This document shows positions 1 through 64,000 of a stretch of 64,000 nt of DNA, piece by piece. The notes beneath the pieces were generated by a model that searched no databases, was not told where the DNA came from, and saw only the letters and a list, made by a program, of their open reading frames with translations. How positions within the stretch are numbered: position 1 is the first letter of the stretch; each line of letters starts with the position of its first letter. Position numbers and translations under genes: made by a program. Origin of the DNA: Amycolatopsis balhimycina FH 1894 (GTDB taxonomy: Bacteria; Actinomycetota; Actinomycetes; Mycobacteriales; Pseudonocardiaceae); assembly GCF_000384295.1 (NCBI RefSeq), contig NZ_KB913037.1, positions 4,970,868 through 5,034,867 of the forward strand. Reading direction: 5' to 3'.

Positions 1-2
1 AG

Positions 3-491
3 GTGACCGACGCGCTGGAGTACCTCGACATCACCGGCGTCGACGGCCGCAGCCTCGCCAAGGAGTGGGCGGCCGAGGGCATGCGGACGCACCACGGCAT
101 CACCGTGTCCGGCTACCCGAACCTGTTCTTCCTGCTCGGCCCGAACACCGCGCTCGGCCACAACTCCGTCGTGTTCATGATCGAGTCGCAGGCGCGGTAC
201 GTCGCCGACGCCATCAAGCTCGCCGATTCGCGCGGTGCCGCCGCGCTCGACGTCCGGCCGGGCGTGCAGGACGAGTTCCAGCGCGAGATCCAGGACAAGC
301 TGGTCAAGGGCGTCTGGACGCAGGGTGGCTGCAAGAGCTGGTACCTCGACGCGCAGGGCGTGAACCGGACGATCTGGCCCGGGTTCACCTGGCGCTACTG
401 GCTCCAGACGCGCAAGGTGAACCCGGCCGACTACGAGCTGACCGGGCGGGTCACGGCTCCTGAGGCAGCCACGCGCCGATCACCGGCTTGA
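3..491 (+). CDS. Flavin-containing monooxygenase, C-terminal part (gene cut by window edge)
   Basis: Only the last ~162 residues are inside the window. They match the C-terminal region of FAD/NADPH-dependent class B monooxygenases (Baeyer-Villiger/FMO type): a 'GYPNLFFLLGPNT' stretch followed by 'GHNSVVFMIE', typical of the segment that closes the FAD domain. The GTG at position 3 is probably an internal codon, since the two Rossmann motifs must lie upstream. The last 41 bases overlap the convergent YciI gene. Substrate cannot be told from this fragment. Confidence 0.85.
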   Translation: MTDALEYLDITGVDGRSLAKEWAAEGMRTHHGITVSGYPNLFFLLGPNTALGHNSVVFMIESQARYVADAIKLADSRGAAALDVRPGVQDEFQREIQDKLVKGVWTQGGCKSWYLDAQGVNRTIWPGFTWRYWLQTRKVNPADYELTGRVTAPEAATRRSPA

Positions 492-735
492 ACTCGCGGA
501 CGGTCCGCTCGGCGACGACCCCTTCCAGGAAGTACGGGTCCCGGTCGATCGTCTCCTTCAGGTGCGCCTCGTCGTCAGCCTGGTAGAGCGTGATGCCGCC
601 GGTGCCGTCGCCCAGCGGGCCGGCGACCGCGACGCGGCCCTCCTCGGCCAGCTTGACCAGGAATTCGCGGTGGCGGGGCCGCACCTCCTGCAGCTTCTCC
701 TGGACGTAGGTGATTTCGACGAGGAACCAGGCCAT
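451..735 (-). CDS. YciI-like (YCII-related domain) protein
   Basis: A 94-residue protein with the small alpha/beta barrel YCII fold. 'MAWFLVEITYV' is the first strand, and 'RPRHREFLVKLAEEGRVAVAGPL' plus 'DPYFLEGV' are family signatures; the His in 'RPRHREF' is the usual putative catalytic residue. The ATG at 735 is preferred over longer forms because a GGAG motif lies upstream and the protein then begins at the family's normal N-terminus. The 3' end overlaps the convergent monooxygenase gene by 41 bp. Biochemical role of the family is poorly defined. Confidence 0.85.
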   Translation of the reverse strand: MAWFLVEITYVQEKLQEVRPRHREFLVKLAEEGRVAVAGPLGDGTGGITLYQADDEAHLKETIDRDPYFLEGVVAERTVREFKPVIGAWLPQEP

Positions 736-880
736 GTGGATCTCCGGGGTCGTGCGCGGGGCGGACGGACCCGACGCTACCCGCGTCACAGGTGCGTCCG
801 GCATCCGATCTGTGGCGGGGGCAGGTGAACCGGATAGGCTGGGCATGCGTCAGTACCTGTGTGAGCGCTGTGAATACCGT

Positions 881-904
881 GAACCTGCTGACGCGGCACA
901 CCGT
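881..904 (+). promoter_or_regulatory. Candidate ECF-type promoter of the sigma factor gene
   Basis: GAACC at 881-885 is followed, after exactly 16 nt, by CGT at 902-904. This resembles the GAAC(C)-N16-CGT form recognised by many actinobacterial ECF sigma factors. It sits about 32 nt upstream of the chosen ATG at 936, so transcription would start near 910 and the sigma factor could control itself. Pattern match only. Confidence 0.4.
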
Positions 905-935
905 GCAAGCCGGGGTCGAGAACAGGCAGGGGTTC

Positions 936-1508
936 ATGCTCGAGGGCAATGCTGAACGCAGCGTCGAGGCAACCCTCGGCCAGCTGCGGGTCATGGACGG
1001 TCCGGCCCCGGCACAGACGCCGGCGCCACTGACCCTCGAAGACCTCTACCGCCAGCACCGGATGCGGCTGGTCCGGCTGGCGATCCTGCTGGTCGACGAG
1101 CCCGCGACGGCGGAAGACGTCGTCCAGGAGGCCTTCACCGGCCTGCACCGCAACTGGGGCAGGCTCCGGGACGCCGCGGCCGCGGTCGGCTACCTGCGCA
1201 CCGCGGTGGTCAACGGGTCGCGCAGCGTGCTGCGCCGCCGCAAGACGGCGCGGGAGTACGTGCCGCCGCACGCGGTGAACGCGCGGTCCGCCGAGAGCCT
1301 CGCGATGCTCTCCAGCGAGCACCAGGCAGTGGTCAGCGCGCTGTCCAAGCTGCCGCCTCGCCAGCGCGAAGTGCTGGTGCTGCGTTACTACGGTGGGCTG
1401 AGCGAGGCCGAAATCTCTGAGGCCGCCGGTATCTCCAAGGGTACCGTTAAATCGACCGCCAGCCGGGCGCTCGAGGCACTCCAGAAGGCCATGCAGGCGC
1501 CACAGTGA
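936..1508 (+). CDS. ECF RNA polymerase sigma factor (SigE family, sigma-70 region 2 and 4)
   Basis: A 190-residue group 4 sigma factor. Region 2 is seen near residues 30-75 ('LYRQHRMRLVRLAILLVDE' then 'AEDVVQEAF'), and region 4 near residues 130-185 ('LPPRQREVLVLRYYGGLSEAEI' followed by a helix-turn-helix 'GISKGTVKS'). The ATG at 936 is preferred because AGGGG lies 5-6 nt upstream; longer in-frame forms would read through a likely promoter region. No anti-sigma factor gene is adjacent; nagA follows on the same strand behind its own operator. Its stimulus cannot be inferred. Confidence 0.9.
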   Translation: MLEGNAERSVEATLGQLRVMDGPAPAQTPAPLTLEDLYRQHRMRLVRLAILLVDEPATAEDVVQEAFTGLHRNWGRLRDAAAAVGYLRTAVVNGSRSVLRRRKTAREYVPPHAVNARSAESLAMLSSEHQAVVSALSKLPPRQREVLVLRYYGGLSEAEISEAAGISKGTVKSTASRALEALQKAMQAPQ

Positions 1509-1548
1509 CCCGGGTGGACCACTCCGATCACTGAGTCGTATCACCATG

Positions 1549-1564
1549 CTTGGTCCAGACCAAT
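1549..1564 (+). promoter_or_regulatory. DasR operator (dre site) in front of nagA
   Basis: TGGTCCAGACCA (1551-1562) is a perfect 12-bp palindrome matching the core of the DasR responsive element TGGTCTAGACCA apart from the T-C change at the centre. DasR is the GlcNAc-responsive GntR repressor of actinomycetes, and nagA is a classic target. A TATGCT (-10-like) lies at 1566-1571 right next to it, so bound DasR would block the promoter. Confidence 0.85.
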
Positions 1565-1578
1565 ATATGCTGGGGCGC

Positions 1579-2751
1579 GTGAGAGGCGCCGGAGATTTCG
1601 TGATCATGGGCGGCCGGGTGGCCACCCCGGACCGTGTACTCGACGACGGCTGGGTAGCCGTCACCGACGGGCGGATCGCCGGCGTGGGTTCCGGGACCCC
1701 GCCGTCCGGCGAGCACGTGGACGTCGGAGGGGCGCTGGTCGTCCCCGGGTTCATCGACACCCACTGCCACGGCGGGGGAGGTGCTTCGTTCACCTCCCTC
1801 GATCCCGGGGAACTCCTGACGGCGGTGCGAGCGCACCGCCGTCACGGCACCACGACCATGCTCGCCAGCCTGGTCTCCGACCCGGTCGACATCCTGCGTG
1901 AGCAGGTCGCCGCGCTGCGTGAGCTCGTCCAGGACGGCGAGGTCGCGGGCATCCACCTGGAAGGGCCGTTCATCTCGAAGGCCCGGTGCGGGGCGCACGA
2001 CCCGGAGACGCTGCTCGAGCCGGACACCGGCACGGTCGAGAAGCTCCTGCGCGCGGGCCAGGGCGCGATCCGGATGGTCACCATCGCCCCCGAGCTGCAC
2101 GGCGGCGTGAAGGCCGTCCGGCAGCTGGCCGAGTCCGGCGTCATCGCCGCCATCGGGCACACCGACGGCGTCGAAGAGCAGCTCCTGCCCGCCATCGACG
2201 CGGGCGCGACCGTCGCGACCCATCTGTTCAACGGCATGCGGCCGCTGCACCACCGCGAGCCCGGCCCGATCGGGGCGCTGCTGGACGACGAGCGCATCAC
2301 CATCGAGCTCATCTGCGACCTGGTGCACCTGCACCCGACCGTGGTGCGGCTGGCCGCGAAGCACGCGGGCCGCGACCGGACGGTGCTGATCACCGACGCG
2401 ATGTCGGCCACCGACGCGGCCGACGGCCGCTACACGCTGGGCCGGCTCGAGGTCGACGTGCACGACGGCGTCGCCACGCTCGCCGACAACGGCTCCCTGG
2501 CCGGCAGCACCCTGACGATGGACACCGCCTTCCGCAATCTGGTCCGGGGTGCGAAACTCGGCATTCTCGACGCGGTGCACGCGACGTCGCAGCGGCCCGC
2601 GGAGCTACTCGGCATCGCCGGCCACACGGGGATGCTGTGCTCCGGCTACGCGGCCGACATCGTGGTCCTCGACCAGGACCTGCGGCCCGCGAAGGTGCTG
2701 CGCCGGGGTGAATGGGTCGCCGAGGTCGGAACGGCTACCTTGAGCACATAG
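1579..2751 (+). CDS. nagA: N-acetylglucosamine-6-phosphate deacetylase
   Basis: Hydrolyses GlcNAc-6-phosphate to GlcN-6-phosphate and acetate in cytosolic amino-sugar catabolism. Amidohydrolase-superfamily features are visible: metal ligands in 'HCHGG' (H62/H64), the metal-binding Glu in 'HLEGPF', 'GHTDG', the 'THLFNGM' segment, and the catalytic Asp in 'LITDAMSATD'. The protein has 390 residues, normal for the family. GTG 1579 is chosen because the earlier ATG 1546 would place the dre site inside the coding region; a TATGCT 7 nt upstream suggests a leaderless transcript. GTG 1600 is an alternative. nagB is not in the window. Confidence 0.93.
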   Translation: MRGAGDFVIMGGRVATPDRVLDDGWVAVTDGRIAGVGSGTPPSGEHVDVGGALVVPGFIDTHCHGGGGASFTSLDPGELLTAVRAHRRHGTTTMLASLVSDPVDILREQVAALRELVQDGEVAGIHLEGPFISKARCGAHDPETLLEPDTGTVEKLLRAGQGAIRMVTIAPELHGGVKAVRQLAESGVIAAIGHTDGVEEQLLPAIDAGATVATHLFNGMRPLHHREPGPIGALLDDERITIELICDLVHLHPTVVRLAAKHAGRDRTVLITDAMSATDAADGRYTLGRLEVDVHDGVATLADNGSLAGSTLTMDTAFRNLVRGAKLGILDAVHATSQRPAELLGIAGHTGMLCSGYAADIVVLDQDLRPAKVLRRGEWVAEVGTATLST

Positions 2752-2774
2752 TCACGACGACCGGACGGGCGGAG

Positions 2775-3161
2775 ATGAGCGAGCCGAAGGACCCCGAGCA
2801 GTTGCTGGCGGACGCCCTTCGCGCGCAGGCGGTCTTCGCCCCGCAGGTGTCGCCACCGCCGTCGTCGCCACCGGCTCCTGTTCGCGACGCCGAGCCGAGC
2901 ACCGACGCCGTCCCGACCAACGCGATCAACGAGCTGCCGTCGGCGTACGGCCTGCTCTCGGGCGCGGGCGCGGACTCACTGGAGCGCGAGCGGGCGGCGC
3001 TCGACGCCGCGTCCGAGGCGCCCACGACGTTCGCCCCGCCGCCGCCGCTGCCTCCTCCTCCGCGCGCGTCGGCGCAGCTGCCCGCGTACTGGATCTTGCT
3101 GCTGGCCGTGCTGCTGGGGCTCGCCGCGGGGTCCGTGGTCGGCCTGCTGACGCTGGTCTGA
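2775..3161 (+). CDS. Proline-rich protein with C-terminal membrane anchor, function unknown
   Basis: 128 residues. The N-terminal ~100 residues are Pro/Ala/Ser rich and probably disordered ('PPPSSPPAP', 'FAPPPPLPPPPR'); the C-terminus holds one hydrophobic segment ('YWILLLAVLLGLAAGSVVGL', ~ residues 104-124), giving a tail-anchored membrane protein with the disordered part probably in the cytoplasm. ATG 2775 is chosen because GGGCGGAG lies just upstream. It lies 23 bp after nagA and 44 bp before a DedA gene, likely co-transcribed. No recognised domain. Confidence 0.7.
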   Translation: MSEPKDPEQLLADALRAQAVFAPQVSPPPSSPPAPVRDAEPSTDAVPTNAINELPSAYGLLSGAGADSLERERAALDAASEAPTTFAPPPPLPPPPRASAQLPAYWILLLAVLLGLAAGSVVGLLTLV

Positions 3162-3205
3162 CGGGTCTCAGTCACGACTCAGGGTGACCCTGTACCGTTT
3201 TTGGG

Positions 3206-3907
3206 GTGATTCTCGCCCAGAGCACGGTCAACACGATGTCGCTCCTGCCGTCATGGCTGGACCCGCAGCACCTGCTGAGCGGCCTGACGGCGCCGGTCAT
3301 CGCGGTGCTGTGCCTGATCATCTTCATCGAGAGCAGCATCTTCCCGGTGCTGCCCGGCGATTCCCTGCTCTTCACGGCGGGCCTGTTCATCGCGAACGGC
3401 ACCCTCGACGCGCCGTTGTGGCTGGTCTGCGTGCTGGTGACGGTCGCGGCGCTGCTCGGCAACGTCGTCGGCTACTACGTCGGCTACTTCGCCGGGCCCA
3501 AGCTGTTCAACCGCCCGGACTCGAAGTTCTTCAAGCGCGAGTACGTCGACAAGACGCACGAGTTCCTGGAGAAGCACGGCCCGAAGGCGGTCGTCCTGGC
3601 CCGGTTCGTGCCGTTCGTCCGGACGTTCATCACGTGGATCGCGGGCATCGGCCGCATGGACCCGAAGCGCTACTTCACGTACACGGTGATCGGCGGTGTC
3701 CTGTGGGCCGCGGGCATCACGATCCTGGGTTCGCTGCTGGGGAACATCTCGTTCATCGCGAAAAACGTGGACGCGATCTTCGTGCTGATCGTGCTCGTGT
3801 CGGTGGTCCCGATCGGGCTCGAGTACCTCAAGTCCCGCCGCGAGAAGAAGGCCGTGGCGGAGACCGACCCCGAGGTCACGCAGCGGATCCCGCGCATCAA
3901 GGACTGA
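3206..3907 (+). CDS. DedA family (SNARE-associated/VTT) membrane protein
   Basis: 233-residue polytopic membrane protein of the DedA/VTT superfamily, linked to phospholipid (undecaprenyl phosphate or PE) translocation across the membrane. Hallmarks: 'FIESSIFPVLPGDSLLFTAG' with the conserved Glu and the PGD motif, and 'ARFVPFVRTFITWIAGIGRM', the conserved Arg-containing re-entrant signature. GTG 3206 gives the usual N-terminal length; ATG 3236 is possible. A second DedA gene lies at 10297-10965. Substrate unknown. Confidence 0.88.
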   Translation: MILAQSTVNTMSLLPSWLDPQHLLSGLTAPVIAVLCLIIFIESSIFPVLPGDSLLFTAGLFIANGTLDAPLWLVCVLVTVAALLGNVVGYYVGYFAGPKLFNRPDSKFFKREYVDKTHEFLEKHGPKAVVLARFVPFVRTFITWIAGIGRMDPKRYFTYTVIGGVLWAAGITILGSLLGNISFIAKNVDAIFVLIVLVSVVPIGLEYLKSRREKKAVAETDPEVTQRIPRIKD

Positions 3908-3960
3908 GCGCCGAGTACCGGGGCGCCCGAAACTGCCGGACCCCCGCGGTAACCGCGGTG

Positions 3961-4011
3961 TCTTGAATGACTCATTCAGGACTTCGGAGGTCCTGAATGA
4001 GTCATTCAAGA
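3961..4011. repeat. Intergenic triple-palindrome element A, probable bidirectional terminator
   Basis: A perfect 22-bp stem (3961-3982 with 3990-4011) closed by a 7-nt loop, between convergent dedA and the GlcD-type oxidase gene. Inside it are two 15-bp near-perfect palindromes, TGAATGACTCATTCA (3964-3978) and TGAATGAGTCATTCA (3994-4008), starting exactly 30 bp apart with a 15-bp spacer GGACTTCGGAGGTCC. Four further elements in the window share this 15-15-15 plan. Placement at two gene 3' ends fits factor-independent termination, although no U-tract follows. Confidence 0.8.
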
Positions 4012-4098
4012 CCTCGGGCGAGCCGCGAACCGGACGCGACTTCGCCGGAACCCGGCCCGGGCGGGTGACCTCTCTTCGCGCAGGTCAGGGCGCGCAGG

Positions 4099-5490
4099 TC
4101 AGGGCATCGAGAACATCGAGCCCGGGTTGAACAGGTTCTCCGGGTCGAGGGCCTGCTTGATCTGCCGGTGCACCCGCATGCCGATCGGCCCGATCTCGCG
4201 CTCCAGCCACTCGCGCTTGATCTTGCCGATGCCGTGCTCGCCGGTCACCGTCCCGCCGAGGGACAGGGCGACCTCGAGGATGTCGTCGAACGCGCGGCGG
4301 GCGCGGGCGAACTCGTCCTCGTTGCCGGGCTCGTAGACGATCGTGGGGTGCATGTTGCCGTCGCCGGCGTGGCCGACCACGGCGATCCGCAGGCCGACCT
4401 CTTCGCTGATCTTCTCGCAGCCGCGGATGAGCTCGGCGATCCGCGTCCGCGGGACGCAGACGTCGTCGGTCAGCCAGACGCCGTACATCTCCAGCGCGGT
4501 CAGCACGACCCGGCGGACCTGCAGCAGCATCCGGCCTTCTTCGACGTCCTCGGTGGTGTAGGCGGGGTCGGCGCCGCAGTCGACGCAGATCTGCTCCAGC
4601 GCCGCCAGCTCGCGGCGGGCGACCTCGCCACCGGCGTCCGACTGGCCGAGCAGCAGCGCCCGGCAGTCCGAACCCGCGCCGAGGTCGGTCTTGAGGTACG
4701 CCTCGGCCGCCTTGATCGACGACGCGTCCATGATCTCCAGCAGCGACGGCACCAGCCCTTCGCGGACGACACGGGCGACGGCCTCTCCGGCCGCCTCGGT
4801 GGTGCTGAAGCCCGCGACGAGCGTCGACGGCGCCTGCGGCAGCGGCTTGAGCTGGACGGTCGCCTGCGTGATGACCCCGAGCGTGCCCTCGCTGCCGACG
4901 AACAGCCGCGCGAGGTCGTATCCGGCGACGCCCTTGACGGTGCGCCGGCCGGTCTTGAGCAGCGAGCCGTCGGCCAGCACGACCTCGAGGCCGAGGACGG
5001 AGTCGGTGGTCACGCCGTACTTCACGCAGCAGAGGCCGCCGGCGTTGGTGGAGAGGTTGCCGCCGATCGTGCACCAGTCGTAGCTGGACGGGTCCGGCGG
5101 GTAGAACAGGCCCTGCTTCTCGACGGCGTTGCGGAAGTCCAGGTTGACGACGCCGGGCTGCACGACGGCGAGCCGGTTGCCCGGGTCGATCTCGACGATC
5201 CGGTCCAGCTTGACCAGCGACAGCGTGACGCACCCGTCGATGGCGTTCGCCGCGCCGGAGAGCCCGCTGCCCGCCCCGCGCGGCACGATCGGCACCTTGG
5301 CCTCGGCGCACGCCTTGACGACGGCCTGCACCTGCTCGGCGTTCGCCGGCAGCACCACCGCCAACGGCCGCCCCGACGGCGCCAGCGGCATCATGTCGCG
5401 GGCGTAGGAGGCGGTGACGTCGGAATCGGTGAGCACTGCGCTCTTGCCGAGCAAGTCGCGCAGCCGGCTGACAAAAGCTTCGTGGCCCAT
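4099..5490 (-). CDS. FAD-linked oxidase, glycolate oxidase subunit GlcD / D-lactate dehydrogenase type
   Basis: 463 residues of the vanillyl-alcohol-oxidase/PCMH flavoprotein superfamily. The N-terminal FAD-binding domain shows 'VPRGAGSGLSGAANAID' and 'GGNLSTNAGGLCCVKYG'; the C-terminal FAD-oxidase domain carries 'VVGHAGDGNMHP' (metal/substrate His) and 'GEHGIGKIKREWL'. It oxidises a 2-hydroxy acid such as glycolate or D-lactate; the exact acid cannot be told. No GlcE/GlcF partner is adjacent, but the EtfD-like Fe-S protein at 50906 shows the cell has quinone-linked acceptors. ATG 5490 fits the family N-terminus. Confidence 0.9.
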   Translation of the reverse strand: MGHEAFVSRLRDLLGKSAVLTDSDVTASYARDMMPLAPSGRPLAVVLPANAEQVQAVVKACAEAKVPIVPRGAGSGLSGAANAIDGCVTLSLVKLDRIVEIDPGNRLAVVQPGVVNLDFRNAVEKQGLFYPPDPSSYDWCTIGGNLSTNAGGLCCVKYGVTTDSVLGLEVVLADGSLLKTGRRTVKGVAGYDLARLFVGSEGTLGVITQATVQLKPLPQAPSTLVAGFSTTEAAGEAVARVVREGLVPSLLEIMDASSIKAAEAYLKTDLGAGSDCRALLLGQSDAGGEVARRELAALEQICVDCGADPAYTTEDVEEGRMLLQVRRVVLTALEMYGVWLTDDVCVPRTRIAELIRGCEKISEEVGLRIAVVGHAGDGNMHPTIVYEPGNEDEFARARRAFDDILEVALSLGGTVTGEHGIGKIKREWLEREIGPIGMRVHRQIKQALDPENLFNPGSMFSMP

Positions 5491-5575
5491 GACTCGATGG
5501 TAAGCCCGGGGAGTCCGCACTGCGGAAAGTTTGTTTCGAATCCAACCCTTGCGGCCCAACCCGGGCAAACCGGCG

Positions 5576-6001
5576 TCAGCGGACCAGGCCGAGCAGCTTC
5601 TCGACGTGGATGGTCAGCAGGACCCGCTGGTCGGTGACCATGGCCTCGCGGTACTCGTCCCAGTCGGGGTGCTCGCCCGCCGCCCGCCGGTAGTAGCCGA
5701 CGAGCGCCTCCACCGTCGCGTCGTCCCGTGCGGCCGCGGGAGGCGTCAGCTCCGCGCGTCCCTCCACGACCGCGTAGCTCCAGCCGTCCTCGCTGCCCAC
5801 GTGGTAGGTCACCCGCGGGTCGCGCCGCATGTTCCTGGTCTTCGCCCTGGTCTCGGTGACCGACGCGATGATCGTGCCCGCCTCCGCGTCGTAGTGGTGC
5901 GTGATCGTGGAGAGCTGGGGCCGCCCGTCGCGGCGGATCGTGGCCAGGACGCCGTGGCTGCGCGCGGCGATGAAGTCCTTCAACGCTGTGTCGTCGGTCA
6001 T
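5576..6001 (-). CDS. PPOX-class F420/FMN-dependent split-barrel protein
   Basis: 141 residues of the pyridoxamine-5'-phosphate-oxidase-like split barrel family. Visible features are 'SHGVLATIRRDGRPQLSTI', 'TRAKTRNMRRDPRVTYHV' (phosphate/cofactor-binding basic stretch) and 'YREAMVTDQRVLLTIHVEKL', as in actinobacterial F420-dependent enzymes of this class. ATG 6001 has GGAAG upstream; the longer reading frame has no supporting homology. It lies 85 bp upstream (in its own direction) of the GlcD-like oxidase and may share its transcript. Substrate unknown. Confidence 0.85.
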   Translation of the reverse strand: MTDDTALKDFIAARSHGVLATIRRDGRPQLSTITHHYDAEAGTIIASVTETRAKTRNMRRDPRVTYHVGSEDGWSYAVVEGRAELTPPAAARDDATVEALVGYYRRAAGEHPDWDEYREAMVTDQRVLLTIHVEKLLGLVR

Positions 6002-6141
6002 AGTTCTTCCAACCCTCAGCCACCGCCGTTGTTCCGCAGCCCGGAGGAAATCTGCTTGCATACGACAACTAAAGTGTGTTGCACCACAACCCGAGGTACT
6101 CCGCTTGCGTAACCGCTTGTGAAGGCACATCCTTGCCTGAG

Positions 6142-6153
6142 GCAACTAGTTGC
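6142..6153. promoter_or_regulatory. Candidate MarR operator, GCAACTAGTTGC palindrome
   Basis: A perfect 12-bp palindrome in the 184-bp intergenic region between the divergent split-barrel gene and the MarR/efflux operon, 33 bp before the MarR start. A related, looser GTTG...CAAC arrangement is at 6079-6091. MarR proteins commonly autoregulate through such palindromes; binding is not demonstrated. Confidence 0.5.
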
Positions 6154-6185
6154 AGCCGCCAACCAACGCCTTCGAAGGATCACCC

Positions 6186-6716
6186 ATGGCACCGAACACC
6201 GCCGCCGCCCGGCCCAGGGCCGAACTCGACCTCGCCGACCAGCTCGGTCACGAGCTCGTGCGCCTGGTCCGCCTGATCAACAAGGCGAAGTCGCAGGTGT
6301 CGAAGCAGGGGCCGGACGGCATCGAACGGGCGGCGTACGCGATCCTCTTCACCCTCATCCACGAGGGCCCGCAGCGGACCAGCCGGCTCGCCGAGTCGCT
6401 CCACTCCGAGATCTCCACGATCAGCAGGCAGTCGAGCTCGCTCGTCCAGCACGGCCTGGTCGAACGCCAGGCCGACCCGGAAGACGGGCGGGCCTGCCTC
6501 CTCGCGCCGACGGCCGAGGGCATGCGGGTGTTCGAAGAGAACCGCAAGCAGCGCAACCAGTGGCTGGCCGAAGTACTCGGGGACTGGACCGAAGGGGAGA
6601 TCCAGACCCTCAACCGGCTCTTCGGCCGGCTCAACACAGGTATCGAGAACCACTCTCCACAGCTGGCCGACGCGCAGCCGTCCGCCAGTGCACCGGCCAA
6701 GGGGGCCAACGCATGA
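6186..6716 (+). CDS. MarR family transcriptional regulator
   Basis: 176 residues with a winged helix-turn-helix: 'QRTSRLAESLHSEISTISRQSSSLVQHGLVER' forms the recognition helices and 'DPEDGRACLLAPT' the wing with its conserved DxR. ATG 6186 has GAAGGA 6 nt upstream. The stop codon overlaps the start of the downstream exporter gene (ATGA at 6713-6716), so the two are translationally coupled and this is most likely the local repressor of the exporter, relieved by a lipophilic ligand. Confidence 0.92.
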   Translation: MAPNTAAARPRAELDLADQLGHELVRLVRLINKAKSQVSKQGPDGIERAAYAILFTLIHEGPQRTSRLAESLHSEISTISRQSSSLVQHGLVERQADPEDGRACLLAPTAEGMRVFEENRKQRNQWLAEVLGDWTEGEIQTLNRLFGRLNTGIENHSPQLADAQPSASAPAKGANA

Positions 6717-9313
6717 GTTCCACCACAGAAGCACCGTTGCAGGCCGAGGTGAAGCAACCACCTCGGCTGAGCCACCGCCAGATCGTCACGATCCTGAGCG
6801 GCCTGATGTGCGGCATGTTCCTCGCCGCGCTGGACCAGACGATCGTCGGCACGTCGATCGTCAAGATCGCCAACGACCTGCACGGCTTCGACCTGCAGGC
6901 CTGGGCGACCACGGCGTACCTGATCACCTCGACGATCGTCACGCCGATCTACGGCAAGCTGTCCGACATCTACGGCCGCAAGCCGTTCTACCTGGCCGCG
7001 ATCGGCATCTTCGTGGCCGGTTCGCTGGCCTCGGCCTTCGCGCAGTCCATGTACGAGCTGGCCGCGTTCCGCGCGGTGCAGGGCCTCGGCGCCGGCGGCC
7101 TGATGTCGCTGGCCATGACGATCCTCGGCGACATCGTGCCGCCGCGTGAACGCGCGAAGTACCAGGGTTACATCCTCGCCGTGTTCGGCCTGTCGACCGT
7201 GCTGGGCCCGGTGCTCGGCGGCTTCTTCGCCGGCATCGAGCACGCCGGCAGCATCTTCGGCTACGACATCCACGGCTGGCGCTGGGTCTTCCTGATCAAC
7301 GTCCCGATCGGTGTCGCGGCGCTGTTCGTCGTCGCCAGGGTGCTGAACGTGCCGCACGAGCGCCACGACCACAAGATCGACTGGTGGGGCGCGCTGACGC
7401 TGGTCGTCGCGGTCGTGCCGTTCCTGATCGTCGCCGAGCAGGGCCAGAAGTGGGGCTGGGGCGACGGCAAGGCGATCCTCTGCTACGTCGTCGGCGGTGT
7501 CGGCGTCATCGCGTTCATCCTGGTCGAACGGTGGATGCAGGACGCCGCGCTGATCCCGTTGCGGCTGTTCAAGAACTCGACGTTCACCGTGGCGATCATC
7601 GGCGGTGTCATCGTCGGTGTCGCGATGTTCGGCGCGATCACGATGATCCCGCAGTTCCTGCAGGTCGTGCAGGGCAAGACGCCGACCGAGTCCGGTCTGC
7701 TGATGCTGCCGCTGATGGCGGGCATCATGACGAGCTCGATCGTGTCCGGGCGGATCACCGGGAAGACCGGGCGCTACAAGGTGTTCCCGATCGTCGGCAC
7801 CCTCATGATCGCCGCCGGCGCGTTCTTCTTCGCGCAGGTCGACTACGACTCGCCGCTGTGGCACCCGCTGACCGCGGCCGCCATCATCGGTCTCGGCCTC
7901 GGCCAGTGCATGCAGACGCTGATCATCGCGGTGCAGAACGCCGGCCCGCGCAGCGACATGGGCGTCTCGACCGCGTCGGCGACGTTCTTCCGCCAGATCG
8001 GTGGTACCGCGGGTGTCGCGATCTTCCTGACGGTCCTGTTCAACACCCTGATGCCCAACATCACCAAGGCGTTCGGCGGGCAGCTACCCCCCGGCGCCGG
8101 CGCGAGCGTCGGGAACCTGTCCGAGAACACCAGCGTGATCCAGTCCCTGCCGACCGCGATCAAGACGCCGATCCTGGTCGGTTTCACCGACTCGATCACC
8201 ACGGTGTTCTACATCGCCGGCGCGGTGGCGCTGCTGGCCACGCTGGTGCTGCTGTTCATGAAGGAGATCCCGCTGACCAACGCGGCCCCGGCCGCGGCGG
8301 CCATGGAGGGCGGCGAAGCGCTGCTCGACGCGGACAACAGCGCCGACCACGCCGACGCGCCCACCGAGATCGTCAAGGCGGTGCGTCCGGCCGACCGCGA
8401 GCCCGCGCTGGTCGGCGGCGGGAAGCACGCGCTGAACGGGAACGGCCACGGCGACTACCAGGCCGTGTCGGGCGCGCTGCCCATCACGAACTCGGTCGCC
8501 GACTCCGAGATCGACGTCCCCGTCGGCACCGGCGGGGTGCCCGTGACCGGGCACGTCCGCCGTCAGGACGGCAGCCACGTGCCGGGTGCCGCGCTGACCC
8601 TGATCGACCAGCGCGGCCGCCAGGTCGCCCGGGCCACCGGGGCGGCCGACGGCAGCTTCTCGGTGCCCAGCCAGGGCCCGGGCGCGTACGTGCTCATCGT
8701 GTCCGCGCACGGCCATCAGCCGCAGGCCTCCAGCGTCGTGATCAGCAACGGGCCGGCGACGGCCGACGTCACGCTCACCGGGTCCGGCGAGCTGACCGGC
8801 ACCGTGCGGGCGGCCACCGGCGATCCGCTGGCGAACGTGACCGTGACGCTGACCGACGGCCGGGGCGAGGTGAACGGCGCGTTCATCACGACCGCGGACG
8901 GCACCTACGCCTTCGTCGGAGTCGGCGCCGGGGCGTACACGCTGGTCGCCAGCGGCCCGGGCTACCGGCCCTTCGCGGTGACGCTGACCGTGCCGGACAG
9001 CGGAGTGCTGCGTCACGATGTCGAGCTCGCGAGCTCGGTGCTGCTGAGCGGCACCGCGCGGACCGAGGGCGACCGGATCGTGCCGGACGCGCGGATCACC
9101 GTGCTCGACGCCGAAGGCAACGTCGCCGCCGTGGCCCGGACCGACGACGAAGGCCGGTACGTGGTCAGCGATCTGCCCGCGGGCGCGTACACCGTGGTCG
9201 CGAGCGGCTACCCGCCGGCGACCAGCCAGGTGGAGCTGACCGGCGGCGAGGCCGGCCACGACGTCCGGCTGAGCTACGACCAGGCGCTCGACGAGCTGGT
9301 CGACCGGTCATGA
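6713..9313 (+). CDS. DHA2-family MFS drug exporter fused to three carboxypeptidase-regulatory-like domains
   Basis: 866 residues. Residues 1-~520 are a 14-TM EmrB/QacA-type proton antiporter: 'LDQTIVGTSIVKI' in TM1, motif A 'GKLSDIYGRKPF', motif C 'GPVLGGFFAG'. A ~90-residue acidic/Gly linker follows, then three beta-sandwich repeats (about residues 606-690, 690-775, 775-860), each with the 'DGSFSV/DGTYAFVGVGAGAYTLVASG' pattern of carboxypeptidase-regulatory-like/transthyretin-like domains. With an even TM number the repeats should be cytoplasmic, which is odd for a domain usually found outside the cell. ATGA overlaps join it to MarR upstream and the YceI gene downstream. Confidence 0.9.
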   Translation: MSSTTEAPLQAEVKQPPRLSHRQIVTILSGLMCGMFLAALDQTIVGTSIVKIANDLHGFDLQAWATTAYLITSTIVTPIYGKLSDIYGRKPFYLAAIGIFVAGSLASAFAQSMYELAAFRAVQGLGAGGLMSLAMTILGDIVPPRERAKYQGYILAVFGLSTVLGPVLGGFFAGIEHAGSIFGYDIHGWRWVFLINVPIGVAALFVVARVLNVPHERHDHKIDWWGALTLVVAVVPFLIVAEQGQKWGWGDGKAILCYVVGGVGVIAFILVERWMQDAALIPLRLFKNSTFTVAIIGGVIVGVAMFGAITMIPQFLQVVQGKTPTESGLLMLPLMAGIMTSSIVSGRITGKTGRYKVFPIVGTLMIAAGAFFFAQVDYDSPLWHPLTAAAIIGLGLGQCMQTLIIAVQNAGPRSDMGVSTASATFFRQIGGTAGVAIFLTVLFNTLMPNITKAFGGQLPPGAGASVGNLSENTSVIQSLPTAIKTPILVGFTDSITTVFYIAGAVALLATLVLLFMKEIPLTNAAPAAAAMEGGEALLDADNSADHADAPTEIVKAVRPADREPALVGGGKHALNGNGHGDYQAVSGALPITNSVADSEIDVPVGTGGVPVTGHVRRQDGSHVPGAALTLIDQRGRQVARATGAADGSFSVPSQGPGAYVLIVSAHGHQPQASSVVISNGPATADVTLTGSGELTGTVRAATGDPLANVTVTLTDGRGEVNGAFITTADGTYAFVGVGAGAYTLVASGPGYRPFAVTLTVPDSGVLRHDVELASSVLLSGTARTEGDRIVPDARITVLDAEGNVAAVARTDDEGRYVVSDLPAGAYTVVASGYPPATSQVELTGGEAGHDVRLSYDQALDELVDRS

Positions 9314-10131
9314 CCGGTTTGCGCGCGACCTTCCGCACGGCCGAGGGCTGGGCGGTGGAGCACGCGGTGCTCACCGTCACCGACCCGGCCGGGCGGCAGG
9401 TCGCCCGCCAAGCGGCGGACGTCCGCGGGGAAGTCGTCACCGAGGCGCTCACGCCGGGCGTCTACACCGCCGTCGTCACCGCGGCCGGGTACACCCCGGT
9501 CGCGCGGACGACGCAGATCGCCTCGGACGGCAGTGGCTCGCTCGGCGACGTCGTGCTGGCCCCGGTCGCCGAGGCGGTCGACCTGCCGGCCGCCGGGCCG
9601 TGGGTGATCGACCCGGTGCACTCGTCGGTCGTCGCGACCGCGCGGCACATGGGCATCGCGAGCATCAAGGCGCGGTTCCCGGACCTGTCCGGCCGGATCG
9701 AGATCGGCCGGCCTGCCGAGCGGTCGACGGTGCACGCCGAGATCAAGGCGGCGAGCGTCGAGACCGGCATCAAGATGCGCGACGACCACCTGCGCTCGCC
9801 GGACTTCCTCGACGTCGACGTGCATCCGGTGATCACGTTCACCAGCACCGGAATGCGGCAGCGTGGCGTGGACGCGTGGACGTTGACCGGTGAGCTGACG
9901 CTGCACGGCGAGCGCCGTCAGATCGAGCTGGAGCTCACCTACGGCGGCTGGAACCCGGACCCGTGGGGCGGCGTGCGCGCCGCGTTCCACGCCGAGACGA
10001 CCCTGCACCGCCGCGACTTCGCGATCAACTACAGCGCGCTGGCCCGCGCCGGTGTCGCGGTGGTCGGCACGACGGTGAAGGTGGAGCTGGACATCGAAGC
10101 GGTGCAAGGCGAGTCGCTGCCGCAGTACTGA
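9310..10131 (+). CDS. YceI-family lipid-binding-like protein with N-terminal carboxypeptidase-regulatory-like domain
   Basis: 273 residues. The first ~85 form a fourth carboxypeptidase-regulatory-like repeat ('GRQVARQAADVRGEVVTEALTPGVYTAVV'), continuing the series in the exporter. Residues ~95-270 are a YceI lipocalin-like domain ('WVIDPVHSSVVATARHMGIASIKARF', 'TGIKMRDDHLRSPDFLDV', 'LTGELTLHGERRQIEL'), a fold that binds long isoprenoid-type molecules. No signal peptide, so it is predicted cytosolic. Start overlaps the exporter stop (ATGA). Likely co-operates with the exporter on a hydrophobic substrate; this is inference. Confidence 0.88.
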   Translation: MTGLRATFRTAEGWAVEHAVLTVTDPAGRQVARQAADVRGEVVTEALTPGVYTAVVTAAGYTPVARTTQIASDGSGSLGDVVLAPVAEAVDLPAAGPWVIDPVHSSVVATARHMGIASIKARFPDLSGRIEIGRPAERSTVHAEIKAASVETGIKMRDDHLRSPDFLDVDVHPVITFTSTGMRQRGVDAWTLTGELTLHGERRQIELELTYGGWNPDPWGGVRAAFHAETTLHRRDFAINYSALARAGVAVVGTTVKVELDIEAVQGESLPQY

Positions 10132-10138
10132 AGTTCCC

Positions 10139-10183
10139 TGAGGGGCACCTTCATGGCTCTTAGCGCCATGAAGGTGCCCCTCA
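10139..10183. repeat. Intergenic triple-palindrome element D, probable terminator
   Basis: Starts 8 nt after the YceI stop. A 19-bp stem: TGAGGGGCACCTTCA (10139-10153) pairs with TGAAGGTGCCCCTCA (10169-10183), extended by TGGC/GCCA of the 15-bp spacer (10154-10168). Each 15-mer is itself a near palindrome and their starts are exactly 30 bp apart, as in elements A, B, C and E. Confidence 0.8.
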
Positions 10184-10296
10184 TGACTTTCACCCCTGGT
10201 GAGGGGACGGGTACCGTTCGTGAAAGCTGACTTCCGTGCGAGCCCGATTCGACCGTTCGGCGCGGGGAGTTCACCTGGGCCACGTAGGCTCCGGGT

Positions 10297-10965
10297 GTGA
10301 ACGTCGTGAGCATCGAGGCCGCGGGCGTCGGCGTGAGCTGGCTGGACACCGCCGGGCCGCTGCTCGTCTGGGTGATCGTGCTGAGCTTCGTGCTGGTCGA
10401 ATGCGCGTTGATCATCGGGCTGTTCCTGCCCGGCGACTCGCTGCTGTTCGGGGCCGGCGTGGTGCTGGCGCAGCACGGTTCGGACGCGAACGCGTGGTTC
10501 CTGTCGGGGGCCGCGCTGATCGTCGCCGTCCTCGGCAACCAGATCGGTTACTACATCGGACGCGGCAGCGGCACCAAGCTCATCGCGCGCCGCGACGGGA
10601 AGGTGCTGAACCGGCACAACCTCGAGCGCGCGCAGCGGTTCCTGGACCGCAAGGGCTTCTTCGCGATCGTGGCGGCCCGGTGGATCCCGTGGATCCGCAC
10701 GCTCGCGCCGCTGATCGCCGGCGCCGCCCGGATGGACCCGCGCCGGTTCATGGCGGCGACCGCGCTCGGCGGGCTGCTCTGGGTGCCGACGCTCGTGCTG
10801 CTCGGCTACTACGGCGCCGGGCTGCTCGACGCGCTGCCGTGGCTGAAGACGGCCGCGCTGTGGCTCAGCATCGCGTTCTTCGTGTTCGGCACCGGGTACG
10901 GCGTGCTGCGCTACCGCCAGGAGATGCGCCGACCGGTGGACGACCGCGACGACGCGAGGGCGTGA
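10297..10965 (+). CDS. DedA family membrane protein (second copy)
   Basis: 222-residue DedA/VTT membrane protein. It has 'LVECALIIGLFLPGDSLLFGAG' with conserved Glu and PGD motif and 'AARWIPWIRTLAPLIAGAARM', the Arg-bearing signature, plus 'NQIGYYIGRGSG'. GTG 10297 gives the normal family length; no strong ribosome site precedes it. It stands alone between a terminator-like repeat and a convergent VOC gene. It is only distantly similar to the DedA protein at 3206-3907, so this is not a recent duplication. Confidence 0.87.
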   Translation: MNVVSIEAAGVGVSWLDTAGPLLVWVIVLSFVLVECALIIGLFLPGDSLLFGAGVVLAQHGSDANAWFLSGAALIVAVLGNQIGYYIGRGSGTKLIARRDGKVLNRHNLERAQRFLDRKGFFAIVAARWIPWIRTLAPLIAGAARMDPRRFMAATALGGLLWVPTLVLLGYYGAGLLDALPWLKTAALWLSIAFFVFGTGYGVLRYRQEMRRPVDDRDDARA

Positions 10966-10974
10966 CTCCCCGGC

Positions 10975-11388
10975 TCAGAGCTGCGGGTCGGCCCAGATCT
11001 CGAGCTGGATGCCGTCGGGGTCGCGGAACACGATGACGCGCGAGCCCTCGAAGGTGCGTGACGGCGCGACCGGCAGGTAGGAGACGCCGAACTCGGCGAG
11101 CCTGCTCTCCCATTCGGCCAGCTCGGCGGCCGTGTGGACCCGGAACGCGACGTGGTCGAGCCCGGTCCGGCGTTCGTCGAACCCGCGCCTGCCGGTGTCC
11201 GCGTGCTGCACCAGCACCACGGAGAACTCGTCCCCGGCGGACCGCAGCACGACCTTCCGCAGACCCGTGTCCGGCTCTTCGCGCCGGGTGACCTCCTCGA
11301 GGTCGAGGACACGCACGTACCACGGCACGCTGCGGTCCACGTCGGTCACGGTGAGCGCGAGGTGGTGCACGGACATGAGTTTGGCCAT
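10975..11388 (-). CDS. VOC family protein (glyoxalase/bleomycin resistance/dioxygenase fold)
   Basis: 137 residues containing two paired beta-alpha-beta-beta-beta units. 'VHHLALTVTDVDRSVPWYVRVLDLEE' and 'GLDHVAFRVHTAAELAEWESRLAEFGV' hold the two His metal ligands, and 'RVIVFRDPDGIQLEIWAD' the Glu ligand. Metal-dependent lyase or dioxygenase chemistry is expected, substrate unknown. ATG 11388 is preferred over the longer frame because homology begins there. The gene is convergent with dedA 9 bp away, and lies downstream of the EFE-like gene on the same strand with a hairpin between. Confidence 0.85.
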   Translation of the reverse strand: MAKLMSVHHLALTVTDVDRSVPWYVRVLDLEEVTRREEPDTGLRKVVLRSAGDEFSVVLVQHADTGRRGFDERRTGLDHVAFRVHTAAELAEWESRLAEFGVSYLPVAPSRTFEGSRVIVFRDPDGIQLEIWADPQL

Positions 11389-11528
11389 GGCTTCCGAAGC
11401 CGTCCTTTCGCGTGGCGGCTTCCCAGAGTTACACAGCGCCTGGCCGCCGAAACCGAGGTGACCAAGTTCCCGGTCCGATCGTGATCTCGCCGTCTCCGGC
11501 CGTCCCAGCAGGCGGACGGAGCCCACCA

Positions 11529-11560
11529 GCGGTCACCCCCGTCTCACGGATGGTGACCGC
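11529..11560. terminator. Hairpin downstream of the EFE-like gene
   Basis: GCGGTCACC (11529-11537) pairs with GGTGACCGC (11552-11560), a 9-bp GC-rich stem with a 14-nt loop, 10 nt beyond the EFE-like stop codon on the minus strand. No U-tract. The remainder of the 181-bp gap to the VOC gene shows nothing else. Confidence 0.5.
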
Positions 11561-11569
11561 CGGTGACAT

Positions 11570-12580
11570 CTACCGGCTGATTGCCCGCAACCGATCGAGG
11601 CGTCCCTCCTCGTGAATGCGCTTGGTCGTCACCCGGTCGGGGTAGCAGCGGGTGAACATGTTCGTGAAGTGCGTGCCGTAGTGGATGCGGTCGTCCCCGC
11701 CGTCCAACGGGCGGACGGTGGTGCGGAACGACGGCTCGTGGAAGTACGCCAGCGTGTAGCGCTCCCGCGTCGCGAGCCGGACCTTGTGGGGCGTCGACAG
11801 CAGCGCGCCGCCGGTGAGGAACTGGAGGATGTCGCCGGGGAAGACGGTGAACACCCGCGGCTCGGGTTCGACGAAGTGCCACGGCTCGTCGTCCTGGTAC
11901 ATCCCGGCCGTGCTCTCCTCCGGCAGCCAGTTGCGGCGGCGGGGTTCCCCGGGCACCGGCGGCCGGATGAAGAGCCCGCCCACCTCGTCCTGCGCGGCGA
12001 TCACGAGCAGGCCGTAGTCGGTGTGGGCGCCGATGCCGCGTTCGGTCGTCGCGGACCGGGCGGGGAACCGCAGCACGCGCATGTGGTGCCAGCCGTCGCG
12101 GGTGAGCCGGGTCAGCCGGTCGATCTCCACCTCCAGCCCGAGCGCGACGAGCCGCAGGAGCTTCTCGCCGGTTTCGCCGACTTGCCGGAGGTAGGCGCGC
12201 ATCGCCGTTCGGTAGCCGTCATCGGGCCACGGGACCGGCCCGTGGCACGGCCAGCCTTCGGTGACGCGGGTGTCGGTGAGCGGGACGTCCGGGCACACCG
12301 TGAAGATCTCGGAGAAGTCGGCTTCACCGGCGGTCACTTCTTCCCCGGAAGCGATGTAGCCGCTGTAGGTCAGGTCGCTCACGAACTTCGCCTTTTCCGG
12401 CAAAGATCTGCCGAAGAACCGGCGGCTTGCGGCAAGCGCTTCCTCGGTGATGCGCTCCTGTTCCGCCGTCGCGGCGATCTGGAAGATCCCGTCGGTCTCC
12501 CAGGTACGGACCAGCTGGCGGCCCAGTATTCGATCAACTGTCGTCCCGCTCACCGAATCGGGGAGCTCAAATGTACGCAT
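11570..12580 (-). CDS. efe: Ethylene-forming-enzyme-like 2-oxoglutarate/Fe(II) oxygenase
   Basis: 336 residues, closely resembling the Pseudomonas ethylene-forming enzyme (EFE) along its whole length. EFE converts 2-oxoglutarate to ethylene and CO2 and also hydroxylates L-arginine. Counting from the ATG at 12580, Fe ligands H186, D188, H265; 2OG-binding R274; arginine-site E81, T83, R168, Y189, R311; and hydrophobic-pocket A195, F280 all occur at the equivalents of EFE H189, D191, H268, R277, E84, T86, R171, Y192, R316, A198, F283. Long identical blocks include 'SDLTYSGY', 'ASGEEVTAG', 'GWPCHGPVPWP', 'DGWHHMRVLRFP' and 'GAHTDYGLLVIAAQD'. AGGAGA precedes the ATG; GTG 12667 would add 29 residues and overlap the SDR. 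It is last in a sugar-transport gene cluster. Confidence 0.88.
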   Translation of the reverse strand: MRTFELPDSVSGTTVDRILGRQLVRTWETDGIFQIAATAEQERITEEALAASRRFFGRSLPEKAKFVSDLTYSGYIASGEEVTAGEADFSEIFTVCPDVPLTDTRVTEGWPCHGPVPWPDDGYRTAMRAYLRQVGETGEKLLRLVALGLEVEIDRLTRLTRDGWHHMRVLRFPARSATTERGIGAHTDYGLLVIAAQDEVGGLFIRPPVPGEPRRRNWLPEESTAGMYQDDEPWHFVEPEPRVFTVFPGDILQFLTGGALLSTPHKVRLATRERYTLAYFHEPSFRTTVRPLDGGDDRIHYGTHFTNMFTRCYPDRVTTKRIHEEGRLDRLRAISR

Positions 12581-12653
12581 TCTCCTGTTCACCTTTCGCG
12601 CGGTTTCGGGAACGTCAACCACACGAATAGCAGGAATTACCGGTTCAAAGGGA

Positions 12654-13393
12654 TCAACGACCGCCACCGACGTCGAGCACGGCGCCGGTCGTGAACGACG
12701 ACGCCGTCGACAGCAGGAAGATCACGGCTTCGGCGATCTCGGCAGGCTGCCCGGCGCGCCCCAGCGGGATCTGCGGCGCGTACTTCGCCATCCGGTCCGG
12801 CAGGCCGGCCGCCGCGTGCAGACCGGTGTGGACCATGCCGGGCCGGACGGCGTTGACCCGGATCCCCTCCGCCGCAACCTCTTGCGCGAGCCCGAAGGTC
12901 AGCGTGTCCACGGCCGCCTTCGACGCGGCGTAGTGCACCCACTCCCCGGCGGATCCGGTGCGCGCGGCGGTCGAGGAGATGTTGACGATCGCACCGCCTC
13001 CGCCACCGTACCGCGTCGACATCCGGCGGACGGCCTCACGGCAGCACAGGAAGACCCCGGTGACGTTCACCTCGAGGGTCCGCCGGACGACGCCGACGTC
13101 GTAGTCCTCGAGCCGGCCCGGGTGTTGCCGACGATCGCGGCGTTGTTGACCAAGCCGGTCACCGGGCCCAGCTCCGCCGCCGCGTCGAACAGCGCGCGGA
13201 CGTCGTCCTCGCTGGAGACGTCGGCGCGGAAGGCGAGCGCCTGACGGCCGTGCGCCCGCACCCGTTCGGCGACGGCTTCGGCGGGCGACGGGTCGCCGGA
13301 GAAGTTGACGACGACGTCGTAGCCGCGTCCGGCGGCCAGCTCGCAGATCGCCGCGCCGATCCCGCGGCTGCCGCCGGTGACGATGAGCGTCAA
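12654..13393 (-). pseudogene. SDR family oxidoreductase with a single-base frameshift
   Basis: Short-chain dehydrogenase/reductase split over two frames. The upstream part (from a TTG at 13393 that overlaps the kinase stop) has the cofactor motif 'TGGSRGIG' and 'NNAAIVGNTRAG'; the downstream part has 'GVFLCCREAVRRM', 'NISSTAA', the catalytic 'YAASKAA' and 'GIRVNAVRPGMV'. Reading shifts near 13112, where adding one base restores 'LEDYDVGVVRRTLEVNVTG'. Total length 740 nt is one base short of a 246-codon gene. Everything else is intact, so this is either a very recent inactivation or a sequence error. Probably a sugar or polyol dehydrogenase of the adjoining importer operon. Confidence 0.8.
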
Positions 13394-14025
13394 ATCGCGA
13401 AGTTGGCCAGCGGCAGGTTCTCGAGCACCAGGTCCGCGCGGTCCCGGGTCTGCGAGATCAGGTCGGCGTTGCGCTGGTCCGAGCCGAGCGCGCGCTGGCG
13501 GGCCTCGACCAGCGAACGGCCGTACCGGCGGTGGCGCGACACCAGGCGTTCGATCCGCTCGGGCTCGTCCGGTGCGAGGAACCAGGCCTCGGTGAGCAAC
13601 GGCCGGATCGCGCTCCACGGGTCGTCCGGCAGCAGGAGGTAGTTGCCCTCGGTGATGACGAGCTGCACCTCCGGCGGCACCGCGACGGCGCCGGCGATCG
13701 GCTCCTCGATCTCGCGGCGGAAATCCGGTGCGTACACCGTTTCGCGGCCTTCGGCGAGCCGGCGGATCAGGTGGTAGTAGCCCGCCGCGTCGAACGTGTC
13801 CGGGGCGCCCTTGCGCTCGGCGCGGCCGAGCCGGCGCAGCTCGACCTGCGCGAGGTGGAAGCCGTCCATGCCGACCACCGCGGCGCGCGAGCCGAGTGCA
13901 CTGGCCAGCGCCCAGGCGAGCGTGGTCTTGCCGGACGCGGGCGCGCCCACGATGCCGAGCACGTGGCGCTGCCCGCGCACGGTCAGGCCCTCGGCCCGGG
14001 CCAGCAGGTCGTCGAACGCCGTCAT
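13390..14025 (-). CDS. P-loop nucleoside/sugar kinase (uridine kinase-like, FrcK type)
   Basis: 211 residues with a Walker A loop 'GAPASGKTTLA' and the pattern 'GMDGFHL', 'DTFDAAGY', 'VITEGNYLLL' shared with uridine kinase, pantothenate kinase and the kinases found next to fructose-type ABC importers. It probably phosphorylates the imported carbohydrate or its product. ATG 14025 overlaps the PfkB stop (ATGA) and is preceded by GGAACAGGAC. Its own stop overlaps the TTG start of the SDR. Substrate is inferred from context only. Confidence 0.82.
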   Translation of the reverse strand: MTAFDDLLARAEGLTVRGQRHVLGIVGAPASGKTTLAWALASALGSRAAVVGMDGFHLAQVELRRLGRAERKGAPDTFDAAGYYHLIRRLAEGRETVYAPDFRREIEEPIAGAVAVPPEVQLVITEGNYLLLPDDPWSAIRPLLTEAWFLAPDEPERIERLVSRHRRYGRSLVEARQRALGSDQRNADLISQTRDRADLVLENLPLANFAI

Positions 14026-14855
14026 GTCCTGTTCCTTCCTGCGATCGCGGTCGTCCACGACCGCGGTCCCACATGCCGCACCCGTTCGGCGGCCACCTCG
14101 TTGGCGAAGCGGATCCGGTCCGGCACCGTCCGTTCGCGGGCCACGGCCACGGCGAGCGCGCCGTGCCAGACGTCGCCCGCCCCTAGTGTGTCCCGCGCTT
14201 CCACGCTCGCAACAGGCACCTCACCCGAGTCGCCGTCCGCAGTGGACCAGCGCACCGGGCCGGGCCCCGCGGTGGTGATCACGGTGCCGACGCCGCGCTC
14301 GTGGAGGCCGGGTTCCGGCGCGGTGAAGTGCGCGGAGCAGGCGGCGACGTCGACCAGCGGGAGGAGGTCGTCGAGCACGGGCTTCCAGCTCCCGGCGTCG
14401 AGCACGACCGGCGCCTCCACACCCCGGGCCACCGCCAGCGCGAGTTCCGGATAGTGCCCGTCGATCAGCACGACGTCCGCTTCCCCAAGCGGCACTTTCA
14501 CGTGAAAGTGGCGCTCGGCCGCGTTGCGGGAGACGACCGTGCGCTCGCCGTCGCGGTCGCGGACCGCGACCGCGCTGACCGGCGGCGGGTCGAGCAGGTC
14601 GGGAGCCAGATCGACGACCTCGACGCCGTGGGTTTCGAGGTCGGCGCGGGCGAGCGCCGCCAGCGGGTGTGCACCGAGGACGGTCAGCAGGGTCGCCTCG
14701 GCGCCGAGCGCGGCCGCCGTCACCGCGGCGTTCGTCGCGGGTCCACCCGCGGCGACGTCCACCCGTAACGACTGCACCTTCTCGCCCGGCGCCGGAAGCT
14801 CCTCGACCCGCTGGACGACGTCCACCGTGCACAAGCCCGCCAGCAGCACTCTCAC
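14022..14855 (-). CDS. PfkB-family carbohydrate kinase
   Basis: 277-residue ribokinase-fold kinase. N-terminal 'AAGGPATNAAVTAAALGA' is the first PfkB signature; C-terminal 'DTLGAGDVW' is the second, with the catalytic Asp and anion hole. It phosphorylates a sugar, probably the one brought in by the neighbouring ABC importer. GTG 14855 overlaps the ATPase stop (GTGA). Residues 116-121 (HFHVKV) are encoded by an 18-bp perfect palindrome, CACTTTCACGTGAAAGTG, in a loop where a repeat-like insertion seems to be tolerated. Confidence 0.88.
   Translation of the reverse strand: MRVLLAGLCTVDVVQRVEELPAPGEKVQSLRVDVAAGGPATNAAVTAAALGAEATLLTVLGAHPLAALARADLETHGVEVVDLAPDLLDPPPVSAVAVRDRDGERTVVSRNAAERHFHVKVPLGEADVVLIDGHYPELALAVARGVEAPVVLDAGSWKPVLDDLLPLVDVAACSAHFTAPEPGLHERGVGTVITTAGPGPVRWSTADGDSGEVPVASVEARDTLGAGDVWHGALAVAVARERTVPDRIRFANEVAAERVRHVGPRSWTTAIAGRNRT
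14493..14510. repeat. 18-bp perfect palindrome inside the PfkB kinase gene
   Basis: CACTTTCACGTGAAAGTG, extended imperfectly by GC-rich flanks on both sides, lies in the coding region of the PfkB kinase and is translated as HFHVKV. A palindrome this long in coding DNA is unusual and looks like an intergenic-type repeat that has settled in a gene in frame. Confidence 0.75.
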
Positions 14856-15661
14856 TTCAAGCCGGCCACGTGCGTCGCAGCGGCCGCTTCTTCCACTTCG
14901 CCGTTCTCGTTGAGCCGCAGCGCCCCGGTGAGCAGGCCGACGACCTGGTTCATCGTGTGCGTCTTCGGCGAGACGACCGCGACGCGCTTGCCGAGGCGGT
15001 GCACGTGGATGCGGTCGGCGATGTCGAACACGTGCGGCATGTTGTGGCTGATCAGCACCACCGGCAGGCCGCGGTCGCGGATCCGGCCGATGAGGTCGAG
15101 CACTTTGCCGGACTCGGCGACGCCGAGCGCGGCGGTGGGCTCGTCCATGATCACGGCCTTGGTGCCGAACGCGGCCGCGCGGGCCACCGCGACACCCTGG
15201 CGCTGGCCACCGGAGAGCGTCTCGACGGGCTGGCTGATCGACTTGATGTTGATGCCCAGCTCGTCGAGGATCCGCTGTGCCTCGGACCGCATGGTGGCGG
15301 TATCGAGCTTGCGGAACAGCCCGAGCGGTCCCTTAAGCCGCTTTTCCCGGCCCAGAAACATGTTCGACGCGATGTCGAGCGCGGGCGCGACGGCAAGGTC
15401 CTGGTACACCGTCTCGATCCCGTAGTGCCGGGCGTCCAGAGGGGATTTGAAGTGGACGGTTTCACCGTCCACTTTGATCTCCCCTTCGTCCGGGATCACC
15501 GCGCCGGAAAGGGTTTTGATGAGCGACGACTTCCCGGCGCCGTTGTCGCCGACCACGGCGAGCACCTCGCCGGGGAGCAGGTCGAAGTCGGCGCCGTCGA
15601 TGGCGGTCACCCGGCCGTAGCGCTTCACCAGTCCGCGAGCTTGCAGGATGGGTTCACTCAT
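14852..15661 (-). CDS. Sugar ABC transporter ATP-binding protein (single NBD, FrcA type)
   Basis: 269 residues with one nucleotide-binding domain: Walker A 'GDNGAGKSSLI', signature 'LSGGQRQGVAVARA', Walker B 'AVIMDEPTAAL', H-loop 'VLISHNM'. A single rather than doubled NBD is the FrcA (fructose/ribose/xylose) arrangement, so two copies should pair with the permease. The C-terminal ~25 residues are an Ala/Glu-rich tail. ATG 15661 overlaps the permease stop. Confidence 0.92.
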   Translation of the reverse strand: MSEPILQARGLVKRYGRVTAIDGADFDLLPGEVLAVVGDNGAGKSSLIKTLSGAVIPDEGEIKVDGETVHFKSPLDARHYGIETVYQDLAVAPALDIASNMFLGREKRLKGPLGLFRKLDTATMRSEAQRILDELGINIKSISQPVETLSGGQRQGVAVARAAAFGTKAVIMDEPTAALGVAESGKVLDLIGRIRDRGLPVVLISHNMPHVFDIADRIHVHRLGKRVAVVSPKTHTMNQVVGLLTGALRLNENGEVEEAAAATHVAGLK

Positions 15662-16659
15662 GACTGCTGCTGCCTCCGCGCGATCCGGTCCACCACGACG
15701 GCGGCGATGAGCAGGGCGCCGGTGGCGAGGTCCTGGTAGTTGCCGTCGACGTTCATCTGCGTCAGCCCCGACCGCAGCACCGCCACGACCAGCGCACCCA
15801 TCAGCGTGCCGAGCACCGAGCCGCGGCCGCCGAACAGGCTCGTCCCGCCGAGGACGACGGCGGTGATCGAGTCGAGGTTGCCGAGCTGGAACTGGTTCGG
15901 GTCGGCGTTCGGCGTCCGGCCGAGTGCTTGCCACGCGGCGATGCCGAAGGTCAGCCCGGCCACGATGTAGACCGACAGCACCGTGCGGTTGACCTTGATG
16001 CCGGACAGCCGCGCGGACTCCGGCGCGTTGCCGACCGCGTAGACGTGCTTGCCCCACGCGGTTTTCGTCAGCGCGTACCAGACGCCGAGGTACATCAGCA
16101 GCGCCAGCGTCATGCCGTAGGTGATCGGGATGCCGCCGAAGAGGTAGCGCTTGGTGCCGAGCCACTGCAGCAGCCCGTCGGTCACCGGCACGGCCTGGCC
16201 GCCGGCGATCAGCTTCGACACCGCGGTGAGCATGGTGAACGTGCCGAGCGTGATGATGAACGCCGGCAGCTTGATCCGCGTCGCGAGGCCACCGATGAAG
16301 ATGCCGACGATGATCGTCAGCACGACCCCGGCGAGCAGCGCGACGAAGCCGTTCGTCCCGGCCGCGGCGAGTTTCGCCATGATCAGCGTCGCGACGACCA
16401 TCGAGGCCGCGTTGGACAGGTCGATGCCCGCGATCAGGATGACGAGCGTCTGGCCCAGTGCGAGCGTCCCGACGACGAGCGACTGCTGGACGACCGTCGA
16501 CAGGTTGTCGAGGTCGAAGAAGGTGTCCGTGGCCAGCGAGAACACCACGATCGCGATGACCAGCGCGAGCGCCGGGCCGATCGCGGGGGCGCGGAGGAAG
16601 AACTCGCCGAGCGACTCGCGTTCCTTTGTGGACGGACGAGCGACGGTGGCTGTCGTCAT
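15658..16659 (-). CDS. Sugar ABC transporter permease (RbsC/FrcC type)
   Basis: 333 residues, about 9-10 membrane segments, of the branched-chain/ribose permease family. Recognisable parts are 'GTLALGQTLVILIAGIDLS', 'LPAFIITLGTFTMLTAVSKLIAGG', 'GKHVYAVGNAPESARLSGIKV' (the coupling loop touching the ATPase) and 'AVVLGGTSLFGGRGSVLGTLMGA'. Forms the membrane channel of the importer. Start and stop both overlap neighbouring genes by 4 nt. Confidence 0.92.
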   Translation of the reverse strand: MTTATVARPSTKERESLGEFFLRAPAIGPALALVIAIVVFSLATDTFFDLDNLSTVVQQSLVVGTLALGQTLVILIAGIDLSNAASMVVATLIMAKLAAAGTNGFVALLAGVVLTIIVGIFIGGLATRIKLPAFIITLGTFTMLTAVSKLIAGGQAVPVTDGLLQWLGTKRYLFGGIPITYGMTLALLMYLGVWYALTKTAWGKHVYAVGNAPESARLSGIKVNRTVLSVYIVAGLTFGIAAWQALGRTPNADPNQFQLGNLDSITAVVLGGTSLFGGRGSVLGTLMGALVVAVLRSGLTQMNVDGNYQDLATGALLIAAVVVDRIARRQQQS

Positions 16660-17675
16660 TTCTTGCCTCCCCAGCAGTTCTGCAGGCCCCAGGCGGTGTC
16701 GTGGCTTTCGATGCCGGGCAGGGGCTTGTCGGTGATCACGGCGGACCCGGTGTTGACGAACCCGCTCGGCTTCTTGCCGGTCTTGGCGTACTCGACGGCG
16801 GCGAGCACCCCCTGTTCGGCCATCTTCTTGGGGAACTGCATGACGGTCGCCGCGTAGAGGCCGTCCTTGACGTTCTGGACGCCTTCACAGCCGCCGTCGA
16901 TCGAGCCCATGACGATCTGCCCGGTGAGGCTGCGGGCCTTCAGCGCCGCGTACGCGCCGCGGCCCATCGGCTCGTTCATCGAGTAGACGGCGTTGATGTC
17001 GGTGCTGCGCTGCAGCAGGTTCTCCATGCCCTGCTGGGCGAGGCTCTGGTCGCCGTTGGCCGCGGTGTGGCCCTTGATCTCCGGCGAGCCGTCGGTCAGC
17101 CCGATGCCCTTGAGGAACCCGGTGTGCCGCTGCGTGTCGACCGAGCTGCCGGCGGTCCCGTCGACCATGAGCAGCTTGGGCGGGACGCCCTTGAGCGCGG
17201 CCTTGACGTAGGCGCCCTGCTGCTCGCCGGCCGCGAAGTTGTCGGTGGCGAAGGTGGCGTCGACGGCGTCGGGCGGTTCGGTGGCGGTGTCGAGGGCGAT
17301 GACCAGGACGCCGGCGTCGCGGGCGTCCTTGATCGCCTTGAGCACGCCGGTGGACGAACTGGGCGTGATGAGGATGGTGTTGACGCCCTGCTGCCGGAGG
17401 TTCTCGATGGCGCGGACCTGGCCGTCGTTGTCGCCGTCGAACTGGCCGGCGAGCGCGTTGAAGTCGGCGCCGTTGGCCTGCGCGGCCGCTCTGGCGGAGT
17501 TGCGGAGTTCCACGAAGTAGGGGTTGGTGTCGGTCTTGGTGACCAGGCCGACCTTGGCCTTGCCGCCGCTCCCGCCCGTGTTGGTGTTGCCACCCCAGTG
17601 ACGCTCGACCGTGCACCCGGTCGTCGCGGCGAGGACGGCGGCCAGCACGACTGCGGTGAGACTTCGGTGTCTCAT
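16656..17675 (-). CDS. Sugar ABC transporter substrate-binding lipoprotein
   Basis: 339-residue periplasmic-binding-protein-like lipoprotein (peripla_BP_4/RbsB-FrcB type). The signal sequence ends in the lipobox 'LAATTGC' (lipidated C21). Conserved ligand-fold segments include 'VGLVTKTDTNPYFVELRNSA', 'GVNTILITPSSSTGVL', 'VLVIALDTATEP' and 'TDNFAAGEQQG'. It captures a monosaccharide outside the membrane and hands it to the permease. AGGACAGGAACC precedes the ATG. First gene of the operon, opposite a LacI regulator. Confidence 0.92.
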   Translation of the reverse strand: MRHRSLTAVVLAAVLAATTGCTVERHWGGNTNTGGSGGKAKVGLVTKTDTNPYFVELRNSARAAAQANGADFNALAGQFDGDNDGQVRAIENLRQQGVNTILITPSSSTGVLKAIKDARDAGVLVIALDTATEPPDAVDATFATDNFAAGEQQGAYVKAALKGVPPKLLMVDGTAGSSVDTQRHTGFLKGIGLTDGSPEIKGHTAANGDQSLAQQGMENLLQRSTDINAVYSMNEPMGRGAYAALKARSLTGQIVMGSIDGGCEGVQNVKDGLYAATVMQFPKKMAEQGVLAAVEYAKTGKKPSGFVNTGSAVITDKPLPGIESHDTAWGLQNCWGGKK

Positions 17676-17742
17676 GGTTCCTGTCCTTCATAGGTCCGAG
17701 GCTTGCCGATGGTCGGGAAGGTAGACAGACTGCTCCGTGCAC

Positions 17743-17766
17743 GCAAGCGTTTGCGCAAACGCTTGC
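17743..17766. promoter_or_regulatory. 24-bp perfect palindrome, LacI-family operator for the sugar operon
   Basis: The 24 bp from 17743 to 17766 are a perfect palindrome built from GCAAGCGTTTGC followed by its reverse complement. LacI/GalR operators typically have a central CG or GC within GCAAnCG..CGnTTGC-like arms, and this one lies between the divergent binding-protein gene (start 17675) and the lacI-type gene (start 17781). It probably represses both directions. Confidence 0.85.
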
Positions 17767-17780
17767 CGGAAAGGATGGGT

Positions 17781-18818
17781 ATGCCTCAATCGAGATCCTC
17801 GCGGCCGACCCAGCGGGACATCGCCGAGCTCGCGGGTGTGTCGATCACGACCGTCTCGCACGTCGTGAACGGGACGCGCGCGGTCGCGGAGGACACGAAA
17901 GCGGCCGTGCTGCGGGCGATCGAGGCGACCGGCTACACCGGTGACGCGATCGCGCGGTCGCTGGTCACGGGCGGGACGCGGTCGATCGGGATGGCGATCT
18001 CGCTGGTGGCGAACCCGTACTTCGCGGTGCTGATGCAGGCGATCGAGCGGGAGGCGTCGGCGCACGGGTACACCGTGCTGCTCGCCGACACGCACGACAC
18101 CGCGGACACGGAACGTGACACGGTGCGGGCGCTGCGCTCCCGCCGCGTCGACGGCCTGCTCATCACCCCGGCGCCCGGCGACGGGCCGGTGATCGGCGAG
18201 CTGGTGTCGCTGGACGTGCCGACGGTCCTGATCGACCGGCTGTCCACCCGCACCGACGTCGACCAGGTGGGCTCGGAGAACATCCAGGCGACGTCGGCGC
18301 TGACCGCGCACCTGGCGACGCTCGGGCACCGGCGGATCGGGATGATCAGCGGCGCACCCGGGCTGTCGACGAGCGAGGAGCGCGTGCTGGGCTACCGGCT
18401 GGGGCTCGGCCGGTCCGGGCTCACGTGGTCGTCCGAGCTCGTGGCCTGCGGGAACTCGTCGCGCGAGGGCGCCGCCCTGGCGTTGAGCACGCTGCTGGCG
18501 CTGCCGGATCCGCCGTCCGCGCTGGTGGTCGGGAACGACAGCATGATGGTCGGGGTGCTGCACGAGGCGCGTCGGCGCGGGCTACGGATCGGGCGTGACC
18601 TGCCGGTGGTGGTCTACGACGAGGTCGAGTGGGCGGACCTGGTCGACCCGCCGCTGACGACGATGGCGCAGCCGATCGAGGAGATCGGGCGCCAGGCGGT
18701 GCGGCTGCTGCTCGCCCGGATCAACGACCCGGCGCGCAAGGCCGAAACCGTGCGGTTGCCCCCCACTCTGCGTCACCGTGAGTCGTGCGGCTGCCCATCG
18801 GTTCACTCACTTCAGTGA
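17781..18818 (+). CDS. LacI family transcriptional regulator of the sugar operon
   Basis: 345 residues. Helix-turn-helix at about residues 10-30 ('RDIAELAGVSITTVSHVVNG', with the hinge helix region near 55) followed by a periplasmic-binding-protein-like ligand domain ('GMAISLVANPYFAVLMQAIE', 'RVDGLLITPAPGDG', 'VVYDEVEWADLVDPPLTTMAQP'). ATG 17781 is preferred over ATG 17775 because AAGG then sits at a proper distance. Divergent from the ABC importer with the 24-bp palindrome between, so it very likely senses the imported sugar and represses the operon. Confidence 0.92.
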   Translation: MPQSRSSRPTQRDIAELAGVSITTVSHVVNGTRAVAEDTKAAVLRAIEATGYTGDAIARSLVTGGTRSIGMAISLVANPYFAVLMQAIEREASAHGYTVLLADTHDTADTERDTVRALRSRRVDGLLITPAPGDGPVIGELVSLDVPTVLIDRLSTRTDVDQVGSENIQATSALTAHLATLGHRRIGMISGAPGLSTSEERVLGYRLGLGRSGLTWSSELVACGNSSREGAALALSTLLALPDPPSALVVGNDSMMVGVLHEARRRGLRIGRDLPVVVYDEVEWADLVDPPLTTMAQPIEEIGRQAVRLLLARINDPARKAETVRLPPTLRHRESCGCPSVHSLQ

Positions 18819-18851
18819 ATCTGGGTTCCTGATATCCCTTCGCGGGCCTCC

Positions 18852-18869
18852 AGCGGATACCGTTCCGCT
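18852..18869. promoter_or_regulatory. Inverted repeat before the LacI-like sensor gene
   Basis: AGCGGA (18852-18857) and TCCGCT (18864-18869) with a 6-bp spacer, in the 69-bp gap between the LacI gene and the HTH-less sensor gene, 18 bp from the latter's ATG. Could be an operator or a weak hairpin; too short to decide. Confidence 0.35.
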
Positions 18870-18887
18870 GAGCGTCTGCGAGGGCTT

Positions 18888-19754
18888 ATGACGGCACTTT
18901 CGCCGGACCTCCGGTTGTGGGACCCCCCGGTCACCTACCGGATCGGCGTCGCGATGGGTGTGCAAGCGAACCCCTACTCCGGCGAGCTGCTGCGCGCGAT
19001 CCGGGGCGCCGCGGCGCAGGCCGGGTGTGACGTCTTGCTGGCCGAAACCGAGGACGCCGCCGGCGAAGAGGCCGCGGTGGTGCGCGCCCTGCGCGCGGAC
19101 CTGGTGGACGGCGTGCTGCTGGTGCCGGCGGCCGGCGACGAAGCGGTGATCAACGGCCTGGTCCGGATGGGCGTGCCGACGGTGCTGGTGGACCGGCTGG
19201 CCGCGCGCAACGACGTCGACCAGGTCGGCACGGAGAACGTGCACGCGGTGGCGTCCCTGGTTCGCCATCTGACTTCCCGCCGCCACCGCAAGATCGGGCT
19301 GGTTTCGGGCGAGGAGAGCCAGGAGGTCAGCCGCGAACGCGTCCGCGGCTACCGGCTGGGGCTGGAGCAGGCGGGCCTGCGCTTCAACCGCGAACTGGTG
19401 GAGTGCGGGCTGTCGACCCCGGGCGGCGCGGCCCGGGCGACGGCCAAGCTCCTGGACGGCTGGCCCTCCCCGACGGCGCTGGTGGTCGCGGACGAGTCGA
19501 TGCTGGTGGGCGTCCAGTACGAAGCCCACCGCCGCGGCATCAAGATCGGTTCGGAGCTGGCCGTGGTCGGCTACGGCGACATGGACTGGGCCCGCCGGGT
19601 GAGCCCGGCGGTGACGACGCTGGCCCAGCCGGCGGCGGACATCGGCCACCGCGCGGTGCAGCTGCTGACGTCCCGGATGGCGGACCCGGACCGGCCCCCG
19701 GAGTCGGTGCTCCTGACCCCGAAGTTCCTGCACGGCGCCTCCTGCGGCTGCTGA
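18888..19754 (+). CDS. LacI-like ligand-binding protein lacking the DNA-binding domain
   Basis: 288 residues equivalent to the effector domain of the preceding LacI protein: 'GVAMGVQANPYSGELLRAIRG', 'DLVDGVLLVPAAGDEAVINGLVRMGVPTVLVDRL' and 'GYGDMDWARRVSPAVTTLAQPAADIG' align with corresponding stretches of its neighbour. The N-terminal ~60 residues with HTH and hinge are absent, and no HTH can be found in any frame of the 69-bp gap upstream. ATG 18888 has GAGGG 6 nt upstream. It could form heterodimers with the complete LacI protein or act as a cytosolic ligand sink; alternatively it is a decayed duplicate, though the frame is clean. Confidence 0.82.
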   Translation: MTALSPDLRLWDPPVTYRIGVAMGVQANPYSGELLRAIRGAAAQAGCDVLLAETEDAAGEEAAVVRALRADLVDGVLLVPAAGDEAVINGLVRMGVPTVLVDRLAARNDVDQVGTENVHAVASLVRHLTSRRHRKIGLVSGEESQEVSRERVRGYRLGLEQAGLRFNRELVECGLSTPGGAARATAKLLDGWPSPTALVVADESMLVGVQYEAHRRGIKIGSELAVVGYGDMDWARRVSPAVTTLAQPAADIGHRAVQLLTSRMADPDRPPESVLLTPKFLHGASCGC

Positions 19755-19763
19755 CCCTCAGCT

Positions 19764-19818
19764 GCCGTGAATGGCACATTGAGGGACTTAGAGTCCCTCA
19801 ATGTGCCATTCACGGCAC
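19764..19818. repeat. Intergenic triple-palindrome element E, convergent terminator
   Basis: A perfect 26-bp stem (19764-19789 with 19793-19818) with a 3-nt loop between convergent genes. Cores TGAATGGCACATTGA (19769-19783) and TCAATGTGCCATTCA (19799-19813) start exactly 30 bp apart; the 15-bp spacer GGGACTTAGAGTCCC is itself palindromic. The stop codon of the GH76-like gene (19810-19812) lies inside the right arm. Confidence 0.82.
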
Positions 19819-20820
19819 TTCGGCGGACAGCGCTGCCGCGGCTTCGAGGAGCATCCAGCCGCCTACCTGGACCGACATGTCCCGTTCCGGCGCGTCGTCC
19901 GGCAACGGCCACGGTGCCGGGCGGTCCCAGAACGCGCTGAACAACGGCCCATCGGGGGTTTCGGAAGCGCCGGACCAGCACGCCGAGGCCGACCGGAGCA
20001 CCAGAGACCGGGCCACCGAAGCCTCCGGTCCCGGCAGCGCGCGAGCCGCCAACGCCAGGTAGCGGGCCAGGATCGCCGCGAACAACCCGCCGTCGCCGCC
20101 GCCCTGGCCGCGGATGACTCCGCCCGGTGCGCAGTGCTCCGCGACGGCCCGCACTGTCCGAGCCGCATCGTCCATTTCGGACAACTCGAGGCACGCCCCG
20201 AGATAAACACCTTGGCAGTACGTGTAAATGTGCTTCACCAGCTCACCCGTGGCCGCCCGGATGCCGTCCCAGACCAAGCCGGACGCAGGATCGACCAAAG
20301 TGGACGTCATCCACGAAGTCATCTCGCGAGCGCGGGAGAGATTCCCGGACCGGGCGTGGAAGATCGCCGCCGGGCCGTTGGCCGGGGCGTTCTTGAAGTC
20401 GTCCCCGCGTCGCCACCAGATGCCGCCGCCCGCCGCCTGCGTCCAGCCCGACAGGAGTTGCGCGTCGATCGCCGCCAGTGCCGGGCCCACGTCGATGCCC
20501 AGCGGCGAAACCCGTTGCAGCGCAAGGCCGAGCCACGCGATGTCGTCGTAGTAGTCGTTGGTCCAGCGGCCGAAGTTGCGCAGCCGCACCGAACGGACGA
20601 AAACGCGGATCAGGGCCAAGCGCGCCGGCGAAGGGGCGCGCAGCTGAGCGTCGACCAGGGTGTCCAGCAGGTGCGCCTGCCACCAGTAGTTCCAGTGCCA
20701 GTGCGCCCGCTGGCCGGCCGAAGCCGGCCAGCCGCTGCGGCCCAGCACCGTGGCCGGCAGCGCCCAGACGCGGCGTAGGTGGCGCGCGGTCACCGCGCGT
20801 TCGGCAGCCGGGACGTCCAT
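19810..20820 (-). CDS. GH76-like (alpha-1,6-mannanase type) six-hairpin glycosidase, cytosolic
   Basis: 336 residues. 'HWHWNYWWQAHLLDTLVDAQLR' and 'NDYYDDIAWLGLALQRV' resemble glycoside hydrolase family 76, whose two adjacent catalytic aspartates correspond to the 'DD' of 'DYYDDIAWLGLAL'; 'YTYCQGVYLGACLEL' and 'FSAFWDRPAPWP' are further (alpha/alpha)6-barrel features. GH76 enzymes cut alpha-1,6-mannan; actinomycetes have such polymers in lipomannan. No signal peptide is visible from ATG 20820, so the location is unclear. The last codons and stop are inside repeat element E. Confidence 0.75.
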   Translation of the reverse strand: MDVPAAERAVTARHLRRVWALPATVLGRSGWPASAGQRAHWHWNYWWQAHLLDTLVDAQLRAPSPARLALIRVFVRSVRLRNFGRWTNDYYDDIAWLGLALQRVSPLGIDVGPALAAIDAQLLSGWTQAAGGGIWWRRGDDFKNAPANGPAAIFHARSGNLSRAREMTSWMTSTLVDPASGLVWDGIRAATGELVKHIYTYCQGVYLGACLELSEMDDAARTVRAVAEHCAPGGVIRGQGGGDGGLFAAILARYLALAARALPGPEASVARSLVLRSASACWSGASETPDGPLFSAFWDRPAPWPLPDDAPERDMSVQVGGWMLLEAAAALSAEVP

Positions 20821-20891
20821 GACGCAATCCTGCCTTGCCCACCGGCATACCGCTCGGTATGTTGAGGGTCCCGACGGCCTGCGAGGTGCCC

Positions 20892-23036
20892 ATGACCACA
20901 GCACACGTCACCTGCCCGCTGTGCGAAGCGACCTGCGGCCTCGAGGTCACCCTCGACGAGAACCAGCAGGTCACGCGCGTCAAAGGCGACGAGCAGGACG
21001 TCTTCTCGAAGGGCTACATCTGTCCGAAGGGCGCGTCGCTCGGCGCACTGCACCACGACCCCGACCGGCTGACCGCGCCGCTGCTCAAGCGCGACGGCGA
21101 GTTCGTCGAGGTCAGCTGGCAGGAGGCGTACGACGAGATCGCCCGCCGTCTCCCGCCGATCATCGAGGAGCACGGCCGGAACGCCGTCGCCGTCTACGCG
21201 GGCAACCCCGGCGTGCACAACATCGCGCTGACCCTCTACGGCGGCCCGCTCTACAAAGCGTTGGGCACCAAGAACTTCTACACCGCGTCGTCGGTCGACC
21301 AGATGCCGAAGCACTACTCCGCCGGCACGATGTTCGGCGACCCGCTCGCCATCCCGGTGCCCGACCTCGACCGGACGAAGCACCTGCTGATCCTCGGCGC
21401 CAACCCGCTCGTCTCGAACGGCAGCCTGATGACCGCGCCGGACATCCGCGGGCGGCTGCGCGGGATCCGCGACCGCGGCGGCAAGATCGTCGTCGTCGAC
21501 CCGCGCCGCACGCGCACTGCCGCGTTCGCCGACGAGCACCACGCCATCCGCCCCGGCACCGACGCGCTGCTGCTGTTCGCGCTGGTCAACGTCCTGTTCG
21601 CGGAAAACCGCGTCGCTCCCGGCCGCCTCGCCGAACACCTCAACGGCCTCGACGACGTCCGCGCACTGGCCGAGCCGTTCACGCCGGAGGCCGTCGAGGC
21701 ACGCACCGGCATCGACGCCGCCGAGATCCGCCGGCTGGCCCGGGAACTGGCCGACGCCGAAAACGCCGTGGTCTACGGCCGGATCGGCACCACGACGCAG
21801 ACCTTCGGCACCATCGCGAGCTGGCTGGTCGACGTCCTGAACGTGCTCACCGGCCACCTCGACGAGCCGGGCGGCGCGATGTTTCCGCTGGCCGCGTGCC
21901 GGCCGACCGGGAACCGGCGGCCGTTCGCCGTCGGGCGCTGGCGCAGCCGCGTGCGCGGGTACCCCGAGGTCCTCGGTGAACTGCCGGTCGCGACGCTCGC
22001 CGACGAGATCGAGACCCCCGGCGAGGGCCAGGTCCGCGCGCTGCTCACCGTCAGCGGCAACCCCTGCCTGAGCACGCCGAACGCCGCCCGTCTGGCCGCG
22101 GCCCTCGAAAGCCTCGACTTCATGATCTCGGTCGACGTCTACCTGAACGAGACGTCCCGCCACGCCGACGTCATCCTGCCCGGCCCGTCGCCGCTCGAGC
22201 GACCGCACTTCGACCTGGCGTTCTACCAGCTGTCGGTCCGCAATGTCGCCAACTGGACGCCCGCGACGCTGCCGTCCGCGCTGCCGCAGGAGTGGGAGAC
22301 CATGCTCCGGCTCACCGGCATCGTCGCCGGTCAGGGCCCGGAGGCCGACGTCGCGACACTCGACGCCTTCGTCGCCGGGGAGACCGCACGCCGCAACGGG
22401 CTCGACGTCAGCGTCGCCGGGGACCGCACCGGGCCCGCGCGCCTGGTCGACCTGCTGCTGCGCGCCGGCCCCTACGACGTCGCGCTGGCCGACCTCGAAG
22501 CCGCGCCGCACGGGATGGACTTCGGGCCGCTGCGGCCGCGGATCCCCGAAATTCTGTGCACCGCGTCCGGCCGGATCGAGCTGGCGCCCGAGCCGGTCGT
22601 CGCCGACGTTCCGCGGTTGCGGGAAGAACTTGCGAAAACCGCGGAAGAGGGCCTCGTGCTGATCGGGCGGCGGCACCTGAGCTCGAACAACTCGTGGATG
22701 CACAACCTCGAACCGCTCATCCGCGGCGGCAACCGGTGCACCGTGCAGGTCCACCCCACCGACGCCACGCGCCTGGGCCTCACCGACGGCGGCCTGGCGT
22801 CGGTGACGTCCCGCGCCGGGAAACTGCAGGTCCCGGTGGAGGTGACCGACGAGGTCCGGCCGGGCGTCGTCAGCATCCCGCACGGCTGGGGCCACGACGT
22901 CGACGGCTCGCGGATGCGGGTGGCGCGCGCGAACCCCGGCGTCAATTCGAACCTCGTCGCCGACGAGACACTGCTGGACGTTCCGTCCGGAACGTCGGTG
23001 TTGAACGGGATTCCGGTCGAAGTCGCGCCGGCCTGA
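20892..23036 (+). CDS. Molybdopterin-dependent oxidoreductase (formate dehydrogenase/nitrate reductase superfamily)
   Basis: 714-residue Mo/W-bis-MGD enzyme. An N-terminal [4Fe-4S] site is formed by C8, C11, C15 and C44 ('CPLCEATC' ... 'GYICPKG'). The cofactor-binding domain includes 'GNPGVHNIALTLYGGPL', 'LLILGANPLVSNGSLM', 'VVVDPRRTRTA', 'VYLNETSRHADVILPGPSPLE'; the C-terminal domain has 'SSNNSWMHNLEPL' and 'PHGWGHDVDGSRMR'. No Cys or Sec is obvious at the usual Mo ligand site ('YTASSVDQMPKH'), so the reaction is uncertain. It is a stand-alone gene without partner subunits. ATG 20892 starts at the normal family N-terminus. Confidence 0.85.
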   Translation: MTTAHVTCPLCEATCGLEVTLDENQQVTRVKGDEQDVFSKGYICPKGASLGALHHDPDRLTAPLLKRDGEFVEVSWQEAYDEIARRLPPIIEEHGRNAVAVYAGNPGVHNIALTLYGGPLYKALGTKNFYTASSVDQMPKHYSAGTMFGDPLAIPVPDLDRTKHLLILGANPLVSNGSLMTAPDIRGRLRGIRDRGGKIVVVDPRRTRTAAFADEHHAIRPGTDALLLFALVNVLFAENRVAPGRLAEHLNGLDDVRALAEPFTPEAVEARTGIDAAEIRRLARELADAENAVVYGRIGTTTQTFGTIASWLVDVLNVLTGHLDEPGGAMFPLAACRPTGNRRPFAVGRWRSRVRGYPEVLGELPVATLADEIETPGEGQVRALLTVSGNPCLSTPNAARLAAALESLDFMISVDVYLNETSRHADVILPGPSPLERPHFDLAFYQLSVRNVANWTPATLPSALPQEWETMLRLTGIVAGQGPEADVATLDAFVAGETARRNGLDVSVAGDRTGPARLVDLLLRAGPYDVALADLEAAPHGMDFGPLRPRIPEILCTASGRIELAPEPVVADVPRLREELAKTAEEGLVLIGRRHLSSNNSWMHNLEPLIRGGNRCTVQVHPTDATRLGLTDGGLASVTSRAGKLQVPVEVTDEVRPGVVSIPHGWGHDVDGSRMRVARANPGVNSNLVADETLLDVPSGTSVLNGIPVEVAPA

Positions 23037-23131
23037 ACCTTGACACCGGTGCGGGGCCTGACGCATTCTCGGCTCGGATGTTGACGTAAACACGATCACC
23101 ATCGCGGCCCCCATCGGACATCGGAGTTCGT

Positions 23132-24118
23132 ATGAAGCGCACCCGCATTCACGCCTGGCTACGGTCCGCGATGGTCGCGGCACTCGCTGTACCCCTGCTT
23201 GTGGTCCCGCAGAGTGCCTCCGCCGCCACCAATGCGTTCCGCGGCGTCAACTGGGCGGACGCCCGCGACAACTACGTGGACGGCTGGGTGATCCCGACCG
23301 GCCTCGCCGCCGGGGACAGCTACGAGAGCGTCCGCGGCAAGGCGGACGGCATCATCACCGGCTTCCAGCAGAAGCTGGGCGCGAACACCGTGCGGCTGCC
23401 GATCAACCCGCAGAGCGTCAACTCGGACTGGTGGGCGCGGTACAAGGGCGCCGCCGACTCGGCGCTGGCCCACGGCATGAAGGTCATCTTCGGCTACTGG
23501 GAAGCGAACAAGGACGGCTTCGTCGACGACACGAATGCCTGGAACACCATGTGGGACAAGGTCACCGCCGACTACGGCGGCAACGGCAGCGTGTACTTCG
23601 AACCGATGAACGAGCCGTTCGGCTACAGCCTGAGCGCCTGGGTTTCGCTGTGCTCGTCGTGGCTGTCCCGGCACTCGAACATCCCCCGCGACCGGGTCGT
23701 GATCAGCGGCACCGGCTACAACGACAACGTCACCGGCGTCGGCGCGGCGAGCGCGTTGAACGGCACGCTGCTGTCGCTGCACTTCTACGGCTACTGGGCC
23801 TCGGACACGACCCGCTCGGCGTGGACCACCAACCTCAGCAACCGGCTCGGGTCGTACTCCTCCCGCACGATCATCGACGAGGCCGGCGCCCCGATGACGA
23901 CCGGGCTGGACTACTCCGCCGGGCACCAGGACGGCAACAACTTCACCGCGTACTTCGCCGCCACCACCGACCTGACGCGGTCGCGGCAGATGGGCGTCGT
24001 CTACTGGCCCGGCCTGCGGTCCGGCGACACGTACTCGATCACGCGGCAGAGCGGCAGCGGCCTGGAGACCAACAACACGTCGGGCGTGGCGCAGCTGCGC
24101 TGGGGCTGGGGGCTGTAG
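23132..24118 (+). CDS. Secreted glycoside hydrolase family 5 (cellulase-like) enzyme
   Basis: 328 residues. A Sec signal peptide (basic n-region, hydrophobic core, 'ASA' cleavage after ~31) precedes a GH5 TIM barrel. 'YFEPMNEPFGYS' holds the acid/base Glu161 in the family's NEP motif, and 'RTIIDEAGAP' the nucleophile Glu250. It hydrolyses beta-1,4-glucan or a related polysaccharide outside the cell. No carbohydrate-binding module. GGAG precedes ATG 23132. A TTGACG-rich stretch near 23081 may be the promoter. It is convergent with the SpoU gene, 3 bp away. Confidence 0.9.
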   Translation: MKRTRIHAWLRSAMVAALAVPLLVVPQSASAATNAFRGVNWADARDNYVDGWVIPTGLAAGDSYESVRGKADGIITGFQQKLGANTVRLPINPQSVNSDWWARYKGAADSALAHGMKVIFGYWEANKDGFVDDTNAWNTMWDKVTADYGGNGSVYFEPMNEPFGYSLSAWVSLCSSWLSRHSNIPRDRVVISGTGYNDNVTGVGAASALNGTLLSLHFYGYWASDTTRSAWTTNLSNRLGSYSSRTIIDEAGAPMTTGLDYSAGHQDGNNFTAYFAATTDLTRSRQMGVVYWPGLRSGDTYSITRQSGSGLETNNTSGVAQLRWGWGL

Positions 24119-24121
24119 GGC

Positions 24122-24763
24122 CTACCAGGCGCGGCCGAGGTCGGCGTGCTGCCGGATCCAGGCGTGCATGACGATCCCGGCCGCGACGCCCGCGTTGATC
24201 GAGCGGGTCGTGCCGAACTGGGCGATCGACACCACGAGTGACGCGGCTTCCTGCGCCAGCGGGGAAAGCCCTGGCCCTTCCTGGCCGAACAGCAGCACGC
24301 ACTCGCGGGGGATCTCGGCCGTCTCGACGGGCCGGGACCCCGGCGTGTTGTCCACCGCGACGACGGCGAGACCGCGCTCGGCCGCGAAGGCGACCAAGGT
24401 CTCGACGTCGTCGTGGTGGCGCAGGTGCTGGTAGCGGTCGGTCACCATGGCGCCGCGCCGGTTCCAGCGACGGCGGCCGACGATGTGCACCTCGGCCGCG
24501 GCGAACGCGTTGGCCGTGCGGACCACGGTGCCGATGTTGTGGTCGTGCTGGAAGTTCTCGATCGCGACGTGGAAGGGATGCCGTCGGCTGTCCACATCGG
24601 ACACGATGGCCTCGCGGCGCCAGTAGCGGTAGGCGTCGACGACGTTGCGGCGGTCGCCTTCCCGCAGCAACTCCGGGTCGTACCGCTCGTCCGAAGGCCA
24701 CTCACCCGGCCAAGGACCGACGCCGACCTCTTCGCGGCTGACCCACTCGGTGGGGCCGGGCAC
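24122..24763 (-). CDS. SpoU/TrmH family RNA 2'-O-methyltransferase
   Basis: 213 residues of the SPOUT class. Motif 1 'NFQHDHNIGTVVRTANAFAAAEV', motif 2 'LLFGQEGPGLS' and motif 3 'VSIAQFGTTRSINAGVAAGIVMHAW' form the trefoil-knot SAM site. Methylates a ribose 2'-OH in tRNA or rRNA; the target base is not deducible. GTG 24763 is chosen since AGGTGA lies 5 nt upstream; GTG 24772 would add three residues. Confidence 0.88.
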   Translation of the reverse strand: MPGPTEWVSREEVGVGPWPGEWPSDERYDPELLREGDRRNVVDAYRYWRREAIVSDVDSRRHPFHVAIENFQHDHNIGTVVRTANAFAAAEVHIVGRRRWNRRGAMVTDRYQHLRHHDDVETLVAFAAERGLAVVAVDNTPGSRPVETAEIPRECVLLFGQEGPGLSPLAQEAASLVVSIAQFGTTRSINAGVAAGIVMHAWIRQHADLGRAW

Positions 24764-24786
24764 TGTGCTCACCTGTCGATTGTCGC

Positions 24787-25179
24787 CTAGCCGAGGTGGA
24801 CGGGGCGCGCGTGGGTTTCCTGGGCGTCGTGGCGGTGGCGCCAGCGGTGGTACACGCCGACATAGGAGTAGGCGACGAGCACGATCGCGATGATGCCGAT
24901 CGCCGGCAGCCACGAGTGGGGGAACACGGTGCCGTAGAGGTAGTAGGAGTTGAACCCGCCGGGCAGGTCGCCGAGGCCCTGCTGGTGGCGGAAGTAGTTC
25001 TCCAGCGCGGTGAGCGGGCACGGCACGGGCGTCACGTTGACGAGGACACCCCAGGCCGCCGCGAAGACGTGGACGAAGATCAGCTTCGGCCAGCGCCAGG
25101 CGAGGAAGCCACCCAAGCCGATGAGCACGAGGGCCAGAATGTGCACCGCTACGGTCACGTCGGCCAGGAACTTCGCCAT
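24787..25179 (-). CDS. DUF2784 family integral membrane protein
   Basis: 130 residues with about four membrane segments and the DUF2784 features 'AVHILALVLIGLGGFLAWRWP', 'CPLTALENYFRHQQG' and 'GYGTVFPHSWL'-like turn. The family has no known biochemical function. ATG 25179 is preceded by a G-rich ribosome site. It lies upstream of the SpoU gene with a 23-bp gap, probably co-transcribed. Confidence 0.8.
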   Translation of the reverse strand: MAKFLADVTVAVHILALVLIGLGGFLAWRWPKLIFVHVFAAAWGVLVNVTPVPCPLTALENYFRHQQGLGDLPGGFNSYYLYGTVFPHSWLPAIGIIAIVLVAYSYVGVYHRWRHRHDAQETHARPVHLG

Positions 25180-25407
25180 CCGCACCCCCCTCCCACCGAT
25201 CCCCCTACCAGCGACTTTACTCCGCTGCTGGGGTTCGGCCGCCCTCAAGAGTGCCCCGCCGTGTGATTTTTAACCCAGCGGAGCAACCCGTTCACCTGGG
25301 CGGTGACGGAGGGGTCACACCGGGTGGAAATTCCGGCGGGCGCTTGCCGGGGTACTGGGTGGGTTCCTCGTGCGGGTACTGGTTCGACGGTACGCGTCGC
25401 GATGCCG

Positions 25408-25466
25408 TGAAAGACTCTTTCACCTCGTCGGACGTCATGAACGAGTCGTTCATGACCTCCGACGAG
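25408..25466. repeat. Intergenic triple-palindrome element B, downstream of pyrE
   Basis: Cores TGAAAGACTCTTTCA (25408-25422) and TGAACGAGTCGTTCA (25438-25452) start exactly 30 bp apart. Unlike the other copies the cores are not complementary to each other; instead the second core sits in a 43-bp hairpin whose outer arms are CTCGTCGGA (25424-25432) and TCCGACGAG (25458-25466). It ends 4 nt from the pyrE stop on the minus strand. The rest of the 290-bp gap up to the DUF2784 start (25180-25407) shows no gene. Confidence 0.75.
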
Positions 25467-25469
25467 CCG

Positions 25470-26033
25470 TCAGTCCAGGCCGAGGTCGTCCTTGCCGAGG
25501 ACGTACCGGTACTCCAGGCCTTCCTTCTCAATGGCCTCGCGCGCCCCGGTGTCGCGGTCGACGACCGTCGCGACGCCGATCACGTTCGCGCCCGCTTCGC
25601 GCAACGCCTCCACCGCCGTCAGCACGCTGCCGCCCGTTGTGGACGTGTCCTCGACCGCCAGTACGCGCTGGCCGCGGACCTCCATGCCCTCGATGCGCCG
25701 CTGCATGCCGTGTTCCTTGACCGCCTTGCGGACCACGAACGCGTCCAGCACGACGCCGTCGGAAGCCGCCGAGTGCAGCATTGCCAGCGCTACCGGGTCG
25801 GCGCCGAGGGTCAGGCCGCCTGCCGCGACGTAGTCCCAGTCCGCCGTCAGCTGGCGCAGCAGCTTGCCGATCAGCGGCGCGGCCGCGTGGTGCAGGGTCG
25901 CCCGCCGGAGGTCGATGTAGTAGTCGGCTTCCTTGCCGGATGCCAGGGTCACTTTTCCGTGCACCACGGAAAGATCGGTGACCAGCCTGGCCAGTTCGAG
26001 TTTCGCCGCTTGATCCAACCCGGGGTTCGCCAC
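25470..26033 (-). CDS. pyrE: Orotate phosphoribosyltransferase
   Basis: 187 residues. Transfers ribose-5-phosphate from PRPP to orotate, forming OMP in de novo pyrimidine synthesis. The PRPP-binding motif is 'VLAVEDTSTTGGSVLTAV'; 'TLASGKEADYYIDLRRATLH' is the OPRTase N-terminal signature, 'GGLTLGADPVALAM' and 'VVRKAVKEHGMQRRIEG' the catalytic loop with Lys residues. GTG 26033 gives full family length but has no clear ribosome site, so a leaderless transcript is possible. Not in a pyr operon here. Confidence 0.92.
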   Translation of the reverse strand: MANPGLDQAAKLELARLVTDLSVVHGKVTLASGKEADYYIDLRRATLHHAAAPLIGKLLRQLTADWDYVAAGGLTLGADPVALAMLHSAASDGVVLDAFVVRKAVKEHGMQRRIEGMEVRGQRVLAVEDTSTTGGSVLTAVEALREAGANVIGVATVVDRDTGAREAIEKEGLEYRYVLGKDDLGLD

Positions 26034-26060
26034 GGCGGTGAGTCTTACACACGAGCCCGC

Positions 26061-28532
26061 TCACTCACCGATGGATGTGGCGTCGACCGCACGCCCGCGC
26101 GTCGCCGCCCAGGCCGGGACCAGGATGGCCGCGAGCGACAGGACCACGGCGATCGCGAGCACGGCCAGGTAGATCGTCACCGGGCCCGACGGCAGCAGCG
26201 ATCCCGTCACCACCAGGCAGAACGGGACGATCGCGCCCGCCGCCACCAGCGTTCCGAGCAGCACCGCGATCGCCGCGATCAGGCCGCCTTCGATGCCGGC
26301 CATCCGCAGCACCTGGCCGCGCGTGAACCCGCTCAGCCGCTGCAGCCCGAACTCGCGGCGCCGCCGGGCGGTGGCCATCACCAGCGTGTTCACCACCGAG
26401 ATCACCGTGTACGCGATGATCATCCCGACCAGCAGGTAGTTGACCCACGCGCCGATCTCGTCGCCCTTCGCGTGCGCCGCGATCAGCGTTTCGCGATCGC
26501 CGACGAACACCGGCAACCCCGCGGTCGCCGAGCGAAGACGCGAAGTCAGCAACGCCGTGTCGACGCCGGGAGCGGCGCGGACCAGCAGCTGCGGCGGGAG
26601 CCCGAGCGTCGTGTGCGGGGCCAGCAGCTCGGCGGGCAGCACGAGCCGTTCGAACCCGGGGCGCTGGCTCACGACGGCGGCCACCCGCACCTCCGCCGGC
26701 GTGCCGTCGCCGAGCCGCAGCGACAGCGTGTCGCCGACGTTGCGGCCGAGCTTCGCGGGCACCTCGACGGCGTTCCCGGTCAGCTCGCTGACGCCGAGCG
26801 CCGGCCAGCCGTCCTTGTCCTGGTTGGAGTCGAACGGTTTCTCGACGAACACCGTGCTCGTGACGTACTCCGAGGCACCCGCCACACCCGGAACGGCGGA
26901 AACCCGCCCCCGCACCGAAGAATCGAGCCCGGACGGCCCGGCGACGACGGCGTCCGCGCGCAGGTCCTCGGTGTACGCCTGGTTCGAGACGGCTTCCTGG
27001 GTGGTCTGCAGGTAGATGTTGGCCGTCGCGATGCCGACCGCGAGCATGATCGGGGTGACCGCGCCTGCCGTCCGCACCGCGCCGACGCGGGTGTTGCGCA
27101 GCGCCATCCGGCCGTTGACGCCGGTGATCGCCTGGACCGGCCACCGCAGCAGCGACGCCGTCAGCTTCGTGACGCCCGGGCTGATCGCCGCCAGGCCGAA
27201 CGCCCACAGCATCACCGCCGGGCCCGCCGTGCTGGCCGCGACCGGGCCGGTCATCACGGCGACCGTGACGATGGCCAGCGCCGTCCCGCCCGCGAAGCAC
27301 AGGATCGCGGTGATCACCCGGATCGGTGTCAGCCAGCGCCGCTCGACGGCGGCTTCGGCGAGCGCCTCGGTCGGGCGGACCCGCGAAGCACGACGGCCCG
27401 CCACGGAGGAAGCCGCCACGACGGCCGGCAGGGACGCGCCCGCGGCGACCGTCGCCGGCAGCCAGCCCTGCTCGAACCGCAGCACGTCGGGCACGACGTG
27501 CTGCGCCGCGAGCTGGTCGAACAGCCAGTTCCCGAGCACCGGACCCAGCACGACCGCGACACCGACGGCGAGCAGCCCGACGACGAGCGCTTCGCCGCGC
27601 ACCATCCGCCGCAGCTGGCGCGGGCTCGTGCCGATCGCGCGCAGCAGCGCGAGTTCGCGCTGGCGCTGCTGGGTCGACAGCGTGAGCGTGCCCGCGACGA
27701 CGAACACCATCACCATCGCCGACAGCCCGCCCGACACCGCGGCCAGCACGATCAGGTCCTCGCCGCCCTTGCCCACCTCGGGGAACTCCAGGGCACCGCG
27801 GCCGACGCCGGTCGTCACGACCCCGGCGTCCCCGACGGCGGCCGACACCGCGGCGACGTCACCGCCGAAGACGCCGATGGTGTCGAAGCGACCCGGGTGG
27901 CCGGACAGCCGTGAAGCGTCCGAAGGCGCGAAGAACAGCGCCGAATCCCGCATGGCCTGCGGCGCTTCGGCGATGCCGGAGATAGGGAACGAGCCGACAG
28001 TGCCGTGCGCGGCGATCGGCAGCACGTCGCCGACCGCGAGCCCACCCGAACGCGCCAGAGCGGCATCGACGACGACCTCACCCGGCTGCGGAGCCTGGCC
28101 ACTCAGCGCGTACGGCGCGAGCACGGCGGAATCCCAGGCGTGCCCGAGCGCGCTCGCGGAGCCGATCTGCGCCGGGAAGCTGACCTCGCCGACGACGCGG
28201 GTGACGCCGGGGACCGCGCGCAGGCGGCCCGCCAGCGCCTCGTCGAGCCGGACGCGCTCGGGCAGGGTCGCGTTGTCGAACTTGTGCTTGTCCTTGTGCT
28301 TGTCTTCGGGGTCGAGGGTGGCCGGGTCGTCCTCCGGCAGCTTGAGCGCCTGCTGCCCGCCGACGACGATCGGCGCCGCGGCCAGCCGCTGCACCGGCGT
28401 CTCGGACCGGATGCCGGTCTCCATCAGGCCACCGCACGCCGAGACGATCAGCGCGCCGAAGAACACGGCGACGAACGTCGCCAGGAAGCCGCCTTTACGC
28501 AGGCGAACCGTGCGGAGCGCGAGGGAGAACAT
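26061..28532 (-). CDS. ABC transporter permease, FtsX/MacB type
   Basis: 823 residues with two FtsX-like modules: an N-terminal TM ('FLATFVAVFFGALIVSACGG'), an extracytoplasmic domain, three TMs around residues 265-400, a second central TM plus extracytoplasmic domain, and three C-terminal TMs ('YLLVGMIIAYTVISVVNTLVMA', 'GLIAAIAVLLGTLVAAGAIV', 'LAVLAIAVVLSLAAILVPAWAA'). Works with the adjacent ATPase, most likely in efflux or lipoprotein/envelope handling. ATG 28532 overlaps the ATPase stop (TGATG); GTG 28535 is also possible. Confidence 0.88.
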   Translation of the reverse strand: MFSLALRTVRLRKGGFLATFVAVFFGALIVSACGGLMETGIRSETPVQRLAAAPIVVGGQQALKLPEDDPATLDPEDKHKDKHKFDNATLPERVRLDEALAGRLRAVPGVTRVVGEVSFPAQIGSASALGHAWDSAVLAPYALSGQAPQPGEVVVDAALARSGGLAVGDVLPIAAHGTVGSFPISGIAEAPQAMRDSALFFAPSDASRLSGHPGRFDTIGVFGGDVAAVSAAVGDAGVVTTGVGRGALEFPEVGKGGEDLIVLAAVSGGLSAMVMVFVVAGTLTLSTQQRQRELALLRAIGTSPRQLRRMVRGEALVVGLLAVGVAVVLGPVLGNWLFDQLAAQHVVPDVLRFEQGWLPATVAAGASLPAVVAASSVAGRRASRVRPTEALAEAAVERRWLTPIRVITAILCFAGGTALAIVTVAVMTGPVAASTAGPAVMLWAFGLAAISPGVTKLTASLLRWPVQAITGVNGRMALRNTRVGAVRTAGAVTPIMLAVGIATANIYLQTTQEAVSNQAYTEDLRADAVVAGPSGLDSSVRGRVSAVPGVAGASEYVTSTVFVEKPFDSNQDKDGWPALGVSELTGNAVEVPAKLGRNVGDTLSLRLGDGTPAEVRVAAVVSQRPGFERLVLPAELLAPHTTLGLPPQLLVRAAPGVDTALLTSRLRSATAGLPVFVGDRETLIAAHAKGDEIGAWVNYLLVGMIIAYTVISVVNTLVMATARRRREFGLQRLSGFTRGQVLRMAGIEGGLIAAIAVLLGTLVAAGAIVPFCLVVTGSLLPSGPVTIYLAVLAIAVVLSLAAILVPAWAATRGRAVDATSIGE

Positions 28533-29272
28533 CACGCGCGCACCCCCATCCGGTCCCAGGCGCCCAGGTGGGTCATCCGCTCGGCGACGGCTTCCGCGGT
28601 CGGCCTCGCCAGCCGCCCGGCGATCCGGCCGTCGGCCAGGAACACGACGTCGTCGGCGTAGGACGCGGCGACCGGGTCGTGCGTCACCATGATCACCGTC
28701 TGGCCGGACGACCGGACGGACTCCCGCAGCAGGCCGAGGACCTCGGCGGCGGTCCGCGTGTCGAGTGCGCCGGTCGGCTCGTCGGCGAACAGCACGGCCG
28801 GGTCGGTGACCAGGGCCCGCGCGATCGCGACGCGCTGCTGCTGGCCGCCGGACAGCTGCCCGGGCAGGTGCTTGCGGCGCCCGTCGAGGCCGACGTGCGC
28901 GAGGATCCGCGCCACGAGCCGCTTGTCCGGGCGCTTCCCGGCCAGCTGCAGCGGCAGCACGACGTTCTGCTCGACCGTCAGCGCCGGAAGCAGGTTGAAC
29001 GCCTGGAACACGAACCCGACGCGGTCACGCCGCAGCTTCGTCAGGAAGGTCTCGTTCTTGCCGTCGAGGTCCTGGCCGTCGAGCACGACCCGGCCCGACG
29101 TCGGCCGGTCGAGCCCGGCCGCGCAGTGCAGGAACGTGCTCTTGCCCGAGCCGGACGGCCCCATCACCGCGGTGAAGCCGCCGCGCGGGAACGAGATCGA
29201 AACCCCGTCCAGCGCGACCACTCCGCCGTACTCCTTGCGCACAGCCTCGAGCCGGACCGCCTCATTCGTCAT
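28532..29272 (-). CDS. ABC transporter ATP-binding protein, MacB/LolD type
   Basis: 246-residue NBD: Walker A 'GPSGSGKSTFLH', Q-loop 'VGFVFQAFNLLPALTVEQNV', signature 'LSGGQQQRVAIARAL', Walker B 'AVLFADEPTGALD', H-loop 'IMVTHDP'. 'ADEPTGALD' and 'FQAFNLLP' place it in the LolD/MacB/FtsE class that powers FtsX-type permeases. Start at 29272. Coupled by TGATG overlap to the permease downstream. No regulator is adjacent. Confidence 0.92.
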   Translation of the reverse strand: MTNEAVRLEAVRKEYGGVVALDGVSISFPRGGFTAVMGPSGSGKSTFLHCAAGLDRPTSGRVVLDGQDLDGKNETFLTKLRRDRVGFVFQAFNLLPALTVEQNVVLPLQLAGKRPDKRLVARILAHVGLDGRRKHLPGQLSGGQQQRVAIARALVTDPAVLFADEPTGALDTRTAAEVLGLLRESVRSSGQTVIMVTHDPVAASYADDVVFLADGRIAGRLARPTAEAVAERMTHLGAWDRMGVRA

Positions 29273-29347
29273 GGGGAAAACGCTAGGCAGGCAGCGGCCC
29301 GGCCACCCTGGTGCGCACGCGCGTCTTCCCGGTAGGGACAGCCCTAC

Positions 29348-30115
29348 TCAGGTGCGGCCTTTGCCGCCGAAGCCGCCGCTGATCCGGCGCAGCACCGCGC
29401 GTGGCAGCAGGCCGCCGATCGCGACGACGGCCTTGTACTGCAGGCTCGGCACGGAGATCACCTTGCCGCGGCGGAGATCCGCGAGCGCCTCGCCGACCAC
29501 CTGTTCGACACCCAGCCAGGCGATTTTCGGGCCGGGTTTGCCGATGCCGGCCCGTTCGTGGAACTCGGTCGCCGTGAAACCAGGACAGAGCGCCATCATC
29601 CGGACACCCTTCGGCAGCGACGCGGCGATGCCTTCGGTGAACGACGTGACCCAGTTCTTGCTCGCCGTGTACGTCGACCCGCGGCCGCTGAAGAAGCCCG
29701 CCACGCTGCTGACCTGGATGATTTCGCCGTGGCCGCGCTCGATCATGCCGGGCAGCACGGCTCGGGTGAGCCGCAGCACGGCGGTGACGTTGACGTCGAG
29801 CTGGCGCTGCAGCGCGTCCGGCGGGATCGTCCAGAAATCGCCGTTCAACCCGAACCCGGCGTTGTTCACCAGGAGGTCGACCGGCCCGGTGGCGAGCCGC
29901 TCCTCGACCGCGGCTCGTCCGTCCACTTCGGACAGATCGGCGGGCAGCACCTCGACGGCGACTCCGTGCTTTTCGCGCAGCTCAGCGGCGTACGCCTCCA
30001 GTCGCGCGGTGTCGCGGGCGACGAGCACGAGGTCGTATTTCTCGGCGGCGAGCGCGCGGGCGAACTGCGCACCGATGCCCGCGGTGGCTCCGGTGATGAG
30101 AGCGGTGGTGGTCAT
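29348..30115 (-). CDS. SDR family NAD(P)-dependent oxidoreductase
   Basis: 255-residue classical SDR: '[18 protein letters not shown]' (cofactor loop TGxxxGIG), '[10 protein letters not shown]' (NNAG), catalytic Ser in '[11 protein letters not shown]' and 'YTASKNW' (YxxxK). The dinucleotide loop and the C-terminal '[24 protein letters not shown]' segment resemble the DltE/YqjQ group that acts on hydrophobic substrates. ATG 30115 starts at the family N-terminus. Divergent from a secreted protein gene across 70 bp. Confidence 0.88.
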
Positions 30116-30185
30116 GTGGGTGAACCATACCTGCTGGTCAGGGCCGGATGTGCGCGGCGATTCACCGGGAAGTATCGTCCGGCGC

Positions 30186-31115
30186 ATGGGTAAGCACAGC
30201 AGGCGCAAAAGCGGCTATCTGCCCAAAGTCGCTGCCGGCGCGGCGCCCGTCGCGCTGCTTTTCGCGGCGCCCGCGGCCGCGCTCGCGAGCCCGGCCGAGC
30301 TGACCCTGCCGCTCGACCACCGCGAAGACAGCACGTTCGGGCGCGACGCCTCGACTTCGGGCCAGGACGGTTCATCGGTAGTGCGCGAGACCCTGACCGC
30401 GACCCGCCACGACTTCCTCGCGAAGGAGGTCGCCGGCGCGGTTGTCACCAACGACCTCGCCGAGTCCGCAACCACCCACCGCGAGGAGCGGCAGACGGAG
30501 ACGTCGGCCGCGTCGCGGGAAACCGAGTCGCTCACCCGCACCGGACGGCACACCTTGCGGTCCGGCGACGTCCGCGCGGTCACCGCGAACAACCAGCGGC
30601 TCGGTCAAGGTGGTTCGCGCAGCCTGTCGCTCTCGCCCCTCGCCGGCGGCGCCGAGCGCCGGATCGGCGTCGGCGAAGGCACCAACCACGGCGTCTGGCT
30701 GGCCGACGACGTCGACGTGCTGAGCCAGAACGCCGAACAGGCCGACACCGGCCTGCGCGGTACATTCACCGGAGACCTCCAGGGCGCGTTCTCAGCCCGC
30801 CGGTCGTCCGGGCAGGCCGTCGACCTCGGTCAGCTGGGCGCGCTCGGCACGACGTCCGAACAGCACGCGACCGGCCAGTTCGCCGGCGTACTCGACCTGG
30901 GCCAGCAGCACGAACTGGGTGGTCAGCTCGGCCCGGCCCGGGGCTGGACGAAGACGAGCCAGTCCCTCGGCCCGGCCGGGCCGGCGGGCTCGATCCGCGG
31001 TGACCTCGGCGTCGACCACGTCGTCCACGCCGAAGGCGGCACGACGTCGGTGCGCGGCACGCTCGACCGGTCGGGGTCGCTCAGCGCGCTCGACCAGCCG
31101 GTGGTCGGCTTCTAG
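30186..31115 (+). CDS. Secreted protein of unknown function
   Basis: 309 residues. An N-terminal signal peptide (basic '[14 protein letters not shown]', hydrophobic core, Ala-rich cleavage region ending near 'AALAS') is followed by ~270 polar residues rich in Thr, Gly, Ser and Asp with short alternating patterns such as '[15 protein letters not shown]', '[15 protein letters not shown]' and '[12 protein letters not shown]', which suggest a beta-rich repeat structure. No Cys, no anchor, no known domain. Its stop codon shares the tetranucleotide CTAG (31112-31115) with the stop of the convergent gene. Confidence 0.7.
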
Positions 31116-31897
31116 CTCTCGCTCGGCTTCGGCGGGCCGTCCGCGGGTGGCTGCTGGACCGGGGTCCCGGCCGCCGGAGTGCCCGGGGCGGTGGCTTCGG
31201 ACGGGACGGAAGCTTCGGCCGGGATCGGCGCGCTCGCCTGGTGGCGGCCGGCGTCGTAGTCCTCGTCGAACGGGTCGACGATGTCCGCGATCTCGCCCAG
31301 ATCCCTGAGCAGCCGCTCGAGCCGCGACGGCCCCGCGGTCGGGGCGACGCTGGCGAGCACCCACTCGTTCTCCAGCCAGGCCACGCCGACGTCGCCGCCG
31401 AGCTGGTCCGCGGCGTCGACGAGCTCCTGGGTGATCACGACGCGGGCGCCGTCGGCGTCGTCCGCGAAGGCGTAGCGCGAGCCGATCGGGCCGAGCATCT
31501 CGGGCATGTCGGCGCGCTGGAACGGCACGCTGGACAGCCACATCTCGATCGGGATCCGGTGCTTCTTGTTGCAGCGCACGGCGACCACGACCGCGGGGAT
31601 CTGGCCCTCGGTCTCGATGTCGAAGATGAACACCGGGCGGCGGCCGTCGGAGGTGAAGGTCGAGCCCGCGACGACGTTGACGGCGGCGTCCGCGCCGAAG
31701 TAGCCGATGGCGCCGTTCGACCACTGCTGCGGCAGCCGTTCGTCCTCCTCGACGAACTGCCAGCCGCGCAACTGTGCCCAGCGCATTCGCTCGCGGTTGC
31801 GCGAGCCCTCCTTCGCCCGGTCGGCCGCGAGCAGCCCCAGCCCCGCCACCAGCGCGACGGCGGCGATGACGAACCAGATCCACGCCGGAATACCCAC
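31112..31897 (-). CDS. Membrane-anchored protein of unknown function
   Basis: 261 residues: one N-terminal membrane segment ('IPAWIWFVIAAVALVAGLGLL'), a soluble middle of ~190 residues ('MRWAQLRGWQFVEEDERLPQQW', 'FIFDIETEGQIPAVVVAVRC'), and a Pro/Ala-rich tail. The 'AQLRGWQFVEED' start resembles a family of actinobacterial proteins of unknown role. GTG 31897. The 190-bp region between its start and clpB holds repeat element C. I do not recognise a function. Confidence 0.72.
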   Translation of the reverse strand: MGIPAWIWFVIAAVALVAGLGLLAADRAKEGSRNRERMRWAQLRGWQFVEEDERLPQQWSNGAIGYFGADAAVNVVAGSTFTSDGRRPVFIFDIETEGQIPAVVVAVRCNKKHRIPIEMWLSSVPFQRADMPEMLGPIGSRYAFADDADGARVVITQELVDAADQLGGDVGVAWLENEWVLASVAPTAGPSRLERLLRDLGEIADIVDPFDEDYDAGRHQASAPIPAEASVPSEATAPGTPAAGTPVQQPPADGPPKPSES

Positions 31898-32029
31898 GAC
31901 CGCCAGGGTATCGCCTGTTACGCCGGAGGGATGATCGCCGGTACCCGTGTCGCCGTGCCCATTCGAACCAATTCACCCGGTCCCGGGTCGACAAATCGCC
32001 ATAAGACGCCACTGTGGACGCCCGGAACG

Positions 32030-32080
32030 CCGTGAAGGCCACCTTCAGGAACTACAAGTTCCTCAAGGTGGCCTTCACGG
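32030..32080. repeat. Intergenic triple-palindrome element C, clpB terminator
   Basis: A 23-bp stem with one mismatch, 8 nt after the clpB stop on the minus strand. Cores TGAAGGCCACCTTCA (32033-32047) and TCAAGGTGGCCTTCA (32063-32077) start exactly 30 bp apart; spacer GGAACTACAAGTTCC is palindromic. Same 15-15-15 plan as the other four elements. Confidence 0.8.
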
Positions 32081-32087
32081 ACTTGGG

Positions 32088-34682
<2,595 letters not shown>

Positions 34683-34775
34683 CCCTCACCTCATGCTCGG
34701 TACTGCGCTGAAACACTCAAAAACGCCTGGTGACAGGCCTGACCGTGACCTGACACTATCCCTAACGCACGAAAA

Positions 34776-34796
34776 CTTGAGTCTGTTCCGCTCAAC
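34776..34796. promoter_or_regulatory. HspR operator (HAIR) upstream of clpB
   Basis: CTTGAGT (34776-34782), 7 nt, GCTCAAC (34790-34796): a close match to the HAIR consensus CTTGAGT-N7-ACTCAAG bound by HspR. It lies about 95 bp before the clpB start. Its right half contains the stop codon (34792-34794) of the preceding MFS gene. A TAGTGT -10-like hexamer lies downstream in the clpB direction. Confidence 0.85.
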
Positions 34797-35979
34797 TCTG
34801 TCCGGGAGCGACCGCGCTCGCCGGCAACCGCGTGCCCAACGTCCCGAGCCCGGCCACGGCGAGACCGGCACACGCCCCCACCAGCACCCAGGGTAACCAG
34901 TCCGCAACGGCGAACAACGCCACCACGACGGGCGCGATCACCTGCGCCACGGTGAACGCGTACTGGTACGCGGCGAGATAACGGCCGCGGGCGACCGGAG
35001 GTGCCGCGGCCTCGGCCAGTGCCCCCGACCGCGGCCCGAAGACCAGGTCACCGGCGGCGAACACCAGCGTCGAGGCCAGCAGGTACGCCACGCGCCAGTC
35101 GCCGGGCACGAGCAGCACACCCAGGCTGACCAGGCACCAGACGGCGAACAACGCCGACCCCACCCGCATCGCGGCGATCCGGTTCAGCCGGGCGGTGAGC
35201 CGCAGCGCGAGCGTGCCGCCGACGCTGGTCACCACGGTCAGCAGCGCGAGGATCGCCCCCGGCAGCCAGGCCGGGCCGTGCAGCCGGTCGAGCACGAACA
35301 CCGGCGTCCCGATCAGGAAGAAGTCGAGCGAGAGCCCGAAAAGGCCACTGAAGAGGATCAACGCGAGATACGGCCGGTCGCGCAGCACCCGGGCCGACGG
35401 CGTGCAGACCTGCCGGTGCGGCCGTGCGAGCTCGACGAAAGCGGCGAGGATCGACGCGGCCACGAAGAACGTCACGGCGTCGACAGCGAGTGCGATGCGG
35501 TAGCCGGCGGTACCGAGCCACGTCAGGAGCGCACCCGCCGCGAGACCGCCCAGGCCGAAGCAGCCGGCCCGCACCATCCCCACCTCGGCGAACGGCCGAT
35601 CCTTCGGGACGTCGCCCGCGACGTCGGCGATGAACACGAACAGGGAGCTGTAGAAGAGCTGCTGGCCGGCGGCGAGCAGGACCGCCGCGGCCACCACCGG
35701 GCCGGGACCGTCGGCGATGAGGTAGGCGCCGGCGCCGCCGGCCTGCAGCAGCTGGGCGACGATCACCACGGCGCGCGGCCCGAAGCGGTCCACCAGCCGG
35801 CCGGCCAGCGGCGGCACGACGAGCCCTCCTACCGCACCGAGGGTGACGGCGGTACCCGCCATCGCCAGCGGCACGCCGACGACCTGTGTCACGTAGACCA
35901 GCGCCAACGGGAGGAACAACCCTGAGCCGAAGTTGTCGATCCCCAGCGCGCACAGCAGTGCGACCCGGCTACGCGTCAC
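34792..35979 (-). CDS. MFS transporter
   Basis: 395 residues, 12 predicted membrane segments, major facilitator superfamily. Features: '[23 protein letters not shown]' in TM1, motif A-like '[16 protein letters not shown]' between TM2 and TM3, and the second-half counterpart near '[15 protein letters not shown]'. Probably a drug or metabolite exporter; the substrate is unknown. GTG 35979. Its stop codon is part of the clpB HAIR site. Confidence 0.88.
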
Positions 35980-36079
35980 CCACCGACGTTAACCCTGACG
36001 AATGGCCCCAAGTCAGGACCGAACGGACACTTTCCGAAGGGCAAAAAGCCACTTCCAGTGTGCCTCTTGGCCACGGGCG

Positions 36080-36571
36080 TCACTTGGTCGTGTCAGCCAA
36101 GTCGGCGGCGCTGCCGAGAGCCCGGCGGAGGTCGGTGTTCATCTCCGCGAGCCGCCCGGTGAGGTCGGTGACGCGCTCGTCGTCCCAGCCGCCGAGCGCC
36201 TTCTCCATGAACTCGAGGTAGTTGGCACGCCAGCGGGCGAGCTCGGCCCGGCCCTTCTCGGACACGCTCACCAGCGACGCCCGGCCGTCTTCGGGCGCGG
36301 GACGGCGATCGATCAGCCCGGCGGCGGAGAGCTGGGTGATCTGCCTGCTCACGACCGACAGGTCGACGAACCGGCGTTTCGCGAGCTCGGACGGCCGCGC
36401 CTCGCCGTTCTTCAGCAGGTCCGAGAGCAGCATCGCGGCCGCCGGATGCAGCCCCGGTTCGCTTTGCCAGGCTTGCATGATCCAGGCGTGCTGGAGCTGG
36501 GAAGCGGTCTTCAGCTCGCGCATGAGGTCGACCCGGACGTCCTCGTCGCTGTCGCTGTCGCCGAAGCCCAT
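36080..36571 (-). CDS. MarR family transcriptional regulator
   Basis: 163 residues, winged HTH: 'ARPSELAKRRFVDLSVVSRQITQLSAAGLIDRR' then wing 'PEDGRASLVSVSEKG'. ATG 36571 has GGGAGGTG 6 nt upstream; the longer frame is not supported. Divergent from a flavohemoglobin gene with a palindromic TTGTGCAATACAA between, so the regulator may control the globin gene as well as itself. Confidence 0.9.
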   Translation of the reverse strand: MGFGDSDSDEDVRVDLMRELKTASQLQHAWIMQAWQSEPGLHPAAAMLLSDLLKNGEARPSELAKRRFVDLSVVSRQITQLSAAGLIDRRPAPEDGRASLVSVSEKGRAELARWRANYLEFMEKALGGWDDERVTDLTGRLAEMNTDLRRALGSAADLADTTK

Positions 36572-36588
36572 CTCGGCACCTCCCTTAG

Positions 36589-36601
36589 TTGTGCAATACA
36601 A
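36589..36601. promoter_or_regulatory. Candidate MarR operator
   Basis: TTGTGCAATACAA, an inverted repeat TTGT-N5-ACAA, 18 bp upstream of the MarR start codon in the 308-bp region shared with the divergent flavohemoglobin gene. Typical size and position for MarR autoregulation. Confidence 0.5.
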
Positions 36602-36796
36602 GTTTATTGCCGGACGCTTGCCGAAGACAACCATCTGCCCGGTGAGGTCGCCCACGCCGTGACCGGGGCCGATACACCCGGTCGGAGCAACAATGCGGGC
36701 AAAAGGCTGCCCGGCCGCTACCCTGCGGACGGGCCGTGCGAGCGGCACGTTCGAGTGACGAGGTGGAAGCAGTGGCGATGGACCCAGGAGGCGGCC

Positions 36797-36883
36797 GTGA
36801 GCGGAAGAGCCGTCGCCGCGCCCCGGCCGGCGGTGCGTGACGGGGTGCCACAGCTCAACCGACCCGTGAACACCCGCCCATGA
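36797..36883 (+). CDS. Short leader ORF overlapping the first flavohemoglobin gene
   Basis: A 28-codon frame from GTG 36797 with an unusually good ribosome site (AGGAGG, 6 nt spacing) whose stop codon overlaps the flavohemoglobin ATG as ATGA (36880-36883). It encodes an Arg/Pro/Val-rich peptide beginning MSGRAVAAPRP. The flavohemoglobin itself has no clear ribosome site, so its translation may depend on reading of this leader. A longer version could begin at an upstream GTG near 36755. The rest of the 308-bp gap (36572-36796) contains the MarR operator and no other gene. Confidence 0.45.
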   Translation: MSGRAVAAPRPAVRDGVPQLNRPVNTRP

Positions 36884-38055
36884 CAGCCGACTCGGTCAGC
36901 CCGCTCCCCAGGTCTTCGGCGCCGCGCGAAGCTCCCCCGGCCGTCACGGCGATGGTCCAGCTCATCCGGGACAGCTGGGCCAGGTCCGAGCCGTACATCG
37001 CCGACATTTCCCAGTTCTTCTACGGGATGCTGTTCACCCTCGCTCCGACCACGCGCGACTTCTTCCCGATCAACATGGAGATCCAGCGCGGCAGGCTGGT
37101 GCGCGCGCTCGTGCACATCGTGCAGATGGTGGACCGGCCCGACGACCTCGCGCCGTTCCTGCGCCAGCTGGGGCGCGACCACCGCAAGTTCGGCGTCGTG
37201 CCCCGCCACTACGAAGCGGTCGGCACCGCATTGCTGGCGTCCCTCAAGAACCACCTCGGCCCGGGCTGGACGCCCGAGGTCGAACGGGCCTGGGCCGAGG
37301 CGTTCACCATCGCCGCCCGGGCCATGCAGGACGCCGCCGCGTCCGACACGAACCCCCGGTCGTGGCAGGCCACCGTGGTCGAGCACCGGCGGCTGACCTG
37401 GGACCTCGCCCTGGTCCGGCTGCGGCCCGACCAGCCGGTGCCCTACCACCCGGGCCAGTACGTGAGCGTCGAAGTGCCGCAGCGGCCGAGGTTGTGGCGG
37501 TACTTCTCGCCGGCGAACGCGCCGCGGGAAGACGGCGGCATCGAGTTCCACGTCCGCGCGATCGACGGCGGCTGGGTCTCCCGCGCCATCGTCAGCCACA
37601 CCCAGCCCGGCGACGTCTGGCGCCTCGGCCCGCCGCTGGGCCGGATGGCGGTCGACCGGGAGTCGTCGCGGGGCGTGCTGATGGTCGCCGGCGGGACGGG
37701 CGTCGCGCCGCTGCGGGCGATCCTCGACCACCTGGCGCTGTGGGGCGAGAACCCGAAGACGCGCCTGTTCTACGGCGGGCCGGCTCGCGAGGACCTCTAC
37801 GACCTCGAGGAACTGCGCGCGCTCGCGGCCATCAACCCGTGGCTGACCATCACGCCGGTGGTGGAGCGCGGCGGCGACGTCCCCGGGTTCGAACAGGGCA
37901 CGCTGGCGGAGGCCGTCACGCGGTACGGCGCCTGGCCCGGCCACGACATCCTCGTGTCCGGCTCACCGGCGATGATCCGCGCGACGGTGTCGCGCATGCT
38001 GGTCGCGGGCAGCGCGCTGGACCAGATCCAGTACGACCCGTTCACGATCGACTAA
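36880..38055 (+). CDS. Flavohemoglobin-type protein 1 (globin plus FAD/NAD(P)H reductase)
   Basis: 391 residues. Globin domain residues ~20-150: 'ISQFFYGMLF' with the B10 Tyr, 'DFFPINMEIQRGRL' (CD1 Phe, E7 Gln), and 'HRKFGVVPRHYEAVGTALL' with the proximal F8 His. FAD domain ~155-255 has 'RYFSPANAP' (RxYS-type flavin motif, here RYFS) and 'HVRAIDGGWVSRAIV'; NAD(P) domain ~265-391 has 'VAGGTGVAPLRAIL' and 'ILVSGSPAMI'. Such proteins oxidise NO to nitrate at the expense of NAD(P)H. A close paralogue follows downstream. Confidence 0.9.
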   Translation: MTADSVSPLPRSSAPREAPPAVTAMVQLIRDSWARSEPYIADISQFFYGMLFTLAPTTRDFFPINMEIQRGRLVRALVHIVQMVDRPDDLAPFLRQLGRDHRKFGVVPRHYEAVGTALLASLKNHLGPGWTPEVERAWAEAFTIAARAMQDAAASDTNPRSWQATVVEHRRLTWDLALVRLRPDQPVPYHPGQYVSVEVPQRPRLWRYFSPANAPREDGGIEFHVRAIDGGWVSRAIVSHTQPGDVWRLGPPLGRMAVDRESSRGVLMVAGGTGVAPLRAILDHLALWGENPKTRLFYGGPAREDLYDLEELRALAAINPWLTITPVVERGGDVPGFEQGTLAEAVTRYGAWPGHDILVSGSPAMIRATVSRMLVAGSALDQIQYDPFTID

Positions 38056-38339
38056 CCACCATCTGCCCAGCGGCAATCCACCGTCCGGTGAATGATTTCG
38101 TTACGCTTCGGAAATCGGCAACCAATAACGGATGAATCGACGCCGTGATCATTTTTACGCTGCGACAGATGGGGCTCACCGGGCGTACTTGAATTGCTCC
38201 GTTCGAGCGGAACGCGCGGAATCACGCGCATCTGCACGGGAATTCGCCTACAGTCGGGAACCCTCGGGGGCGGTACCGCGACAGCGACGCCGCATGCACG
38301 GCGCAAAAGTCTTTGCAGGACTGGAGATTACCGTTCCCG
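38056..38339 (+). other. Intergenic region between the two flavohemoglobin genes
   Basis: 284 bp, clearly more AT-rich than its surroundings near 38085-38175, as expected for a promoter. It contains an inverted repeat CGTTC-GAGCG-GAACG near 38200-38214 and a small frame from ATG 38294 (18 codons, ending at 38350) that overlaps the start of the second flavohemoglobin by 11 nt. No firm gene. Confidence 0.4.
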
Positions 38340-39515
38340 ATGAACGCTGAATCCGTGAAGATCTCCGCAATGCCCGAAACGCTTCCCGTTTCGGCTGTGG
38401 AAGGCCGAGAGATGGCCCGGTTGATTCGTGAAAGTTTTGCGCAGATCGAACCGAAAGCCGACGAACTCGCGCAGTACTTCTACGCCGCGTTGTTCGTGGT
38501 CGCCCCCGACTGCCGCGCTCTGTTCCCGGTCGCCATGGCGACCCAGCGAGGCAGGCTGCTGCGCGCCCTCGTGTACGTGGTGCAGATGGTCGACCGGCCC
38601 GACGAGCTGGTCACCTTCCTCGGGCAGCTGGGCCGCGACCACCGCAAGTTCGCCGTCGTCGGCCGCCACTACGACGCCGTCGGGGTCGCGCTGATCGCGG
38701 CGCTGAAACGGTTTCTCAAGGAAAAGTGGACCACCGAGGTGGAATCCGCGTGGACCGCGGCGTACGGGCTCATCGCCAAGACCATGCGCGAGGCCGCCCT
38801 GGCGGAGACCGGGCCGGCGGCGTGGGCGGCGACCGTGCTGGAACACCGGAAGCTCGCCCGCGACGTCGCACTGGTGAAGGTGCGCACCGACGGTCTCCTG
38901 CCGTATCGTCCCGGCGGGTACGTCAGCGTGGAAGTGCCGCAGCGGCCCCGGTTCTGGCGGTACCTCTCGCCGGCGAACGCGCCCCGCGGCGACGGTCAGC
39001 TCACCTTCCACGTGCGCGCCGTGCCTGGCGGCTGGGTCAGCGGAAGCATCGTCAACCACACCAGGCCGGGTGACGTCTGGCGCCTCGGGCCGTCGATGGG
39101 CGTGCTGAACGTGCGGCCGGCCACGGCGAAACGGCGGTTGCTCATGGTCGGCGGCGGCACCGGGATCACGCCGTTGCTGGCGGTCCTCGACGACCTTTCC
39201 CGCTGGAAGCGGAACCCGCCGGTGCACCTGTTCTTCGGGGGCCGAAGACCGGAAGACCTGTACGCGCTGGAGAACCTGCGCCGGCTGGCCGCGACGTCCA
39301 AGTGGCTGACGGTCACGCCGGTCACGGAGGAAGGCGCCGTGACCGGCGGCGACCGGGGGACGCTCGCCCACGCCGTGACCCAGCGGGGCACGTGGCAGGA
39401 CCACGACGTCCTCGTTTCCGGTTCGCCGGCGATGATCCAGGCGACCGTCGCGAAGCTGCTGGACAGGGGGGTCGACCTGGAACGAATATCCTACGACCCG
39501 TTTACGCTGGACTGA
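38340..39515 (+). CDS. Flavohemoglobin-type protein 2
   Basis: 391 residues, paralogue of the preceding flavohemoglobin with the same domain order. 'LAQYFYAALFVVAPDCRALFPVAMATQRGRLLRALVYVVQMVDRP' and 'HRKFAVVGRHYDAVGVALI' (proximal His) form the globin; 'GGYVSVEVPQRPRFWRYLSPANAP' the FAD part (RYLS instead of RYFS); 'VGGGTGITPLLAVL' and 'VLVSGSPAMIQATV' the NAD(P) part. ATG 38340; ATG 38370 is possible. It has its own AT-rich upstream region, so the two copies may respond to different signals. Confidence 0.9.
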   Translation: MNAESVKISAMPETLPVSAVEGREMARLIRESFAQIEPKADELAQYFYAALFVVAPDCRALFPVAMATQRGRLLRALVYVVQMVDRPDELVTFLGQLGRDHRKFAVVGRHYDAVGVALIAALKRFLKEKWTTEVESAWTAAYGLIAKTMREAALAETGPAAWAATVLEHRKLARDVALVKVRTDGLLPYRPGGYVSVEVPQRPRFWRYLSPANAPRGDGQLTFHVRAVPGGWVSGSIVNHTRPGDVWRLGPSMGVLNVRPATAKRRLLMVGGGTGITPLLAVLDDLSRWKRNPPVHLFFGGRRPEDLYALENLRRLAATSKWLTVTPVTEEGAVTGGDRGTLAHAVTQRGTWQDHDVLVSGSPAMIQATVAKLLDRGVDLERISYDPFTLD

Positions 39516-39590
39516 GCTTTGCCCGGAATGCGCTGAGAGACTCTCAGCCGCTCCAGCCGAACCACCGGATTCTGGTCTATCTTCACCGAT

Positions 39591-40307
39591 ATGGAGATGA
39601 CTATTCCGGTTTCGGACGGCACCATCGGCGGCTACCTCGCGGAACCCGCCGGCGCGGGCCCCCACCCTGGCGTGGTGCTCATCCACGACGCGTTCGGGCT
39701 GAGCCAGGACACGAAAACCATCACCGACCGCTTCGCGGCCGAGGGCTACCTCGCGCTCAGCCCCGACCTGTATTCGCGCGGGGGCATGCGCCGCTGCGTG
39801 CGCCGGGTGTTTTCGGACATGTTCGCCAACCAGGGCCGCACGTTCGGCGACATCGAGGCCTCGCGTTCGCTGCTCGCCGGGCGGCCGGACTGCTCGGGCC
39901 GGATCGGCATCGCCGGGTTCTGCATGGGCGGCGGCTTCGCGCTCGTCGCGGCATCGCGCGGGTTCTCCGCGTCCGCGCCGTATTACGGCCAGTTGCCGAA
40001 GAACCTGTCGGTCCTCGACGACGCGTGCCCGATCGTCGCCAGTTTCGGCAAGAAGGACTTCGGGCTGCGTGGCGCCGCGGCGAAACTCGAGACGGCGCTC
40101 GCCGCGCGTGGCATCCCGCACGACGTCAAGGAGTACCCGGACGCCAGCCACGGGTTCGCCAACAAGATCGACACGGCGGCCCCGGTGAACCTGCTGCTCA
40201 AGGTCGTCGGCTTCACCTACCACCACGAGTCGGCCGAAGACGCGTGGCACCGGGTGACGTCCTTCTTCGGCGAACACCTGCAGCAGCCGTCCCGACCTTC
40301 GCACTGA
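39591..40307 (+). CDS. Dienelactone hydrolase family protein
   Basis: 238-residue alpha/beta hydrolase. The nucleophile elbow is 'GFCMGGGFAL' with Cys instead of Ser, as in dienelactone hydrolase; 'ASFGKKDFG' carries the Asp and 'PDASHGFAN' the His of the triad; 'VVLIHDAFGLS' is the oxyanion strand. Hydrolyses a lactone or ester; substrate unknown. ATG 39591 is taken; ATG 39597 is close by. Separate from its neighbours. Confidence 0.88.
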   Translation: MEMTIPVSDGTIGGYLAEPAGAGPHPGVVLIHDAFGLSQDTKTITDRFAAEGYLALSPDLYSRGGMRRCVRRVFSDMFANQGRTFGDIEASRSLLAGRPDCSGRIGIAGFCMGGGFALVAASRGFSASAPYYGQLPKNLSVLDDACPIVASFGKKDFGLRGAAAKLETALAARGIPHDVKEYPDASHGFANKIDTAAPVNLLLKVVGFTYHHESAEDAWHRVTSFFGEHLQQPSRPSH

Positions 40308-40347
40308 GCCAAGTGGGGCAGAGCTTTCATCGAACGGCGGCAGTTTG

Positions 40348-40377
40348 TTGACCGTTGTGCCCGAATCGCCTTATGGT
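40348..40377 (+). promoter_or_regulatory. Promoter of the LPMO-DUF305 operon
   Basis: TTGACC (40348-40353), 18-bp spacer, TATGGT (40372-40377). The -10 element is the left part of the dre site, so DasR binding would directly occlude RNA polymerase. About 70-nt untranslated leader follows. Confidence 0.6.
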
Positions 40378-40387
40378 CTAGACCACA
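40372..40387. promoter_or_regulatory. DasR operator (dre site) of the chitin LPMO operon
   Basis: The core TGGTCTAGACCA (40374-40385) is an exact match to the dre palindrome of DasR. Located 67 bp upstream of the LPMO start codon. With the dre at nagA, it connects extracellular chitin attack to GlcNAc-6-phosphate catabolism under one regulator whose gene is outside the window. Confidence 0.92.
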
Positions 40388-40453
40388 TCGATCCCTCCGA
40401 TGTGCTCGTTCGTCCTCCCCCGGAACAACGGTGTTCCCCCTCGAGGAGCCGAA

Positions 40454-41203
40454 ATGACCTGGAACAGAAAGCTCTTCGCGGCCGCTGCCGGTGTCTTGCT
40501 CGCGCCGGTGCTGGTCGTCGTCCTCCCCGCCACCACCGCGAGCGCCCACGGCTACATCTCGGATCCGCCCAGCAGGCAGGCCAACTGCGCGGCGGGGAAG
40601 GTCCCGGCCTGCGGCAGCATCGTCTACGAACCCCAGAGCGTCGAAGGTCCCAAGGGCCTGCGCAGCTGCGACGGCGGCAACGCGCGCTTCTCGGAGCTCT
40701 CCGACGAGTCGAAGCCGTGGCCCGCCAAGTCCGTCGGCACGACGGTGACGTTCAACTGGGTGTTCACCGCCCGCCACGCCACAAAGGACTACCAGTACTT
40801 CGTCGGCAACACCCTCGTCGCGTCGTTCGACGGCCACAACCAGCAGCCGCCGGCGACGGTGTCGCACACGGTGAACCTGGCCGGCTATCCGGGCCGGGTG
40901 AAGGTCCTCGCGATCTGGAACATCTCCGACACGACCAACGCGTTCTACAGCTGCGTCGACCTCCAGATCGGCGGTGGCGGAACTCCGCCACCCACAACGA
41001 CCCCACCGCCGACCACGACGCGGCCGCCCCCGACGACCCCGACGACCACGCCCCCTTCGAGTGGCACGTGGGCGGCGGGCACGGCGTACAAGGTCGGCGA
41101 CGTCGTCACCTACGGCGGCGTGAGCTACCGCTGCATCCAGGCACACACGGCGATCGCGGGCTGGGAGCCGCCGAACACCCCGGCACTCTGGCAGCGTCAG
41201 TGA
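40454..41203 (+). CDS. Chitin-active lytic polysaccharide monooxygenase (AA10) with C-terminal CBM5/12
   Basis: 249 residues. The signal peptide ends at 'TASA' so that His32 becomes the mature N-terminus; with His108 ('TARHATKDYQYFV') it builds the copper histidine brace of AA10 enzymes. Domain ~32-175 shows 'HGYISDPPSRQANC', 'SCDGGNARFSEL' and 'VKVLAIWNISDTTNAFYSCVD'. A Pro/Thr linker (~176-205) leads to a chitin-binding CBM5/12 ('WAAGTAYKVGDVVTYGGVSYRCIQAH', 'PPNTPALW'). Oxidatively cleaves crystalline chitin outside the cell. GAGGAG precedes ATG 40454; a dre site controls it. Its stop overlaps the DUF305 start. Confidence 0.95.
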   Translation: MTWNRKLFAAAAGVLLAPVLVVVLPATTASAHGYISDPPSRQANCAAGKVPACGSIVYEPQSVEGPKGLRSCDGGNARFSELSDESKPWPAKSVGTTVTFNWVFTARHATKDYQYFVGNTLVASFDGHNQQPPATVSHTVNLAGYPGRVKVLAIWNISDTTNAFYSCVDLQIGGGGTPPPTTTPPPTTTRPPPTTPTTTPPSSGTWAAGTAYKVGDVVTYGGVSYRCIQAHTAIAGWEPPNTPALWQRQ

Positions 41204-41733
41204 GGCTGGTCTTGGTCGTCGCGTCGCTGCTGCTGACCGCCTGCGGCGCGACGGCCGCCCCACCCGCGTACAACGCGGCCGACGTGATGTTCCTGCAGAT
41301 GCTGATCCCGCAGAACCGGCAGGGCATCGAGATCGTCCGGCTGGCCGCCGACCGGCCGTTGCCGGCCGCGCTGAAGGAACTGGCGGCGGCGATCGGGTCG
41401 ACCCAGCAGACCGAGATCGACACCATGAAGGGCTGGCTCCGCGGCTGGGCCGCGCCCGAAACGATGGACATGGATCCGCAGGCCCACGCGGGTCACGGCG
41501 GCATGAAGATGACTTCGCCGGACCTGGTGTCCGCATTGAAGACCGCCCCGGACGCCGAGTTCGGCCGCAAGTTCCTGGACGTGCTCATCGGACAGCAGCA
41601 AGGGGCGGCCGAACTGGCCCGGACGGAGAACGGCACCGGCGGCGGAGTCAACGCCGAGGCCCGCGACCTGGCCCGGCGGGTCATCGAGTCGCGGACGGCG
41701 GAGGTCGGGCAGCTGCTGAACTTCAAGGTGTGA
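41200..41733 (+). CDS. DUF305 family lipoprotein, possible copper-handling partner of the LPMO
   Basis: 177 residues with a lipobox 'LLTAC' (C15) and the DUF305 helical-bundle pattern ('FLQMLIPQNRQGIEIVRLAA', 'TQQTEIDTMKGWLRGW', 'LDVLIGQQQGAAELAR'). A Met/His cluster, 'MDMDPQAHAGHGGMKM' (residues 89-104), could bind copper, as in the DUF305 protein CopM. The usual 'MIPHH' histidines are replaced by 'LIPQN'. GTG 41200 overlaps the LPMO stop (GTGA), so the two proteins are made together. Copper delivery to the LPMO is a reasonable but untested inference. Confidence 0.87.
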   Translation: MRLVLVVASLLLTACGATAAPPAYNAADVMFLQMLIPQNRQGIEIVRLAADRPLPAALKELAAAIGSTQQTEIDTMKGWLRGWAAPETMDMDPQAHAGHGGMKMTSPDLVSALKTAPDAEFGRKFLDVLIGQQQGAAELARTENGTGGGVNAEARDLARRVIESRTAEVGQLLNFKV

Positions 41734-41759
41734 CCCCCCGCGGCGCACCTTGAACGCGA

Positions 41760-41792
41760 GAAGGCCTCCCCGGTCACCTCGGGGAGGCCTTC
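41760..41792. terminator. Convergent terminator between the DUF305 gene and hspR
   Basis: GAAGGCCTCCCC (41760-41771) pairs with GGGGAGGCCTTC (41781-41792) through a 9-nt loop: a 12-bp, GC-rich stem placed between two converging genes. It should stop transcription from both sides. Confidence 0.85.
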
Positions 41793-41795
41793 GTC

Positions 41796-41855
41796 GCACA
41801 GTCTTCAGCGGCACAGTCTTCAGCGGCACAGTCTTCAGCGGCGCGGTCGTCAGCG
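41796..41855. repeat. Four tandem 15-bp repeats at the end of hspR
   Basis: Unit GCACAGTCTTCAGCG occurs three times identically (41796-41810, 41811-41825, 41826-41840) followed by a diverged fourth copy GCGCGGTCGTCAGCG (41841-41855) that contains the hspR stop codon. Three identical units point to recent slippage expansion just beyond the hspR coding end. Confidence 0.9.
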
Positions 41856-42284
41856 GCGCTTGGGCCGCCACACCACCATCGCCGTCTGCTGGTTGAGGGG
41901 CACCAGGTCCCGGCGGTAGGACGCGTGCGCCGCCGCCGCGGCCTGGTCCGCCGCGACGTAGGCCGCGGCCAGTTCCTCGGTCAGCTCCGCGACGCGGGCC
42001 CGCAGCGCGTCGACCTGGTTCTCCAGCTCGATGATGCGCTTGATGCCGGCCAGGTTGACGCCGTCCTCCTGCGAGAGGCGCTGCACCTCGCGCAGCAGCG
42101 CGATGTCCCGCATCGAGTAGCGCCGGCCGCCACCGGAGGTGCGGCCCGGCGACACCAGGCCCTGCCGGTCGTAGGTGCGCAAGGTCTGCGCGTGCATCCC
42201 GGCGAGCTGAGCCGCCACCGAGATGACGAACACCGGGGTCTCCTCGTCCCCCTCAGGGGGCATCCCGCCGAACATCTGTCTCAC
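41850..42284 (-). CDS. hspR: Heat-shock repressor HspR (MerR family)
   Basis: 144 residues. MerR-type HTH at ~18-85: 'VFVISVAAQLAGMHAQTLRTYDRQGLV' and 'GGGRRYSMRDIALLREVQRLSQEDGVNLAGIKRIIELE', then a coiled coil and a C-terminal tail 'MVVWRPKRR'. HspR with DnaK as co-repressor represses dnaK and clpB via HAIR sites, both present in this window. GTG 42284 overlaps the dnaJ stop; ATG 42275 has a better spaced AGGTGAG and is a credible alternative. Four 15-bp repeats follow its stop. Confidence 0.94.
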   Translation of the reverse strand: MRQMFGGMPPEGDEETPVFVISVAAQLAGMHAQTLRTYDRQGLVSPGRTSGGGRRYSMRDIALLREVQRLSQEDGVNLAGIKRIIELENQVDALRARVAELTEELAAAYVAADQAAAAAHASYRRDLVPLNQQTAMVVWRPKRR

Positions 42285-43456
42285 CTACCTTGCAGCAGCT
42301 CGGTGATCTCCGGCCGGGGGTCGTGCCCGGCCATCGCCTCCGCGTACGCCTGCAGCGCCTCGCGCGCCTTGTCGTCCAGTTTGGCGGGGATCGCCGCCTG
42401 GAGGGTGACGAGCAGGTCACCTTGCGAACCGTCGCGCTTGGCGATGCCCTTGCCGCGCACGCGCAGCACCCGTCCGCTCGCCGTGCCCGGCGGCACCTTG
42501 AGCGAGACCTTGCCCTCGAGCGTCGGCACCGTGATCGTCGTACCGAGGGTCAGTTCGGTGAAGTCCACCGGCACGGTGATCGTCAGGTCGAGCCCCTTGC
42601 GGCCGAACAGCGCGTGGGGAGCCACGTGCACCCGGACGTACAGGTCGCCCGCCTGCGCCCCGCCCCGGCCCGGTTCACCCTGGCCGGCCAGCCGGATCCG
42701 CTGGTCGTCGTCGACGCCCGGCGGGATCCGGACGGTCAGCGTGCGGGTCCGCGTGCTGATGCCTTCGCCGCCGCACTCGGGGCACGGGTCGTCGATGATC
42801 GTCCCGCGGCCGCGGCAGTCACGGCACGGCTCCGAGAACGCGAACGCGCCCTGGCTGCGGCTGACCAGCCCCGAACCGGAACAGGTCGGGCAGGTCCGCG
42901 GCGACGTCCCCGGTCGCGCGCCGTTGCCGCTGCACGTCGCACAGGTCGCCGGGCTCGACAGCCGCAGCGGCAGGGTCGCGCCCTTGACCGCCTCGGTGAA
43001 GTCGATCCGGACGTCCGTCTCGACGTCGGCACCGCGCTGCGGCCGGTTCGCCGTCGCGCCCGCCGACGCCCGGCCGCGGCCGAAGATACCGCCCAGGATG
43101 TCGCCGAGCCCGCCGAAACCGCCCTGCTGACCGGCGCCGGCCTGGCCGAAGATGTCGCCGACGTCGAAGCTGCCGGTGCCCCCGCTTCCGCTTCCCGGGA
43201 AGTTGAACCCGCCCGCACCGCCGAAGAGCCGCCGCGCCTCGTCGTACTCCTTGCGCTTGCTCGCGTCGGAGAGCACGCCGTAGGCCTCGGAGACCGACTT
43301 GAACTTCTGCTCCGCCTGCGCGTTGCCGGCGTTCGCGTCCGGGTGGTTCTCCTTGGCCAGCTTCCGGTAGGCCTTCTTGATTTCGTCCGCGGTGGCGTCG
43401 GAGGAGACGCCCAGCTCACGGTAGAAGTCCTTACCGATCCATTCCCGTGCGCTCAT
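42281..43456 (-). CDS. dnaJ: Chaperone protein DnaJ
   Basis: 391 residues. J-domain ~10-75 with the HPD tripeptide ('ENHPDANAG') that stimulates DnaK; a Gly/Phe region ('FNFPGSGSGGTGSFDVGDIFG'-type); zinc-finger domain with four CxxCxGxG motifs (CATCSGNG, CPTCSGSG, CRDCRGRG, CPECGGEG); and C-terminal substrate-binding beta domains. Delivers unfolded clients to DnaK. Third gene of the dnaK operon; ATG 43456. Confidence 0.96.
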   Translation of the reverse strand: MSAREWIGKDFYRELGVSSDATADEIKKAYRKLAKENHPDANAGNAQAEQKFKSVSEAYGVLSDASKRKEYDEARRLFGGAGGFNFPGSGSGGTGSFDVGDIFGQAGAGQQGGFGGLGDILGGIFGRGRASAGATANRPQRGADVETDVRIDFTEAVKGATLPLRLSSPATCATCSGNGARPGTSPRTCPTCSGSGLVSRSQGAFAFSEPCRDCRGRGTIIDDPCPECGGEGISTRTRTLTVRIPPGVDDDQRIRLAGQGEPGRGGAQAGDLYVRVHVAPHALFGRKGLDLTITVPVDFTELTLGTTITVPTLEGKVSLKVPPGTASGRVLRVRGKGIAKRDGSQGDLLVTLQAAIPAKLDDKAREALQAYAEAMAGHDPRPEITELLQGR

Positions 43457-43492
43457 CGGGCGTCTCCTCCTCTCACTTGAACCGGATAGTGC

Positions 43493-44196
43493 TTACTGCT
43501 GCTCTTCATCGACTCCGCCGCCGAGTGGCCGCTCGCCACCGACGGACGGGTCCACCGGGGCCGCACCGGGCTCGTGATCGGTCACGCCGACCAGCGCCGC
43601 CCGCAGTACGCGGTCCCCGAAGCGGTAGCCGCGGCGCATGACCACGGTGACCGTCGGGCCCGCCACGTCCGGCGAGGTGTTGTGCTGCACGGCCTCGTGC
43701 ACGCTCGGGTCGAAGGGCTCGCCTTCGGCGCCGAACGACTCGAGACCCGCGCGCTGCAGGCCGCTGATCAGCTTGTCGCCGACCGCTTTGAACGCACCGG
43801 TGAGGTCACCGTGCTGCTCGGCCCGCTCGAGGTCGTCGAGCAGCGGCAGCAGGTCGTTCACCACGGTCGCCTTCGCGCCGATCACGACCGCCTCGCGGTC
43901 ACGCTCGACCCGCTTGCGGTAGTTGGCGTACTCCGCCTGCAGGCGCTGGAGGTCGGCGGTGCGCTCGGCCAGCTCCTTCTCCACGTCGGAGACGACAGCC
44001 ACCGAATCGTCCACAATGGACTCGCCGAGCGAGGGCCCCGCGTGTTCCACGGGCGCCTCGTCCGGTTCCGGCGCGGCGTGGGCCGGACCGGCCGGGCGGA
44101 CCTGCCCGGTCTGGGGGTCCACCCGGCGTCGATCCCGCACGACCACCGGCTCCTCGGGGCCTCGGCCCTGGTTCTCGGATTCGTCGTAGCTGTGGG

Positions 44197-44200
<4 letters not shown>
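43493..44200 (-). CDS. grpE: Nucleotide exchange factor GrpE
   Basis: 235 residues. An acidic/disordered N-terminal ~75 residues, a long dimerising coiled coil ('[31 protein letters not shown]') and the C-terminal beta domain ('[21 protein letters not shown]', '[21 protein letters not shown]') that opens the DnaK nucleotide pocket. GTG 44200 overlaps the dnaK stop (GTGA). Second gene of the operon; 36 bp separate it from dnaJ. Confidence 0.96.
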
Positions 44201-46074
<1,874 letters not shown>

Positions 46075-46139
46075 GGTGCTTTCCTCCTGTGTAAGCAGTT
46101 CGCCTGCTATTGGTTCGTGACCTGCACGTTCGCCCCCAC

Positions 46140-46160
46140 CTTGAGCGGGGCTCTGGCAAG
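46140..46160. promoter_or_regulatory. Second, weaker HAIR-like site at dnaK
   Basis: CTTGAGC (46140-46146), 7 nt, TGGCAAG (46154-46160). The left half fits the HAIR consensus except its last base; the right half is poor. It abuts the predicted -10 element on the transcribed side, so HspR could bind on both flanks of the promoter. Confidence 0.4.
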
Positions 46161-46188
46161 TTCTATCGGGCCTTCGCGCACTCGTCAA
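46160..46188 (-). promoter_or_regulatory. Housekeeping-type promoter of the dnaK operon
   Basis: On the minus strand, TTGACG (46188-46183), 17-bp spacer, TAGAAC (46165-46160). It lies between the strong HAIR site and the weaker one, about 85 bp upstream of the dnaK ATG. Confidence 0.65.
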
Positions 46189-46194
46189 GCCAGA

Positions 46195-46215
46195 CTTGAG
46201 TCGGCTGCGCTCAAC
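46195..46215. promoter_or_regulatory. HspR operator (HAIR) upstream of dnaK
   Basis: CTTGAGT (46195-46201), 7 nt, GCTCAAC (46209-46215). Both half-sites are identical to those of the HAIR element at clpB (34776-34796), which supports common control by HspR encoded at the end of this operon. Confidence 0.88.
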
Positions 46216-46316
46216 CTTCGTACCCACCCTAACGAGCCGGTTCGGGTTCTTGTTCCCGGGTCCGGCGGCCGTCTCCCCCGCAACCGGGCGTGACGCCGCT
46301 CACGATCTCGGCGGGT

Positions 46317-47757
46317 TCACCGGCAGACCAGGTCACGGCCCGGCGTGACGCCGTTCACCAGGTACTTCACCTCGGCCGCGCGGGCGCAGGCGGAGTTGAA
46401 CAGCCCGGTGTGGCCGTCGTCGGTGCGAGTGAGCAAGGACGCGTTGTCGATGCTCGCGGCCAGCCCACGAGCCCAGGACAGCGGTGTCGCCGGGTCATGC
46501 GCGCCTCCGACGACCAGGATCGGCGAGGCACCCCGCACAGGGTGGGGCTGTGGCGGGTTCTTCGCCGGGACCGGCCAGCCGGCGCACCCGCTGGTGAGGT
46601 CCCAGAACTCGGAGTACCGCCAGCTGTGCGGCGCCACCGCGCGGACCAGCCCGGCCAGCGCGCCCATGTCCACCGGCCCGGTGAACGGCGACGGAAAGTC
46701 GTGGCAGCCGATCGCCCGGTAGGCCCCGTAGATCGGGGACAGGAACTGGTTCCGCTCGGTCAGCCCCTTGGCGTCCGGGAACTCCCCGCCGGCCGCGGCC
46801 AGTGCCTTCCCCAGCGCCGGCCACTCCTCCCGGAGGTAGAGGTGGTTGTAGACGCCGGCCGAGACCTCGTCGGCCGTCGCCTTGCGGCCGAGGTCGCTCG
46901 ACCAGATCGCCCCTCGCGCCGCTCGGGCCACGACGTCGTCGTAGAAGCGGAGGACGTCTTGGCCGTGCAGGACGCACTCCGCCGAGCCACGGCACCAGTC
47001 CGCGAACCGGACCAGCGCGTCCTCGGTCGCGGCGGCCTCCTCGAGGATCGCCTGACGCAGCGGCCGCGCGTGGTCGACGGCTCCGTCGAGCACCATCGTG
47101 CGCACCCGGCCGGGGTGCTTCGACGCGTAGATCGCGCCCAGTTCGGTGCCGTAGGAGAGGCCCAGCCAGGAGATCTTCGGCTCGCCGAGCGCGGCGCGGA
47201 TCGTCTCGATGTCCTCGGCCGCGCTCTGCGTGTCCGCGTTCGCCAGCAACGGCCCGGTCCGGGCCAGGCAGTCCCGGCCCGCCGCCCGGTTGTGCGCCAC
47301 CAGCGCCTCGAACCCCGCGCGGGTCGACGGGAACCGGTCCAGCGCCGGGTCGAACAGCGTCGCCGCGTCGCAGGTGATGCGCGGGGTGCTGAACCCGTCG
47401 CCACGTGGGTCGAACCCCACGACGTCGAACCGCTGCCGCAGCGGCGCGAGGTCCGGCGAGGCCAGCCCGCCGAACTGCACGAACCCGACGCCGGAGCCGC
47501 CCGGTCCGCCCGGGTTCACCAGCAGCGAGCCGATCCGGCGGGCCGGATCGAGCGCGGGCAGCCGGGCCAGCGCGAGCTGGGCCGATCCGAGCTCCGGCCG
47601 TGCGCGGTCGATCGGCACGTCGACCGTCGCGCACTCCGCCGCCGGCTCCTGCTGTGGCACACGGGTGCCACGACAGCGCCGACGCTGCGGCAACGGCCGG
47701 TACCGCCGCCATGACCACGACCGCCGCGATGACCGCGGTGACCCGGCGCACGTCCAT
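46317..47757 (-). pseudogene. Secreted S33 (tripeptidyl aminopeptidase-like) alpha/beta hydrolase with a one-base frameshift
   Basis: The signal peptide (from ATG 47757: 'MDVRRVTAVIAAVVVMAAVP', Ala-rich cleavage) and 'SALSWHPC' are in one frame; from 'PQQEPAAECATVDVPIDRARPE' onward the S33 peptidase continues in another. Removing one base at about 47658 joins them cleanly, and the total length is one over a multiple of three. Body features: 'LLVNPGGPGGSGVGF', nucleophile 'GLSYGTELGAIYA', 'GAHDPATPLSWA' and 'DGHTG' for Asp and His. Such exopeptidases release tripeptides outside the cell. Either recently inactivated or a sequencing error. Confidence 0.82.
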
Positions 47758-47823
47758 GATCTGTTTCCTCCCCTGCACGCCGGCTTTCGGCGTGCTTCCT
47801 TCCTAACAGCGACCACCGACAAC

Positions 47824-48057
47824 TCAGGAGCGGCGGGCGGTCCAGGAAGAGCGGGAGAAATCGGGATTTCCTTGCTGCACAACGACTTCAGCGGGGGTGC
47901 CGACCCACGAAGTCACTCGATAGTGGTAATCCGCGGTGACCGGCACCCCCTGCGCCGGAGACACGGCCGCCTCGCCGCGGGTGAAACCCACGAAGCCGAG
48001 CATCGCCACCGCCCCCAGCAGCGCGGCGGCCAGCACCCGCCGTTCGATCCTGCCCAT
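47824..48057 (-). CDS. Small secreted or membrane-anchored protein, unknown function
   Basis: 77 residues with an N-terminal hydrophobic helix ('VLAAALLGAVAMLGFVGF') followed by ~50 polar residues ('VTADYHYRVTSWVGTPAEVVVQQGNPDFSRSSWTARRS'). ATG 48057. Ribosome site weak. Located 28 bp downstream of the DUF4097 gene on the same strand, so possibly its operon partner. No recognised domain. Confidence 0.6.
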   Translation of the reverse strand: MGRIERRVLAAALLGAVAMLGFVGFTRGEAAVSPAQGVPVTADYHYRVTSWVGTPAEVVVQQGNPDFSRSSWTARRS

Positions 48058-48085
48058 CGGAAAAGCCCCCGTAGTAAGAGAAAGG

Positions 48086-48856
48086 TCAGGCCGCGCGGAC
48101 CGTGACGCTGCCGCTGTCGGTCGTCAGGTCGAGTGTGTGCGGCGCGGAGCCGTCGGTCGGCACGGCGATGTCGCGGTGCCCGCTGTCGCTGCCGCCGATG
48201 ACGCGGTAAGGCCCGCCCGGCACCTCGACGTCGACGCTGCCGCTGTCGGCCTTCACCTTGACGTCGTTCGCCTGCGTCAGCGAGAAGTCGACGCTTCCGC
48301 TCGACGACGTCACGTCGACCGGGCCACGCACCTCGGTGCCCCTGATGCTGCCCGAGTCCGCGTTCAGCTGGACCTGGCCGACGTCCCGCAGGTCGATCCC
48401 GCCGCTGTCCAGCCGCAGCTTCACCAGGCCGGATACGTCTTCGACGCGGGCGTGGCCGGAGTCGGACCGGACGTCCACGCTCGCCACCCCGGCGACGTCC
48501 AGGCCGCCCGAGTCCATCCGGCCGGTCACCGGGACACCGGGCGGCACGACGACCTCGTAGTCGACCGAGCAGTTGTTCCCGCAGTCGGCGAGCACGAGCT
48601 GGTCGCCCTCGACGCGGAAGAACGACTCACCCGGCTTGCTGCGCCAGTGGTAGCTGATCTTTTGGTGCACCGTGGACGGTCCCGTCCCGGTGCGGATCTT
48701 CACCGATCCCGAGTCGCTCTCCAGTTTTACGCTGCGGATGGTCTGCGAAACGGTGTTGGTGTTGTCGAAGTCCGAGCCCCAGCCCCAGCCGAACGCGGTC
48801 GCCAGGCCGACGCCGATCAAGACGATGCCACCCAGAGCCAGAAGCGGGCGCGCCAT
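48086..48856 (-). CDS. DUF4097 family beta-helix (putative adhesin-like) protein
   Basis: 256 residues: one N-terminal membrane segment ('LLALGGIVLIGVGLATAFGWGW'), then repeating strands of the DUF4097/4098 type in which 'SDSGSVKI', 'MDSGGLDV', 'SDSGHARV', 'LDSGGIDL', 'ADSGSIRG', 'SSSGSVDF', 'ADSGSVDV' and 'TDSGSVTV' recur about every 20 residues, giving a right-handed beta-helix exposed outside. Families with this fold are often linked to envelope stress modules; its role here is unknown. ATG 48856. Confidence 0.85.
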   Translation of the reverse strand: MARPLLALGGIVLIGVGLATAFGWGWGSDFDNTNTVSQTIRSVKLESDSGSVKIRTGTGPSTVHQKISYHWRSKPGESFFRVEGDQLVLADCGNNCSVDYEVVVPPGVPVTGRMDSGGLDVAGVASVDVRSDSGHARVEDVSGLVKLRLDSGGIDLRDVGQVQLNADSGSIRGTEVRGPVDVTSSSGSVDFSLTQANDVKVKADSGSVDVEVPGGPYRVIGGSDSGHRDIAVPTDGSAPHTLDLTTDSGSVTVRAA

Positions 48857-49043
48857 GGTCGTTGGTCCCCTCAGTGTTGTTTCTCTGCGTCGTTCCCTCT
48901 GCGTGAGAAAACGTTATGGGGTGGTGCGGGAGTGGTACATGGGGGTAACCCCCCGAAAGACCCTGAGATCCGTCCCTGACACGCGGGGCCGGCTTCGGGG
49001 GCCTAACCTGGCGCAGACTCGGAGTTCTTGATCAGGAGGATCC

Positions 49044-49577
49044 ATGCCGCAAGCACCCGGCCCGTACGAATCCCTGCCCGACGTGCCGTCCTTCACCCTC
49101 CGCAGCAGCGACGTCGCCGACGGCGAAACCCTGGCCACGCCCCATTTGTCCGGCATCTTCGGCGCCGGCGGCGAGGACCGTTCGCCGCACCTGGCGTGGG
49201 CGGGCTTCCCGGCGGAGACGAAGAGCTTCGCGGTGACCTGCTACGACCCGGACGCGCCCACCGGCAGCGGGTTCTGGCACTGGGCCGTGTTCAACGTCCC
49301 GGCGACGGTGACGGAACTGGCCCCCGGCGCTGGCGACGGCTCCGGCCTCCCCGAAGGAGCGGTGACCCTGAAGGGCGACGGCGGGGTCAAGCGGTTCCTC
49401 GGCGCGGCACCCCCGCCCGGGCACGGCCCGCACCGTTATTACTTCGCGGTGCACGCGCTGGACGTCGACAAGCTGGACGTCCCGGAGGACGCGACCCCGG
49501 CGTTCCTCGGCTTCAATATGTTCGGTCACACCCTGGCTCGCGCGGTGATCACGCCGGTGTACGAGAACAAGGGCTGA
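49044..49577 (+). CDS. YbhB/YbcL family Raf-kinase-inhibitor-like (PEBP) protein
   Basis: 177 residues of the phosphatidylethanolamine-binding protein family: '[44 protein letters not shown]' contains the DPDxP and GxxHW anion-pocket motifs and '[13 protein letters not shown]' the second conserved His/Tyr region. Function in bacteria is not settled. GGAGGA sits 7 nt before ATG 49044. Confidence 0.92.
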
Positions 49578-49586
49578 GTTGTCGAG

Positions 49587-49628
49587 CGGGCCCGGCGCTG
49601 GTGCGGATCGGCAACGGCGCCGGGCCCG
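49587..49628. terminator. Convergent terminator after the PEBP gene
   Basis: CGGGCCCGGCGC (49587-49598) pairs perfectly with GCGCCGGGCCCG (49617-49628), loop 18 nt, 9 nt past the PEBP stop and before the end of the converging GNAT gene. Very stable 12-bp GC stem. Confidence 0.75.
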
Positions 49629-49720
49629 TTGAGTACGAGCGGACGGCAAGCGCGGTGCTCACCTGGCAGCCGATCTTGATGCCCGGATCGCTGCTCCTTT
49701 CCGACCTGGCGCGCTGGTCC

Positions 49721-50155
49721 TCAGCGCAGGGGCGCCGGGAACGTGCCTTCGCGCTCCAGGTAACGGCCCTGGGTGTGCTCGCCGAAGCCGAACTGCCGGT
49801 ACAGCCCGTGCGCGTCGGCGGTGTGCAGCATCCAGCGGAAACCGGCGCCGGGACCGTTGTCGACCATCTCCCGCACGAGTTCCTTGCCGAGCCCGCTCCC
49901 CCGCGCGGAGCCGACGACGAACACGTCGGCGAGGTACGCGGACGAGACGCCGTCGGAGAAGGCCCGCGCGAAGCCGGCCTGCTCGTCACCGCGGTAGGCG
50001 CCGACGACCCGCCACGACCCGTCGATCGCTGCCTCGACCTGCTCGCGCGTGCGCCAGCGACCCCAGTAGGCCTCGGTGGAGAGGAACTTCCACACCACGT
50101 CGAGGTCGAGCCGCGTCCGATCGTCGTCGAGTTCGTAGTCACCGAAGATCCGCAT
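49721..50155 (-). CDS. GNAT family N-acetyltransferase
   Basis: 144 residues with the GNAT core: 'RVVGAYRGDEQAGFARAFSDG' and the acetyl-CoA-binding 'LADVFVVGSARGSGLGKELVREMVD' (R/Q-x-x-G-x-G/A loop), plus 'GLYRQFGFGEH'. Acceptor unknown. ATG 50155, 21 bp downstream of the TetR stop on the same strand, so co-transcription is likely. Confidence 0.9.
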   Translation of the reverse strand: MRIFGDYELDDDRTRLDLDVVWKFLSTEAYWGRWRTREQVEAAIDGSWRVVGAYRGDEQAGFARAFSDGVSSAYLADVFVVGSARGSGLGKELVREMVDNGPGAGFRWMLHTADAHGLYRQFGFGEHTQGRYLEREGTFPAPLR

Positions 50156-50176
50156 GTCCCGACGCTAAACGGCGAG

Positions 50177-50740
50177 TCAACGCGGTTTCAGCAGGTAGTC
50201 GACCACGGGACGCAGTTCCTCCGCCGACGGCGGCCCGTCGTCGATCAGGCCCTGGATCAGCAGCCCGTCGATGCCCGCGAGGAACACGCGGAACGCCACT
50301 TCGTCGTCGTGCCGGACCATCGACGTCAGGACGTCGAGCCAGCGACGCGCGGCCGGGCGCAGCTCCGGCTTCCGCGCGGCCAGCAGGTACAGCTCGTACT
50401 CCGCCATCGTGCGCCCGCGTCGCGGCCCCAACGCCTCGGCGAGCAGGCCCGCGACCTCCTCGGCGCCGCGCGAACCGCGTGACCGGGCCCGGTCGATCAT
50501 CCAGTAGACCTCGGTCGCCATGTCGCGGGCGCACGAGATGAGCGTCGCGATCAGGAGGTCGTCCAGCGACGAGAAGTGGTAGGTCGTGGACGTCGTCGGG
50601 ACGCCGGCCTCGGCCGCGACGATCCGGTGCGTCACGCCCGCGACGCCGTCGCGCTCGATGATCCGCAGCGTGGCCTCGATGATTTCGGTGCGCCGCTTCT
50701 CTCCTCGCGCCTTCCGGCCGTCCACTTGCAGCTTCACCAT
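50177..50740 (-). CDS. TetR family transcriptional regulator
   Basis: 187 residues. N-terminal HTH ~ residues 15-60 ('RRTEIIEATLRIIERDGVAGVTHRIVAAEAGVPTTSTTYHFSSLDDLL') and a helical ligand domain ('LYLLAARKPELRPAARRWLD'). ATG 50740 has no evident ribosome site and may be leaderless. Divergent from the EtfD-like gene with the palindrome TTACTCATCAGTAA between; it probably senses an acyl-CoA or similar metabolite, by inference from that neighbour. Confidence 0.9.
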   Translation of the reverse strand: MVKLQVDGRKARGEKRRTEIIEATLRIIERDGVAGVTHRIVAAEAGVPTTSTTYHFSSLDDLLIATLISCARDMATEVYWMIDRARSRGSRGAEEVAGLLAEALGPRRGRTMAEYELYLLAARKPELRPAARRWLDVLTSMVRHDDEVAFRVFLAGIDGLLIQGLIDDGPPSAEELRPVVDYLLKPR

Positions 50741-50822
50741 AGGGTGAAAAGTACCTGAACGATCGTCCCGAAACAAAGAGCGACGTACACCACATCGGTG
50801 GGACTTAGGGCCACTCCACGGG

Positions 50823-50836
50823 TTACTCATCAGTAA
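50823..50836. promoter_or_regulatory. Candidate TetR operator between tetR and etfD
   Basis: TTACT (50823-50827), CATC, AGTAA (50832-50836): a 14-bp inverted repeat with perfect 5-bp arms, typical of TetR-family acyl-CoA regulators. It sits 82 bp before the tetR start and 70 bp before the etfD start, well placed to control both. Confidence 0.65.
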
Positions 50837-50905
50837 GGACGGTTAGTCTCCCGGCACCACCACTGCTTTGATCACTGCAGCATCCGGACGAAAGGCACCC
50901 GAACG

Positions 50906-53119
50906 ATGGGCGCTCTGCAACTGACGCTCGGCGGGATCTCCGTCGCGCTCGGCCTCGTCGCCTGGGGCATGTTCGCCGCGACGATCGCCCGTTTCGTGCG
51001 GGTGATCCGCCTCGGGCAGCCCGACTCGACACGCAACGGGCCGTTCACGGCGCGCATGAAGACGCTGATCAAGGAGTTCGCCGCGCACACGCGGATGAAC
51101 CGCAAGCGCAGCGTCGGGCCCGCGCACTGGCTCGTCATGTGGGGCTTCCTGCTCGGCTCGCTGGCCCTGTTCGAGGCCTACGGCGAGGTCTTCGTGCCGA
51201 GCTGGGGCTGGCCGATCCTCGACGACTTCCCGCCGTTCCAGCTGCTCATGGAGCTGCTCGGGGTCGGCACGATCGTCGGCATCCTGGTGCTGATGGCGAT
51301 CCGCCAGCGCAACCACCCGCGCCGCGCCGACCGCCAGTCGCGCTTCCAGGGCTCGAACTTCAAGTGGGCGTACTTCATCGAGGCCGTCGTCCTGATCGAG
51401 GGCATCGGCATCATCGGCGTCCGGGCCGCGAAGGCCGCGCTCGGTGCGCACGAGACGCCGACCTGGGCCGCCTTCGTCTCGAACCCGATCGGCGAGCTGC
51501 TGCCGGCCAGCCCGAACCTGGTCACGGTGTTCGCGTTCGTCAAGCTGATGAGCGCCACGGTCTGGCTGATCGTCGTCGCGCGCACGATGACCATGGGTAT
51601 CGCCTGGCACCGCTTCAGCGCGTTCTTCAACATCTACTTCAAGCGCGAGGCCGACGGCGGCGTCGCGCTGGGCGCGCTCAAGCCGATGATGAGCGGCGGC
51701 AAGGTCCTCGACCTCGAGGAAGCCGACCCCGACGAGGACACCTTCGGCGTCGGCAAGATCGAGGACTTCAGCTGGAAGGGCTGGCTGGACTTCTCGACGT
51801 GCACCGAGTGCGGCCGCTGCCAGGAGCAATGCCCCGCGTGGAACACCGGCAAGCCGCTGTCGCCGAAGCTGGTCATCACGCAGCTGCGCGACCACGCCTA
51901 CGCGAAGGCGCCGTACCTGCTGGCCGGCGGCAAGCGCGACATGGCGGGCGACGAGGTCGGCCTGTCCGGCGACAACATGTACGCGGGGATCGACGTCCTC
52001 GCCATCGCGGAGTCGCAGAAGGCGCTGATCGGCGATGACGGTGGCGTCATCGACCCTGACGTCCTCTGGTCCTGCACCAGCTGCGGCGCCTGCGTCGAAC
52101 AGTGCCCGGTCGACATCGAGCACGTCGACCACATCGTCGACATGCGCCGCTACCAGGTGATGATCGAGTCGTCGTTCCCCAGTGAGCTGAACGGCATGTT
52201 CAAGAACCTGGAGAACAAGGGCAACCCGTGGGGCCAGAACGCCAAGGACCGGCTGACCTGGACCGAGGACCTCGACTTCGAGGTGCCGGTGTTCGACGGC
52301 GACATGGGCGACGCCGAGTACCTGTTCTGGGTCGGCTGCGCCGGCGCGTTCGAAGACCGCGCGAAGAAGACGACGCGCGCGGTCGCCGAGCTGCTGCACA
52401 TGGCCGACGTGAAGTACAAGGTGCTGGGTTCGGAGGAGTCCTGCACCGGTGACCCCGCCCGCCGCGCGGGCAACGAGTTCCTGTTCCAGATGCTGGCGCA
52501 GCAGAACGTCGAGGTCCTGAACTCGGTCTTCGAGGGCCGTGAGCGCAAGGCGCGCAAGGTGGTCGTGACCTGCGCGCACTGCTTCAACACCCTCGCCAAC
52601 GAGTACCCGGAGCTGGGCGGCCAGTTCGACGTCGTGCACCACACGCAGCTGCTGAACCGCCTGGTGCGGGAGAAGCAGCTGGTACCGGTGGCGCCGGTCG
52701 CCGAGGACGTCACCTACCACGACCCGTGCTACCTCGGCCGCCACAACAAGGTCTACGAGGCACCGCGTGAGCTGGTCGGTGCGACCGGCGCGCGGCTGCG
52801 CGAGATGCCGCGGCACGGCGACAAGTCGATGTGCTGCGGCGCGGGCGGCGCGCGGATGTGGATGGAAGAGAAGATCGGCAAGCGGATCAACGTCGAGCGC
52901 GTCGACGAGGCGCTCGGCACCGCGCCGTCGAAGATCGCCACCGGCTGCCCGTTCTGCAAGGTGATGCTCAACGACGGCCTCACCGCGCGTCAGGCCGACG
53001 GCACCGCGAGCGAGAAGGTCGAGATCGTCGACGTCGCGCAGATGCTGCTGGAGGCGGTCAAGCGCAAGCCGGAACCGAAGCCGATCGCGCTCGGAGCGCC
53101 GTCACTCGTGGAGGAGTGA
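50906..53119 (+). CDS. etfD: Membrane-bound Fe-S oxidoreductase, EtfD-like (heterodisulfide-reductase related)
   Basis: 737 residues. The N-terminal ~280 contain about five membrane segments. Two [4Fe-4S] motifs follow: 'CTECGRCQEQCP' (~298) and 'CTSCGACVEQCP' (~390), then two cysteine-rich CCG domains ('VGCAGAFEDRAKKTTRAVAELL' and 'MCCGAGGARMWMEE'). The layout matches mycobacterial EtfD (Rv0338c), which passes electrons from the acyl-CoA dehydrogenase flavoprotein EtfBA to menaquinone during fatty-acid beta-oxidation. ATG 50906; preceded by a candidate TetR operator, followed by a strong terminator. Confidence 0.9.
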   Translation: MGALQLTLGGISVALGLVAWGMFAATIARFVRVIRLGQPDSTRNGPFTARMKTLIKEFAAHTRMNRKRSVGPAHWLVMWGFLLGSLALFEAYGEVFVPSWGWPILDDFPPFQLLMELLGVGTIVGILVLMAIRQRNHPRRADRQSRFQGSNFKWAYFIEAVVLIEGIGIIGVRAAKAALGAHETPTWAAFVSNPIGELLPASPNLVTVFAFVKLMSATVWLIVVARTMTMGIAWHRFSAFFNIYFKREADGGVALGALKPMMSGGKVLDLEEADPDEDTFGVGKIEDFSWKGWLDFSTCTECGRCQEQCPAWNTGKPLSPKLVITQLRDHAYAKAPYLLAGGKRDMAGDEVGLSGDNMYAGIDVLAIAESQKALIGDDGGVIDPDVLWSCTSCGACVEQCPVDIEHVDHIVDMRRYQVMIESSFPSELNGMFKNLENKGNPWGQNAKDRLTWTEDLDFEVPVFDGDMGDAEYLFWVGCAGAFEDRAKKTTRAVAELLHMADVKYKVLGSEESCTGDPARRAGNEFLFQMLAQQNVEVLNSVFEGRERKARKVVVTCAHCFNTLANEYPELGGQFDVVHHTQLLNRLVREKQLVPVAPVAEDVTYHDPCYLGRHNKVYEAPRELVGATGARLREMPRHGDKSMCCGAGGARMWMEEKIGKRINVERVDEALGTAPSKIATGCPFCKVMLNDGLTARQADGTASEKVEIVDVAQMLLEAVKRKPEPKPIALGAPSLVEE

Positions 53120-53137
53120 CACATTTCTCGAAAACGC

Positions 53138-53174
53138 ACGGCCCCGGTCAGGACTCCTGGCCGGGGCCGTTTTC
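53138..53174 (+). terminator. Rho-independent terminator of etfD
   Basis: ACGGCCCCGG (53138-53147) pairs with CCGGGGCCGT (53161-53170) and is followed by TTT, with AAAA on the opposite flank. It begins 18 nt after the etfD stop codon. Confidence 0.9.
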
Positions 53175-53438
53175 ATGACACGACTCGCCTATTCGTAGCC
53201 GATTAACTACCGGTTGTCACCAAAGCAGTTCTCGATGTTCGAACCGCCCACTAGCTGGGACTTCGTCGAGGTAATCGTTTTCACGAAACATGTTCACAAT
53301 AATCACCGAAATGGCCCATCAAGCCAAAGACAAACGATCGTCGCAACCCTGGACAACCGGCGTATCCTGGCCTTTCCTCGCCGCCGCCGTTGCCAGCGAG
53401 GGCACCATTGACGATCACAGAAACAGGGGGCGGCACGA
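53175..53438 (+). other. AT-rich intergenic region upstream of the DUF742 gene
   Basis: 264 bp without a gene. It is distinctly less GC-rich than the rest of the window, and includes GTTT-TCACG-AAAC (53277-53289) and several TTG...CAA stretches. It most likely carries the promoter and control sites of the DUF742 gene. Nothing can be named. Confidence 0.4.
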
Positions 53439-53888
53439 ATGGCCGAGGACCGGCGGAGCACCACGACCGGGCGGCACGCACTTCGCACCTTCCCCGACGA
53501 CCTCCAAGACCGGCTCGCCGTTCCGGACCCCGAAGATCCGGTTCCCACCCAGCGGACACTGGTCCGCCCGTACGTCCTCACGCGCGGCCGGACGCAGTCG
53601 CGGCGCCACCTCGCGATCGAAGCGCTCGTCTCGACGCGGGCGGGCGCGCACTGGAACGGCGCGCGGCTGACCGGCGAGTTCCGCTCGGTGCGCACCCTCT
53701 GCCACCAGCCACGCTCGGTCGCCGAGGTCGCGGCCAAGCTCAGCGTGCCGCTCGGCGTCGTCCGGGTGCTGCTGGACGACATGGCCGAACTGGGCCTGGT
53801 CACCATCCACGACAGCCGCGTCAACGCCGACGGCCGCCCGGCGGTGGCGCTCATGGAACGCGTTCTGCACGGCCTGCGGCGGCTCTGA
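53439..53888 (+). CDS. DUF742 domain protein (orphan CvnC-like)
   Basis: 149 residues of the DUF742 family: 'LVRPYVLTRGRTQSRRHLAIEALVST', 'EFRSVRTLCHQPRSVAEVAAKLSVPLGVVRVLLDDMAELGLVTIH' (winged-helix-like core) and a C-terminal 'ALMERVLHGLRRL'. Normally the third gene of four-gene conservons (sensor kinase, roadblock, DUF742, small GTPase). Here none of the partners is present; a cation transporter follows 17 bp downstream. GGGGG precedes ATG 53439. Confidence 0.9.
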   Translation: MAEDRRSTTTGRHALRTFPDDLQDRLAVPDPEDPVPTQRTLVRPYVLTRGRTQSRRHLAIEALVSTRAGAHWNGARLTGEFRSVRTLCHQPRSVAEVAAKLSVPLGVVRVLLDDMAELGLVTIHDSRVNADGRPAVALMERVLHGLRRL

Positions 53889-53905
53889 CCACTACGCTCA
53901 CTGAG

Positions 53906-54904
53906 GTGAGCGAGGAAAATTCCGGCGGCGAAAGCACCCTGACCGTCCTGCTCGCCGGCGGGGTGAACCTGGCGATCGCCATCATGAAGCTGATCGCGGG
54001 GATCATCAGCGGCTCTGGCGCGATGCTGTCCGAAGCGGCGCACTCGGTCGCCGACACGATCACCGAGGTCCTGCTGCTGACGGCGTTGAAACGCTCGGCG
54101 CGCCCGGCCGACCGTGTCCACCCCTTCGGCTACGGCAAGGAACGCTACTTCTGGTCGCTGCTCGCCGCCGTCTCGATCTTCGCCTCGGGCGCGATGTTCG
54201 CGCTCTACGAAGGCGTGTCGACCGTGCTGGGGCACGGCGAATCGCAGAGCACGTCGATGCTCAGCTACATCGTCCTGGCCGTGGCGTTCGTGCTCGAAGG
54301 CACGTCGTGGGTCCAGGCGGTGCGCCAGGTCGTCCGGGAGTCGAAGGCCGAGAACCGCTCGCTGTGGACCTACCTCCGGCTGATCGACGACCCGACGCCG
54401 AAGACGGTGCTGTTCGAGGACTCGGCCGCGCTGGTCGGCCTGCTGCTCGCGTTCGGCGGCATCGGGCTGCACCAGCTCACCGGCTCGGAGGTCTGGGACG
54501 GCGCCGCGTCGATCGCCATCGGCCTGCTGCTCGCCTGCGTCGCGTACCTGCTCGGCCGGACCAACCGCGGCCTGCTCGTCGGGCGCCAGGCCGACCCGCA
54601 GCTGGTCCGCGGCATCCGCGACCACCTTTCCGCCGCGCCGGAAATCGAGATCGTGGTGGACCTGCAGACCATGCTGATGGGCACCGACCAGGTCCTGGTC
54701 TGCACCCGCGTCGACTTCGACGACTCGCTCGGCGCGGCGGACCTCGAACGCGCTTGCGTCCGGCTCGCCGGCGAGCTGACTCAGACGTTCCACGACGTCA
54801 CCGAGGTGTTCATCGAACCGGTGCCGCGGTCCGACCCGGACCTGCGGGCGACGGTGCTGGCCCGCTACGGCGACATCGCCGAGCGGTGGAGCAAGAGCCC
54901 GTGA
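53906..54904 (+). CDS. Cation diffusion facilitator family transporter
   Basis: 332 residues, six membrane segments plus a cytoplasmic C-terminal domain. 'GSGAMLSEAAHSVADTITEVLLL' has the two metal-site residues (H/D in HSxxD) of TM2; 'DRVHPFGYGKERYFWSL' is the CDF signature; 'LFEDSAALVGLLLAF' holds the TM5 Asp. Exports Zn2+, Fe2+ or Mn2+ using the proton gradient. GTG 53906, 17 bp behind the DUF742 gene, suggesting a shared transcript. Converges with the CAP gene, 1 bp apart. Confidence 0.9.
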   Translation: MSEENSGGESTLTVLLAGGVNLAIAIMKLIAGIISGSGAMLSEAAHSVADTITEVLLLTALKRSARPADRVHPFGYGKERYFWSLLAAVSIFASGAMFALYEGVSTVLGHGESQSTSMLSYIVLAVAFVLEGTSWVQAVRQVVRESKAENRSLWTYLRLIDDPTPKTVLFEDSAALVGLLLAFGGIGLHQLTGSEVWDGAASIAIGLLLACVAYLLGRTNRGLLVGRQADPQLVRGIRDHLSAAPEIEIVVDLQTMLMGTDQVLVCTRVDFDDSLGAADLERACVRLAGELTQTFHDVTEVFIEPVPRSDPDLRATVLARYGDIAERWSKSP

Positions 54905-54905
54905 C

Positions 54906-55634
54906 TCAGTAGCCGAAGTCCTGGACCCAGTACCAGCCGGCCGTCGTGAGGCCGACGCCGATCTTGGTCAGTGAGCAGTTCAGGATGTTCGCGCGGTGGC
55001 CCTCGGAGTTCATCCACGCGTCCATGACCTGCTCCGCGGACGTCTGCCCCTTCGCGATGTTCTCCGCGCCCGGCTTCGAGTAGCCGGCGTTCTTGATGCG
55101 CTGGTCGAACGTGGTGCCGTCGGGACTGGTGTGGGAAAAGAAGTTCCCGGCCGACATCTGGTCGCTGTACTCCTGCGCGGCCTTCGTCAGGTGCGGCTCC
55201 TCGGCCAGCGGCGCACAGCCCGCCTTCCCCCGCTCGTCGTTGACCCGCGCGACGACCTGGGCGGTGACCGAGGGCGCGACCCGCGCCGCGGCCTTGGTGC
55301 TCGGCGGCGGAGCTTCGGACGTCGTCGGCTGCGGGGCCTCGGACGTCTCGGTCGGGGTCGGCGCCGCGCTGGACGTGGTCGGGGGCGGCGCCGAGGTCGT
55401 CGGCACGGCGGGCTTGCCGGTGGTGGTGGTCTGGACCTGACGGCCAGAGAGGTCGGTGCCGCTGGTGCCGCCGGCCCCGGCGGGGGCGTTCGGCAGCACC
55501 AGTGCCGCGGCGCCGAGCTCGGCGGTGTTTCCTTCCGCGGTGGCCATCCAGGTGCCGGTCGCGGCGGAAAAAACGCCGAGCAGCACACTGAGTGACACCA
55601 TCACCACGCGAGCACGTTCACCAATGGGGGACAC
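54906..55634 (-). CDS. Secreted CAP-domain (SCP/PR-1-like) protein
   Basis: 242 residues. One N-terminal hydrophobic helix after 'SPIGERARV' (signal or anchor), then a ~90-residue Thr/Pro/Ser-rich linker ('PTTSAPPPTTSSAAPTPTE'), and a CAP domain from ~125: 'VVARVNDERGKAGCAPLAEEPHLTKAAQEYSDQMSAGNFFSHTSPDG', 'GAENIAKGQTSAEQVMDAWMNSEGHRANIL', 'IGVGLTTAGWYWVQDFG', with the cavity His and Glu residues. Extracellular; bacterial CAP proteins have no firm activity. GTG 55634 puts two Arg before the helix; ATG 55601 is possible. Confidence 0.88.
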   Translation of the reverse strand: MSPIGERARVVMVSLSVLLGVFSAATGTWMATAEGNTAELGAAALVLPNAPAGAGGTSGTDLSGRQVQTTTTGKPAVPTTSAPPPTTSSAAPTPTETSEAPQPTTSEAPPPSTKAAARVAPSVTAQVVARVNDERGKAGCAPLAEEPHLTKAAQEYSDQMSAGNFFSHTSPDGTTFDQRIKNAGYSKPGAENIAKGQTSAEQVMDAWMNSEGHRANILNCSLTKIGVGLTTAGWYWVQDFGY

Positions 55635-55763
55635 GGCGCAGGAACGTATCACGGAACGATTACAGCGAGAACCCTGCGAACGCACTGGTCACATTTTCCG
55701 GCCCGTGTTTTTCGGTGACAGGCACGGATTTCGCGGCAATCGGCCGCTTGCTCGTTACTCCAT

Positions 55764-58700
55764 TCAGCCGTGTCGCACGACGAACACGGCGTCGCCGGAC
55801 GCGGTCACCGGACGCCCGTTCGGGTCCTGAGCGGTGACCGTCGCCTTGCCCGTGAAGCCTTCCTTGCCCGCGATCGTCGTGCAGGTGTAGGTGATTTCCG
55901 CGTCCACGGCCAGGTCCGGCCCGGTGTGCGCGCACGCCGTCGTGTGGTCGTCCACGACGGCCAGGCCGGCGAGCGGCACGTCGCCGGTGTTCTTCACCAG
56001 GATCGAGAACGTGACAATCGCGCCTTCGCGCACTTCGTACGGCGTCGCGTCCTTCATCAACGCGATCTCGGGGTGGATGACGTCGACTTTCGCGTCATCG
56101 GCCGATTGCACGGCGCGACCGGTCGGGTCGATTCCGGTCACCTCCGCGGATTCCGCGAAGTCGTCGTCCGGCGCTTTCCGGGTGCAGGTGTACGTCTTCG
56201 TCGCGCCCGTTGCCAGACTGTCGAACTTCTTCGCGCAGGCCTGAGTGTCCATAATGGACACCTCGGTCAGCGAGACGTCGCCGGTGTTGCGGACGACCAC
56301 CGTGAAGGTGACTTCGTCCCCCGCACGGACCGGCTTGGGCGGGGCGTCCACCGTGAGCTGCACGGCCGGGTGGATGACGTCGATCTTGTCGGAGTCCGTG
56401 GTTTCGAGCGGCGGCCCCACGGGCGCGGTCGCCGTGGCCTTCGCGGTGTTGACGACGTCGTCGGCCGGCGCGGTCGTCGTGCAGTCGAACTTCTGCGCGG
56501 CACCGGCTTCCAGCTTGGCGAAGGTCTTGACGCAGGCCGGTCCGCCGGTGACCTCGACGGTGGTCAGCGAGCCGTCGCCGGTGTTGGTCACGGTGATCGT
56601 GGACGTCACGGTGTCGCCGGCCCGGAAGGGTCCGCCGTGGATCTCCTGGGCGACCGCCAGTCCAGGGTGCAGCACGGTGTAGGACGCGTCGTCGGTCGCG
56701 CTGACCTGGCGGTTCGTCGGATCGGTGCCTGTTGCGGTGGCGGAGCTCACGAAATTGTCGGTGCCGGCGTTTACCTTGCAGGAGTGGCGCTGCCGGGCGC
56801 CGGGAAGGAGAGTGCCGATGGTTTGAGCGCACGCCGGAGTGCGACTGTCCACAACGGACACGTGGGTCAGTGGGACATCGCCGGTGTTCGCGACGACGAG
56901 GGTGAACGTCACGGTGTCGCCTTGCCGGACCTGCGCGGGCGTCGCGTCGTTCGTGATGGTGACCGCCGGGTGGATGATGTCGACCGGTACCTCGGCGGTG
57001 GCTGTCACCGGACGGTTCGTGGCGTCCGTACCGGTCACCTTCGCGGTGGCGGCGAAGTCGGCTTCGCCGGCGAACTGGGTGCAGTTGTAGGTCTGCTTCG
57101 CCTGCGGTTCGAGTGAGCCCAAGGTGCGGGCGCAGTCCGCGGCTAGCTGGTCGGCGACGGACACGTCTCGCAGCACGCTGTCACCGGTGTTCACGACCGT
57201 GATCTCCGACGTCACGGTGTCGCCTGCGCGGACGACCTTCGGGTCGGCGGTCCTGGTGATCGCGACGGCCGGGTGGATCACGTCCACGTTCGCGCCAGCG
57301 GAGGCGGTGACGTCCGGGCCTACCGGTGCGGTGGCGGTGACTCGCACGGTGCGAGTGACGTCGTCGGCCGGGGCGGTGGTGGTGCAGCCGAAGTCGCGTG
57401 TGGCGCCGGGTTCGAGTGCGTCGTCGATCGTCTGGGTGCAGCCGGTGACTCGTGCGTGCGGACCTGACGTGCCGGATCGCGTGCTGGTGGCCTGCGTGCT
57501 CGCGCCTTGCGTGCTTGTGACTTGCATGCCTGTGACTTGCATGCCTGGGGCTTGCGTGTCCGTCACGCGGAGGCCGGTCAGCGGCACGTCGCCGGTGTTG
57601 CGCACGGTGATCCGGAAGGGCACGGTGTCGCCCGCGCGGAACGGGCCACCCACGACGTCCGCGGTGATCGCAACGGCGGGGTGCCGCACGGCGAACGCGG
57701 CCTCGGCGGCCGCCTCGACCGGGCGGCCGGTCGGGTCGGTGCCGGTCACCGTCGGCTTGTTCGTGAAGCCGGTGGCGCCCGCGACGGTCGTGCACGTGTA
57801 GGCCTGCTCCGCCCGCGGCTGGAGCGTGTCGAGCGGCTTCGCGCACGCGGCGACCTGGTCGTCCACGACCGCGACGCCGGTGAGCGGCACGTCGCCGGTG
57901 TTGGCGGCGGTGATCGTCCAGGTCACCGTGTCGCCTTCGCGGACCTGGGCGGGTGCGGCCCGGACGGCCAGCGCGACGGCGGGGTGGATGACGTCGACCA
58001 CGGCGTCGTCGGTGACCTTGACCGTGCGGCCGAGCTGGTCCTTGCCGGTGGCGGTGGCCGTGGTGGCGAAGTCGTCGGCCGGTGCGGGTGCGGTGCACGT
58101 GTACGTCTGCCTGCCCTGCGCCTGCTTGCCTTGTGGCGGCAGCGCGCCGATCGCCTTGGCGCAGGCCGGAGTGCGGTCGTCGGTGACGGCGACTTCGGTC
58201 AGCGGCGCGTCACCGGCGTTGGCGACGGTGATCGTGAAGGTGATCGGGTCGCCGGCGCGGGCGACGGCCGGGACAGCGTCCTTCGCGAGGGTGAGCGCCG
58301 GGGTGATCACCGTGACGGTGGCCGCCGCGGTGGCGGTCACGGGCCGGCCGCCCAGGTCGGTGCCGGTGGCGGTCACCTGGGACGTCGTGGTCCGGGACGG
58401 GTTCGCCGTGCACGTGTACGTCTGCGTCGCGCCCGCGGCCAGGCCGGCGAAGGTGCGCGAGCACGACGTCGTCGTGTCGTCGGTGACCTTGACCGGCGCG
58501 AGCGGGCTGTCGCCGGTGTTGCGCACGGCGACCGTCCAGGTGACGGTGTCGCCGGCGTGGATCACCGGGTGGTCCGCGGTGGTGGTGACCTCGACGGCGG
58601 GCGCGATCGTCGGCGCGGGGGCGTCGGCGGTGGCCGTGACCTGCTTGCCGAGTTCGTCGCGGGCCGCGGCGGCGGCCGTGTTGACACCGTCGGCGATCGG

Positions 58701-60335
58701 CGTCTTCGCCGCGCACTCCCACGTGCGGCTTTCGCCGGGGGCGAGCGTTCCGGACGGCGACCGCGTGCACGACGGCGTCTTCGGGTCAGTCACCTCGACG
58801 TCGCTGAGCCCGGTGTCGCCGGTGTTCGCGGCGGTGATCGTGAACGTCGCGGTGTCGCCGGCGCGGTAGGCGGGCCGGTCGGCCGTCTTCGTGAGGCCGA
58901 GTGCCGGGTGCAAGACGTCGACTCGGGCGGCGGCCACACCTTCGAGGGCGTCGCCGAGCGCGCTCGTGCCGGTCGCCTTCACGGTGTTCGTGAACGCTTT
59001 CGTGAACGCTTTCGTGAAACTGTCGGCCGGCGTGGTTCCGGTGCAGGAGTAGCTGACCGTCCGGCCCGGGTCGAGCGTGCCGAGTGGCTTCGCGCAGTCC
59101 GGGACGACGTCGGCGGCGACCTGCACACCGGACGCCGGGACGCTGCCCGGGTTCGTCACGACGACGGTGAACACGACCGGCTCACCGGCGTGCGCCTTCG
59201 GCCGGTCCGCGCGCACGGCGACCCGGAGGTCGGGCACCGGCACCGAGAACGCGAGGTTCTGCGCGAGGTAGGCGTCGCCGCTGGTCACGAAGCCGAGCCT
59301 GGTGCTCGTCGCGCCGGCGGCGACGCTGTCGACGTTGAACGCCTTGGCGTCGACACTGAAGTTGTTCTTGACACCCGGGGCCGCGGCCGCCGCCGTGTTG
59401 ACGCTTTCGGCGTTCGCGACGAAGAAGTTCGACGTGCCGCCGGTCGAGGGCTCGGCCGCCGGCGTGCCGTCGACCAGGAACTGGTCGCCGGACGCACCCC
59501 AGTCGCCGTCGTACGCGGTGACGCCGAGGTGGGCGTCGGCGGCCGCGGCGCGGAAGCCGGTGATCGTTGTCTCGGCGACCGGGTCGCCGGCGGCCTGCCG
59601 GACGTGCCCGTCGTAGACAACAACCTTGCGCTTGTCCGGTGCGTAGTCGGCGTTGCGCTCCGGATAGGCGTAGACGAGCGCGACCGACCAGCCGCCGACG
59701 CAGCCGAAACCCTTGGGAGCCCAGACGTTGCCGAGCGTCAGGTCGAGCGCGGTTCCGGTCGGGGCGTTCGCGAACTGGCCGGTCACGTCGGCGTGGGCCG
59801 AGTAGTAACCCGCGTCTTCGGCGTAGCCCTCGGGCGCCAGGTCGACGGATTTCGCGCTGCCGACGGAAAGCCGTACCTGCTGCTTCGCGGGCGTCCCGGG
59901 CGGAACGGCCACAGGGACGCTCTTGCCGGAATCGCACGTGGTCGTGTTCCCCGCCCAGTTCAGGCGGGCGAAGACGATCTTCGCGCCGGGCGGAACGCTC
60001 ACCGACGCACTGGCCGAGTCGAAGGTGCCCGGGTCGGCGTCGATGTCGGCCCACTGCATGAAGAAGTCGTCGTTGGCCATGGTGTCTTTGCGGTCCGCGG
60101 TGTTCGCGCACGCCGCGGGGGTGGCGACCGGGCCGGCGGTCGGCGCGCCGTCCGCGGCGACCGGGCAGCGCAGGACGCCGTTGCCCGCGTAGAGGAAGTC
60201 GCCGTAGACCACGGCGTCGTAGCCGACCTTGAGGGGCCCGGCGGCGGCCGCGCCCGCCGCCGGCACGATGGCCGAGGCCAGGAAGACCAATGCCAGCACG
60301 AGAATCGGGCGAAGCGGTCTTTCGGGCAACGGCAC
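55764..60335 (-). CDS. Large secreted DUF11/CARDB-type repeat surface protein
   Basis: 1523 residues. Signal peptide ~1-32 ('LALVFLASAIVPAAGAAAAG'); head domain ~33-375 ('DFFMQWADIDADPGTFDSASASVSVPPGAKIVFARLNWAGN'), resembling the beta-rich N-terminal domains of surface adhesins; then eleven ~95-105-residue repeats of DUF11 type, each opening with 'HPAV..T...P..VRAGDTVTFTI.V.NTGD.PL' and carrying a Cys pair likely to form a disulfide. The chain ends 'VFVVRHG', exactly at a repeat boundary, with no LPxTG, lipobox or membrane anchor. Repeat 6 holds a 25-residue insertion from 15-bp tandem repeats. GTG 60335 with GAGGA upstream. Confidence 0.9.
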   Translation of the reverse strand: MPLPERPLRPILVLALVFLASAIVPAAGAAAAGPLKVGYDAVVYGDFLYAGNGVLRCPVAADGAPTAGPVATPAACANTADRKDTMANDDFFMQWADIDADPGTFDSASASVSVPPGAKIVFARLNWAGNTTTCDSGKSVPVAVPPGTPAKQQVRLSVGSAKSVDLAPEGYAEDAGYYSAHADVTGQFANAPTGTALDLTLGNVWAPKGFGCVGGWSVALVYAYPERNADYAPDKRKVVVYDGHVRQAAGDPVAETTITGFRAAAADAHLGVTAYDGDWGASGDQFLVDGTPAAEPSTGGTSNFFVANAESVNTAAAAAPGVKNNFSVDAKAFNVDSVAAGATSTRLGFVTSGDAYLAQNLAFSVPVPDLRVAVRADRPKAHAGEPVVFTVVVTNPGSVPASGVQVAADVVPDCAKPLGTLDPGRTVSYSCTGTTPADSFTKAFTKAFTNTVKATGTSALGDALEGVAAARVDVLHPALGLTKTADRPAYRAGDTATFTITAANTGDTGLSDVEVTDPKTPSCTRSPSGTLAPGESRTWECAAKTPIADGVNTAAAAARDELGKQVTATADAPAPTIAPAVEVTTTADHPVIHAGDTVTWTVAVRNTGDSPLAPVKVTDDTTTSCSRTFAGLAAGATQTYTCTANPSRTTTSQVTATGTDLGGRPVTATAAATVTVITPALTLAKDAVPAVARAGDPITFTITVANAGDAPLTEVAVTDDRTPACAKAIGALPPQGKQAQGRQTYTCTAPAPADDFATTATATGKDQLGRTVKVTDDAVVDVIHPAVALAVRAAPAQVREGDTVTWTITAANTGDVPLTGVAVVDDQVAACAKPLDTLQPRAEQAYTCTTVAGATGFTNKPTVTGTDPTGRPVEAAAEAAFAVRHPAVAITADVVGGPFRAGDTVPFRITVRNTGDVPLTGLRVTDTQAPGMQVTGMQVTSTQGASTQATSTRSGTSGPHARVTGCTQTIDDALEPGATRDFGCTTTAPADDVTRTVRVTATAPVGPDVTASAGANVDVIHPAVAITRTADPKVVRAGDTVTSEITVVNTGDSVLRDVSVADQLAADCARTLGSLEPQAKQTYNCTQFAGEADFAATAKVTGTDATNRPVTATAEVPVDIIHPAVTITNDATPAQVRQGDTVTFTLVVANTGDVPLTHVSVVDSRTPACAQTIGTLLPGARQRHSCKVNAGTDNFVSSATATGTDPTNRQVSATDDASYTVLHPGLAVAQEIHGGPFRAGDTVTSTITVTNTGDGSLTTVEVTGGPACVKTFAKLEAGAAQKFDCTTTAPADDVVNTAKATATAPVGPPLETTDSDKIDVIHPAVQLTVDAPPKPVRAGDEVTFTVVVRNTGDVSLTEVSIMDTQACAKKFDSLATGATKTYTCTRKAPDDDFAESAEVTGIDPTGRAVQSADDAKVDVIHPEIALMKDATPYEVREGAIVTFSILVKNTGDVPLAGLAVVDDHTTACAHTGPDLAVDAEITYTCTTIAGKEGFTGKATVTAQDPNGRPVTASGDAVFVVRHG
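57486..57560. repeat. Five tandem 15-bp repeats inside the DUF11 protein gene
   Basis: Units of 15 bp related to TGTGACTTGCATGCC (two identical copies at 57516-57530 and 57531-57545, three diverged copies around them). In frame they give pentapeptides DTQAP, GMQVT, GMQVT, STQGA, STQAT in a loop of repeat 6. Length variation between strains is expected. Confidence 0.85.
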
Positions 60336-60404
60336 TCCTCGCCACCTCCGGGGCCGAGACGACCTTGGGAGCGTGGCACGAGAACCGGTCTTACGCCTTC
60401 GATC

Positions 60405-60875
60405 TCACTCGTTCGTGGAACCGGTCAGCTTCGCCGTCGACTCGTGGGTGAGGGCGGTGGCCGCCTCGACGAACCCGATGATCGTGCGCAGTTCGCCGTC
60501 GGTGTAGCGGTCGCACAGCTCGTACATGCCCTTGACGAGGTGGTCCCACAGGTGCAGGCCACTCGCGATGGTCTGCAGGTCCAGGGCGATGAGGATCTTG
60601 CGCCGGTCGTCCGGGTGCGGTTCGCGGTTGACGATGCCCTTGCTCTCCAGCCGGTCGATCATCGCCGTCACCGACGCGGGCGCGAGCCCGGAGTGCCGCG
60701 CGAGGTCCTTCGGCGTCTGCGGCCCGAACCGCGCGAGGTAGTCCAGGACCTTGCTCTCCACCGCCGACAGCCCCCGGGTCTCCGAGATCGCCGTGTGGAA
60801 CATGACCGTCTCCGTCGACAGCTCCCGCGACCTGAGCAGGACTGCTTCGACCAGTTTCGCTCGCTCGCTTGACAC
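60405..60875 (-). CDS. MarR family transcriptional regulator
   Basis: 156 residues, winged HTH: 'GPQTPKDLARHSGLAPASVTAMIDRLESKGIVNREPHPDDRRKILIAL'. GTG 60875 is chosen because the protein then starts at the family N-terminus; the longer frame runs into the divergent monooxygenase gene. Divergent from a FAD monooxygenase gene with two TTCG-N6-CGAA sites between, so a repressor of that gene and itself. Confidence 0.9.
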   Translation of the reverse strand: MSSERAKLVEAVLLRSRELSTETVMFHTAISETRGLSAVESKVLDYLARFGPQTPKDLARHSGLAPASVTAMIDRLESKGIVNREPHPDDRRKILIALDLQTIASGLHLWDHLVKGMYELCDRYTDGELRTIIGFVEAATALTHESTAKLTGSTNE

Positions 60876-60901
60876 GGCGACCAGCCTAGCCCACTCTTTA
60901 G

Positions 60902-60915
60902 TTCGACAGAACGAA
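60902..60915. promoter_or_regulatory. MarR operator 1, TTCG-N6-CGAA
   Basis: TTCGACAGAACGAA, inverted repeat with 6-bp spacer, in the 73-bp space between divergent MarR and FAD-monooxygenase genes. A second copy with identical arms and spacing is 29 bp away. Confidence 0.65.
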
Positions 60916-60930
60916 TTACTTTCTAAGACA

Positions 60931-60944
60931 TTCGAGGGGTCGAA
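60931..60944. promoter_or_regulatory. MarR operator 2, TTCG-N6-CGAA, over the ribosome site
   Basis: TTCGAGGGGTCGAA. Same arms and spacing as operator 1; it contains the GAGGGG ribosome-binding site of the monooxygenase gene, so protein bound here would sit at the very start of the transcript region. Confidence 0.65.
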
Positions 60945-60948
60945 CGAC

Positions 60949-62142
60949 ATGACACGGGCACTGATCATCGGGGGCGGCATCGCGGGCACGATCACGGCCA
61001 TCGCCCTGCACGAAGCCGGGCACGAGCCGCTGCTGTTCGAGGCGTACGACCGGACCGCCGAAGGCGTCGGCGCGTTCCTGACGCTGGCGGTCAACGGCTT
61101 GGACGCCCTGCTCCCGCTCGGCCTGAAGGACGTGGTCAAGAGCACGGGCTTCGATTCACCGCGGATGTCGATCGCGCTCGGCGACGGCACCCGGCTGGCC
61201 GAGTTCCCCCTCGGCGGCACGCTGCCGGACGGCACGGTGAGCCAGACCGTGCTGCGTTCCGACCTCTACGTCGCGTTGCGCGACGAAGCCGCCCGACGCG
61301 GGATCCACGCCGAGTACGGCAAGCGCCTGATCGGCGCGAGCCAGACGTCTTCGCAGGTCAGAGCCGACTTCTCGGACGGCTCCCACGCGGAAGGCGACCT
61401 CCTGATCGGCGCCGACGGCCTCCGCTCGCGGGTCCGCACGATCATCGACCCGGACGCGCCGTCACCGCGGTACGTCCCCCTGCTGAACACCGGCGGGTTC
61501 GCCGAAGGCCTGGACCTGCCCGACGAGCCGGGCATGCTGAACATGGTGTTCGGCAAGCGCGTGTTCTTCTGCCACGTGGTCAGCCCGGACGGCCGCGTCT
61601 GGTGGTTCGCGAACCCTGCCCGCAAGACCGAGCCGACCACGTCGGAACTGGCGACGCTCGCCGGGGAGAAGCTGCGGGCCGAGCTGCTGGACCTGGTCGC
61701 ACGCGACCGGACACCGGCGACGGAGGTCATCCGCGCGACGCGCGAGATCTACCCGGCCTGGCCGACGTACGACTTCCCGACGGTCCCGGTCTGGCACCGC
61801 GGCCGCATGGTGATCATCGGCGACGCGGCGCACGCGACGTCACCGGCGGCGGGCCAAGGCGCGTCGATGGCCATCGAAGATGCCGTCACGCTGGGCAAAT
61901 GCCTGCGCGACGTGGCCGGTGTCGAGCCCGCATTGGCGAAGTACGAGAGCTTGCGACGCGACCGTGTCGAGGCGGTGGTCGCGGCCGGCAAGCGCAACGG
62001 CGACCAGAAGGTGATCGGCCCGGTCGGGCGCGTCGTCCGCGACTTCTTCATCAAGCGGGCGTTCGCGAAGCCTTTCGACGAGGACCCGAACGCCTTCATG
62101 TGGAACCACCGCGTCGACTGGGACGAGAAGGTGGCCGTTTAG
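60949..62142 (+). CDS. FAD-dependent monooxygenase (PHBH-fold aromatic hydroxylase type)
   Basis: 397 residues. 'ALIIGGGIAGTITAIALHEAG' is the N-terminal GxGxxG FAD motif, 'LIGADGLRSRVR' the DG motif, and 'MVIIGDAAHATSPAAGQGASMAIEDA' the GD motif binding the ribityl chain. Group A flavoprotein hydroxylases add one oxygen to aromatics, antibiotics or similar compounds. GAGGGG precedes ATG 60949. With the divergent MarR gene it forms a typical ligand-induced detoxification pair. Confidence 0.92.
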   Translation: MTRALIIGGGIAGTITAIALHEAGHEPLLFEAYDRTAEGVGAFLTLAVNGLDALLPLGLKDVVKSTGFDSPRMSIALGDGTRLAEFPLGGTLPDGTVSQTVLRSDLYVALRDEAARRGIHAEYGKRLIGASQTSSQVRADFSDGSHAEGDLLIGADGLRSRVRTIIDPDAPSPRYVPLLNTGGFAEGLDLPDEPGMLNMVFGKRVFFCHVVSPDGRVWWFANPARKTEPTTSELATLAGEKLRAELLDLVARDRTPATEVIRATREIYPAWPTYDFPTVPVWHRGRMVIIGDAAHATSPAAGQGASMAIEDAVTLGKCLRDVAGVEPALAKYESLRRDRVEAVVAAGKRNGDQKVIGPVGRVVRDFFIKRAFAKPFDEDPNAFMWNHRVDWDEKVAV

Positions 62143-62178
62143 CGCCCGAGGCACTCTTTCCCGCCGAGGGCGAATCCA

Positions 62179-62760
62179 CTACCGCCAGGTGTCGACGCGG
62201 TGGAAGTTCTTGTACGCCCGGCTCGGGGTCGGGCCGCGCTGCCCCTGGTAGCGGGACCCCGCCTCGCTCGAGCCGTACGGGTGCTCGGCCGAGCTCGAAA
62301 GCCGGAAGATGCACAGCTGGCCGATCTTCATACCCGGCCAGAGCGTGATCGGCAGGTTCGCGACGTTCGACAGTTCCAGGGTGATGTGCCCGGAGAAGCC
62401 GGGGTCGATGAACCCGGCGGTGGAGTGCGTGAGCAGCCCGAGGCGCCCGAGCGACGACTTGCCCTCGAGGCGGCCGGCCAGGTCGTCGGCCAGGGCGACG
62501 AGCTCGAACGTCGAGCCGAGCACGAACTCGCCGGGGTGCAGCACGAAGGGCTCCTCGCCCTCCTTCTCGACCAGCGAGGTCAGCTCGTCCTGCTGCAGCT
62601 GCGGGTCGATGTGGGTGTACTTGCTGTTGTCGAAGACGCGGAAGAACCGGTCGAGCCGGACGTCGATGCTGGACGGCTGGACCATGCCGGCATCGAAGGG
62701 GTCGATGCCGAGCCGGCCGGCGTCGAGCTCTTTGCGGAGGTCACGGTCACTGAGCAGCAC
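62179..62760 (-). CDS. dcd: dCTP deaminase (bifunctional dCTP deaminase/dUTPase type)
   Basis: 193 residues. Supplies dUMP for thymidylate synthesis. '[18 protein letters not shown]', '[37 protein letters not shown]' (active-site Arg/Ser/Glu) and '[18 protein letters not shown]' match the mycobacterial enzyme, which converts dCTP directly to dUMP. GTG 62760 gives the normal N-terminus. Confidence 0.95.
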
Positions 62761-62783
62761 GGCCCGAAGCCTATCCGGTGGGT

Positions 62784-63983
62784 TCAGGCCGCCCGCATGT
62801 GCTGCGCGTAGGTGGTGTCCGGCGCGAAGATCTTCTCGAGCCGCTTCACGTACCCACGGCGTCCGGCGCGACCGATCCGTTCCTGCAGCGCGGTGGCACC
62901 GGGGATGAACCGCCGCACGGTCTCGGCGGCGAAGTTGACGCCCGCCACGGCGACGATCGCGGCCTGCGCGACCGGGTCGTTCGGCAGCCCGAGGAAGTCG
63001 GCGTTGCTCTTCCCGAGCACGAGCCGGCTGATCGACGAGTGCACGGCGACGGAGACGTGCGAGAGCACCTTCCCGACCGCCCCGCGCCCCTCACCGACGG
63101 CGGCGTTGGCCTCGATCAACGCCTTGGCGAGCCGCTTCGAGTCGTCGTCGGGGATGAACTCGGTCACCGCGAGCAGCCACAGCAGCCGCCAGGCGTCCTC
63201 TTCGCCGGTGGGCAGCAGCTCGTCGTCGACGCCCATCAGCCAGCCGATGTAGCGCCAGAGGTGCAGGATGTCGCCGCGTTCGCGGGCGGAGTAGCGCAGG
63301 CCGAGCAGCTGCGTGCCGAAGACGAAGACGAGCGAGAAAAGCAGAAGGGTGCCGACGGTCTGCACCTGGTTGACGGGCCGGTCCCAGGCCTCGTAGTCCC
63401 AGTCGTCCCGCCGGTTCATCGCGGCGCGCACGTGGGCGTGCACGAGCCGGATCCGGAGCGCGGAGGCGTACCCCTGCTCACCGTGCCTGAGGGCGCCGGG
63501 CGTGGTGACGTCGATCCACCAGGTGGCGGTCTCGACGAGCCGCCGGGTGGCCTTGTACTCGATCTCCCCGGTCCCGACCAGCGATTTCGTGGCGCGGGAA
63601 GCGAGGTAGCCACCCATCAGCGACATGTCGCCGAGCGGGAAGAGCCCCAGCAGGCCGGCCCGGGTGATGGCCCGCGCCCCCCGCTCGAGCCGCCCGTCGT
63701 CAACCCAGTACGGCTTGGTGTTCACCTGCTCGAAGAAGGCCTTCAGCGGCTCCGGCGCCGAGCTGTCGACGCCGTTCATCAGGGCGTCTTCGAAGAGCTT
63801 GCGCCCGTGCCCCTTCGGCTGCTGCGCCATCCAGGCGACGACGTCGTCCGCGAGCCGGTCCTGAACCTGGGCGAACTCCCGCAGCCGCGCGACCTGCCGC
63901 TCGTCACCCCGGATGTCGCCCTCGATGAACAGCCGCTGGGCGAGCCGGAACCCGCCTTGCCGGAACAGCTCGGGGTCGTCCAT
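62784..63983 (-). CDS. MpaB/DUF2236 family oxygenase-like protein
   Basis: 399 residues, mainly helical. '[27 protein letters not shown]', '[39 protein letters not shown]' (heme-binding His region) and '[24 protein letters not shown]' are DUF2236 features shared with rubber oxygenase Lcp and fungal MpaB, a family of b-type heme oxygenases. Substrate unknown. ATG 63983 is chosen because GGAGGTGA lies 6 nt upstream; GTG 63992 would sit on that site. Confidence 0.85.
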
Positions 63984-64000
63984 GACGCTCACCTCCGGAG

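Follow-up and report, generated by a model that had tools for sequence, protein, structure and literature searches.

Paired palindromes in a fixed 30-bp register recur at gene 3′ ends in Amycolatopsis balhimycina and its relatives

Five paired palindromes in a 64-kb window

We analyzed a 64,000-nucleotide stretch of the Amycolatopsis balhimycina FH 1894 genome (hereafter the window), which contains five paired-palindrome elements (Table 1). A scan for TGAAnGnnnCnTTCA-N15-TGAAnGnnnCnTTCA with at most three mismatches returns exactly five sites, at 3964-4008, 10139-10183, 19768-19812, 25408-25452 and 32033-32077; the chance expectation from 100 dinucleotide shuffles is 0. All five elements of the initial annotation are thus present, four of them at the coordinates it gave and the third shifted by one base from 19769-19813. 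Each lies at a gene 3′ end, as that annotation held, judged with the same home-made gene caller that we used throughout (85.8% of bases called coding). The TCA at 19810-19812 in element 3 is the stop codon of a called gene (19810-20820, minus strand), which is a low-scoring call. No Rfam family matches at gathering score across the window.

Table 1. Paired-palindrome elements in the window, with their families and neighboring called genes
Element	Family	Position	Strand	Cores and fold	Setting
1	F1	3960..4012	.	TGAATGACTCATTCA cores 3964-3978 and 3994-4008; 53-bp hairpin	Convergent genes 3206-3907(+) and 4099-5490(-) on its two sides
2	F4	10139..10183	.	TGAGGGGCACCTTCA cores; hairpin	7 bp past stop of 9310-10131(+); 10297-10965(+) downstream
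3	F2	19763..19817	.	TGAATGGCACATTGA cores; 55-bp hairpin	Between convergent genes
4	F5	25408..25466	.	Unlike cores 25408-25422 and 25438-25452	Stop of 25470-25952(-) 17 bp away
5	F3	32030..32080	.	TGAAGGCCACCTTCA cores; 51-bp hairpin	Stop of 32088-34682(-) 10 bp away

The predicted RNA folds of the elements are very stable (-39 to -54 kcal/mol, z -6 to -12). In four of the five, core 1 pairs with core 2, as had been proposed; element 4 is the exception and folds best as one small hairpin on core 1 and a larger one centered on core 2 (25424-25466). The three small hairpins put forward as an alternative shape are real but secondary: the long stem has the better covariation and is the structure predicted for four of the five.

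Half-sites, register and covariation

The half-site is an imperfect palindrome (consensus TGAAnGnnnCnTT..) in which a G-C pair closes three bases. Two of them make up an element, oppositely oriented and with a center-to-center distance of exactly 30 bp, an arrangement that can fold into a single hairpin (45 to 61 bp) or into smaller ones. In 1.2 Mb of the genome, 49 pairs of cores (at most one mismatch) lie within 200 bp of each other, and 47 of them are spaced by exactly 30 bp, an enrichment on which the initial annotation had staked its proposal. The register also appears in a hairpin scan that used no motif, where 52 of 154 hairpins have a left arm that is itself palindromic at exactly 15.0 bp from the center of the hairpin, and any other arm distance accounts for at most 3; the plan is absent from 91 of these 154 long hairpins. 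Families that differ in sequence have the same 30-bp register.

Some core letters are nearly invariant. Among 33 distinct cores picked by symmetry only, with elements whose cores both match the motif exactly excluded, A3, G6 and C10 are fixed (100%), and T13 and G2 are found in 97% and 94%. Variable positions across the long stem are Watson-Crick paired in 74% of cells in 58 diverse clusters (shuffle mean 33%, maximum 39%). Within the core the value is 43% in 58 diverse clusters (shuffle mean 27%, maximum 38%), and a slid control gives 31% (mean 26%, maximum 34%). Co-variation that keeps the sequence self-complementary, as first suggested from the five elements, is therefore evident across the long stem and weaker inside the core.

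Of 49 exact cores in the 1.2 Mb, all but 2 have a partner at 30 bp. We considered these 2 as ends of an autonomous element and rejected the idea, as they are the two halves of a single F1 element interrupted by an insertion sequence of the IS1380 family, which has inverted repeats of its own and a TCCGA duplication; the core is thus not used singly in this region. There are no arrays of three or more TGAA-motif cores in 1.26 Mb of the window's genome (G000) or in 0.75 Mb of G078. Arrays of three or four in-register cores occur in other genera (G581, G485, G563 and G536). These arrays, the fixed register and the letters conserved beyond the needs of pairing could reflect a binding-site array for a protein dimer (chromosome-organizing or gyrase-like), with sites about three helical turns apart and the hairpin as a by-product. 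We consider this unlikely, because pairing is stronger along the long stem than within the core and the sole partnerless cores come from one interrupted element.

Placement at gene ends

Of 51 elements in the 1.2 Mb, 30 lie between convergent genes, 20 between tandem genes, 1 between divergent genes and 0 within genes (p 3e-14), where intergenic bases predict 9.1 convergent, 27.7 tandem and 14.2 divergent. The upstream stop is the nearer end in 20 of the 20 tandem cases. Cores are not as frequent inside genes as between them, a possibility raised at the outset, since none of the 51 is more than half inside a called gene. The 86 hairpins of all kinds that score at least 16 include 42 convergent, 39 tandem, 3 divergent and 2 genic cases. 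Ordinary hairpins are likewise at 3′ ends, so placement does not single out the paired-palindrome family.

The elements present a stable hairpin right after a stop codon, as canonical intrinsic terminators do. None of the 112 strand ends has four or more U's following the stem; the longest T run is 3, and a run of this length is found at the stem foot in 19 of the 112. With T runs this short, the elements are not textbook U-tract terminators.

Copy number and taxonomic spread

The whole genome contains 405 elements. Versions of the plan with changed letters were found in 75 of 80 genomes of the genus, and no match to it in the other 5; copy numbers across the 80 range from 0 to 528. A CCAA..TTGG family of G078, read by eye, forms 30-bp arrays. 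Among the matches listed, exact motif matches occur in named records of Amycolatopsis, Prauserella, Lentzea and Kutzneria, and also in those of Allokutzneria, Actinophytocola, Haloechinothrix and Rhodococcus. The exact-match loci number at least 120, and all 120 entered the core-letter and covariation analyses. An exact 45-mer is common to another copy in 19 of 56 copies.

Turnover between relatives and insertion junctions

We took gene ends that are also present in a relative of 94.5% identity and scored whether the same hairpin recurs. Members of F1-F4, F7 and F8 are kept in 1 of 31 comparisons and, unlike these, F5 members in 6 of 12 (7 of 43 for all repeats with F5 included), F5's separation and the names F1 to F8 having been set post hoc, after the sequences were inspected. 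Ordinary hairpins are kept in 32 of 51 cases and fail to recur in 19. For 12 of the 31 F1-F4, F7 and F8 comparisons, the corresponding region of the relative lacks any hairpin, indicating that the hairpin there is dispensable. Occupied and empty orthologous sites, a comparison proposed initially, do differ: clean empty sites are seen in the relative, the presence/absence polymorphism looked for in MITEs. The slot at C1:3864808 in five relatives holds no hairpin (two), an F7 hairpin, an unrelated paired palindrome, or an F1 variant with C..G ends.

One explanation is that these are ordinary bidirectional terminators that arose and diverged in place, without mobility, their stems mended by selection and template switching. 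It would fit their placement and stability; replication template switching is described as able to create and mend stems (PMC8794818), many long hairpins lack the plan, and ordinary hairpins are placed alike. An in-place origin is nevertheless improbable, given the exact 45-mers common to scattered copies, the low retention at shared gene ends compared with ordinary hairpins, and the one register across families of different sequence.

With 94.5% identity between the genomes, most insertion junctions are indistinct. C1:3464380 has a convincing 4-bp CTAG duplication, C1:3864808 a GCCG repeat and C1:3835599 no duplication. The G061/G066 pair, sought for cleaner junctions, is just 93.7% identical. 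Visual inspection places about five of the 27 F1 copies in a longer repeat that they share (roughly 150 bp); one of these is bounded by CTAG on either side, and the empty site of the relative has CTAG once. These copies could suggest that the hairpins travel as passengers in MITEs mobilized by a conventional DDE transposase, a reading that seems quite doubtful because flank similarity ends a few bp beyond the 45-mer in most pairwise alignments (median 3-8 bp either side, F1 to F5) and F1 is found in two different longer contexts (by eye).

Comparison with known repeats

REP/REPIN (BIME) sequences of proteobacteria and others are described as high-copy extragenic palindromes, often in opposed pairs, located downstream of genes and between convergent genes, with dimers foldable as two small hairpins or one long one (PMC3733652). 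Our elements are similar in being numerous extragenic imperfect palindromes in inverted pairs, folding singly or as one long stem, 3′ of genes or between convergent genes. They differ in their three-base loops, in GTAG being within 12 nt of 0 of 56 elements, and in a rigid 30-bp register where REP/REPIN spacers are mostly 20-100 bp (PMC3733652). CGTC lies near 19 of the 56 but is not demonstrably unpaired, and GTC is in the stem in examples (GTCTTG..CAAGAC), unlike a REP/REPIN foot tag. Y1_Tnp (PF01797; the RAYT domain) was detected in 0 of 80 genomes (control set positive in 5 of 14), so a RAYT-driven REPIN is rejected as the mover.

The initial annotation knew of no description of the plan. 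REP/REPIN dimers share the small-or-long hairpin property and so provide a partial precedent; the 30-bp register, the AAnGnnnCnTT consensus and the absence of Y1 depart from it. The terms actinobac, Amycolatopsis and Streptomyces are absent from the main text of the survey (PMC3733652). The literature searched, mostly open-access papers, yielded no description of the paired-palindrome plan. CGTC-tagged REPs are reported without association to transposase genes, and have stems of 8-9 bp, loops of 4-5 nt, a terminal CGTC motif and an unpaired CCA-like tail (PMC3733652). The elements are likewise REP-like palindromes without an associated Y1 transposase, but by eye this combination of features was not seen in them.

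Streptomyces clavuligerus is described as having U-poor (I-shaped) and bidirectional transcript ends (PMC8269248), which the elements resemble in their long stable stems, short loops, few U's and proposed service to both strands. The S. clavuligerus ends are described as sites of one genome, whereas the elements are a dispersed family that differs between species. As small non-coding inverted-repeat copies, with one CTAG-flanked case, they also resemble MITEs, but their junctions differ in target duplication (CTAG, GCCG or none), and no partner transposase was found in the search for Y1. Spread by phage or plasmid was rejected: a single viral-contig pattern match lies in AT-rich sequence and is chance-like, and a 91-bp query (element 3) had no plasmid match.

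Interpretation

We favor, with a probability of about 0.58, the reading that the elements are REPIN-like, RAYT-less copied paired palindromes that act as bidirectional U-poor hairpin 3′ ends. It builds on the observed plan, register, 3′-end placement, identical scattered copies and turnover in relatives. The long, very stable, U-poor RNA hairpin would end or protect transcripts arriving from either side, and such two-sided activity may be why copies between converging genes are kept. Copies would be spread by a half-site-reading machinery other than a Y1 (RAYT/IS200) transposase; the fixed register and AAnGnnnCnTT may be kept because both half-sites are contacted by this machinery or by a protein that binds DNA. 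Of the three roles offered initially, terminator is supported by placement like that of transcript 3′ ends and mobile repeat by dispersed, lineage-specific occurrence; the protein-binding array is a possible but less likely role.

Tentatively, the elements may be self-spreading terminators, in which palindromes made of two half-sites (AAnGnnnCnTT, 30-bp register) are copied into Pseudonocardiaceae gene ends by a system independent of Y1. The recognized letters would drift by species as the plan stays, and 3′ ends would acquire fresh hairpins time and again.

A high-copy REP-like system without the REP-linked enzyme in industrially important actinobacteria makes the mode of spread of such repeats a testable question. 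The gene 3′ end appears as a fast-changing slot, where whole hairpins differ between species and the flanking genes stay. The elements are also candidate short bidirectional insulators for strain engineering. Some slots (for example in G030) have a second, T-tract hairpin.

Paired palindromes form a high-copy family

The paired-palindrome elements, each two 15-bp cores (TGAAnG-N3-CnTTCA type) with starts 30 bp apart, constitute a real, high-copy, fast-turning family. The initial annotation reported five in the window; a pattern search recovered all of them and no others, and moved the start of element 3 from 19769 to 19768 (see table). The paired-core pattern was absent from 100 shuffles of the window. 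Counted singly, cores (at most 1 mismatch) number 14 in the window versus 0.55 expected, and 10 of them belong to the five elements. The whole genome of A. balhimycina (G000, 10.86 Mb, with the window at C1:4970868-5034867) holds 405 core pairs at up to 3 mismatches and no pair of a reversed control pattern. The proposed enrichment of the 30-bp spacing was borne out in a 1.2-Mb sample of G000 (C1:3000001-4200000), where 47 of 49 core pairs (at most 1 mismatch, within 200 bp) are at exactly 30 bp.

In the genus, 75 of 80 genomes have a match at up to 2 mismatches (0 to 528 copies). At up to 1 mismatch, matches occur in 36 of 130 genomes (21 of 46 genera) at the family level and in 5 of 394, G000 included, at the class level; since TGAA..TTCA is set in the query apart from the mismatches allowed, these counts are too low for genomes whose outer letters differ.

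Elements, hairpin families and other repeats (sequences are those of the family or repeat)
Feature	Location	Sequence	RNA fold (kcal/mol)	z	Remark
Element 1 (F1)	window 3964-4008	TGAATGACTCATTCA	-47.3	-9.9	
Element 2 (F4)	window 10139-10183	TGAGGGGCACCCTCA	-44.4	-9.2	
Element 3 (F2)	window 19768-19812	TGAATGGCACATTGA	-53.9	-11.9	
Element 4 (F5)	window 25408-25452	TGAACGACTCTTTCC	-39.0	-6.0	folds around second core
Element 5 (F3)	window 32033-32077	TGAAGGCCACCTTGA	-49.2	-9.4	
F6	G000 C1:3386742, C1:3722533, C1:4178418	CTCGCGTGATTGGGGCCGTAACTCGCG-like			further hairpin repeat; hairpins and arrays
F7	G078	GTCGTGAGTGAGTAACAGTG.. and similar			
F8	G078	CCAATGTGGCGTTGG			inner AAnGnnnCnTT kept, outer letters differ
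Other paired palindromes	G000 C1:3990754, C1:3433127; G065 at C1:3864808 slot	e.g. CTTTCACGTGAAAG arms, TGTCAGGTTCCTGACA arms			different spacing
15-bp tandem repeat	window 41796-41857				4.1 copies
15-bp tandem repeat	window 57479-57558				5.3 copies

Structure and core consensus

DNA folding parameters give the same main helices as RNA for all five elements. Among 58 clusters from 182 distinct 45-mers, variable positions are Watson-Crick paired in 74% along the long stem (shuffle mean 33%, maximum 39%) and in 43% within cores (mean 27%, maximum 38%), with 31% in a slid control for within-core pairing (mean 26%, maximum 34%). Constraint acts chiefly on the long stem and less strongly on the inner palindrome.

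A motif-free scan found 114 long hairpins in the 1.2 Mb of G000 versus 1 in one shuffled copy; besides single hairpins, these were sorted by eye into families named here F1 to F8. Among 154 hairpins (101 from G000, 53 from G078, a relative at 94.5% identity across ~0.6 Mb of aligned blocks), which are not independent because a few families contribute many copies, 52 have a self-palindrome in the left arm exactly 15.0 bp from the centre of the hairpin, and no other distance accounts for more than 3; on either arm it is present in 63 and absent in 91. Arms picked by symmetry alone, excluding elements with two exact motif cores, yield 33 distinct cores (T 82%, G 94%, A 100%, A 88%, n, G 100%, nnn, C 100%, n, T 88%, T 97%), percentages that are descriptive because the cores are interrelated and part of the loci were obtained via motif matches. 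The 5-base loops of elements in several genomes of the genus often seem to contain TAG, CTA or CTAG (e.g. GCGTCTAGCGC in G007).

Placement at gene ends

The expectation that elements lie between genes held: by a home-made codon-usage gene caller, none of the 51 elements in the 1.2 Mb is genic, and 30, 20 and 1 are in convergent, tandem and divergent gaps (9.1, 27.7 and 14.2 expected from intergenic bases). All 20 in tandem gaps are closer to the upstream gene's stop. At 5 of 80 flanking 3′ ends, and also at element 3, the called stop codon is a TGA that belongs to the element itself. The 86 long hairpins scoring at least 16 are placed the same way (42 convergent, 39 tandem, 3 divergent, 2 genic), and PMC1590033 reports similar placement for stem-loops of many bacteria.

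The elements most likely serve as bidirectional, U-poor hairpin 3′ ends, at which transcription presumably terminates. No T run at a stem foot exceeds 3, so they resemble the U-poor, bidirectional transcript ends mapped in Streptomyces clavuligerus (PMC8269248) more than they do textbook terminators.

Copying and turnover

In the 1.2 Mb and the window together, 19 of the 56 copies have an exact 45-mer in common with another copy. Similarity beyond the 45-mer ends at a median of 3-8 bp outside in all five families, and by eye a longer repeat surrounds ~5 of 27 F1 copies.

Orthologous G078 regions were located for 29 of the 56 elements, and several of these sites are simply empty. The two G078 stop codons abut at C1:3835599, where G000 has 64 extra bases including F2; at C1:3464380 G000 has a 152-bp insert with F1, flanked by CTAG. 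Four gene ends have F3 in G000 versus F7 in G078. The same hairpin recurs at a shared gene end in 1 of 31 comparisons for F1-F4, F7 and F8, 6 of 12 for F5 and 32 of 51 for ordinary hairpins (Fisher p 2e-8, first group versus ordinary); these counts pool both directions, count pairs common to both genomes twice and omit 67 of 161 hairpins lacking an orthologous region. The sole recurrence among the 31 matches a shorter F3-like hairpin at 78%; in the region compared, the other 30 have a different hairpin (18) or none (12).

The plan is like that of REP/REPIN repeats, whose mobility in other phyla is presumed to depend on TnpA-REP/RAYT-type Y1 transposases (PMC8266576). The elements differ from REPs in two respects, the tag and the RAYT: Y1_Tnp had no match in the 80 genus genomes, with matches in 5 of 14 in the control set. 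Placement, structure, identical copies and turnover are direct observations; a copying machinery, like the cause of the 30-bp register, is an inference.

At G000 C1:3250759-3252401 (L152:10759-12401), an insertion sequence of the IS1380 family (NF033539, E 1.9e-93) interrupts an F1 element in its loop, accompanied by a 5-bp duplication (TCCGA); of the 49 exact cores in the 1.2 Mb, the two halves of this split element are the sole ones without a partner at 30 bp.

Among five relatives, G078 and G061 lack a hairpin at the C1:3864808 slot, G066 has F7 there, G065 an unrelated paired palindrome, and G077 a variant of F1 whose ends are C..G. A ~100-bp repeat (L183:3818-3922) has several copies in G065, G061, G077 and G078, and is absent or shorter at the orthologous place in all five relatives searched. 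In the best-matching 30 of 80 genus genomes, G000 included, the element 1 slot is occupied by variants of F1, by a T-tract terminator or by other repeats, in some cases by two of these at once, or it lacks a hairpin. Many of these 30 genomes also carry a second repeat, ~CTGTCGGACCCTCGCGGTAACGTGAAAACAGGGGTCCCCCGGGCGGGGACCCCTG, at this gene end (L201-L229 in part; window ~3927-3953); the G000 copy seems to be interrupted by the element 1 region.
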